From Bactericera cockerelli (taxonomy: Eukaryota > Arthropoda > Insecta > Hemiptera > Triozidae), in the NCBI GenBank assembly GCA_024516035.1, contig CM044956.1:9552878-9616877 (forward strand): a DNA stretch of 64,000 nucleotides, read 5' to 3'. The notes under the pieces are model-generated. The model made no database searches, was not told the DNA's origin, and saw nothing but the letters and a program-made list of their open reading frames with translations. This document shows, piece after piece, positions 1-64,000 of the stretch (positions within the stretch are counted from its first letter, which is position 1; every line of letters starts with the position of its first letter). Made by a program: the position numbers and the translations under genes.

Positions 1-28
1 CTCCGCGCCTCTGAGGAGAGAGAGTGTC

Positions 29-290
29 GGTGGTCGAGTTGGTTAAGGCGCTGGTCTATTGCTGATCCAGGTAGCGTAGGGATCCGTGGGTTCGAATCCC
101 AACCGATGCAAAAGGCAATAACCCCGCCTTTTAGTTAGGACATATTATGTATATATTTTGATTTTTTTTTCTTGTTTATATTATTATTATTGTCAATTTT
201 TATATTTAATTTTTACCATTATTTGTTTGTATTATATATGTTCTACCTACCAATAAAGAGTTTCTAAATAAATAAAAAATAAATAAATGC
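29..290 (+). mobile_element. tRNA-headed SINE with shared core and AT-rich tail
   Basis: A tRNA-like head (box A-like gttggttaagg, box B ggttcgaatccc) runs into the module ggcaataaccccgcc, then an AT-rich body ending aataaagagtttctaaataa. It joins a tRNA head to the body that elsewhere starts with ggttgggtggaagag. Confidence 0.75.
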
Positions 291-560
291 ATGAATTTTA
301 CCACATTTATTTGATCCCATCTGTGGTATCCCGTTCAACGGACGACCGGCCTTTACTAGAGGCAAGGCATTGGTTGACCATACTGTATCAAAATGACCAC
401 ATAATAATTGGATAAGTGGTAGGAAATGTTTTCAGCATTGAGTATTAACTTTGTTTAGAGGTTACCTTTCACTAAATGGTCTATTATTATTTCACAACCA
501 CAAACATTCAGCATCGGAGGAACTACCCCAGCATCAATTTCCTTTTTACAGCGGATCCTC
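291..560. repeat. Old, decayed repeat sequence
   Basis: No coding sense. Around 410-450 a worn copy of the SINE core can be read (aagtggtaggaaatg...cagcattgag). The rest is not recognisable. Confidence 0.35.
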
Positions 561-569
561 TTTAATGTA

Positions 570-2161
570 GTTCAAAGAGTACATGCTAGTATGAGGTTTA
601 CCTGGATGCCACAATAGCCATAGCCTTGTGTACGATATGGAAGAAGTACATGCTAACATGAGGTTTACAAGGATGCCAGGAAAGCCATAGCTTTGTCTAC
701 TATATGGAAGAAGTACATGCTAGCATGAGGTTTACCTGGATGCCAGGATAGCCATAGCCTTGGCCTCGTCCACCATATGGAAGAAGTACATGCTAGCATG
801 AGGTTTACCTGGATGCCAGGATAGCCATAGCCTCATCCACCATATGGAAGAAGTACATGCTAGCATGAGGTTTACCTGGATGCCAGGATAGCCATAGCCT
901 TGGCCTCGTCCATCATATGGAAGAAGTACATGCTAGCATGAGGTTTACCTGGATGCCAGGATAGCCATAGCCTTGGCCTCGTCCATCATATGGAAGAAGT
1001 ACATGCTAGCATGAGGTTTACCTGGATGCCAGGATAGCCATAGCCTTGGCCTCGTCCACCATATGGAAGAAGTACATGCTAGCATGAGGTTTACCTGGAT
1101 GCCAGGATAGCCATAGCCTCATCCACCATATGGAAGAAGTACATGCTAGCATGAGGTTTACCTGGATGCCAGGATAGCCATAGCCTTGGCCTCGTCCATC
1201 ATATGGAAGAAGTACATGCTAGCATGAGGTTTACCTGGATGCCAGGATAGCCATAGCCTTGGCCTCGTCCACCATATGGAAGAAGTACATGCTAGCATGA
1301 GGTTTACCTGGATGCCAGAATAGCCTTGGCCTCGTCCACCATATGGAAGAAGTACATGCTAGCATGAGGTTTACCTGGATGCCAGAATAGCCTTGGCCTC
1401 GTCCACCATATGGAAGAAGTACATGCTAGCATGAGGTTTACCTGGATGCCAGGATAGCCATAGCCTTGGCCTCGTCCACCATATGGAAGAAGTACATGCT
1501 AGCATGAGGTTTACCTGGATGCCAGGATAGCCATAGCCTTGGTATCGTCCACCATATGGAAGAAGTACATGCTAACATGAGGTTTACCTGGATGCCAGGA
1601 TAGCCATAGCCTTGGCCTCGTCCACCATATGGAAGAAGTACATGCTAGCATGAGGTTTACCTGGATGCCAGGATAGCCATAGCCTTATCGTCGTCCACCA
1701 TATGGAAGAAGTACATGCTAGCATGAGGTTTACCTGGATGCCAGGATAGCCATGGCCTTGGCCTCATCCACCATATGGAAGAAGTACATGCTAGCATGAG
1801 GTTTACCTGGATGCCAGGATAGCCATAGCCTTGGCCTCGTCTAACATATGGAAGAAGTACATGCTAGCATGAGGTTTACCTGGATGCCACGATATCCATT
1901 GCCTTGGCCTCGTCTACCATATGGAAGAAGTACATGCTAGTATGAGGTTTACCTGGATGCCAGGATAGCCATAGCCTTGGCCTCGTCCACCATTTATGGA
2001 AGAAGTACATGCTAGCATGAGGTTTACCTGGATGCCAGGATATCCATAGCCTTGTCTACTATATGGAAGAAGTACATGCTAACATGAGGTTTACAAGAAT
2101 GCCAGAATAGCCATGGCCTCGTCCACCATATGGAAGAAGTACATGCTAGCATGAGGTTTAC
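570..2161 (-). repeat. Exon 24 donor array: 22 copies, 73- or 67-base unit
   Basis: Direct tandem repeat continuing from the 3' end of Piezo exon 24. Each unit contains about 44 exon bases, the donor (minus strand CCAG then gtaaac) and about 29 intron bases. Donor positions step by 73 or 67 (for example 805, 872, 945, 1018, 1091, 1158). The shorter unit lacks six bases, and two different six-base losses occur. Two copies (near 665 and 2091) have lost the CCAG. Nearly every unit could act as a donor. Confidence 0.95.
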
Positions 2162-2318
2162 CTGGATGCCAGGATAGCCATAGCCTTGGCCTCGTCCACC
2201 ATATGGAAGAAGTAGTGGCTGGAGAAGAGCCGCCGCTGCAGGAAGAGGAACATGAAGCAGGCCGCGTCCCAGGCGAGGCCCACCTGTTCCACTGGCACCT
2301 CACACTCCCCCCTCATCT
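2162..2318 (-). CDS. Piezo: Piezo exon 24 of 24 visible
   Basis: 52 residues: EMRGECEVPVEQVGLAWDAA, CFMFLFLQRRLFSSHYFFHM, then VDEAKAMAILASR. The E-x-G-L-A-W-D and L-Q-R-R-x-F-x-S-x-Y-F motifs, ending in I-L-A-S-R, lead directly into the beam helix of Piezo, encoded beyond the left edge. Acceptor ttgcag, donor gtaaac, exit phase 2. Twenty-two more copies of its 3' end and donor fill the next 1.6 kb. Confidence 0.96.
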
Positions 2319-3139
2319 CTGCAACCACACCGGGGGAAAAAAAAATAATAATAAATAAAATAAAATAGCCTTTATTAAAATATTAATTTACAATACAAGT
2401 TATTTACGTACATAGTTATTTCATATTTTATTCAATTTTATATACATATAAAAAATATTTTAATTAATAAAGTGTACTCGTCTAATTGAAGGCCTACACC
2501 GGGAAATAGTGAGTCAAAATCCATTATCATAGGGTGGCGTCATCGTGAACGATGATATGTAAATAGTTGGGTGGAAGAGATTGCCATAGGCAATAACCCC
2601 GCCCTTTAGTTAGGACATAATATGTATATAATTTGTTTATTTTTTTTCTTCATGTTTATATTATTAATATTTAAAGCTTTATTAGGAGGACAAAGTACAA
2701 TGGTAACAGTATAAAATTAAGAAGAAAAAAAAAAAAAAAAAAAAAACAAACAAACAAATGACAAAATAAATAAGTAAAAAAAAGAAAATAACAATAATGT
2801 CCTACCTACTAATAAAGAGTTTCTAAATAAATAAATATGATAGCCTGACAGTGTAGGAATGACTCAGCACTTCTACCACTGTCTCTACAAGGAGGCTAAT
2901 AATTGACAAGGGCACCCAGAACCAAGCCAATGCTGGCCTACTCCCTGTTTATAGTCCCCAGCCAGACTGCTGGTCTACTCACTGTTTATAGTCCCCCAGC
3001 CAAACTGCTGGTCTACTGCCTATTTATAGTCCCCCAGCCAGACAGATTTGGAAGAAAAAAATGTTTTTTAAATTTACTGTAGGTAAATAAAGTTTCATAA
3101 AAATTGTTAAATGATAAACTAGCAAGGTAATTGCACACA

Positions 3140-3173
<34 letters not shown>

Positions 3174-6100
3174 ATGAGACTTTCACAGCCTTTTTTATTT
3201 CGTAGCCATGAAACAGCAGCTACTGTAGACGCATCTGTTCTGTGTTGTAGCTTGCCCGTCCTGTTAAGTTTAGTATGCCTTCCATTTGATGGGCGAGAAG
3301 TGACACAATACTTCCATTTAGGTGCTGTGTCAACACGAGCGCACCGGAAGGTTTCCATTACAAACAACTGTTACCAAATTTTGAACATCTTTTTTGTCGG
3401 CTCTGGAATTCGAACTCGGGACCTTCCGCATGGCAAGCGAGTATCTTACCACTGAGCTAATAATAATAATAATACTTTTCATTAGAAGGTAACCACCAGG
3501 CGAGGTTAATTTTCAAAGCATTTTCTACCACCTAACCCTCAGAGTCTTATTATTATGTGGTCACAAACTCAAATTAATGAGGAAAAATCCATGCACTGCG
3601 TGGGATTCGAACCAACGGATCCCTACGCTACCTGGATTACTAGACTAGCGCGTTAACCACTTGACTACCAGAGCACTAGTGACTACTATAATTCTAGAAA
3701 AAGATCGTTATTTGGTCCACATTTTTTACTTTCTATTTATTGAAGGCCATTTTCCTCGACTACAGGTCATATCTATTGGCATAAGGGGACAACCTGTCTT
3801 TCGCTGACAATCTAAATAAAGGATCCTTACGCTACCTGGATTACTAGACTAGCGCGTTAATCACTTGACTACCAGTGCACAATTTTTTTTTAAATAGTTT
3901 ATTTATTTATTTTCTTTGTAATAATAATAATATCGCCTTATTTATACTGCCCGATTAAGACTACTAAAGTCCCATTATTCCAGCAGTAAGCCCAAGACAT
4001 ATTATTATGTGGTAAAAATCCCAAATGGGACGATAACTTATCATGTCCCGGCTGGGTTTCGAACCCACGACCTCTGGAAATTTTGGATTCACAGAGTGCC
4101 GCCTTTACCACTGAGCTACCGGGACAGTGGCTTAGCTTTGAATGGCTTCTAAGAATCGTGCGCTTACCTTGAGAGGGCGTGAACTTCTGGATGCAGAAGA
4201 TCCCGAAGAGCTGCACCAGCCAGCAGGCGTGCACCTGGATCTCACTCATGAAGATGCAGCCGGGGATCTGCAGGATAGTCTTCATGAGGATCACGAACAC
4301 GTTGTAGCCTATCATGTAGTTCCACCTAAGATGAGATAAGATAAGATTGTTATATTGTGCATTTGATACATAAAGTATGTTCACAACGTCATGACAAAAA
4401 TAGAACAAAATTTATAAAATATAAAAATAATATATAAAAAATTAAAATAAAAATATAAAATTATATAAAATAAAATATAAACTTATATAAAATTTATGTT
4501 TTATGTATTGAAACCTCCGTGGCGTCAAGTCACGGACCGCGCACTGTGCATGATAGGAAAAACCGACGCCCAACAATGACCCGTGATATAGAATTCGTCT
4601 ATCAATTTCGCACTCCATCCCAACAGAGACCACCATAATTGGTCCAACCCGCAACCAACCTCTACCAAGAGACCCTATACCGGTGGGCATAGGTTAATTC
4701 CGGACAAGGGCGTGTTCAAGTTTAAAGTTCGGGAGAAGACGACTCGCATTTACATTTGCATTTTTTATTTAATTAGTAACCCATTCCACCTAACCTCACC
4801 TTCATGAGAATCACAAACACGTTGTACCCTATCATGTAGTTTCACCTGCGGGAGAAGACAACCCGCTGTTACATTTGCATTTTACTTCCGTTAGTTTCTC
4901 TTATTAGAAACGGAAAAATTGTGTTGGTTTTTGTATTTATATTATTAGCTATATTTGCATCTTGCACTACACACTGGACATGGAAGGAGCTCAGACCACG
5001 GGATCCGGGCTTTCAAGGAGTTCAATGCCCATATATCAGTCCTTTCTTTATAAAGAAAAACACCCAGCTCAAGTTCTAAGCTTATTGGGTGTGAATAACT
5101 GATCATTAATTAATTTTATACAACACACATAATACATGTAAATTAGTCAGTCCATAATAATGTAAAACTATACATACTTTAATTACTTTTCTCATTATTA
5201 TCATATTCATCTTTAAAAAATATTTTCTGTAATTAGAGAGAAAGCAAGTAAAAATTATTCACAAACAACTGACATCACTATCGATGCTTGCCATAAGACA
5301 CAGTACTCTTGTTACTTGTGTTTTGAAGTAGAGAATGACGATGGTTATTTTCAGGATGATGGTTTGTACTTATTGTGTGACTGTTAAAATGTTTATTATA
5401 AAATAAAGTTGAAATAAATAAATAAAATAAGGGTTGGGTGGAAGAGATTGCCTCAGGCAATAACCCCACCCTTTAGTTAGGACATATATTATGTCTATAT
5501 TTATTTTTTTTTTCTTTATTTTTTTCTTCTATTATATTGTATATTGTATTTTCATTTGTAATTATGTGTATTGTATATAATATGTCCTATTACCTAATAA
5601 AGTGTAAATAAATAAATAAATAAAAAATGAGTTTGCAACTTACCACCGAAGAATGACGTTGATGGGTCGCAGGTAGAAGTCGTTGCCCTGCCAGAGGAAG
5701 ATGAAGGACCCGACCAGGTAGCCCAGGGAGAAGATGTTAACCCTGTTGGTGCCCGCCAGGAACACAATGGCCAGGGTGAACCACAGGAAGGACTGAAGAA
5801 GCACGCGCTTGCCAATGTCCAGCCACGACCTGAAACACAAGCCACACTATAGTAGTAGAAACCCATGACAAGCCACGACCTGAAACACAAGCCACACTAT
5901 AGTAGGAGCCCATGACAAGCCACGACCTGAAACACAAGCCACACTATAGTAGGAGCCCATGACAAGCCAGGACCTGAAACACAAGCCAGGGAGAAGATGT
6001 TAACCCTGTTGGTGCCCGCCAGGAACACAATGGCCAGGGTGAACCATAGGAAGGATTGCAGAAGCACGCGCTTGCCAATGTCAAGCCAGGACCTGAAACA

Positions 6101-9100
6101 CAAGCCACACTATAGTAGAAACCCATGACAAGCCAGGACCTGAAACACAAGCCAGGGAGAAGATGTTAACCCTGTTGGTGCCCGCCAGGAACACAATGGC
6201 CAGGGTGAACCATAGGAAGGATTGCAGAAGCACGCGCTTGCCAATGTCCAGCCAGGACCTGAAACACAAGCCACACTATAGTAGAAACCCATGACAAGCC
6301 AGGACCTGAAACACAAGCCACACTATAGTAGAAACCCATGACAAGCCACGACCTGAAACACAAGCCACACTATAGTAGAAACCCATGACAAGCCAGGACC
6401 TGAAACACAAGCCACACTATAGTAGAAACCCATGACAAGCCAGGACCTGAAACACAAGCCACACTATAGTAGAAACCCATGACAAGCCAGGACCTGAAAC
6501 ACAAGCCACACTATAGTAGAAACCCATGACAAGCCAGGACCTGAAACACAAGCCACACTATAGTAGAAACCCATGACAAGCCAGGACCTGAAACACAAGC
6601 CACACTATAGTAGAAACCCATGACAAGCCAGGACCTGAAACACAAGCCACACTATAGTAGAAACCCATGACAAGCCAGGACCTGAAACACAAGCCACACT
6701 ATAGTAGAAACCCATGACAAGCCAGGACCTGAAACACAAGCCACACTATAGTAGAAACCCATGACAAGCCAGGACCTGAAACACAAGCCACACTATAGTA
6801 GAAACCCATGACAAGCCAGGACCTGAAACACAAGCCACACTATAGTAGGAGCCCATGACAAGCCAGGTAGCCCAGGGAGAAGATGTTAACCCTGTTGGTG
6901 CCCGCCAGGAACACAATGGCCAGGGTGAACCATAGGAAGGATTGCAGGAGCACGCGCTTGCCAATGTCAAGCCAGGACCTGAAACACAAGCCACACTATA
7001 GTAGAAACCCATGACAAGCCAGGACCTGAAACACAAGCCACGCTATAGTAGAAACCCATGACAAGCCAGGGAGCCAATGTCAAGCCACGACCTGAAACAC
7101 AAGCCACACTATAGTAGAAACCCATGACAAGCCAGGACCTGAAACACAAGCCACACTATAGTAGAAACCCATGACAAGCCAGGGAGCCAATGTCAAGCCA
7201 GGACCTGAAACACAAGCCATACTATAGTAGAAACCCATGACAAGCCAGGACCTGAAACACAAGCCACACTATAGTAGTAGAAACCCATGACAAGCCAGGG
7301 AGCAAATGTCAAGCCAGGACCTGAAACACAAGCCACACTATAGTAGAAACAACATGGGTGCCAGGAAGCCAATGTCAAGCCACGACCTGAAACACAAGCC
7401 ACACTATAGTAGAAACCCATGACAAGCCAGGACCTGAAACACAAGCCACACTATAGTAGAAACCCATGACAAACCAGGACCTGAAACACAAGCCACACTA
7501 TAGTAGAAACCCATGACAAGCCAGGACCTGAAACACAAGCCACACTATAGTAGAAACCCATGACAAGCCAGTACCTGAAACACAAGCCACACTATAGTAG
7601 AAACCCATGACAAACCAGGATCTGAAACACAAGCCACACTTTAGTAGAAACCCATGACAAGCCAGGACCTGAAACACAAGCCACACTTTAGTAGAAACCC
7701 ATGACAAGCCAGGACCTGAAACACAAGCCACACTATAGTAGAAACCCATGACAAGCCAGGGAGCCAATATCAAGCCAGGACCTGAAACACAAGCCACACT
7801 ATAGTAGAAACCCATGACAAGCCAGGACCTGAAACACAAGCCACACTATAGTAGAAACCCATGACAAGCCAGGGAGCCAATATCAAGCCAGGACCTGAAA
7901 GTAGAACTTGTCTTTAAAATTTGGTTTCAGTTGTCTGTAAGAGATACCTTATGGTGCGCTCGTGTTGACCCAGCATCTAACTCGGAAGTATTGTGTCACT
8001 TTTGGCCCATCAGAGGGGAGACATACTACGGGATGGGCAATCTACAACAGAGACCACAAGCGTCTACAGTAGCTCCTATTGAATGGCTACGAAATGAAAA
8101 AAGATGTGAAACATTTTTTTTTAAATAAAAATAATAATGATAATTTAACCCTAAATGGAACCCCAGCCACATGGAGGAAAACCAATTTTACGGTGAAATT
8201 ACTTCCGAGAAATTTCTAATATTAGAAATCTGAAGTATTTATTCTTTGTTAATTAAACCGGTGTTTACTACTTGGGTACAGAACTACTACTTTGGTACCA
8301 AACACGCAGGTAAAAATTACTAGTTGGGTACGGAAGATGTACTACTTGGGTACCAGATAAAAGACAAGTAGAAGGATAAAATAAGGTCTGTACCCAAGTA
8401 GTATACAGCCAATTAAACTCACTTGACGTGGGAGATGTAGTCAGGCACCGGGTTCACGTAGTTGGGCCGCTCAGCCTCCTGCACAATGCTGTGGTTGGAG
8501 CCCCCGGCATACTCCGAGCCTGCGTGGCGCCGCTCTATGCGGAACACGAGGTTCTGCCGGGTGATCAGGATGAGGACGAAGAAATCACCTGGCCAAGGAG
8601 AAGCGGTTGAGTGGAAGAGCTCACATGTGAGAACCCTGCCACTTTAAAGAAAGCCAAAAAAAAGAGAAAAAAAAGAAGCGAAACAGAGGGAGTTGATTCT
8701 GTCCCGGTAGCTCAGTGGTAAAGGCGACACTCTGTGAATCTAGAGGTCGCCGGTTCAAAACTCGGCCGGGATATGAATAAATCAACTTGATGTTTATGTC
8801 CCGGTAGCTCAGTGGTAAAGGCGGCACTCTGTGAATCCAGAGATTCCAGAGGTCGTGGGTTCGAAACCCGGCCGGGATATGACAAGTTATCCCCTCCTAT
8901 TTTGTATTTTTGTCACAAAATAATACGTCTTGGGCTTATGGCTAGAATAATGGGACTTGATAGTCCTAATCAAACAGTATGAATAAGGCGATATTATTAT
9001 AATTGATTCAGTTGATTGTATGGAATGCATCGAGCTGGAAGAATTAAAAAATGTTAAAACAATTATTATAATTTATAATATTTATAACCGAACAATAAAT

Positions 9101-12100
9101 CTTGATTTTAATTGAGAAAAAAAAAAACATATTGATTTTTCTCCTTAAATTTACGAAATAATAGACCTCATCGCCGATCAATACTCACAGATAAGCTTGT
9201 AGGCAGACGGTGGCTTGTCAATGTCGGGGAGGTACATCCAGTCCCGAAGCCTCTGCAGCCATTCTGTATCCCACGGGAAATCTGGGAACAACACAAAGAG
9301 AACAAATTGAAGATAATTGTAATAGATAAAAAAAAGCAACAAAAAAAAAAAAACGGTTGATGGTTGATCCAGCATCAAATCACTCAGATTAATACTGTGG
9401 GTCAGGAAGAGCTGGGAATAGTTGTGTGAAACAATTGTCAAAAATGTTGAATGAGATATAATACACTGAAGCTATTTTAATCTGCTGACCAAGGTAGAGA
9501 GCATCATAACAAGCGGAGTAGCTCACGCAGCTACTACAACAGAAACAGAATGAAACAGAGCGCACGATTAGGTCCCGGGTTCGAATCCCAGAGCCGACAG
9601 ATAATTTGTATTCAAAATTTGGTTACAGTTGTTTGTAGGGGATACCTTCCGGTGCACTCGTGTTGACCCAGCACCTAAATGGGAAGTATTGTGTCACTTC
9701 TCGCCCATCAGAGGGGAGGCGTACAACGTGATCGACAAACTACAACAGTACAACATCGACGGTTGTTTGATGGCTAAGAAATAACAGCTATGGGCCATCA
9801 GTATTAATACGATAGTCTGATTGGGGGATGTTAAACAGGCAGAAGACCAGTGTCCCGCTAGAGGACTATAAACAGAGAACAGACTAGCCAACTCTTACAA
9901 GCCAGGCTAGCTTGCAGTTTCCTAAGGGTTTTGGCTTATAAAGAAAAGTCTATGTCCTCATGATGGTTGATCGCACATAGAAATATGTGGTTCAGGACGA
10001 GCCAACTTTGAAATAAAGTTGGCTGGAGACCATCTCTCAACCCTCCAGCTGTAGCTAAGCTGGCTACAACAACAACAACAGTATTAATACGAGGAGACTC
10101 ACGTATACACAGGTCAGGGGGGAGTCCCACCACAAGGTCATACTGCAGGGGGATCACTAGGCGTAGCTTACGTCGCTACTACAACAACAACAACAGGTAT
10201 GAATACTCACGTATACAGTCTGGCTGGGGGACGTTAAACAGGGAGAAGACCAGTGTCTCGCTAGAGGACTATAAGCAGAGAACAGACTAGTCAACCCTTA
10301 CAAGCCAGGCTAGCTTGCCATTTCCTAAGGGTTTAATGGCTTATAAAGAAAAGTCCGAGATCCTCATGATGGTTGATCGCACATAGAAATATGTGGTTCA
10401 GGACGAGCCAACTTTGAAATAAAGTTGGCTGGAGACCATCTCTCAACCCTCCAGCTGAAGCCAAGCTGGCTACAAGAACAACAGTATTAATACGAGGAGA
10501 CTTACGTATACATAAGTCAGGGGGGAGTCCCACCACCAGGGCATACTGCAGGGGGATCACTAGGGGTAGCTTACGTCGCTACTACAACAACAACAGGTAT
10601 GAATACTCACGTATACAGTCTGGCTGGGGGACGTTAAACAGGGAGAAGACCAGTGTCCCGCTAGAGGACCATAAACAGAGAACAGACTAGCCAACCCTTA
10701 CTAGGCTAGCTTGCAGTTTCCTAAGGGTTTAATGGCTTAGAAAGAAAAGTCTATGTCCTCATGATGGTTGATCATACATAGAAATATGTGGTTGAAATAA
10801 AGTTGGCTGGAGACCATCTCTCAACCCTCCAGCTGTAGCCAAGCTGGCTACAACAACAACAATACTCACGTATACACAGGTCAGGCGGTAGTCCCACCAC
10901 CAGGGCGTACTGCAGGGGGATCACTATCACCACGAACACGATGAACACATTCCACACCTTGGCGAGCCTGGCGCGGGACAGCAGGACCAGCACGGACAGC
11001 CAGACGGCGTAGACCATGGCGTAGAAGTCCATGCGCAGGGATATCAGCACCACCACCGCCATGAAGGAGATCTGGGGGGAAAATATAATAACAATAATAT
11101 CGCCTTATTTAAATGGGATATCAGAACTGTTTACGTAATTGCAGCATTATTGTTGCGTGTTAACAGAAAAAAAAAAAAAAAAAAAAAGAACCACTACTGC
11201 CATGAATGAGATCTGGGGGAAAAATATAATAACAATAATATTGCCTTATTTAAATGGGATATCAGAACCACCACTGCCATGAATGAGATCTGAGGGAAAA
11301 TATAATAACAATAATATCGCCTTATTTAAATGGGATATCAGAACCACCACTACCATGAACGAGATCTGGTTATTTAAAATGGGATATCAGCACCACCACT
11401 GCCATGAATGAGATCTGAGGAAAAAATAATAACAATAATATCACCTTATTTAAACAATCTGATTTAAACGGCGTAGAAGTCCATGCGCAGGGATATCAGC
11501 ACCACCACTGCCATGAATGAGATCTGAGGGAAAAATATAATAAGTTATCATATCTGTGTTCAGGGATATCAGCACCACCACCGCCATGAATGAGATCTGA
11601 GGGAAAAATATAATAAGTTATCATATCTGTGTTCAGGGATATCAGCACCACCACCGCCATGAATGAGATCTGAGGGAGAAATATAATAAGTTATCATATC
11701 TGTGTTCAGGGATATCAGCACCACCACCGCCATGAATGAGATCTGAGGAAAAAATAATAAGTTATCATATCTGTGTTCAGGGATATCAGCACCACCACTG
11801 CCATGAATGAGATCTGAGGGAAAAATAATAAGTTATCATATCTGTGTTCAGGGATATCAGCACCACCACTGCCATGAATGAGATCTGAGGAAAATATAAT
11901 AAGTTATCATATCTGTGTTCAGGGATATCAGCACCACCACCGCCATGAATGAGATCTGAGGGAAAAATATAATAAGTTATCAATTATATCAAAAAAATAT
12001 AATTGCGGATAGCATGTGTGACAGGAGAGAAGAGAGCAAAATCATACTTGATGCAACGAATAAGTTTGGCTGTTCAGGTTGGAAATGCGACGAGTGTGTT

Positions 12101-15100
12101 GGGAACCATGAAGAGGACAGCAGATATGGAGATGTTTTATCTATGAGTTAAACGAATTTGTATATTTTATTTTGTAAATGAAAAATATATTTTCATTTTC
12201 TATAAGTTATCATATCTGTGTTCATAACTTTTCTTTCAACCAAATTTAAAGTCGGTCTTTATTTACATTAGGACTACATACATACATAAAAGGAATAAAG
12301 TTTAAAAAAAAAGTTTTCATATTTGTGTTAATCACTTTCGTGATATCACAACTACACAAACTCGCTTTACTAAATCTACGCTGAAACCGGGATATGAACC
12401 ACCGACCTCCAGGTTACTAGTCCACTGCCTTATCGATCAAGCTACTGAGGTCGGTGGAGAAAATATAATAACAATAATATCGCCTTATTTAAACGGTCTG
12501 ATTAGAACTAATATGTTCCATTATTCCAGCAGTAAGCCCAAGACGTATTATTATGTGCTCAAAATGCCACATAGAAGGATAACTGAACATATCCAGCCGG
12601 CTGGGTTTCAAACCTACGACCTCTGAATCTAGGCGGAGTGCACTGGTAGTCAAGTGGTTAACACGCTAGTCTGGTAATCCAGGTCGCGTAGGGATCCGTT
12701 GGTTCGAATCCCACCCAGTGCATGAATTTTTCCTCATTAATTTGAGTTTGTGACCACATAATAAAAAGACTCTGAGGGTTAGGTGGTAGAAAATGCTTTG
12801 AGCATTACTCACCTCAACTCCAAACCGGTAGAAGCCATAGTTGAACAGATACTTGACGCAGTGAAGTACATATGTCTCAGTCCTTGTAAGATACTCGGTT
12901 GTTGTTGTTGTAGCCAGCTTGGCTGGAGGGGTGAGTGACGGTCTCCAGCCAACTTATTTCAAAGTTGGCTCGTCCTGAACCACATATTTCTATGTGCGAT
13001 CAACCATCAAGAGGACTTGGACTTTTCTTTATAAGCCATTAAACCCTTAGGAAACTGCAAACTAGCCTAGCTTGTGAGGGTTGGCTAGTCAGTTCTCTGT
13101 TTATAGTCCTCTAGCGAGACACTGGTCTTCTCCCTGTTTAACGTCTCCCAGCAAGACGAAGATACTCGGTGGAACAGATGAGTTACTCACCTCAACTCCA
13201 AACCGGTAGAAGCCATAGTTGAACAGATACTTGACGCAGTGAAGTATGTCTCGGTCCACCTCCTTGTAAGATACCCGGTCTAATAGATGAGTTACTCACC
13301 TCAACTCCAAACCGGTAGAAGCCATAGTTGAACAGATACTTGACGCAGTGAAGTATGTCTCGGTCCTTGCAAGATACTCGGTGGAACAGATGAGTTACTC
13401 ACCTCAACTCCAAACCGGTAGAAGCCATAGTTGAACAGATACTTGACGCAGTGAAGTATGTCTCGGTCCACCTCCTTGTAAGATACTCGGTGGAACAGAT
13501 GAGTTACTCACCTCAACTCCAAACCGGTAGAAGCCATAGTTGAACAGATACTTGACGCAGTGAAGTATGTCTCGGTCCACCTCCTTGTAAGATACCCGGT
13601 GGAACAGATGAGTTACTCACCTCAACTCCAAACCTGTAGAAGCCATAGTTGAACAGATACTTGACGCAGTGAAGTATGTCTCGGTCCACCTCCTTGTAAG
13701 ATACTCGGTGGAACAGATGAGTTACTCACCTCAACTCCAAACCTGTAGAAGCCATAGTTGAACAGATACTTGACGCAGTGAAGTATGTCTCGGTCCACCT
13801 CCTTGTAAGATACCCGGTGGAACAGATGAGTTACTCACCTCAACTCCAAACCGGTAGAAGCCATAGTTGAACAGATACTTGACGCAGTGAAGTATGTCTC
13901 GGTCCACCTCCTTGTAAGATACTCGGTGGAACAGATGAGTTACTCACCTCAACTCCAAACCGGTAGAAGCCATAGTTGAACAGATACTTGACGCAGTGAA
14001 GTATGTCTCGGTCCACCTCCTTGTAAGATACCCGGTGGAACAGATGAGTTACTCACCTCAACTCCAAACCGGTAGAAGCCATAGTTGAACAGATACTTGA
14101 CGCAGTGAAGTATGTCTTGGTCTTTGTAAGATACTCGGTGGAACAGATGAGTTACTCACCTCAACTCCAAACCGGTAGAAGCCATAGTTGAACAGATACT
14201 TGACGCAGTGAAGTATGTCTCGGTCCACCTCCTTGTAAGATACGCGAGGGAACATGATGTAGGGGCGGGCCAGGGATCTGCCCTTCAGGTGACGCTTGTA
14301 CTTCTGTCGCGTGCACACCACCGTGTTCAGCGTGACCACCATGATCACGGCTGTGGACACGGAGGCAGGGTCAACAATAGTTAGGACATGTATAATTTTG
14401 TTTTTTTGTTTTTCCTTGTTTTTTTTTTTTTAATGTATATTTATTTTATTTTTTCTTTACAATTTTTGTGGCTCTCTCCCTAAGGAATTCTTCTAAGGAG
14501 AATTCTTTAATATTGTCTATTTTTATATTTACCATTATTTGTCTGTATATATGTTTTACCTACTAATAAAGAGTTTCTAAATAAATAAATAAACAATGTC
14601 AATTAGGTATATTGGTTTATTTAAAACTACTATTGGCCGGGTCAAGACTCGACTCCTGGGTCCCAGCTCATGTAGATTTAGCGTCACGTGATCAATTTCC
14701 ACCAATCACAGAGCTCTAAATCGATCACGTGACTTTAACACCCGTACTTATGAACAGCGAATTTTGTCTGAGCACTGTCTCAAGCAAGGTATTGGCCAAT
14801 AATACTAAAGGAAATCACGCTTCAGACATGCTCAAAAGGCGTTTTCTGTTCATAAATACGGCTGTAAATCTACATGAGCTGGGACCCACCAGTCGAGTCT
14901 CGACCCGGCCATGAGTATCATACTGAGTTATCAGTTGATTCGAATCCCACCCAGTGCATGAATTTACATCATTAATTTGAGTTTGTGACCACATGATTAT
15001 AAGACTCTTAGGGTTAGGTGGTAGAAAATGCTTTTTTTTATTTTTATCAAGCTTTATTAGGAGGACAAAGTACAATGGTAACAGTATAAAATTAAGAAAA

Positions 15101-18100
15101 TAAAGAAAGAAAAAAAAAAAAAAACAAATGACAAAATAAATAAGTAAAAAAAAAGAAAATAACAATAATGTCCTACATAAAGGGCGGGGTTATTGCCTGT
15201 GGCAATCTCTTCCACCCAACCTCGCCTGGTGGTTATATTCCACTAAAGAGTGTTATTATTATTAAGATTATATAACACTCATCCATGTGACACGTTATGA
15301 AATAGACTTCAAGGTATAAATTTCGGCGCAAACAACCTAGTAAATGATACCACTGAGTACAACATTTTGTTTCGCAACGTTTCATGCTCACTTTCTAAAG
15401 GATCAAATGAAATCGACCCCACTAACTTCGCAACGCTTTCCTATTTAAAATTCGAGACAAAACATTGCGCTACGTTGCGATACAAAATGTTGCAATCAGT
15501 GGGATCCCAAGCTTTCTTGTAGTTATCATAAAATTAGAAATGCATTCGGCCATAAGTTAGAGGTAAAGAAATTGTATACATGTACAAAAATTCTAACACA
15601 TTTTTAAAGCACCCATAAAAAAAGTGAAGAAAGCAATTCTACACCAAGGAAACAATACTATTTTTTAGACGAGTGTTTGACAGCTTTTTTTATTTCTTAG
15701 CCATGAAAAACGAGCTACTGTAGACCCTTGTGGTCTTTGTTCTAGCTTGCCCATTCCGTAGTATGTCCCCCTCTGACGGGCGAGAAGTGACACAATACTT
15801 CCCATTTAGGGTCTGGGTCAACACGAGCGCACCGCAAGATGTCCCTTACAAACAATTGTAATTTAAGGAGCAAGGACTCTGATTGTTAAGCCTCCTTTGT
15901 AAATAAATATCATTAAAAAAAAAAAAAACAAATACAAATTTTTGTCGGCACGGCGGATCGAACCTGGGACCTTCCGCATGGCAAGCGAGTGCTTAACCAC
16001 TCGGCTAATCGTCCGCTCTACACTACTAGCTGCTACTACTCGCTGCGCATGCGCACTCACCTATGTACCCGCGCAGCAGATGAGCCAGAGTGTTGGAGTC
16101 TGACACCTTGTAGAAACCCAGCCACTCAGCGCTGTTGTAGGTTTTATTCGGGCCAGGCGTGGAATTCTGAATTGAAAGGGGAAAAACCATTACTATTTAT
16201 TTATTTATTTACACTTTACTTATTTTTACAAAACAATCATCAACAAAGAATTACTAACAATAATTTTTTTTTAAAAAAACTAAGAAGTATGTACAAAAAA
16301 ATAATAAAATAATAAAGATCAATAATATTTATTTTATTTTATTAATGTTTATAGACCTTATGGTCCACAAGTGGACATAGTCAATCGTCAATACAATACA
16401 TGAATATAGGATATACAATATACAGGGTGTCCCACCAAAGCCGGTAATAATTGTAATAATTATTGTAATTATTACAATTGTTTTGTAATCCGGGGCGAAG
16501 TTAATGCCTTAGGCATTCTCTGCCACTTTGAAAGAGTTACTCTTTCTTACAATATCAAAGAATGTCGAAAATGTCCGAAAAAAATATTTCAAAGAATCAT
16601 CATCATCATAGGGTGGCGTCATCGTCAACGATGGTAGCCAGACAGTGGAGAAATAACTCAGAACGACAAGGAAAGAATACGATGTCAAAAAAATAGGCTG
16701 CAAAAATGTCTGAACGTCACTCGTATAAGAAAACATGTCTTGCATCTATTTCAAAAATTAAACCAGAACTTTTTTCCGACACTGTACCTTGTACCAGAGG
16801 TAACAAAAACAGGGATTTTTTTTAATTTGGGTTTAATGTCGCACATGGTCACATCACGACGGTGGTATTACCCTCCACTCGCAGGGAACTCACAAATCTA
16901 CTACCCACATTAACCTCAAACAGTCTTGGTTATGCCGAAATGCCAACATCACGAAGTCTTCACCCCACTGGACGTTGCTCAACTTCGACAATGCTACGAG
17001 AACCGGTGTACACAACTCACCATCGACGCTGGGACAGGGATTTCTTTCTCGGTGTCTCTGTGTAGTGTGTACGTACTCTTCTACTTACCGTGCATGTTAC
17101 ATTCCACTCTGCATGCTGGATGTACTCTATCTGGTAGATCATCTTGAGCAGCATGAGCATGCACTCTTCTACTTACCGTGCATGTTACATTCCACTCTGC
17201 ATGCTGGATGTACTCTATCTGGTAGATCTTGAGCAGCATGAGCATGCACTCTTCTACTTACCGTGCATGTTACATTCCACTCTGCATGCTGGATGTACTC
17301 TATCTGGTAGATCATCTTGAGCAGCATGAGCATGCACTCTTCTACTTACCGTGCATGTTACATTCCACTCTGCATGCTGGATATACTCTATCTGGTAGAT
17401 CTTGAGTAGCATGAGCATATACTCTTCTCCCTTTTTTTTAACAAGAATTGTGTTTTATTTGTACATAATTTCATTACATTATTTAGGATAACAAAATATA
17501 ACAAATACATAAGTACTGAAATTTAATAAAATAAAATGATATGAGTATGCACTTATACTACCACACTAAGGTACCTGGAGAACCAGGCACCTTGTTTTGT
17601 AACATGCACTTACCGTGCATGTTACATTCCACTCTGCATGCTGGATGTACTCTATCTGGTAGATCATCTTGAGCAGCATGAGCATGCACTCTTCTACTTA
17701 CCGTGCATGTTACATTCCACTCTGCATGCTGGATGTACCTGCTCTATCTGGTAGATCTTGAGATCTTCTACTTTTTTTTTTTAATTAATTTTTTATTTAA
17801 TAACAGGATAACATAAAGAAAGGTTTTTTTCCTAAGCTAAAGCTCCTAACTTACCGTGCATGTTACATTCCACTCGGCATGCTGGATGTACTCTATCTGG
17901 TAGATCATCTTGAGCAGCATGAGGATGGACACGGTGACGGAGGTGATGTGGATGATGATGTTCTGGAGGCGGGAGGAGAGGGTGGTGGAGATGACGGTGA
18001 GGACGATGAAGCTCATGTGGATGGCGCACACCTGGGCCAGAGGAATAAAAGTTATCATATTAAAAAGGAGTAAATTATCAGTGTAAACAGAATAGTGAGA

Positions 18101-21100
18101 AGTTGTACTAGATGTACATGAATATCAGAACCTCGTGAGGAAAAATGAGTAGTTACTTGTATGAGTAACGACCAGTGGCGGCATTACCAGAGTAAAAAGA
18201 AATTAATGTAATAGAACAATTCGAAATGTAAAGGAGGCTCTTAGTAATGCTGCGCTACCCACAAAAATTGTGAGGAGGCCTTGTGCTTCACCACAAATAA
18301 ATCCATACTGACTGACTACATGAAAATCATAACATACCTGGACAGCTGTTTCTAGCTTTTTTGCTCTCATCAGCAGCTAATAGTTCTGAATATCCATGCC
18401 ATCAACTAACCTCTCTATGCTTTGTTAAATAAAGAGATATTTTGTTAAACTGTTGGCATAATGAGACTACCTGTCCTGCGCTGACAGTCTAAATAAAGCA
18501 CTACTTATACTTATATTTGTGTTAATCACTTCCGCTGAAACCTTGAACCACCGACATCCAGGTAACGAGTGCACCGCCTTATCGATCAAGCTACGGTTGG
18601 CCCAAAGAAATACATATGTATCAAGCTCGCCGGTAGGCGAGCGCTCGTCAAGTAGCGCCAGCCAACCGGCCTATATTAACACGAAACAGAGTTTATATGT
18701 ATTTTGTATTATTGTTTTTGCACACTTCCCGCTAACTTTTATCGATTTTTATTTCAAATTCGTAATAAGACGCGAAAATAGATTGTGTTTCACGAAAGCG
18801 CGAGGTTCCTACGAACAGTTAAAGTCTTTTTTCTGGCCACGCCGAAAATCTTGAATTTCATGAAAATATTCATACAGGTTTTTTTTTTTTTCAGACCAAT
18901 TTTCTGTCAAGGGTACAGCAATGTGTGCTTGTCGTAGAAAGACGTGAGCTACGTTTTTGGATAGGGAATTTTTATTTCTGCATACCTTTTATAGTTTCAA
19001 GTATTTATTTTTTATGGGATAGGAGATATAGCCTTCTAAAATAAAACCGGAAAGTTGCACAGAGCCGCCCCTGGTTATCTTGGAGCTGTGATTCTGGTAT
19101 TTTTCAAAAGGTCTTTTCATAGGAAAAAATATAAAAATATAACCAAAGTATTACACTGGACCAAACTTGAGTTATAGCCTTTGAAAGGAATACTTATTAT
19201 GGAGTCCAGAGCCGTCTATTGTTATCCTAGAGATGTAATTCTGGTGTTTTTAGAAAGTTCTAGTCAAAGGGAATGAGATCACTTAATTTCAGATGGTTGT
19301 AACAAGTAGAAAAGTCTTTAAAGCCCTCTAAAGGAATATCTATAATGAACCCTGGAGCCACGCCTAGTTATTCCAAGTTGATGACTGAAGGTTCTTTCTA
19401 AAGATCTAATTACGCAGAATTATACTACGATGTAAATAAAATTATAGAAAAATCAGCGACAGTGTGAGACATAAAAAGAAAAAACTGATTTTAGATTTAT
19501 GAGAGTAACAAAAAGTCTGCGCCTCACATATAACTTAAAATACGGGTGGGATATAATCGTCTTTGTTTCATCCAAGCTGCCAGCAGACCGTTTAATCAGA
19601 AAGGGAATAATAACGTTCTATAACTTCATTCAAAGATTTCTACATCAAGAGGTAGGTCTATATTATGAGAAGTGTATAAAATATTGGCCAGTAAGAGGAA
19701 AAATATTGATTAATGTTGATCAAAACAATGATAAATTATAATAAAATATTATGTATTGAGCAGTCTCTGTGGTCGTCGTCTGGTGTAGGTAAAACACAAA
19801 GTTTGCAAGGTGACCTGGGTTCGAATCCCAGCTAGGTAGATTTTTTTTACTCTGTACTTTGGATGTCCGGTTTTCTCGTGAGAAAAAAAAACAGTAGTTG
19901 GTAGTTTGAGTTAACCTTCTATGACCGTATTTCGAATGAAGTGAGTATGGTTTAACTCGATCAACATTGATTTGTCACAATCTAACTATTCAGCTACCTA
20001 TGTATGTAAAACGATTGTGACGAGTTGATTGTATTTGGTTTTAACGTCCTGATTTGAACTAGTCAGGATGGGGGGGGAGGTTTTACCCTTCATTCTTTGG
20101 GAATCGTTCCAGCTACCTACATTTACCTCACCCAGCCTGGGTAGGGCTGTGATTCCAGACTCACGTGTTTAGAGGGGAAAAATATATTAGAAAAGTCTGC
20201 AACAACTGGGAATCAAACTCGAAATGTCTGGACTACGGCTGTGATTCCGGACTCACGTATTTAGAGGGGAAAAAATATTAGAAAAGTCTGCAACAACTGA
20301 GAATCGAACTCGAAATGTCTGGACTACGGACAGTAGATACAACCATTACGCTGGCCACTGACAGTCCAAATAAAGCGTTTATTTGGATCAATACTTTTGT
20401 ATTTTTAATCGTAAATTACATAGATCTCATTCAAAATTTACAAATATGTACCATTTATATAAATATAAATAAAAAAACACTCCCAATTATGGACACAATA
20501 CTTCCTCGTGATTGTTTCACATTGTATACACGTGGCAATTTTGATTTTTTCGACTAAATCATTTGTATCTCCAAAACCGCTTAACCGATTTGCTTCAAAA
20601 TTGTTTTTCATACTCGTATATGGTAGAATACTATTTTTTCTACATTCTAGTTATTTTTGTTCACAAATTCATACTTAAATTAAAAAGGAGTAAGCCTTAT
20701 TTTTAATAAATGTATGTTTTTATTTCCTGATTGTGATAATAATAATAAATAACCATGAATAGTAATTTGAAATAATACTAAAATCTAGCTTACTAGACTT
20801 TAAACCTGGAACTTGGAGTTCAAGACCTCATTAAAGGCTAACTAGTAATTTGGTATTTTATTTAGTTTGGTCGTTAACCAGTACAAAAAAATTGTACCCG
20901 TGCACAACACTGGCGACCGTATAACACACTGGATCCGCGTACCGTACTAGGTACCGGTTTTATGAAATACTCGGTATTATACAGTGAAACCGAGTACGAA
21001 GCGTCGTATCGTACGTAGTAGCCGGGTACCGGTTCTATTAAATACTTGGTATTACACACAGGGGCCGGGTAGCATACCGGGTACCGATTCTATGAAATAC

Positions 21101-24100
21101 TCGGTATTACAATTACAATACTACCCAAATACCCATCTCTAGAACTAGGTACAGCAGAGAGAGGTACTTAATTTTTCCGATATTATCTATGAATAATATT
21201 CAGGCTGTCGGTGTCCTAATATTTTTCTCTTTGTCTCGTAGAAACAAGTCTTCTATTTGAAACTTCTTTGTCAAACAATCGGAGGGTTAAGGGAAATGTA
21301 CATTATGTAATTCAGTTTATAAAATAGGAGGTGGAGCTTCTAATCTATTGAAACACTTGAAACTAAAACACCCAACAAATTTTGTGAACCGAGATTCATC
21401 TCCTGTAAACGTTCTGAATGAAAAACAAAATTGCTGAGCGCTCTAGTGTCACTCAAGTGAGGAATACACCTGTTATCACAATATTTCTCCTCTCTTCAGC
21501 AAGTACTATTAAATATTCTTTCAGCATCTTTTCAAGGTTTTTTTTTATATCTTTTTTTTCTCCTTGCAATTGTAATTATTTACATAACAGTACTTGGGTC
21601 ACAATATAATTTTCGAGCATGCAACTCATTATAACATTTTTCATTAAACAATATAGTATCACCTCACTACTCGTACTTCAATATAAATTACCCAACATTT
21701 TATATGATAGTCTTATAATATTACTGCGTATCGCAACATCTTTAAATTAAAAGTCTTTTTTTCTTTTATCTGTTGATTAGTTTTTATTTCATCTATCAAA
21801 GGACAATCAATTAAATCAAAAAGTAATGATATCCCCCAAAAAACACTACGTGTACAAATAGTCGTCAAGTGTTGGAATGATTAAAAAGAACTGATATCAA
21901 AAACGTCAATTTTCTATGTTTGAAGGAATTATTTTCACGTAGGTAATTACAGAACCACGTCCTTGACTGCACACTGTTTTGTTCTGAAATTTATGTGTAG
22001 TAATTTACTAACAAAACAGTGTGCAGTATTCAAGGACGTGGTTCTGTAATTACCTACGTGAAAATAATTCCTTCAAACATAGAAAATTGACGTTTTTGAT
22101 ATCAGTTCTTTTTAATCATTCCAACACTTGACGACTATTTGTACACGTAGTGTTTTTTGGGGGATGTATAAATAACATAAATAGATTTTGAAAGACTAAA
22201 TATTGATTCAAAAAAAAAGTTACAGATCCTCATACTGGAAAGTAGAAAGCACTCACAAAAATCCCCCATTCTCACTTTCAACCATTATTATACAAATTCG
22301 ATCTTTATTATTACATTAGGAAAAAGTTTAAAAAAAATGTTTTCATATTTGTGTTATAATTAGCGCGTTAATGACGTGAGTACCAGTGCACGCAAGACAA
22401 GACTCACATCAAACACGGAAATAAGCACGATGGAGAAGAGAATGATCTTGATCATATGCAGCTCCAGGTAGAGCCACAGCAGCTCTATGAACTGCTCCAA
22501 GTACACTTTGAACAGCTCCCAGGCTTTCTTCATGTGGAAACTCTTCAACTCTGAAATCAGACATTCCAATAGACTGAATTAATAAAAGTTATCATAATTA
22601 TTTGTAATAATAAAGCTCTTTTTTTGATATTAAAGTAAGAAATTACAATAAATGTAAAAAAAGGGCGTGATTAATTGATTATTGCCTATGGCAACAGGGT
22701 AAAATCCCCGTCCTGACGAGGCACGGTGGAAAATGGTTTTGGGGGGTTCTGCCACATAACCTCTTCCTTCCCAAGCGCTTTTATCATTTGTAGTGGTACC
22801 TGTCCGATGTGCATCCAAATGCACATTTTCTGAGTAGTGTTATCTACCCGATCGCAACATAGGGTTTGTAATGGTATCTTCCCAAGGTGCATTCAAATGC
22901 ACAAACACTTTTCTGAACTCATGTTGATTTTAATCTTTAATGTGAACGGATCTTTACCACAGAGGTTTTTTCAAAGGAAGGAGAACTCTGTGCGTTATTA
23001 TAGGCGGGACAATTTTGTCTTGGTATGATAGCATTACCAAAAAAATGTGCATTCAGATGCACATTGGGAAGGAAGAGGACCGGACTAGGGGCGAAATTGG
23101 TAGACAAATTCGACAACTCAAGTCATTGCTAAGCGTCGGTTTTCCATATCTTACATAGTACGCAATCCGTGAAGAGATTGCCTATCTTCTGAGTCTCAGC
23201 GAGAAAATAATAATAATATCGCCTTATTTATACTGCCCGAATAGGACAATTCAAGTCCCATTATTCCAGCAGTAAGCCCAAGACATATTATTATGTGGTA
23301 AAAATCCCAAATGGGAGGATAACTTGTCATGTCCCGGCTGGGTTTCGAACCCACGACCTCTGGAATCTCTGGATTCACAGAGTGCCGCCTTTACCACTGA
23401 GCTACCGGGACAGACAGAGATAAAATACATACAGATATCCTAACTAAAGGGCGGCGTTATTGTCTATGGCAATCTCTTCCAACCCTTCAGAGTCTCAGCG
23501 AGAAAATAAGAGAATACAGTAATTTGAGTTTGTGACCACATAATAATAAGACTCTGAGGGGTTAGGTGGTAGAAATTGCTTTGAGCATTAACCTCGCCGT
23601 CCCGATTTTTTTGTTGTTGTTGTCATTTTTGGAACACATACCCTAATTTGAAGTCGTCCCAGCGTACAAACTATAGAAAATAGGACCCGTCTCATATGTG
23701 TTAAAGAGTGTTAATACTATTAAGAAGTGATACTCACGCGAGAAGAAGTGGAAGGAGAAGCGCAAGGATTCGTTCACACTCGGCTGCCTCGTGTCGCTCA
23801 TCTCGGGCTCAGCGGCGCTGGAGGGCGGCACGGACTCGTCTTCCAGCGAGACCCCGGACTCGCCTTGCGAGTTTAGACGCGGCTTGCTCATGCGCGCTTG
23901 ACTCGTGCCTCTGGAAAGATTAAGAGATTAGTTTTTTTTTTTTTTTTTTTTTTCAAATGATATAATATATTTTTAAATACATTATATTTTTTATATTTCT
24001 AAATGATTTTAAAAACATTATATTTTAAATACATGATAATATATATTTTTAAATGATATAATATAATACATTAAGAACATCTTTTTTCTTCAGTGTGCTC

Positions 24101-27100
24101 AATACGGATGCCACATTTCCTCTTTGTTGCACTGGTAGTCAAGTGGTTAAGGCGCTAGTCTGGTAATCCAGATAGCGTAGGGATCCGTTGGTTCGTATTC
24201 CACCCAATAATGCATGAATTTTTCCTCATTTATTTGAGTAATTAATGTTTTTTGAAATTTGTAAATGCTCTCCTCAGAAGTTAGACTTAGCTTATAGGAG
24301 ACTAGCGGGCTGTCGCCCGCATTGCGGGCCGAGGCATGGCCGTGAAAGCAAAAAATCCTTTTTCGCCAATAGCAGGTGTTGTAGTGGGAATTTCGAAAAA
24401 TCCCGTCTTATTGCACATCTAGACTATAAGACAAAGCTACCTACCAAATTTCAGCTTCCTAGGACTTACGGTTTGGGCTGTAGAGCGATGATCAGTCAGT
24501 GGTCAGTCAGTCAGTGACTTTGACATTTATATATTAAGATGTATTGTTTGTAATATCATTATTGTACAAATAGATAAAAGTATTCAATTCAATTCTTGAT
24601 GTGGGCTATGTACCTGCTCTTGATGTGGGCTATGTACAGTTGTACACTTGTACATACCTGCTCTTGATGTCGGAGATGGTGAGGAAGTCCTTGTGGAAGT
24701 AGTAGAGCTGGATGTATAATAATAATAATAATAGTTATCTCACAAGGGATGCCTGGATATGTACCTGCTCTTGATGTCGGATATGGTGAGGAAGTCCTTG
24801 TGGAAGTAGTAGAGCTGGATGACGGTGATGATGACAAAGAGGGTGGGGGTGAGGAGGCGGACAAACAGCTCCGTGGTCTCGAACTTCTCCAGGCCTATGT
24901 CCAGTTGTCTGTGGAGGCCAAATACATAATAATAATAATATGGCCCGGTAAACGGGTGTATATTTACGGACTAGTCCTTGATAAGAATCACAAACATTTT
25001 TACATCACAAACATCACATACATGGTAATAATAATAATATCTCCTTATTTATACTACCCGATTAAGACTACGAAAGTCCCATTATTCCAGCAGTAAGCCT
25101 ATGTGCACTGGCAACATCACATACATGGTAATAATAATATCGTCTTATTTATACTGCCCCATTAAGACTACTAAAGTCCCATTATTCCAGCAGTAAGCCT
25201 ATGTGCACTGGCAGTCAAGTGGTTAACGCGCTAGTCTGTTAATCCAGGTAGCTCAGGGATCCGTTGGTTCGAATCCCACCCAGTGCACGAATTTTTTCCT
25301 CATTAATTTGAGTTTGTGACCACATAATAATAAGACTCTGAGGGTTAGGTGGTAGAAAATGCTTTGAGCATTAACCTCGCCTGGTGGTTGGTTACCTTCC
25401 ACTAAAGAGTATTATTATTGTTATTATTAAGCCTGAGACATATTATTATGTGGTAAAAATCCCAAATGGGAGGATAACTTGTCATGTCCCGGCTGGGTTT
25501 CGAACCCGCGACCTCTGGAATCTCTGGATTCACACAGTGCCGCCTTTACCACTAAGCTACCGGGACAGACTGGTAGTGATAATATCGTCTTATTTACACT
25601 GCCCGACTAGGACTATACTCTGTATTTCGTAAGAAGGAATCGGAGGGGGAGTAGAATGTTTTCCCAAAAATATTTCTTTCTCGCATGCAAATGTCAGAAT
25701 GTTTGGCAACATCGGATTTCTTCTTAAGGAATGAGTCACATTATTCCAAAATTGTGGTCAAAATCCCAAAATGGAAGGATAACATGTCCCGGCTGGGTTT
25801 CGAACTCACAACTTCTGGAAAACGAAACAGAAGCCTTGACCACTGAGCTACCGGGACAGAAATACGAGTATATGTTTCACTAGCGGGCTGTCGCCCGCTT
25901 TGCGGGCCGAGGCATAGCCGTGAAAGCAAAAAATCCTTTTTCGCCAATGGCAGGTGTTGTAGTGGGAATTTCGAAAAATCCCGTCTTATTGCACATCTAG
26001 ACTATAAGACAAAGCTACCTACCAAATTTCAGCTCGCTAGGTATTACGGTTTGGGCTGTAGAGCGATGATCAGTCAGTGACTTTGACATTTATATATTAA
26101 CACGTTGAGCGCCGCATGATTTTGAGGTAAACTTTTGTCTGTTCCAAGCAAAATTGGTCAATTTTCAAAATCACCTATCTCAGCTAATAAGATTGCTCAG
26201 AACCAAGACCATCACGTTATAGCTCTGTTCTACGGCAATAATTCCTTCATAAGAAATACAACACCCCCATAGGGGCTTAGTGTACATAAACTGAAGTCAT
26301 ATTTTAAAGCCCCCATGTGGGCTTAGGTACCAGTTGATAGTATAGAAAAAGCCCCCATGGGGTCCTGCGGCGCTCAACGTGTTAAGATTAATTTATTTGA
26401 CGTGATGATTATTGCTCATCATCATTTTTTTTTTTTTTAATTATGTATGTTCAAACGCAACTCAGTATTGTTGCAATTACATGAACTTAGATTTTGAAAA
26501 GATAATTATATATGAAGGTTTAATATTTCTTTACATTACTTTACAAATAGCTTTAAATTTTTCTAAATGCAAACTTAGATCTAACTTAGATGAATGTTGA
26601 TTAAATAGCAACATAGCTGATATAATTGGCGAGCTTAAACCTTCTGGAGCACACAAACTATTTTTAATGTAGAAAAAGTTAGGGTTTTCCCTTATTCTTA
26701 GTTGTAATACAGGAACCCTGATGCTGAGGTCCTCAGAAATATCAGAGACTTCTATATTTGAATTGAAAATATTATAAATGTGTAATAATCTCTGATAGTT
26801 TCTTCGGTCAGTCAGTGTCCCTATATCTAGGTGCTCCATCAGGTCCAAGTAAGAGATGGCCTCGGGGTATACGGGGTAAAAACCGTTCAGTTTCTTGAAG
26901 AGAAATCTGACGAATCTTGCCTGTACTTTTTCTATTTTATCTCTCAGACATTGGGTGGATGGATTCCATATGACTGAGGCATATTCTAGTTTGCTTCTGA
27001 CAAGTGCGGTGTAGAGGGTAGTGATGGTATCTTCCTCTGTAAAAAATCATCATAGGGTGGCGTCATCGTGAACGATGGTAGCCAGACAGTGGAGGAATGA

Positions 27101-30100
27101 CTCAGCACTTCTACCACTGTCTTTACAAAGATGCTAATAATTGACAAGGGCCCCCAGAACCAAGCCAATGCTGGTCTACTCCCTTTTTACAGTCCCCCAG
27201 CCAGACTGCTGGTCTACTCCCTGTTGATTGCTCACTTTAGAAAATTGTAGTGGTTTTTTTTGTTTTTTTTTTTTCTTATTCTATTATTAAAAGTGTACTC
27301 ACAGTGTCTTGGGTATCTTGAGTATACTCACAGTGTCTTGGGTATCTTGAGAATGTCCTCCCAGTACCGGGGAAAGTTCTGGAACTGGTAGGTGTACACC
27401 ATCACCAGGATGAGCATCGAGTAGATGATCACGGTCAGCCAGAACCAGTACATCATCTTGCGCCAGATCACCCACGATAGCTGTCGGAGGTAAAGTTGAG
27501 TTTGACAATATTGTCGGGAATAGAGGACGATAATAAACAGAGAACAGACTAGCCGACCCTAACAAGCCAGTGTAGCTTGCCCTTTTTCCCAAGGGTTTTA
27601 AGGCGTTATAAAGAATAACTATGTCCCCCCCCCTCACTTTTATTTACATGTTTACATTTCTATCTGTTCGCACCTGTATAGTACCTATGTGAGTTAGAAA
27701 TTATAAAATAGAATTAGAATAGATTTAAGACTAGTTTTAGTATACCCAACTTGTTAACATACATGTATGTATTAAAACAATAAAATGATGATGAACTTAG
27801 CCAACCAACTAGGCGCCGGTACGGCTGCGAAATCTTCCATAAATAAAGAAACACAAAATGATTGATCGCACATAGACATTATACATATGTGGTTCAGGAC
27901 GAGTCATCTTAATTTACTTTTAACTGCAGTTGGATGGAAGTCCATCACTGCCTTCCAGCTGTAGTGAAGCTGGTTTTATCAAACAACCATCAAATCCATG
28001 AGGAAGAGCTTGAACAATGCCAACCCCAAGTAGGTTTGGGACGAGAAAGAGTGAAACAAGACGTTAGATGAACAGTAAAATTATAATAATAACAATAGTC
28101 TTTAGTGGAAAACTGGAAGGTAAACACCGGGCGAGGTTAAAAATCGAAACATTTTCTACCACCTAACCCTCAGAGTCTTATTATTATGTGGTCACATACT
28201 CGAATTAATGAGGAAAAATGCATGCACTGGGTGGGATTCGAACAAAGGATCCCTAACCTTACTAATTGTAATTTATGTTATTCTAGTTATAATATTTATA
28301 AAATCCCGTAAAATATAGAATAAATAAAGAGGTGCTATATTAAACTGTTACCGTAATGGGACTCCCTGTCTCGAGCCGACAGTCTAAATAAAGCACTACT
28401 ACACTATACTCCACGCTACCTGGATTATCAGACTAGCGCCTTAACCCCTTGACTACCAGAGGGTCTCGTCCACCTGCTGCCTATATTACCTGGAAGGTGA
28501 GGATGAAGAGCAGGGCGAGCGCCATGTAGATGATGCGGAAGATAGTCATGCGGGCGCCGCTGATCCCGATGAAGAAGAGCATGGAGGCGACCACCCAGAT
28601 CCAGACCCATTTTTTTTTTTTTTTTAATGGCTTTGTTTAACGTGGCAGGATTCTCCCAAGGGAGCTCTTCCACCCAACCACCTTTTATTTATTTTGTATT
28701 TAATCATTAATTTCTTTAAAACCTTTAATCTTTATTTCTTTTTGCACATACTTCTAAGTTTTTTTAAAATTTATTGTTATTTTTTTTTTGTTGACGATTG
28801 TTTTGTAAGAAAAATAAAGTGTAAATAAATAAATAAAATAAATAAATAAATAAATAAAATAAATAAAATAAATAAAATAAATAAAATAAATAAAATAAAT
28901 AAAATAAATAAAATAAATAAAATAAATAAAATAAATAAAATAAATAAAATAAATAAAATAAATAAAATAAAATAAAATAACATAAATAAATTAAATAAAA
29001 TAAATATAATAAATAAATAAATGTTACCTGGAAGGTGAGGATGAAGAGCAGGGCGAGCGCCATGTAGATGATGCGGAAGATAGTCATGCGGGCGCCGCTG
29101 ATCCCGATGAAGAAGAGCATGGAGGCGACCACACAGATCCAGACCCATTTTTTTTTTTTTAATGGCTTTGTTTAACGTGGCAGGATTCTCCCAAGGGAGC
29201 TCTTCCACCCAACCACCTTTTATTTATTTTGTATTTAATCATTAATTTCTTTAAAACCTTTAATCTTTATTTCTTTTTGCACATACTTCTAAGTTTTTTT
29301 AAAATTTATTGTTATTTTTTTTTGTTGATGATTGTTTTGTAAAAAAAATAAAGTGTAAATAAATAAATAAAATAATCAAATAAAATAAATAAATTAAATA
29401 AAATAAATAAAATAAATAAAATAAATAAAATAAATAAAATAAATAAAATAAATAAAATAAATAAAATAAATAAATAAAATAAAATAAAATAAAATAAAAT
29501 AAAATAAAATAAAATAAAATAAAATAAATATAAAATAAAATAAAATAAAAATAAATAAATAAATATAAAAAAATAAATAAATAAAATAAATATTACCTGG
29601 AAGGTGAGGATGAATAGCAGGGCGAGCGCCATGTAGATGATGCGGAAGATAGTCATGCGGGCGCCGCTGATCCCTATGAAGAACAGCATGGAGGCGACCA
29701 CCCAGATCCAGAACTTAGTCAGCAGGGTGCGGATGGTCTCGCCCACCTGCTGCATCAGCTGGGAGCCCTTCGTCTTGGACTCGGTGCCCATGGCTGCAAG
29801 CATGAGGACGGTACGTTGATCGGGTTGGGTGGAAGAGATTGCCAAAGGCAATAAACCTGCCCTTTATTTTATTTTTTATTTTATATTTTTTTGGTTTTTT
29901 TTTTAAAGATGAGTGTTCCACAGCCTTTTTTATTTCGTAGCCATGAAACAGGAGCTACTGTAGACGCTTGTGGTCTGTGCTGTAGCCTGCCCATTCCGTA
30001 GTATGCCTCCCCTCTGATGGGTGAGAAGTGACACAATACTTCAAAATTAGGTGCTGGGTCAACACGAGCGCACCGGAAGGTATCCCTTACAAACAACTGT

Positions 30101-33100
30101 AACCAAATTAAGAATAAAATTTTTTGTTGGCACGGGGGATCGAACCCGGGACCTTCTGCATGGCAAGCGAGTGCTTAACCACTGAGCTAATCGCGCGCTT
30201 TAGTTAGGACACATCTTTTTATAATTATATTTTTCTATTCTTTTTCATTTTTATTGTATATTTTCTTTTCATTGTTAAAATAATTATTTATACTGTACAT
30301 AATGTCTATTTATATCTAAAAAAGTGTTGAATAATAATAATATTTATAATAATGACTTATTTATACTGCCTGACTTAGACTAATGAGTCCCATTATTCCA
30401 ACAGTAAACCCAAGTCGTATTATTTTTTGTGGTCAAAATCCTAAATGGGTGGATAACTTGTCAAGTCCCGGTTGGTTTCGAACCCACGACCTCTGAATTA
30501 CCTGTCAGACACCTTTACCACTGAGCTACCAGGACAGAAAAAAGTTATTATTTGAGTCTGTGACGACGTAGTTATAATGTTATTAGGTGATGGACAAGTC
30601 CATCTACCTGTATTGTAATTATTAGTTTTGAATAAAATATTTGTGCTAATTAGAATCGTGCCGTAACAATTACTCAAACTTGTTTAACAAAATTACCACT
30701 GAACATGGGACCACAAACCTCCAGGTAACAAGTTCGTCGCCTTATGGATCAAGCTAGTGAGGTCGGTAATAATATTCTTTACTGGAACCAAAAGGCGAGA
30801 TTAATGCTCAAACCATTTTCTATCACCTAACCCTCAGAGTCATTTTCTATCACCTAATTTACGTGGTCAAAAACTCAAAAAAAAAGAGTATACATTCAAG
30901 CATTGAACTGTAATGGGTTAAAGTTTTGTTAAAAAAGCTATAGGATTTCACAACTGAAATATTGAGCAAGTTTTGTAATATTCCCCCAATGTCAGATAGC
31001 AAATTGTAATTTCGAGAAATGAATTTAGTGCGTTGAGACTTACCGGCGCCTACAGAGATTTGCAGAGGCGACATCAGATCTCTCACTGCGGAGTTCTGCT
31101 GACTTTCACATCTCTCCTGCATGTACTGACGCAGGGTTATCCAGAACATACTGGTGAACAGGGTCTAGAACAGATGAGGTTAATGTTAAAGTTAATCAGA
31201 GTTCTGCTGACTCACATCTCTCCTGTATGTACTGACGCAGGGTTATCCAGAACATACTGGTGAACAGGGTCTAGAACAGATTAAGTTAATGTTAAAGTGA
31301 ATCAGAGTTCTGCTGACTCACATCTCTCCTGTATGTACTGACGCAGGGTTATCCAGAACATACTGGTGAACAGGGTCTAGAACAGATTAAGTTAATGTTA
31401 AAGTGAATCAGAGTTCTGCTGACTCACATCTCACCTGCATGTACTGACGCAGGGTTATCCAGAACATACTGGTGAACAGGGTCTAGAACAGATTAAGTTA
31501 ATGTTAAAGTTAATCAGAGTTCTGCTGAATCACATCTCTCCTGCATGTACTGACGCAGGGTTATCCAGAACATACTGGTGAACAGGATTAAAACATAGGT
31601 TAATGTTAAAGTGAATCAGAGTTCTGCTGACTCACATCTCACCTGCATGTACTGACGCAGGGTCGCCCAGAACATACTGGTGAACAGGGTCTAGAACAGA
31701 TTAAGTTAATGTTAAAGTGAATCAGAGTTCTGCTGACTCACATCTCACCTGCGTGTACTGACGCAGGGTCGCCCAGAACATACTGGTGAACAGGGTCTAG
31801 AACAGATTAGGTTAATGTTAAAGTGAATCAGAGTTCTGCTGACTCTCATCTCTCCTGCATGTACCTACTGACGCAGGGTTATCCAGAACATACTGGTGAA
31901 CAGGGTCTATAACAGATTAAGTTAATGTTAAAGTGAATCAGAGTTCTCCTGACTCACATCTCACCTGCATGTACTGACGCAGGATCGCCTAGAACAGTGG
32001 CACCTAACTTCAAAGCGATCGCCCTCTGGGAGTTGAAATGAGACTTTCAAGGGGGCGATAAAGAAAGAGCAGCGATAAGGATCGGACATACGTAGAATTC
32101 ACAACTCGGTGAACTTTTTGGCCAAAATTATAGTACTAAAGAAGAACAAGTTATGAGAAGCTATTGCTGACTTTTGATTGCCAAAGAATAAAAATTACAA
32201 GAGTTATATTGCTACTGATTCGGACATTTCTCCGTCATGACTACATTTTGATGAATAGTAAGTAGAATACAAAACATTCAAGTATATTAAGTTAAAAACT
32301 AAAACGTCATTCATTTTTTTCACTTTTGTTCAACAATTTTTTTTTTTTTTTCGTGTTCTAACACGGCTGTTGTTGTATCACAGTATTCACAGTGGCGGCT
32401 GATGTTCCAGAACAGCTGACATTGTTCAGAATATATTGCGGCAGTCCTATACATCTGAACGATTCCGAGGTCTGGCACATGAGTCCACCTGACTGGATGA
32501 ACGCGGTTCGACTGATTTTCATTTTACCATTCAAGTCAGGAGGATTTATAATTTCTTTACCTTTAAAATTTAAGTTTGTTTTAATCATATTTTTATCTAC
32601 ACCATCATTATCTTTTTTTAAATTTATGTTTGGATTTATCATTTTTTTATCCACATCGATAACTCTAAGTTGGATTTTCACCTCTTGGTTTTTAGAGCTT
32701 GAAGAAGGAGTACAGTTCTCAAGATTAGCTTTGCTCTGGTGTGTTTTATTCATGTTATTATCGTGAGTCTGTCCAGTACCTGGTGGAGAACTGGATGGGA
32801 CTATGTCCTGATCAATGTTTTTCTCAGAGGTTGAATCAACTTCTATAATAGATTTCAGTCGGCCATTCAATAAACGACTGACCTTAGGACTTGGTACATA
32901 ATTAAATACATTCGTGTCTCTCTTTTCAACATGATCGAAACTGAACAAATCCAATTCTTTTTCGGCATAAGTGGTAGAAGTGTGAGGCGTATCGGTGCAA
33001 GTTGAACTGGAGAATGTTGGGCATTCGCTAGTGTTGGCATCTCTGTTAGAAGTGCTGTTAGCTGATGTGGCGGGGGCGGTAGAAATTTGAGCACATTTAA

Positions 33101-36100
33101 ACATGGATTCCGAACTTGCATGATTTCTTTCAGAGTTATTTGTGTCTACGTTTCCTTCAGCTCTTAGGGTTTTTGTAGAAGCTTTTGGATCAACTGTGGT
33201 ATTCAAATGAATAAAGTTAGTAGTATTAACCATTGATGTTCCTTTCTTTTCCGGTACTTTTCGACACTTTGCCAATGTCTTTTCAGATTTTACTCCGGTC
33301 TGTTTCGCTTTGATTCTTTTAACATTTTTCACCAGGTTGCTTTGGTTGTCTGAAACACTTTTTTGTACTTTGTGTTTGGCGTGTATACCTTTTGTTACGA
33401 TGTTTTGCCTTACGATGGCGAGTGTATTTTCTGCAGTTGAATTTGACGCTTTGCTTTTCTTGCGTCCTTCATTTACTTTTCTATTTTTCAATTTTCTATT
33501 GTATTTCTTTTCACACGTTTTCTTCATTTTCACCAGCTCCTCATCTTTAGCTTCACACTGCTCCAGCTCGTTGGACTTCACCTCCAAGTCACAACTTCCC
33601 AATGCTCCGAGACAACTGACATAGATGCTTCCCTCGCCTAGACTATCGTCAGCACTCAGCGATTGCCAACACTGAGCGGACCCACTGGACTGAGGGAACA
33701 GGAGGGGATCACACTTGAGATGAGCGATCGTTGTTTTCTTGTTTCCCGCAATTTTCGCTTTCCCAGGTCGAGATTTTTCTTTTTTGGCAGCGCCAATTAC
33801 GGTAAATTGTTCTTTTTCATCCACAACAGGTTCAGGAACAACAGGGAGTGGCGGCTCGAACTCTTGCTCCTTGTCTATGTACTTCGGTTTCCAATAGTTG
33901 ATGAGGTAGCGCGGTTTCTTACTCTCCGGATCCTCCTCGACACTCAGCCGGATGTTGTACTGTTTGGTGCACCGCTGATCTGTGCTATCCTCAGCGGGGA
34001 GCCAGCGAACTCTCTGCTGTCCGGTTACTATTTGGAAGTCATCCACATTGAACTGGTAGGGCTTGGGAGGAGGGGCCGGGGGGCCTTTCGCTTTCTTTCC
34101 CATTGTGAAACGGGTGGCTTGAGACTGACTTCTAACAGGGTCAGTTAGATACTCATAAATATACAAATCCTTAGTAAATGTTTATTTATGTTGAACAGGT
34201 TTCTTACAAAAATTTTGTTCAGAAGTATTTTTAAATTCATGTTACATTTTCTGTATGTTGTGTTAATCTTTAAATATTTTTTTTAAGTGGCTCGTTTTTA
34301 TCATTTGTGTACACTGTCCATTGATTTTCACACAAAGTAAAAATAAACTATTAACTGTAATCAATTGTTATTTAAAACTCACAGATTCTTTTTCACATAG
34401 AAAGTATGGAAAAAGTCAGGGGGGAGCTAGTGGCAGAGAATGCCTAAAGCATTAACTTCGCCCCGGATTACAAAACAATTGTAATTAAAAATTAATATTG
34501 ATCTTTATTTTATTTATTTTACATACTAAGTTTTTTTTTTAATTTATTGTTATTAATTTTTTGTTGATGTTTGTTTTGTAACAATAAAATTTCAATTATT
34601 AATGCTACGAGTATGAGGATCAGAGGAACTCGGAGAAGAATTCGTGGTGTTGGTTGTGAAGATGGGGCGGGAGTGTTTGACGTTGCCGAGATATGATTGT
34701 AAAGAGTATTTTTATGAAATAATCTCAATATATTCGTTTGAGTAGTTGCTTTCTTACCTTGATGATGAGCGGCACTGTAATAAATTGTTATAACTCACTG
34801 ATTTTTTGCACACAGAAAGTATGGAAAAAGTCAGGGAGCTTTCTTATGGGGTTCGGTGAAAGAGAAAGCCCCAGGCTTTAACCTCGCCCCTTGGCTCACT
34901 ACATATTCTATTGTGTTCTTTTTTTTTCATGTCTTATTTTGTTGAATGTATCATGTAGTTGACCAATAAAGTGTTAAATAATAATAATAATAGTAATACC
35001 TTGATGATGAGCGGCTTGAAGGCGTAGTGGCTCACTTTGTTGAACCCGATCTGGTCGGACTTAGTTTTTTTTGTTTTATTTTTATTTTTTGAATTTATTG
35101 TTATTAATTTTTTTTTGATGATTGTTTTGTAAAAAAATAAAGTGTAAATAAGTAAAAAAAATAAAAATAAGCTTTCTTACCTTGATGATGAGCGGCTTGA
35201 AGGCGTAGTGGCTCACTTTGTTGAATAATAGTAATTAAAAATTAAAATTAATATTGATCTTTATTTTTATTTTACATACTTCTAAGTTTTTTTTTTTAAA
35301 ATTAATTATTGTTATTATTTTTTTGTTGATGATTGTTTTGTAAAAAAAAATAAAGTGTAAAAAAAAAAAAAAAAATATTTTTTTATTTTACATACTTTTT
35401 TTTATTTATTTTTTTAAATTTATTGCTATTCATTTTTTGTTGAATAAATAAAATGAGCTTTCTCACCTTGATGATGAGCGGCTTGAACGCGTAGTGGCTC
35501 ACTTTGTTGAACCCGATCTGGTCGGAGCCGTCTATGTAGGGCAGCTCCTCGTCCCCCAGGTCCATGCCGTAGAGGTACTGGGCAGCGAGCAGGAACTCGG
35601 CATAGAGCACGAGCACGGGCGAGGAGCGCAGCATGGACTTACTTCTAAGTTTTTTTTTTTAATTTATTGTTATAATTTTTTGTTGATGATTGTTTTGTAA
35701 AAAAATAAAGTGTAAATAAATAAAATAAAATGAGCTTTCTTACCTTGATGATGAGCGATTTTACATACTTCTAAGTTTTTTTTAAATTTATTATCAATTT
35801 TTTGTTGATGATTGTTTAGTAAAAAAAATAAAGTGTAAATAAATACATAAATAAATAAATAAATAAAATAAAATGAGCTTTCTTACCTTGATGATGAGCG
35901 ATTTTACATACTTCTAAGTTTTTTTTAATTTATTATTAATTTTTTGTTGATGATTGTTTTGTAAAAAAAATAAAGTGTAAATAAAAAATAAAAATAAATA
36001 AATAAAATAAGCTTTCTCACCTTGATGATGAGCGGCTTGAACGCGTAGTGGCTCACTTTGTTGAACCCGATCTGGTCGGAGCCGTCTATGTAGGGCAGCT

Positions 36101-39100
36101 CCTCGTCCCCCAGGTCCATGCCGTAGAGGTACTGGGCAGCCAGCAGGAACTCGGCATAGAGCACGAGCACGGGCGAGGAGCGGAGCATGGACTGGCGCTG
36201 GTTAGGCATCATCCACAGGAGAGAGGACCAGAGGAGCAGGATGAAGCCCAGCCACGAGTGGTACATGATGCTCCAGGCCTGATCACGAACATAAGGAAAG
36301 AATTAGCATATGAAAAATAAAAGCGCGCGATTAGCTCAGTGGTTAAGCACTCGCTTGCCATGCGGAAGATCCTGGGTTCGATCCCCCGTGCCGACAAAAA
36401 TTTGTATTCTTAATTTGGTTACAATTGTTTGTAAGGGATACCTTCCGGTGCGCTCGTGTTGACCCAGCACCTAAATGGGAAGTATTGTGTCACTTCTCGC
36501 CCTTCAGAGGGAGGCATACTACGGGATGGGCAGGCTACAACACAGACCACAAGCGTCTACAGTAGCTCCTGTTTCATGGCTACGAAATAAAAAAGGCTGT
36601 GAAACACTCATCTTTAAAAAAAAAAAAACATCGAGTATATTCCGAGATCAAGAATAATTTCATCTTCGTGGCTGTCTCTGTAGAAACACTCGGACCTTGG
36701 GCCGAAGAAACAATGGGATTCATAAACAAAGTTGGCAACATTTGTAAACAACATACAGGAGAACCAAAGGCACGAGCATACCTATTCCAAAAAATGTCAC
36801 TTTTAATCCGGAGAGGAAATTGCTCAAGTATTCTGAGTACTTTGCCCTCTGGATTGCAAAGGGCAGAAATATATTATCTGTAATAAAAAAAAATTAATTA
36901 TAAATAACCAATAATTACTATGAAGGTAGTACTATTGTATTAATTCCGTGTTCGTGAGGCACAGATAATAGAAAATTTTATAAGGGCAAAGTTTTATAAG
37001 TAAAGCTATAAGCCCAGAACAAAATTCTGAGGCACCCACAGGAGAGAAGACCAGAGGAGGAGGATGAAGCCCAGCCACGAGTGGTACATGATGCTCCAGG
37101 CCTGGTCACGAACATATGAAGGTAGTACTGTAATATTAATTGCCGTTGAAACTTTCGGATCTTTTGGACCAGATGCCTTGGATCTATTCAATTCTATTTC
37201 CAAGTCTCTGGTGCTTGAAACGAAAGAGAGATGTGCAGGGGAGTACTTCCGAAAAAAAGGAAAAGTGGCATCCGTGTTGAGCACACTGAAGAAAGAATAT
37301 GTTTTTAATGAAATATATTATATCAATTCATATAGGTGTACGATATAATAGAGATGTAATACGATGTAAAATAGAATATATTAATTCAGATTCCGTGTTC
37401 GTGAGGCACAGATACTTATATCACGGTGGTGAGAGGATTATATGGACGACCAGATTCAATGTCTAGGATCCTTTCATGTCCATTAATTTGATTTGGTTTT
37501 AAAATCGTGGTTTGGAGTTATAAAATGTATAAAATACAGTAAAATTGATTCAAGATGGGTTTTTTACCCTCCATTCACTAGGACTCTCGTACCAGCTACC
37601 CACATTAACCTCAACCAGCCCGGGTTGGGCCGGAAAGGCCAGGTAGTTGTAATAGTAATCAACTGCTTCTGATGTATCTTTTGTGATATTTTTTCGGTAA
37701 TACATCGTCTTTCGGGGACCCCTCGTGATGCTGATTCCCGAACCCACTCAGGCTGGATGAGGTTAAGGCAAATTTAGGGTAAAACCCCCGTCGGCGTCGT
37801 GATATAAGTATAAGTAGTGCTTTATTTAGATTGTCAGCGAAAGACAGATAGTCCCCTTATGCCAACAGATATGACCTGTCTTCTTCTTTTACTCTGTCTT
37901 ATCCCGGTTAAGCAGGGTCGACGTTGTTTAACCTCATGGTTGAGGTTGGTTGGTTTTGGCTCATTTTTTTACGGCTGGATGCCCTTCCTAACGCCAACAA
38001 TTCTATTTGATTTAACGTCCTGAATTAGGACAGGGGTTTCACCCTCCATTCACTGGGAATCGTACCAGCTGCCCACATTAACCTCACCCAGCCTGGGTAG
38101 GGCCAGAAATGCCAGCCTCATATGTACGGAGGGAACAGAATTTTCTGTGTAAAAAAACTGCTCCGACCGGGGAACGAACTCAGGATTTCTGGACTACGGG
38201 CAGTAGTCACAACCGTTACGCCACGGAGTCTGGACCTGTAGTTGAGGAAAATGGCCTTAAATAAATAGAAAGTAAAAAATTTGGACCAAATGACCATCTT
38301 TTTTTTCTCGGAATTATTATGTTGGACTTGATTACCATCATGATAATGTTGGTGTCTATGTAGGAGGTTTAAGTTGGACTTGCTTTCCATCATGATAATG
38401 TTGGTGTCTATGTAGGAGGTTTAAGTTGGACTTGCTTACCATCATGATAATGTTGGTGGCTATGTAGGAGGTTTAAGTTGGACTTGCTTACCATCATGAT
38501 AATGTTGGTGTCTATGTAGGAGGTTTAAGTTGGACTTGCTTACCATCATGATAATGTTGGTGGCTATGTAGGAGGTTCAAGTTGGACTTGCTTACCATCA
38601 TGATAATGTTGGTGGCTATGTAGGAGGTTTAAGTTGGACTTGCTTACCATCATGATTATGTTGGTGTCTATGTAGGAGGTTTAAGTTGGACTTGCTTACC
38701 ATCATGATAATGTTGGTGTCTATGTAGGAGGTTTAAGTTGGACTTGCTTACCATCATGATAATGTTGGTGGCTATGTAGGAGGTTTAAGTTGGACTTGCT
38801 TACCATCATGATAATGTTGGTGGCTATGTAGGAGGTGCGGGTGACGAATCTGGAGATGGTGATGATGGCGTCCATGAGATACTCGAATATGCTGACGCCT
38901 GGCAGTGAGCCATCTGGAACAGGCAACAGTGAGCCACCCAGTGAACAATGTCTTGCCATTCCTAACATTGCTTTACATAAATACTAATACAAATTCGTTT
39001 AACTCATAGATAAAACTCCTCCCGCATATCTGCTGTCCTCTTCATTGTTCCCAACACACTCGCCGTATAATATCAATACTAATTTACATATAATATCGCC

Positions 39101-42100
39101 TTATTTATACTGCCCAACGAGGAATAATAAGTCCCAATATTCTTACAGTAATCCCTAGACATATTATTATGTGGTTAATGTCACAAACGGGAGGAGGACA
39201 TGGATTGGTGACCATTCTCGTTTCAAAGCCATTCATAATCATCACGTTAATCTACGTTCCGCTAGCTATTCCCGGCCCCTATCAGGTAGGGTGAGGGTGT
39301 GAGTAGTTGTTTTCCCAGCAAATAGTATATAAAAACCCCAGTTGTGATATGATCATGGTCTTGAAAGCGACGTTAAACTCAAAAGAACAAACAATCTTTA
39401 GGTATTAAGTGAGAAAACCCAAGAAAAACTCATATTCAGTTTTAAAAAATCTGGTGTAAACATCACACGACTTTCCTTATCCCCCAAAAAGAAGTCGAAT
39501 TCCGCCACTGGTGACTCAACGGTTACGGATAGTTGAAAATCAGTGCCAAATTCGTAATCAGCACCTTAAAATCATTGGATTTGATATGTCGCAACCCCCA
39601 TCTAGGGTAAATAATAAAAAAGTTAGTCCAAGCGGGTCCCCCCAAAATACCGGTAAATTGGGACCAGGTTCCAAAAAGTTCAAGATATCAAAAAAATGAT
39701 GAGAATAGACCCCTATTATTTTTTTAATCCGAGAAAATGTTGTTCTCTAACTTTTTTTGTATCTTTAACCAATTCAAAGAAGCGGCGGTTGCGGCCAATA
39801 TTTGCGGCCCTGCGGCCGATTTCAACCAAAAGTTTCGTGGTTCGTCTGGTGTATAAAACTAATTTGCATACCAAATTTCAAGTCTCTAGCTCTTACCGTT
39901 CTTGAGATATTCTGTTTACACACACACACACAGACAGACGCACGGACCAATGGCTGAAAACAACTTTTTTGGTATCCTGAAGCTATGATTCGTCCAGAAA
40001 TGTGAAAAACTGGGTAGGTCAAATTTTCGACGAATACAATACTTTCCTTATTATAGGATAAGGAAAGTAAAAAATCACTCTACTTGATTTCTTTCTTTCA
40101 CAATAGAGAATTAAAAACTATAGTTCTCAAATTTGTGTTAATCTACATATTATATTTAACTATAGTTCTCAAATTTGTGTTAATCTACAATTCTACATAT
40201 TATATTTAATGTCAAACTCGCTTTACTAAATCTTTGCTGAACATGAATGTTTCTTGTCTTTTTTATTATTCTTATTCTTTCTTTCCTTTTCTCTATAGTG
40301 GTTGGTTGAGTAGAAGAGCTCACATGTGAGAACCCTGCCACTTTAAAGAAAGCCCAAAAAAAAAACATGGACATCGAACCACGGAACTCCAGTTTACGAG
40401 TCCGCCAGCTTTACCTACTTTCTTTATATCTTGTATTTTTTTTTCTCTTATTTTCGCAAATCATGTTCTATGTACAATTGTACATATTCTGTATCCCTTG
40501 AACAATAAATTAATAAACTACAGACCCCAGCAGTGCTGTTACCTTCATCTGTCTCCTCCACGACCCCCAGAGGCTGGTTAGACTCCGTGGTGCCAGAGCT
40601 GCTGGCCTCCTCCATGGAGCGCGGCCTCCTGTACAGCGAGTCCCGGCCTCGTATCAGCTGAAACACCAACATCTTCCATTAGGATACGATATGCACGACT
40701 AAGGTAATAACTATTAATTAATAAGGTAATAACCCCCTAAAAGTACAAAAGATAATGTACTTCAAGGGGATTGTAATGAAAAAACTGTAGAATGAAAATA
40801 AATCAACTTATTATTATTACTATGCAAGACTAAGGATAGGCAATAACCCCGCCCTTTAGTTAGAACATATATTATTGTATATATTTATTTTTTTTCTTTA
40901 TTTTTTTTTTTTCTATTATATTGTATTTTAATTTGTAATTATTTGTGTTGTATATAATATGTCCTATTAATAAAGTGTAAATAAAAAAAAGGTAAAAGTG
41001 GTCTGTTTTTTTAAGTACAGATCCGAGGACATAAATCTGAGGTGTAGAGGAAGTGTTGGAAGAGAATGCCGTTGGCATTAGCACCGCCCTTGATCAAGTT
41101 TTGTTCTATTAATTTCATTTTCTATGTATTGTATATATTCTAAGTAAATAAAACTTGATCCAATATGTTTAATAATAAGTGTTCTAGTTGGTATGGATTT
41201 CCTAGTGCCATGACAGCTATCCCCCCCAAAGCAAAGTTTGTTTAGGGTTCTTACCGAATATTTTTAACTTTTTAGTTAAAAAAATAAACCCATATTTTAC
41301 AACAGCAACAACAACAAAAATCTTTTTAGTATCGCACTAACCAAGCATAAAACTTGACGTTCCTGTTGAAAATTATCTTTTTATCATGTATTTTTTTATC
41401 GTCAAAAGATACTGTGTAGAAATAATAGAAAAGTGGTTGAGTGAAAGAGCTTACATGTGAGAACCCTGCCACTTTAAAGAAAGCAAAAAAAAAAAAAAAA
41501 AAAAAGAGAGGTAACAACAGTAACAACAAAAAAAAAACAGTAACAATAATGTGACCAAAATAGAGATGTCACAAATGATAATTTTCTGGCCACAGTAAAA
41601 TTCAATGATCACAATGAGAATCATGATATAGACTAAAAAAAATAAATTAGCTAGCAGGTTCTTCGACCATTACTGGCTAACTAAAAATAAGAATTAATCG
41701 AAAATAAGAATTAATCGAATTAAGTCATTTACAATACACGATGAAGCATTTTAAGATACACATACGATAGATATCACAGTATTGTTTTCAGTGTGAATGT
41801 AATAGGACGTGCTATATTTACATGAAATTAAAATACAAGTAACGAGAAATTTTCGGTAACTTGGTTTTACAAAGATTAATATGCATATTCCCAGTTTAAA
41901 ACTCAGCCCCACATGCATGATGAAAAGTTTTTCAATGTTATCATGACACAAATAGTTGTGAAATCATAAAAGCATTCTCTTCTATCCAGGTCTGACTGTA
42001 TTCTGTAACGTTTAAATAGGTTACCTAATTGATACGATTATTTTCAGAAAGATATTGCAAGCACAAATGAAAACCTTTGGAAATTCATTCCAAAGTAGAA

Positions 42101-45100
42101 ATAACTCTTGGAAATGTTTACCTGTAGAGAATAAAAAAAAAACTGCGTGGTAAAATAAAAAAAAATCGTAGCAAGAAAATATTTTTTTATACAAAAACGA
42201 ACACAATACTTTCGATTTCTACCATTAGAAATTTATCGGAAGTAATAATAATAATAATATCGCCTTATTTATACTGCCCGATTAAGACTATTAAAGTCCC
42301 ATTATTCCAGTAGTAAGCCCAAAACGTATTATTATGTGGTAAAAATTCCAAATGGGAGGATAACTTGTCATGTCCCGGCTGGGTTTCGAACCCACGACCT
42401 CTGAAATCTCTGGATTCACTGAGGAATAAGCACATAAATAGCACGGATGTACATGTGAATGTACACGAGTTAGCCATCTCTGCACCCCGAGGTCTTGGGT
42501 TCGATTCTCATTCGACATATAAGTTATCGTAGTGTCTTTTCGGTAAAGATAAGCTGTGAAAGTCAAGAACTTTCAATGAGACCTTCTCAGCCGAAAACCT
42601 TCAATAAAAAGTAGATCTACTTTCAAACCTATTTAATAGGTTTTGTTCCTGTTTTATAGTTCGGCCCTTTTTTATTTAGACTGTCAGTGCAAGACAGGTA
42701 GTCCCATTATGCCAACAGTCAATAAACAAAGTAGGTACTAATAAAATTCCAAAAGCTCAAATTATGGGAGGTAAAAGATTTTTCCATTATTTTACTGTCA
42801 ACATTGATCCCATAGGCCATATACGTAAACAAATTCACCACTTTCTTCACAATTTTTAACTTTGAGAAAGATACTATTTTATCATTCTATTGTTTTATTG
42901 TAAATTTAAAAATATACGGATTTTTTTAATCGATCCATCTCCAATTTTTATTACGAAACACTGAGTTTAATTCAGACCATCCATTTAAATCTCACCAAAA
43001 CAATATTAATCAATCCCCGCAAAGGCCATAAGCCATCCAGTTAGGGCTCACCAAAACGATTACCCAAACCGGGCAAACCAAATAGGCCAACCAGTTAGAG
43101 CTTTGAGTACCAACTAAGCAAACTACACTGCGAGTCAAAATTAGAGGGACACAAGCTGTTTGTGTGCGTTTCCATGCGACTAAAAAGTAACTTCTGTTGT
43201 AGGTAAAATAGTATCAGGATTTACACTCAATACAAGTTTCATCTAGGAAAAAAATTCTTTCATGATTTTTTTTTTCATTTTTCTTTAATGGAAAGTGAAA
43301 AAATCTCCATAACGCATGAGAAAAAAAAATGTTATAATAATTAAAAAAATCTCTCACTTATTTAAATATGACCACTAATAAAGAAGGCAAAAAAGGTTTT
43401 TACAGTACATACACTGAGTATGTTTAAAAAAAAAAAAACCCTGTAAAATTATGTGTTTCATTAGCAAATTTTCATTCCTGGCATTGCTACGATTTTTCCT
43501 GGATAAACCTTTTATTGAATGTAAATCCTTTACTCTTTCCTATTATTTATAACAATTTTTATGTGAAAATAACATTTCCAACAGAAGTTACACCACTTTT
43601 CAGGCGCATAGAAACGTACGAGTATGGTGATGAAGGAAAAACAGTTTGCGTTCTTCAGTAGTTCTGTCACTGAAATTAGGCAACGTCCAGCGCGATTAGA
43701 ACTTGGATAGGTGGCCATTCAAATTTGAACCCTCGTGACGCTGACTATTGCCGGTTCCACTCAGGATGGGTGAGGTTAATTTGAGAAGCTAGTTTGTAAG
43801 TTTCCCGCGAATGGAGGGTAAAACTCCCTGTCGTGATATGACCATACATTTGAAAGCAACGTGAAACAAAAAACATAACAAAAAAGTTTCCAGCGAATGG
43901 AGGGTAAAACCCTGTCGTGATATGACCATACATTTGAAAGCAACGTTAAACAAAAAACAAAACAAAAAAGATTGCGCCCAAATCTAATTTTGACTGGCAG
44001 AGTATTTACCAAAATGATTCCCAATCAGAGAAAGCCTCTTAGGCCACCCAGTTAGAGGTTAGAGCGAAAAAAAAAAACAAAAAACAAAAAAGTTTGCACC
44101 CAAATCTAATTTTGACTGGCAGAGTATTTACCAAAATGATTCCCAATCAGAGAAAGCCCCTTAGGCCACCCAGTTAGAGCGAAAAAAAAAATTGTGAGTG
44201 CCAAAAGTACTCAATACATACGGGTGTTTTTTCGTGTGGGGGCGGTGGACGCGCTATTCTACGGCCTACGTTTTCGTTGAGGCTAATATTATTAGAGCGA
44301 GCATTAGATAGAGCCTGGAGAGAGGGAAAGTAAGGAAGACTGTTAGAATCCAAAGTAAAACAGAACTGAAGAAGACGGGCGTTGGAAAATAAAGACAGCC
44401 ATGAACAAAATATTGGCAGGATCGTGAAGACCTAGCAAAATATTGGTAGGTTCTTGTTTAGAAAACGGCCGAAAGATGAACAAAACGGTACATTTTTTTT
44501 ATTTTTAACTTATTTCTTCTAACAAAGTTGGACTAAAAATTCAACTCACAAATCTCAATATATTATATTTCAACAATCAACAACATATATTGACTAAAAT
44601 TCTCATGTAAATATTTTCGGTAATGTTGAATTTTTGGGTCAGAAAAAAAAAAAAAAAAAATACACAAGCATAGTTTCAACATTTCGGAAAATATTTGGAT
44701 GAATTTTTCAGGATATGTGCTGAGAAATGAACATAATAAGAGAAAAGAAAAAATGGTCAGTCGACATTTTTCTAGCCTGTTTTTCGGCCATATTTAAAAA
44801 CAGGACATGGTTTTTCACGATATTGCCAATATTTTTTCACATTGTTGACTGAAGTGCAAGTTTTTAACTTTACAGTAGGTTCATTAAGTGTACCACTTGA
44901 TCCTAGATATTCCCGGATAGAGATATAGTAGGTATTTGATTAAATACCATGTCTTTTTGAAACAGTAAAAACGATGTCATTAGTTGAGAAACTATAAGGT
45001 TCGATGGTACTACAAATATTTTGTACAACCCTTTTCTATAATTACACACTTTTAATTACAAAGCATTACACACTTTTATTTAATTGAAATTACATTAGAA

Positions 45101-48100
45101 AGAGAACTTATAGCTTAAAAAAGCACATTGATAATATATACAATATACATATACAATTATACATACAGTTTAGAATTTTCAGAAATAAAAAAAATACTTG
45201 AAAATAAAATCAAATTTTAAGACAAGAGATAGTCTTATCTTATGTCTTAATATTGATGAAGAAAAAATGTAAATTTAAACAATAATGTCTCCTTCATCTG
45301 AAGAGTATTCTGTATCTGACTTACTTTATGACTGCAAAAAAAATCATCGAGAAATAAAAAAATGATGTTTTTGTGTACCTACAAGAGAAAAGTAGAAAAT
45401 ACAACATTCATTTGAAAAATAAATGCTCTGTACAAAACAAAGACAAATTTTGTAAATAAAACTTGGAAATATGTACAATATCAAGAGAAAATGCTGTAAA
45501 GGAATAATAAAGAAAGTCACATTGTAGATATGAAACTGAAAAGTAGAAAATATATTACATCCCTGTGTGCTACCTACAACAATGACCAAGTTTCTGGTGA
45601 TGGTTTCATGGGTGGTAAACCATGGGAATCCCTTGTAATTTTGAAAGAAAATGCACGGAATTACACTTTCACTAACGGACTGATTTTATCGTGCACCTAA
45701 TTGGCCATTAGCTATTTTATTCTGTACAAAGTTGTTCGTTAAGTTCATGATTAAATATTTCCATTAGCAATAATGCAATTGGGTACCAAACATTAAGGGC
45801 GAAATTAATAGACATGTTTGATTGTTTGCCATACCTCTGTGGATTTAAGTCTACATTTTGCGTATTGTTTTAAATGGAAAAAATGTAAATTCTAACTCGA
45901 ACTTGTGAATACGATTTTGTCTACTAGTTTCACCCTCAGATTAAAATTTATAACGCCACCTATGAAAATTATGGAGAGTATAAAGAGGCATGGCTATCCA
46001 CCAGCGGGGCCATGCCTTCGTTCAATTTACTTTTAAATTTAGTCCCTTAGCGAAACGTTGGTCATTGTGGAGGTGATACAACTAAGACGATTGAAAGAGT
46101 CTGCCAAGTGGATCAGTTATGCTGACACAAGAATAAAATTATTTCTATCAGGTTCTAAAATAGTTTTTTTTTTCGCTTTCAACTGCACGGTTATATCAGA
46201 ACGGGGGTTTTACAATCCATTCGCTGAAAACTCTCAAACCAGCTACTCAAATTAACCTCACCCAGCCTGAATGGAGCAGGAAATAACCAGCATCAAGAGG
46301 GTTCGAATTTGAATAGTCACCCATCCAAGTCCTAACCTCGTTGGACACTGCTTAACATCAGTGACAGAACGAGAACTGGTGTTTTTAACGTTCCATCGAC
46401 AGGCTGGATTTTAAAATCATCATCATAGGGTGGCGTCATTGTGAACGATGGTAGCCAGACAGTGAAGGAATGACCCAACACTTCTACCACTGTCTTTACA
46501 AGGAGGCTAATAATTGACAAGGGCCTCCAGAACCAAGCCAATGCTGGTCGACTCCCTGTTTATAGTCCCCAGCCAGACTTTTAAAATATTTGTATTTTAA
46601 AATATTTGTTTTCTTTTCCAATCATCCTGCGTGATCTCTACGCTGTGAAACAAGCATAGAGGAATAAGTAGTGGAGATGTCATAACGCATATCTCATGGG
46701 TACTGAATCTGTCCCATAACAAACTATCCAATATGGCTACCGTTATTACCTTCAAAAGCATGTAATAAGAAAAATTAATTTGTTAGTGTTGTGATTTCTT
46801 CTGTGTTCCAACTAACCAAGATGGGAGATTTTACGGGACAGGATTGAAACATTACGAATTGAATTGAATAGAATGGTTCTTTTTATTTGTACAATAATAA
46901 TGTTTCCTAATATTATCTCCTAAGCTTATGCAAACTTCTGAGGAGAAGTTTGCATAAGCTTAGGAGATAATATTTTCTTATTTTTATAATGTTTTCGAGT
47001 TCTCCTGTTTTCTCTTACTACTTATCCCTCCATGGAAACAAAGAAGTAAGGTAAATTATAAATGAGAGACGCCACAACACAGACAAAGAGGAAAAACAAA
47101 GAATACATCACACGAGGTTCTACGTTAGGCGATGCAAGGCACACTTCACACGATGCATCGTGTCAACAGTACGCGATGGGAACGCCCTCTGGTGGCTGGT
47201 TGATGAACTACTACTCACACCAATTCTCACTTTTTTCGTGGCCACGCGCCACCGGTTGGTTTTGTTTCGGAACAGAGGGCCGCCCGCGTGGTGACCCTTC
47301 TGCGAGAGACGTTGAGACAGCTGGCGGCTCATGCTACAGGGCGGGTCTTTCTTCAGCTCGTCCTGAGTGAGGGGTTAGTGTGGGTGAAAACAAGTAGTAC
47401 AAAAGGAGACACAGTGGGTTAATACGGTCGACTATGAGTTTAGTATGGTCAAGTAACAAATAGTACAATAGGACACAGTGGGTTCATACGGTCGACTAGG
47501 AGTATAGTATGGTCAAGTAACAAATAGTACAATGGGACACAATGGGTTAATATGGTCAAGTAACAAATAGTACAATGGGATACAATGGGTTAATACGGTC
47601 GACTATGAGTTTGGTACGGTCAAGTAACAAATAGTGTAATAGGACACAATGGGTTAATACGGTCGACTATGAGTTTAGTATGGTCCAGTAACAAATAGTA
47701 CAATTCTACATGTAGTATTTATATGTAGTATTCTACGCTTAGTATATTCTAAATTCTAGAAATCTAGAAGGTATTGATAGACTGTAACCAAAAAAATACC
47801 TATAAGATAAATCCTAATATAAGATATTTATACTTCTGAAACTTATACTTATACTTCCTAATACTTCTGAAAGAGAGCGCGTCACATGATTCATTGGTTT
47901 AAAAGTGAGTGTTTATACCGGTGTCACTTACCACAAGGTTGAGCAAGGAGCCAGACTCAAACCAGAGCACATAGTAGAGGAAGACTAGGACCAGGGGTTC
48001 CGCGAATGAGGGCCACTCGACATCTGAGATGTGGGCCACGCGAGGATCGGCCGTAGCAGAACAGTTGGTCTCTATGAGCGGGGTCAGACCGTAGTACCTG

Positions 48101-51100
48101 TGAAGTGGAGGTATTGGAAATGAGAACAGTTCTCTATGAGCGGGGTCAGACCGTAGTACCTGTGAAGTGGAGGTATTGGAAATGAGAACAGTTGGTCTCT
48201 ATGAGCGGGGTCAGACCGTAGTACCTGTGAAGTGGAAGTATTGGAAATGAGAACAGTTGGTCTCTATGAGCGGGGTCAGACCGTAGTACCTGTGAAGTGG
48301 AGGTATTGGAAATGAGAACAGTTGGTCTCTATGAGCGGGGTCAGACCGTAGTACCTGTGAAGTGGAAATGAGAACAGGTCTCTATGAGCGGGGTCAGACC
48401 GTAGTACCTGTGAAGTGGAGGTATTGGAAATGAGAACAGTTGGTCTCTATGAGCGGGGTCAGACCGTAGTACCTGTGAAGTGGAAATGAGAACAGGTCTC
48501 TATGAGCGGGGTCAGACCGTAGTACCTGTGAAGTGGAAATGAGAACAGGTCTCTATGAGCGGGGTCAGACCGTAGTACATGTGAAATGGAAATGAGAACA
48601 GGTCTCTATGAGCGGGGTCAGACCGTAGTACCTGTAAAGTGGAGGTATTGGAAATGAGAACAGTTCTCTATGAGCGGGCTCAGACCGTAGTACCTGTGAA
48701 GTGGAGGTATCGGAAATGAGAACAGTTGGTCTCTATGAGCGGGGTCAGACCGTAGTACCTGTGAAGTGGAAGTATTGGAAATGAGAACAGTTGGTCTCTA
48801 TGAGTGGGGTCAGACCGTAGTACCTGTGAAGTGGAAGTATTGGAAATGAGAACAGTTGGTCTCTATGAGTGGGGTCAGACCGTAGTACCTGTGAAGTGGA
48901 GGTATCGGAAATGAGAACAGTTGGTCTCTATGAGTGGGGTCAGCCCGTAGTACCTGTGAAGTGGAGGTATCGGAAATGAGAACAGTTCTCTATGGGCGTT
49001 CAGTTGTTCACACCAACTCCGCACTTCTAACTAGCTGGATGAAGGAATTGACTTGAATGAAACTAATAATAATAATATCACCTTATTTATACTGCCCGAT
49101 TAGAACTATTAAGTCCTATTATTCCAGCAGTGAGCCCAAGACAAATTATTATGTGGTAAAAATCCCAAATGGGAGGATAACTTGTCATGTCCCGGCTGGG
49201 TTTCGAACCCTCGACCTCTGGAACCCCTGGATTCACAGAGTGCCACCTTTACCACTGAGCTATTGGGACAACTAACATTTATTTACTATATTTTTACTTT
49301 TGCTTTTTCAATTATTTGTTTTTTTTTTAAACTTTTTTACATCTTTGTACTCTTGTTTTTTCAATTATTTGTTTTTTTTTTTTTTAAACTATAAACAACA
49401 AACTATAAACCCTCGTCAATTATTGGGCTCCTTGTAAAGACAGTGGTTAAAGTGCTGAGTCATTCCTCCACTGTCTGGCTACCATCGTTCACGATGACAC
49501 CACCCTATGATGAATGAGTTCATTGAACAAACTATTGTATTACTTCCGAGAAATTTCTAATATTAGAAATCGGAAGTATTGTGTTCGTTTTTGTAAAAAA
49601 AAAATATTTTTTTGCTCCGATTTTTTTCATATTTCTGGACGTTTCATAACCTTTTGAGCAAATTTGGTTTTGTGTCCGTCTGTCGGTCTGTTAAAACGAT
49701 TCCTTGTAACGCGCAAATCTCGAAAACTACTGGACGGATTTTGATGAAATTTTGCACACATCTAGGAGACATTCTGTAGATGGTCCCATTTTAAATTCAT
49801 TGAATTCGTACTAGCGGTTCTGGGTGAAAGAGACCATGCGCCTGACCACTAACTTTTTACTTAAACGCTTATATCTCGTGAACGGTACACCCGATTTTGA
49901 TGAAATTTTGTATGTATATGCATATAATTATATATGTATATGAGTATTATTATTTTACATAGGTTATTTATATTTATTTTTTAATTAATTATAATTTGAC
50001 TCTGATATTTAAGAAAATCCAAAATTTTGGACAAAAAAGTAAAAAAATAAGGACCACGACTTGCCGATACAGAATTTTTTGTAGAATCTAGAACAGGGGT
50101 CTTCAACCTGTGTCCCGCGGGCCACTTGTGGCCCGCCGAGTCATTTTTGGTGGCCCGCGAGCTCATTCATGTTATTTCCTATTTCTTCCAGCACTAGCTG
50201 GCCAAGATTTTTTTTTTTTTTTTTTTTATGCAAAAGTTACGAGCAGTGACAAATCCGATGGGATTCGAACCCAGGTTTCTAACCTACAAGACTAATGCAT
50301 TGACCAACACTCCCTCCGGATTGCTACAACAAAACTTCAACCCAATATTGTCAAATCGGTGGATGCCATGCAATGCCAACCATCCCATGGAAGACCTAGG
50401 TTCGATCCCTCACAGAGTTGATTATTTTCTAAACAGAAACTGATCAGAGACTCCAGTACAATTTTTTTTCTTCTAGTTTTTGTTTAAAAAAAAGAGTGAA
50501 ACAATTTTCTTTTTAATTTTATTTGTAAAATAAAAATACCAACACTTGTTCCTGAAATTAAAAATAGTTTTCTGAATTAGAATTGTTAGAAAAGATTCGT
50601 TTCATGTTGGCCAAATTATATGTATAGTTATTTTAATTGGCCACATAAAGAATTCAAATTTTTCATTCAAAGTTATTTTAACTCCAACAAACATCACAAC
50701 ACAACAAAATTAAGAGTATACCCAAGAACTACATTAATAAGTTACACTGATTGTCAAAATTTTCGTTGCTGACACTGCTGTTCAAAATTTTCCTTGCTGA
50801 TGTTCAAAATTCTACTTGCTGATCAAAATTTTCCTTGCTGATGTTCAAAATTATATTTGCTGATGATGAAAATTCTTCTTGTGATGTTCCAAATTCAACT
50901 TGCTGATGTTCTCAATTCAACTTGCTGATCAAAATTTTCCTTGCTGATGTTCAAAATTCTACGTGCTGATACTCAAAATTCTACTTGCTCATGTTCGAAA
51001 TTCTACGTGTTGATGTTCAAAATTCCACGTGCTGATGTTCAAAATTCTACGTGCTGATGCTCAAAATTCTCCTTGCTGATGTTCAAAATTCTACGTGCAG

Positions 51101-54100
51101 ATGTTCAAAATTCTATTTGCTGATGATCAAAATTCTTCGTGCTGATGTTCAAAATTCAACTTGCTGATGTTCAAAATTCAACTTGCTAATGTTCAAAATT
51201 CTATTTGCTGATGTTCAAAATTCCACGTGCTGATACTCAAAATTCTACTTGCTCATGCTCATGTTCAAAATTCTACGTCCTGATACTCAAAATTCTATTT
51301 GCTCATGTTCAAAATTCTTCTTGCTGATGTTCAAAATTCTTCTTGCTGATGTTCAAAATTCCACGTGCTGATGCTCAAAATTCTCCTTGCTGATACTCAA
51401 AATTCCACTTGCCGATGTTCAAAATTCTACGTCCTGATGCTCAAAATTCTACTTGCTGATACTCAAAATTCCACGTGCCGATGTTCGAAATTCTACGTCC
51501 TGATGCTCAAAATTCTACTTGCTGATACTCAAAATTCTACTTGCTGATACTCAAAATTCTACGTGCTGATGTTCAAAATTCTACTTGCTGATACTCAAAA
51601 TTCTACGTGCTGATGTTCAAAATTCTACTTGCTGATACCCAAAATTCTACGTCCTGATGCTCAAAATTCTACTTGCTGATACTCAAAATTCTACGTGCTG
51701 ATGCTCAAAATTCTACTTGCTGATACTCAAAATTCCACTTGCCGATGTTCAAAATTCTACGTCCTGATGCTCAAAATTCTACTTGCTGATACTCAAAATT
51801 CCACGTGCCGATGTTCAAAATTCTACGTCCTGATGCTCAAAATTCTACTTGCTGATACTCAAAACTCTACTTGCTGATACTCAAAATTCTACGTGCTGAT
51901 GTTCAAAATTCTACTTGCTGATACTCAAAATTCTACGTGCTGATGTTCAAAATTCTACTTGCTGATACCCAAAATTCTACGTCCTGATGCTCAAAATTCT
52001 ACTTGCTGATACTCAAAATTCTACGTGCTGATGCTCAAAATTCTACTTGCTGATACTCGAAATTCTACGTCCTGATGCTCAAAATTCTACTTGCTGATAC
52101 TCAAAATTCTATGTGCTGATGTTCAAAATTCCACGTGCCGATGTTCAAAATTCTACGTCCTGATGCTCAAAATTCTACTTGCTGATACTCAAAACTCTAC
52201 TTGCTGATACTCAAAATTCTACGTGCTGATGTTCAAAATTCTACTTGCTGATACTCAAAATTCTACGTGCTGATGTTCAAAATTCTACTTGCTGATACTC
52301 AAAATTCTACGTGCTGATGCTCAAAATTCTACTTGCTGATACTCAAAATTCTACGTGCTGATGTTCAAAATTCTACTTGCTGATACTCGAAATTCTACGT
52401 CCTGATGCTCAAAATTCTACTTGCTGATACTCAAAATTCTATGTGCTGATGTTCAAAATTCCACGTGCCGATGTTCAAAATTCTACGTCCTGATGCTCAA
52501 AATTCTACATGCTGATACTCAAAATTCTAGGTGCTGATGTTCAAAATTCTACTTGCTGATGTGTAAAATTCAACGTGCTGGTGCTCAAAATTCTACTTGC
52601 TGATACTCAAAATTCTACTTGCTCATGTTCAAAATTCTTCTTGCTGATGTTCAAAATTCGACGTGCTGATGCCCTAAATTCTCCTTGATGTTCAAAATTC
52701 TACTTGCTGATACCCAAAATTCTACACGTCCTGATGCTCAAAATTCTACTTGCTGATACTCAAAATTCTACGGCTGATGCCAAATTCTACTTGCTATACT
52801 CGAAATTCTACTCCTGATGCTCAAAATTCTACTTGCTGATACTCAAAATCTATGGCTGAGTTCAAAATTCCACGTGCCGATGTTCAAATTCACGTCTGAT
52901 GCTCAAAATTCTACTTGCTGATACTCAAAATTCTAGTGCTGATGTTCAAAATTCCTACTGCTGATGTTAAAATTCCACGTGCTGATGTTCAAAATTCCAC
53001 GTGCTGATGTTCAAAATTCCGAGTTTTCAAAATTAGATGTTATGATGACACTGCTTGCCAAACACCACAACACTAGTATCAAAATTCACAGCAAACAAGA
53101 AATTCATGAGAAAGAAGATTCCACAAAGATTCCCTGGTTCCCCAACACCCAGAAACATCATTCCAGATGGCGGCATTTGCTTCTGGTGGAAATGTGGTGA
53201 AGGATAGGAAGCAATCTAGAATCTCCTGGACGCATACCTTTCCAGTACTCCCACCCACCCCACTCTTCCTGATGGAAAGTGAAGTCAAGAAAATAATGGC
53301 GTATCTAGCCCAAAGAATCCAAACTTTGCTGAAAACAAAGTCTTCTGAGAGCTGTAGTTCCAATCCCGGCAGATTCTTTCACTCGGAATTGGCATTTGCC
53401 AGTTAATAAAACATCCTTGGTACTGAAAAATAATTTATAAGAAAACACAAAAAAATTAAAAAAAAAAAATGATAATAAAAAAAAAACCAAAAAAAAGGCA
53501 CTAGAAACAATATCAATACATCCTTCAAAATCAAAATTCACAGCAAACAAGAAATTTACGAGAAATAAGATTTCACAAAGATCCCCAACAACCAAAAACA
53601 TCATTCCAGATGGCGGCATTTGCTTCTGGTGGAAATGTGGTGAAGGATGGGAAGCAATCTAGAATCTCCTGGACGCATACCTTTCCAGTACTCCCACCCA
53701 CCCCACTCTTCCTGAAAGTGAAGTCAAGAAAATAATGGCGTACCTAGCCCAAAGAATCCAAACTTTGCTGAAAACAAAGTCTTCTGAGAGCTGTAGTTCC
53801 AATCCCGGCAGATTCTTTGACTCGTAATTGGCATTTGTCAACTAAATAAAACATCCTAGGTACAGAAATCCTTGTGTTTTTATTATTTCTTAACAGATCG
53901 ATCGATATGTCTTATACTTTATTTTGTACAATATATGTAAACTTAACCCAAAAAATTAACATATATACCCCTCGTCGAAAGTTTTAGACACCTGGTCTAA
54001 AACTTGTGTTGACTGAGGGGGACTTGTGTTGATGAAGAGGGTGTGTTGACTGAGGGGGAATTTCTTACATGCATATCTCGAAACGTTCCATCTAGGTATA

Positions 54101-57100
54101 TTACGGGTCGATTCATAAAATCTCTCCACTATTATCTGTCTTTGAAAGCTTCTTCCCGTTCTACATCTTGCCAGTGGAAACTTACAAGTGTAATGCCAAT
54201 TTTTTTTTTCTTCTATTATGTTTCCAATAGTGGCCCGCGGACTTTTCCGGAAAAGAAATATGGCCCAGAGACTGAAAAAGGTTAAAGACCCCTGATCTAG
54301 AATGTATAAAAAACGATATTCCACCATATAAAACAAATTTGAAGAAAATCGGTTCAGTCGTTTTGGAGATACAAGTAATTTTGTATAAAATCTCAAAATT
54401 GGCACGTGTTTACAATGTGAAATAATCACGAGGAAGTATTGTGTCCATTTTTTGGCAGTGTTTTTTTTTTTTTTCTTCATTCTAATAATTTATATCTTTG
54501 TACTTGGTCATTAATTTAATCCAACTAAAGGTCCACTTATTACCTGGCGATCCAGCCGCGCGGGGGCACCAGACTCTGCGCCCACGCCATCTGGTAGAGG
54601 TAGAGGGCGAGCAGGTGGGCGGTGACGGGCAGCAACAGGAGCCGACACAGGTAGGCGAACCCGCGGCCCAGGTCCCTGTAGACCGCCCACCAGGTGGCAC
54701 AGGCCAGGAAGGCGAGGAAGTACACGGCGCCCGGCAGGCTGGGCCGCAGACAGCCCGCCAGGCACAGCACGAACAGGACCAGGTACTTGCCTGGGGGGGG
54801 AGAGGAGTATCATAAGTTCCCGTAGTCCAGAGATCCTGAGTTCGATTCCCGGTTGGAGCAGACTTTTTGCACAGAAAATTCTGTTCCCTCCGAATTTTAC
54901 GAAATTGCAGCATTATTGTTGCGTGTAAACAGAGATGGAAAAAAAAAAAAAAAACATGTGAGGCTGACAATTCCGGCCCTACCCAGACTGGGTAGCTGGT
55001 ACGATTAACAGCGAATGGCGGGTAAAACCCCCGGCCTGTCTACCTCAAGTCAGGACGTTAAAACCAAATAGAATCAATGGACATGAAAGGAACCTATACA
55101 TTGGATCTGGGCTTCCATATAATCCTCTCACCACCGTGATTTAGGTATCAATACCTATCTCACGGACACGGAATTAATAATTATTAGTTATCATACTTGT
55201 GTTAATCACGATTGAGGAGCTGACTGCAAAAAGGGAAAATAATTAAAACTATCAAATTGAGATACGTTACGTAAGTATTCAATTTGATTTGTAGGATCAC
55301 CGAAGTTAAGCAATGTCTAGCGAGGTGAAGATTTCGTGATGGTGGCATTCCGGTTCAACCCAGGCTGGGTTAGTTTAATGTGGGTAGCAGGTTTTTGAGT
55401 TTTCTGTGAATGGAGGGAACACCCCCGTCGTGATATGACCATGCGGTTGAAAGCCCAAATTAAAAACAAAAAAAATATTTCCAGCAATAATTCCAAATTA
55501 TTGGCAGAAATGTCTTACGAATATTTTTTTTATTTTTCATGATTTTCTGAATTAATTTGTATCAAAATTATTGTGATATCACAACTACTCAAATTCGCTT
55601 TACTGAATATTAGCTTATCTTGGGACTGGAACCACCGAACCCCGATTTACAAGTCCGCCCTGGGTGTCTAATATTTTTTCCTTGCTTCCACAAAAAAAAT
55701 ACATAATAACATGTATAATAATAATGCTTTTTCTTTGTGGTATTATGTCACCATTTTAGTGGGTAGCGCAGAATCCTGGGACTTTACCACTTTAATATAC
55801 AATATCTTGTATTTTTTTTTGTCTATGATTCCGCCACTGGTCGCTCTTACACATCAAAGCAACTACTTATTTTTCTTCCAGGGTATGAGTGGACCCCGAA
55901 CATCCAAGTACAGAGCAGAAAAATTCCTGCCCCGCTGGGGATCGAACTCGGGTCACCGTGCGTGCAATGCCTTGCGCATTAACTCACTCTGCCACGGTGA
56001 CTACAACACCGGGGTTAAGTGGCAAAGAATGCCTAAGGCATTAACTTCGCCCCGGACTACAAAACAATTGTAATTAAAAAAAATCTGGTGTAAACATCAC
56101 ACGACTTTCCTTATCATATTAGGAATAGAAACGGGACCAAAAGCCACTGGTGACTCAAAGGTAACATTTAGCTAAAAATAAACATCAAATTCGTAATCAG
56201 CACCTTAAAATCATTGGATTTGATATGTCACAACCCCCATCTAGGATGAATAATAAAAAAGTTAGTCCAAGCGGGTCCCCCCCAAAATAGCGGTAAATTG
56301 GGGCCGAGTTCCAAAAAGTTCAAGATATCAAAAAATTGTTGTTGTTGATTGTTTTGTAAAAAAAAGTGTAATTAAATAAATAATAATAACACGTATGTAT
56401 TCAGTATTCACCCAGTATAATGTGGAGGGAGAAGAACTTCCGATCCGCGCCGTTGACCTCGGGAGACTGAGGCTCGGGCGACGTGTTACAAGTCACCGAC
56501 AGGAGTCGGGCGTCTTCGGTCGTTCCCGCCGTGTCCTCCGAGTTGAGCCGATCCAGGATGGTCTGGATGCTGATGGAGCTGACCAGCATGATGACCTCGG
56601 GCAGGAGGTTGCGGATCACGTCCAGGATGGGCAGCGAGTCGTACCGAATGAACCCGATGTAGCGGAACGTCTCCTCCATGGAGGAACCTGCGGAGGAGTG
56701 AACGTGTTAACACATCTAGCGCCATGTGAACACCGGTGCACACGAATTGAGTACTGTCAGGGGCTGCGTGATCACATATCCACCCGCTACCCAGAGTGCA
56801 TATGCTGATGTGTGGCATAGTGCACACAATCACATTGAAACTATAGGTCTAGAATGAATTTCTGGCCCCAGGAGAACCTACATATTTGCTTGGCCCGGAC
56901 TTTTTGCATATCCATAATGTGCTGGGGGCGCGCGTGATCACCGGTGTACACGAAGAAAATTCCGGAAAATCATGTAAAGAATAAAAAAAAAAATCATTTC
57001 TATTTTCCCAAAACTAACCCAAGTAAGCCTAACTACAAAATTATCAACAAAAAAATTTTTTGGACCCAGGAGAAAATTTCAGTTTTACGCCTTGGCGCTA

Positions 57101-58756: not shown

Positions 58757-58759
58757 CTG

Positions 58760-59760
58760 GAATCAAACAAACAATAAATAAAAACATGAAAAAAATAGAA
58801 TAAAACTAAACAAAAAGATAAAAAAAAACTTCTTTTTATCTCTTGCAAGGACGGGTCATTCATTTTATAATCACTTACCGTGCGTCAGAATAATCAATTG
58901 ATTTTAACCATTATTTGGTTAATCAAAATGCCATTTGATGAACAGAACTTATCAGTTGATTAGCCTATCCCCCTATTTAAATGTGATTGATAAACGCACC
59001 ATAAGACTAAAGCCAAGACCTACTATCTGATTGAAAATTACAAACAGCCATTTGACCGTACATTGGAAACAGTGGTTTTGAGGGGGGTCGAATCTCGTCA
59101 AAAATTCTATATCTGTTACCGTTTAGCTCACAATGTTGATAATCGAAATATAAGAGCAAACATGTTCATGTTTGCACCCTTTTTTTGGACAGGCATGCTC
59201 TAACAATTTGACAGCAATGTCTGCCTACGGGTTGAGCCCACCTTGCTATAATACCATAAAACAAAGATACTGACATTAAAAACAGGGCTGTTGAAGAATA
59301 ACTTCCGGACAATAAAAGTGTTAATTAAGATAACAGATGCATAAAAAGTCTCTTTTGAGTGGCAATAATGATGTAAAATTGGAATTAATGGGTAGTAAAA
59401 CACATTGTACGATGGTTATTCTCAAGTTATTGGTGAACAAATGAACACGCACAACGCTGTTTCCCTATTAAGTGGATAAGGCAGCCCCTTCATCACACTA
59501 GAGGGGACCACAGGGTGAATTAATCATTTTCACTAGGATCAATAAAGTTAACCAACTTCAAGCATTAAGAAATACCAACATGGTTCAAGGAAATACTAAA
59601 GAAGAACGGGGGGGTGGGTTTTAGCGGGTGAGCCGACAGAATTGGTGCCCTTCAAGAGGGGCGACACACCATACCCTGCCGGCAAGTCCCGCATATCCTT
59701 CAGCACTAGAGCTTTGCTGAAGGAATCTTATAAGATTTTCCCCCTCAAAAAAAAAGCACT
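58760..59760. other. Intron before exon 1, no gene seen
   Basis: AT-rich. 59585-59750 has a moderate-GC block with the short stem ccttcagc / gctgaagg near 59698. No candidate for the missing first exon was found. Confidence 0.4.
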
Positions 59761-60480
59761 AAAATAAACTGGTGTGAACATCACACAATTTTCCTTATCC
59801 TCGAAAAAAAGTTAAACTCCACCAGTTAGTTTAGTTAGTTATCAATGTTATCATATTTGTGTTAATCACTTTCGTGATGTCACAACTACTCAAAACCGAC
59901 ATTCAGGTTACAAATCCGCCGCCTTATCGATCAAGCTACTGAGGTCGGTAAACTCCACCACCAGTGACAATTTTGTTTTGTTTTGTTTTTTTTTTTTTTT
60001 TTTTTTTGTAAAAAGTGGTTAATTAATGATAAATAGGGTTGATCTCTAATATTTTTTCCGTAATACTAACCGTGTATTTTTCGAGTAAGACAGAACTCTT
60101 GTCCTGGAAAGAGCATATCTACATTGTTGAGTATTGCACATCACATAGTCAAAAAAATAAGCGGCGCGCATAAGTTTTTTTCTTCGATTTTAGTTAGTTC
60201 TCTCGTGGTACCGGCAATAGTAAAGCTATGACACGACACACTCGGTCTATTCCGTACAGACACACGTGTACCACGGGTGGTACAAAAAAAACTCTCTCTC
60301 TGGGTCATTGCCATAGGCAATAACCCCGCCCTTTATTTAGGGCATCCTTAAATATATGTTGTTTATCTTTTTCTTGTTTATAATTATACTGTCAATTTTG
60401 TTTTTTTTTTTTAATTTTTATCATTACAATATGTTTGTGCAAATATTCTTTTAATAAAGAGTTTAATAATAAGATAAGGA
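59760..60480. mobile_element. Transposon fragment, SINE F and core-bearing SINE
   Basis: 59768-59800 starts like the 39440 element. 59830-59950 is family F on the minus strand, well preserved. 60300-60475 has attgccataggcaataaccc and a tail with taataaagagtttaataata. Confidence 0.65.
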
Positions 60481-60824
60481 GATAATGAAAAATAAAATTA
60501 TAATAATATAGTACACATAGAAGTTCTTGGTGTTTTCAGAAATTTCCACTGTACAACGCAACATGCCAATGATATCTTCCGTGAGAAACAGTATAGGGCA
60601 GGCACACGATGGGACACTTGGAAAATTTGTCTCTCCCATGTCGACTAGAAGTAATAATAATTGCTTTCATCATGCCATCCAGCCTGGCGTGAAGTGAGAG
60701 TTATTCCTCGTCGACAATCATAAATTTCGACAGCTCCCACCCCATGTTTCCAAACAACAACACATTTACAACGTTTCACCCCGTGTGGAAGATGTCTTCA
60801 TTAAAATACTTTAAATTTCGAGTA

Positions 60825-61250
60825 GTCATCGTAGCAGAGTGAGTTAGCGCGCTAGGCATTGCACGCATGGTGACCTGGGTTCGATATATAAACAAATTTT
60901 ATTTATAAACAATTGGATCAAGCGTTATTTACATCCTTTATATACAATGAACATGGTAACAAGTTGAGAAATAAATATAAACAAAGCCTGATCAAGGGTG
61001 GTGATAATGCCTGCGGCATTCTCTTCCAATTCCCTGTACTTGCTCTGTACTTGGATTTTCGGGGTCCACTCATACCTCGTGAGGAAAAATGAGTAGTTTA
61101 CTTGTATGAGTAACGACCAGTGGCGGTATTACCAGAGTAAAAAGAAATTAATGTAATAGAATTTGAAAAGTACAGGAGGCTCTTAGTAATGTTGCGCTAC
61201 CCACAAAAATTGTGAAGAGGCCTTGTGCTTCACCACAATTATAATCATAC
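60825..61250. mobile_element. SINE E, core (minus) and dispersed repeat
   Basis: 60830-60890: gagtgagttagcgcgctagg, tgcacgcatggtgacctggg (family E, box B truncated). 60890-61030 is the core type of 41045 on the minus strand. 61070-61250 is the 18120 repeat. Confidence 0.6.
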
Positions 61251-61654
61251 ATATATACTTTAAATTTCGACAATTTTATTCTAACTCCGTGTTTTAAACA
61301 ACACATTTGCAACATTTCACCCCGTGTGGATAATGTCTTCATTAAAATACTTTATACTACTTTATTATGTAATGTAAATATTAATCATGTTAATTAATGT
61401 CTAATGATACTAATTAGACATTTATTAGACACACTGTCTATCTGGAAAGGTAAGTTTTTAGTGGGTGGAAATCTAACACCCCAGGCTTAAGTAAACCTGG
61501 GTGTTTTTGAAAGATTTTTGTCCTACCTTTTTATTTAAAAAAATCGACATATTCGTACTATAACCTACAATAACTTTTTTTAAAACAATAGATGTTTTAT
61601 TTTACAACAAAGGTTTATACAGGAGGATTTTAGACCGTTATTAAAACTATACTT

Positions 61655-61870
61655 GCCAGCGTCGATGGCGCGTTGAATGCACCGATTCTCGTAGGATCAC
61701 CGAACTTAAGCAACGTCCAGCGAGGTGAAGACTTCGCGATATTGGCATTCTGGCCCAACCCAAGCTTTGTGACTTTATGTGGCTAGGAGGTTTGTGAGTT
61801 TCCTGCGAATGGAGGGTAACACCCCCGTCCTGATATAACCATGTTATATAACCTAGGTAACCATGCAGCC
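61655..61870 (+). mobile_element. 5S rRNA-derived SINE, best-preserved head
   Basis: gccagcgtcgatggcgcgtt, gaatgcaccgattctcgta, ggatcaccgaacttaagcaa and cgtccagcgaggt follow insect 5S rRNA from its first base through the internal promoter. Then the module with gaatggagggtaacaccccc. Confidence 0.88.
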
Positions 61871-61884
61871 AAAAAATACAGTTA

Positions 61885-62080
61885 GGCCACCGTCCGGTGC
61901 GCTCGTGTTGACCCAGTACCTCAATGAGAACTATTGGGTCATTTCTCGCCCATTAGAGGGGAGGCATACTACGGGATAGGCAATCTGCAACACAGACCAC
62001 AAGCTTCTAAAGAAGCTGTTCTTTCGAGGCTACGAATAAAAAAGGCTGTGAAGTGTGAAACTCATCTTAAAAAAAAAAAA
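61885..62080 (+). mobile_element. SINE family C, head missing
   Basis: ccgtccggtgcgctcgtgtt onward, through gaggggaggcatactacggg and a modified gaggctacgaataaaaaa, ending ctcatctt plus an A tract. Confidence 0.75.
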
Positions 62081-62354
62081 AAAACAAAATTACTTTGTTG
62101 CAAACAGTTCCGCTCGATTTATTTCCCAAATTCAAAAGATAAATCACGTGTCACACTTCAAAATATTATGCCCAGTTCCAAAAATTTGCTCCGATTTTTT
62201 TTTTAAATGGAGCATAAAAATTCGACAGAGAATGGACCCTCAAAACACGGGTATTGTGGTTTCACCGTAGGGTGCGTGACATCTTGAAATCCCAGATAAA
62301 ATACGGCGGTATAAACATTACGGGGTTTCAGTAGAGAAACTATTATTTTTAAAT

Positions 62355-62575
62355 TTTAATTGGGTATAACGTCAACTGCATGGTCATATCACGACGGGGG
62401 TGTTACCCTCCATTCTCAGGAAACTCACAAACCTGCTACCAACTTTAACCTCACCCCAGCCTGGGTTGGGCCGGAATACCACCATCACAAAGTTTTCACC
62501 TCGCTAGACGTTGGTTAACTTCGGTGATCCTACGAGAAACGGTGCACTTAACGCGCAATTAACGCTGGCAAATCT
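62355..62575 (-). mobile_element. 5S rRNA-derived SINE, minus strand
   Basis: Minus strand: accgtttctcgtaggatcac, cgaagttaaccaacgtctag, gaggtgaaaac, then aggctggggtgaggttaaag and gaatggagggtaacaccccc. Confidence 0.85.
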
Positions 62576-62869
62576 ATTTTTGAATAAGCGGAACTCACTG
62601 ATATTGATTCACAAACTAAAACAAATGTATTTTCGTAATCTTAATGCTATTGACAATAGAAGGCTAAAATTTGCATCAAGGTTCTTCTATTAGTCAGGAT
62701 TTTCAGTAAGAAAGAAATTAGTCTAACCTTGGCACTATGCATTAACAAGGTGATGAGATCTATTCCATTCTATGCCAAGAATTCCCGGAATTTCCGAAGA
62801 AACAAAACAAAATCTCTGTACGCAGGTACGCACTATTAGTTTACATTGGAATTGAACGAACTTGTATTT

Positions 62870-63192
62870 TCCATGCTTAAGATTCGAACCACGAACCTCG
62901 AGGTAACAAGTCCATAACGATTAAGCTGAAGAGCTCGTCCCACCGAGCAAGTCATTCAGGGTAGCTCAGTGGTCAAAGTGTCGTCGGTCTAGTAATCAAG
63001 AGGTCGTGTGTTCGAAACCCACCCGGAACATCCCATATTTTAAGTCCCATTTACAACTATAGGTATTGCTTACTGCTGGAATAATGAGACTCATAATTTC
63101 TAGTCGTGCAGTAATCCAGAGGTCGCAGGTTCGAAACCCAGCCAGGACATGACACGTTATCTTCTCATATTTTAAATCCCATTTGGAATTTC

Positions 63193-63230
<38 letters not shown>

Positions 63231-63330
63231 TTTAGTTTTTCTGCAAAACAATCAACAACAACAAATTAATAACAATATTTTTTTTTAAGTTAGAAATATG
63301 TACAAAAAATAAAGAACATTATTATTACTT
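62870..63330. mobile_element. SINE family F (minus), two family B pieces (plus), tail
   Basis: 62870-62950 is family F. 62955-63100 is family B with a changed head (gggtagctcagtggtcaaag). 63110-63190 is a second, headless copy. 63195-63226 is a T run of about 30 bases, then a tail on the minus strand. Confidence 0.7.
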
Positions 63331-64000
63331 CCGAGAAATTTCTAATATTAGAAATCGGAAGTATTGTGTTCGTTTTTAAAAAAAAAAATATTTTTTTGCT
63401 CCGATTTTAATTTTTTTCATATTTCTGGACGTTTCATAACCTCCTGAGCAAATTTGGTTTTGTGTCCGTCTGTCGGTCTGTGGGTCTGTCGGTCTGTCGC
63501 TCTGTCGGTCTGTTAAAACGATTCCTTGTAACGCGCAAATCTCGGAAACTACTCGACCGATTTTGATGAAATTTTGCACACATCTAGGAGACATTCTGTA
63601 GATGGTCCCATTTTAAATTCATTGAATTCGTACTAGCGGTTCTTGGTGAAAAAGACCATGCGCCTGACCACTAACTTTTTACTTAAACGCTTATATCTCG
63701 TGAACGGTACACCCGATTTTAAATGAAATTTTGTATGGTTATGCATATTATTGTTTTACATAGGCCTTTTATATTTATTTTTTAGTTAATTATAATTTGA
63801 CTCTGATATTTAAGAAAATCCGAAATTTTGGACAAAAAAGTCAAAAAATAAGAACCACGACTTGCCGATACAGAATTTTTTGTAAAATCTAGAATGTAGA
63901 AAAAACAATATTCTACCATATAAAACAAATTTGAAGAAAATCGGTTCAGTCGTTTTGGAGATACAAGTAAATTTGTATAAAATCTCAAAATTGGCACGTG
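63326..64000 (+). mobile_element. Second copy of the 49.5 kb repeat element, runs off the window
   Basis: acttccgagaaatttctaat with its palindrome, a (gtctgtcg)n stretch at 63468-63510 longer than in the other copy, and uninterrupted sequence where the hAT-like element sits at 50094. This confirms the empty target site (atctagaatgta at 63887). Confidence 0.85.

What the first reader, a model, noticed from the sequence alone, without database searches (positions are those of the whole stretch)
570..48985. Tandem arrays anchored on splice junctions of one gene
About half of the 24 visible Piezo exons have a tandem duplication that spans one splice junction: donors of exons 8, 9, 11, 12, 13, 16, 18, 19, 24 and acceptors of exons 5, 9, 10, 19, 22, 23. 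Copy number runs from 1 to about 36, and each unit includes exon end, splice site and flanking intron. Unit lengths and sequences are unrelated between exons. Only two clear arrays in the gene (47372 and the one inside the hAT-like element) lack exon sequence. Random intron slippage should rarely involve exons, so something may favour repeat birth at exon-intron borders, or selection tolerates only this kind of exon-touching duplication. I know of no described system like it.
Basis: partly seen in the sequence, partly recalled or inferred. Interest (0 to 1): 0.92.

Follow-up and report, generated by a model that had tools for sequence, protein, structure and literature searches.

The report
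Splice junctions repeated in psyllid introns
In a psyllid insect, about half of the Piezo exons seen here, and a good part of the myosin and dynein exons sampled, have tandem copies of one of their own splice junctions in the neighbouring intron, which makes natural sets of competing, nearly identical splice sites.

Summary
The window holds 24 exons of a psyllid Piezo gene. The window's genome is held (565 Mb). The same anatomy appears at 13 of 31 myosin and dynein exons by eye and at 4 of 11 Piezo exon regions left of the window. Nine of 18 window arrays end inside an exon; shifted exon maps give 1.6 (3 of 10000 shifts reach 9). In the other genes it is 9 of 27 against 4.2 (P 0.011). A per-base test and a plain containment test (P 0.13) are negative.

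Recent paralogues differ in junction copies. The copies decay like neutral DNA, and GC content does not explain the bias. Best reading: small tandem duplications arise more often where they touch an exon; those crossing a junction are harmless and grow like minisatellites. The cause is unknown. Single junction-crossing cases are in print; I saw no genome-wide one.

The parts
578..2214 (-). Array at the donor of visible exon 24 (exon 2318-2162); 73-bp unit, 23 copies, exon end plus 5' splice site plus intron start
4800..4847 (-). Single copy of the start of visible exon 23 (AG plus 46 nt) in the intron upstream
   Evidence: 48 bp, 91.7% identity
5723..7900 (-). Array at the acceptor of visible exon 22 (exon 5829-5644); 47-bp basic unit with longer nested units, 35 copies of the acceptor
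9814..10861 (-). Array at the donor of visible exon 19 (exon 11071-10870); 403-bp unit, 2.7 copies, part of the unit also occurs at other loci
11176..11982 (-). Copies of the acceptor of visible exon 19; spacings mostly about 50 to 77 bp
13159..14259 (-). Array at the donor of visible exon 18 (exon 14350-14160); 109-bp unit, 10 copies, a further copy near 12.8 kb
17075..17720 (-). Copies of the donor of visible exon 16 (exon 18031-17855); 88-bp unit, 6 extra copies
24590..24740 (-). Copies of the end of visible exon 13 (exon 24908-24765) and its donor (approximate limits)
27292..27351 (-). Two-copy array at the donor of visible exon 12 (exon 27480-27332); 29-bp unit
28483..29178 (-). Two longer copies of the end of visible exon 11 (exon 29793-29597) with its donor
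31091..31996 (-). Array at the acceptor of visible exon 10 (exon 31164-31044); 106-bp unit, 8 copies
34750..36034 (-). Copies of the donor of visible exon 9 (exon 36278-36021), interleaved with A/T-rich sequence (approximate lower limit)
37033..37116 (-). Copy of the acceptor and start of visible exon 9, 823 bp upstream
38317..38836 (-). Array at the donor of visible exon 8 (exon 38913-38804); 52-bp unit, 10 copies
47219..47362 (-). Visible exon 6; the intronic array 47389-47704 stops 26 bp before its acceptor
48058..48987 (-). Array at the acceptor of visible exon 5 (exon 48097-47932); 65-bp unit, 15 copies

Best explanation
In this psyllid, small local tandem duplications (tens to hundreds of bases) start several times more often where they touch an exon than in deep introns. 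An event inside an exon changes the protein and is lost. An event that crosses a junction leaves one intact junction next to the exon body and puts every extra copy into the intron, so it does no harm. The new pair then grows, shrinks and homogenises like any minisatellite. Splicing ignores the copies because the exon-side junction pairs best across the exon (exon definition). Shown: the anatomy, the excess per array, copy-number differences at junctions between recent paralogues, neutral decay of the copies. Inferred: that the bias lies in birth rather than survival, the break-and-fill-in type of origin, and exon definition. Why exon DNA is prone is unknown.
For: 15 of 15 named junctions have copies. 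9 of 18 arrays end in an exon against 1.6 by shifts; 9 of 27 against 4.2 in other genes, 8 of 22 against 3.35, P 0.007, without three loci where repeated matches were visible before fetching. Of the 12 window arrays whose unit was not found at other loci held, 10 carry a junction. Paralogues, about 10 junctions compared, 4 differ: acceptor 3 copies against 1 (L036/L035, collinear intron 97.6% identical), donor 6 against 1 (L035/L036), donor 3 against 1 (L031/L034), acceptor 3 against 1 (L031/L032). Copies' 5' splice sites differ at 11 of 366 cells, exon cells at 86 of 3131, P 0.74. The exon-side junctions match Cacopsylla Piezo: 1132 of 1244 residues identical, no gap within 5 residues of the 11 exon-exon joints that involve 14 of the 15 junctions. 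Short matches at breakpoints and one 5-base filler, by eye, suit break repair; fill-in by Pol alpha-primase is described in PMC8355091 (abstract).
Against: The per-base test and the containment test (P 0.13) are negative. The test in other genes is moderate. The end-of-array rule was set after looking. In paralogues the direction is not proven: an array can also shrink back to one copy. No RNA data. GC content and CpG depletion do not explain why exons would be prone. Junction arrays have more copies than random single-locus arrays (median 7.65 of 12 against 2.5 of 21, P 0.015), which a pure birth bias does not predict. A first, cruder count of decoys gave 5' sites 2 of 228 against exon 90 of 2978, a hint of conservation that the fuller count did not keep.
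Confidence: 0.5

Rival explanations
1. Survival, not birth: tandem duplications arise evenly, but intron DNA turns over quickly by insertion and deletion, while the exon-side unit cannot be lost, so an array anchored on an exon keeps a permanent seed and is seen more often.
For: Junction arrays have more copies than random ones. Divergence shows no general polarity from the exon, and some far copies equal the functional one, so copy similarity says little about age.
Against: Paralogues with 97.6% identical collinear intron already differ in junction copies, though by gain or by loss. Two-copy events at junctions exist (visible donor 12; L040 donor). Survival alone would need a five- to sevenfold difference (9 or 12 arrays against 1.7 expected).
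Confidence: 0.28
2. Selection for spare splice sites: extra junction copies help recognition of exons among long, repeat-rich introns and are kept for that.
For: Most copies keep GT or AG. Unit lengths divisible by three are lacking in the window (0 of 10 units compared, against 12 of 33 random arrays, P 0.04, post hoc), which hints that splicing sees the copies; it is 2 of 9.
Against: Splice-site columns of copies change as fast as others: 5' sites 11 of 366 against exon 86 of 3131; AG 4 of 84 against 87 of 1616 (14 arrays).
Confidence: 0.08
3. Assembly artefact: haplotypes or collapsed reads wrongly laid in tandem, as curators report for Diaphorina citri, where falsely duplicated exons were read as alternative exons.
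For: Passages in PMC11659978 and PMC9933525 put local tandem duplications in Diaphorina citri assemblies down to heterogeneous or pooled insects. This assembly may hold uncollapsed haplotypes too (C4).
Against: Units are 29-403 bp with up to 35 extra copies that differ by several percent. The same type occurs on seven contigs besides C2. A 38-bp unit in three copies beside a one-copy paralogue does not look like a haplotype join.
Confidence: 0.07
4. Sequence composition: exons are rich in G and C, and tandem duplication favours such DNA.
For: Exons 57% GC, introns 37%.
Against: 33 arrays in 140 kb of random DNA have the GC of their flanks (0.382 against 0.381, P 0.78); 12% of arrays and 11% of windows have GC of 0.5 or more.
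Confidence: 0.05

Closest known systems
Human interferon-induced 6-16 gene minisatellite with multiple splice donor sites (Turri et al. 1995)
   Same: A minisatellite at an exon end whose units each carry a donor (content recalled; only the title was seen, in a reference list; the paper is not held).
   Different: One gene, one donor; here several genes, donors and acceptors, unrelated units.
Tandem genomic duplication across the intron-exon boundary in the potato RdRp gene (PMC4974935)
   Same: A duplication crosses an acceptor and carries its branch site, pyrimidine tract and AG (abstract and results section read).
   Different: One case, two copies, and it produced a new intron with the extra exon piece kept in the mRNA; here the copies appear to be ignored.
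Internal tandem repeats at exon-intron boundaries in human segmental duplications (PMC2812944)
   Same: Variable tandem repeats at exon-intron boundaries, 27 intron modifications after curation (passages read).
   Different: Limited to recent segmental duplications, and they change the transcript; no excess at junctions is stated in the passages I saw.
Small tandem duplications made at breaks with 3' overhangs by CST and Pol alpha-primase (PMC8355091)
   Same: A small tandem duplication as outcome (abstract read).
   Different: Explains the event, not a preference for exons.

Membership tests
Minisatellite grown from a local tandem duplication | Head-to-tail units of tens of bases or more, from local sequence, variable copy number | tested here: met
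   units of 10 of the 12 junction-carrying window arrays were not found at other loci held
Minisatellite grown from a local tandem duplication | Length differences between related loci | tested here: met
   Paralogue pairs differ in copy number; alleles not available
Splice-junction minisatellite (6-16 gene type) | Each unit carries the letters of a splice site | tested here: met
   5' site cells 97% and AG cells 95% unchanged in the copies (14 arrays)
Splice-junction minisatellite (6-16 gene type) | Several of the repeated sites are used | not testable with these tools
   No RNA-seq; a related psyllid's protein fits the exon-side site
[quoted passage not shown]
   The spliced model aligns to Cacopsylla Piezo without extra residues within 5 residues of the 11 joints tested; mRNA of this species not seen
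Mutually exclusive exon duplication | Whole exon with both splice sites in each copy | tested here: not met
   The copies aligned hold one junction and part of the exon; whole-exon clusters of a myosin gene at L033 and L041 were set apart
Introner or other mobile element | Same sequence inserted at many unrelated sites | tested here: not met
   Units differ between exons; 10 of 12 not found at other loci held

The most novel reading that the evidence does not exclude
A germline process in this psyllid, coupled to transcription, to the splicing machinery or to exon chromatin, makes staggered breaks or replication restarts at exon DNA, so that exon borders across the genome are hot spots for tandem duplication.
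Probability: 0.25. Interest if true: 0.9.

Novelty: new variant of a known kind. Interest (0 to 1): 0.7.

Why it matters
If general, this genome holds many natural copies of the classic duplicated-splice-site experiment (recalled), with competing sites nearly identical in sequence: RNA-seq could show directly which copy is chosen, and so separate exon definition from order of transcription and from distance. It also points to an unknown bias in where tandem duplications start, and it warns that duplicated exons dismissed as assembly errors in psyllid genomes may in part be real.

Tried and rejected
A per-base test of junction windows against intron windows was negative; arrays amplify intron bases, so I moved to a test per array, chosen. 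There the end-of-array rule was significant and plain containment was not (8 of 18, P 0.13). GC content was rejected as driver, CpG depletion likewise (exon and intron both 0.71). Growth outwards from the exon was not general: 2 of 10 arrays had P below 0.05, in opposite directions. Selection on copies was not seen in 14 arrays; three more loci given to that call dropped out with 0 or 1 copy found, and it used 6 of 35 copies of visible acceptor 22. Whole-exon clusters (L033, part of L041) were set aside as alternative exons by their anatomy. Weak copies at L032 and L045 are not counted. Ten literature searches listed no paper on genome-wide junction arrays in psyllids, judged from titles and abstract openings.

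Full report
What it is. The window lies on the plus strand of contig C2 of a held genome of 565 Mb in 1032 contigs. The gene is Piezo on the minus strand. A 1250-residue model matches solved Piezo channels (best E 7e-264). The closest protein found is Piezo of the psyllid Cacopsylla melanoneura, 87% identical over the whole query; of three relatives of the nested reading frame 34103-32361 the only one with an organism name is also from that species. The genome is therefore a psyllid, or very near one; three published relatives have 13 chromosomes and 588-656 Mb (PMC12203342, abstract and passages). The species was not determined; by recall the potato psyllid would fit the size. The first exon lies outside the window (about 78.8 kb in window numbering), and exons continue at least 34 kb beyond the left edge.

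The observation. The 24 visible exons are all bounded by GT and AG and read without a stop for 1298 residues. Tandem Repeats Finder gives 18 arrays with period of 20 or more and score of 80 or more. Alignments show exon end, splice site and flanking intron in the copies, with up to 35 extra copies. None of the 18 arrays lies wholly inside an exon.

More than chance. In 9 of 18 arrays the array ends inside an exon within one unit of the junction, with the exon body outside. Circular shifts of the exon map give a mean of 1.60; 3 of 10000 reach 9, all three with shifts under 60 bp (with 23 exons, mean 1.53 and P 0.0004). A model with one unit per array placed at random expects 1.7, P(9 or more) 5e-6. 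The rule was set after looking at the arrays. Of the 12 window arrays whose unit was not found at other loci held, 10 carry a junction, one stops 26 bp before one (47389) and one is intronic (43798). Against this, arrays that merely contain a junction are 8 of 18, null 5.8, P 0.13, and the share of junction windows with a local copy, 12 of 44, is no higher than that of intron windows, 1259 of 3955, though higher than in random DNA, 300 of 4709.

Other genes. I took myosin-head exons (77 matches) and dynein exons (68 matches) and fetched stretches around 40 of these 145 matches, 35 and 5. Of 27 arrays in 82.9 kb, 9 overlap an exon edge partly, against 4.2 by shifts, P 0.011; without the loci with repeated ranges (L033, L036, L041) it is 8 of 22 against 3.35, P 0.007. 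Exon limits here are those of the profile matches. Read by eye, 13 junctions on 13 of 31 exons have clear copies (L025, L028, L030, two exons of L031, L035, L036, L038, L039, L040, L042, L044, L048), leaving out 9 of the 40 matches as alternative exons or partial copies. In the part of Piezo left of the window, 4 of 11 matched exon regions, near -19.6, -25.0, -30.1 and -34.1 kb, have copies of their starts upstream.

Recent change. Two pairs of myosin paralogues were compared, about 10 junctions; 4 differ. L035 and L036 share 669 bp of collinear intron at 97.6%; L036 has three copies of an acceptor unit where L035 has one, and L035 has six copies of a donor unit where L036 has one. L031 has three copies of a donor unit where L034 has one, and three copies of a 38-bp acceptor unit (26 bp intron, 12 bp exon) where L032 has one. 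I read these as gains, but an array may also shrink back to one copy.

How it works. The copies behave neutrally: 5' splice sites of copies differ at 11 of 366 cells, exon cells at 86 of 3131; AG at 4 of 84, exon cells at 87 of 1616 (14 arrays); intron cells vary more (8 of 199 at donors, 44 of 316 at acceptors). A tandem duplication that crosses a junction leaves a working junction on the exon side, so it is harmless if splicing picks that one. The Cacopsylla protein, 1132 of 1244 residues identical, has no gap within five residues of the 11 exon-exon joints that involve 14 of the 15 junctions; the donor of visible exon 24 lies at the end of the model and was not tested. This fits use of the exon-side junction. 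For acceptor arrays that site is the last one transcribed, for donor arrays the first, so order of transcription alone cannot explain the choice; pairing across the exon (exon definition) can. This step is inferred. Origin by break repair is suggested by short matches at breakpoints and one 5-base filler (by eye), and by the known fill-in route (PMC8355091, abstract).

Why exons? Arrays in random DNA have the GC of their flanks (0.382 against 0.381), CpG observed/expected is 0.71 in both exons and introns, and divergence does not rise in general with distance from the exon. None of these explains the bias; its cause is open.

Known relatives. Single junction-crossing cases are known: the 6-16 gene minisatellite (title seen; content recalled), the potato RdRp gene and human internal tandem repeats in segmental duplications. 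Curators of Diaphorina citri have treated local duplications, including duplicated exons, as assembly errors (passages). What is new here is the number and spread of such arrays and the excess of arrays that end in exons.

Noticed in passing
window junction arrays: None of 10 junction units compared has a length divisible by three, against 12 of 33 arrays in random DNA (P 0.04, post hoc; two further window units, 49 and 143 bp, were left out and are not divisible either; 2 of 9 are). It may mean that frame-keeping units are selected against.
   Followed up: partly
34103-32361 (minus): Intronless reading frame of 581 residues nested in a Piezo intron, with partial relatives in Cacopsylla melanoneura and in two unnamed sequence sets.
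   Followed up: partly
2931-3043, 50775-53019: Two minisatellite families, of 38 bp and 22 bp, whose units occur at other loci of the genome.
   Followed up: partly
L022:4835-5311: A 118-bp array of 4 copies in random DNA whose unit holds a donor-like CAG/GTGAGG; possibly another junction array in an unrecognised gene.
   Followed up: no
L033, L041: Clusters of whole-exon copies in a myosin gene on C11 that look like mutually exclusive exons.
   Followed up: no
G000:C3:29000149, C3:29218078, C7:36755087: Myosin-head matches in very long open frames of 1211-1357 residues, which suggests intron-poor myosin genes.
   Followed up: no
G000:C4:19844665-19848074 and C4:20490194-20493604: Dynein matches with identical scores about 645 kb apart, either a very recent duplication or uncollapsed haplotypes in the assembly.
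   Followed up: no
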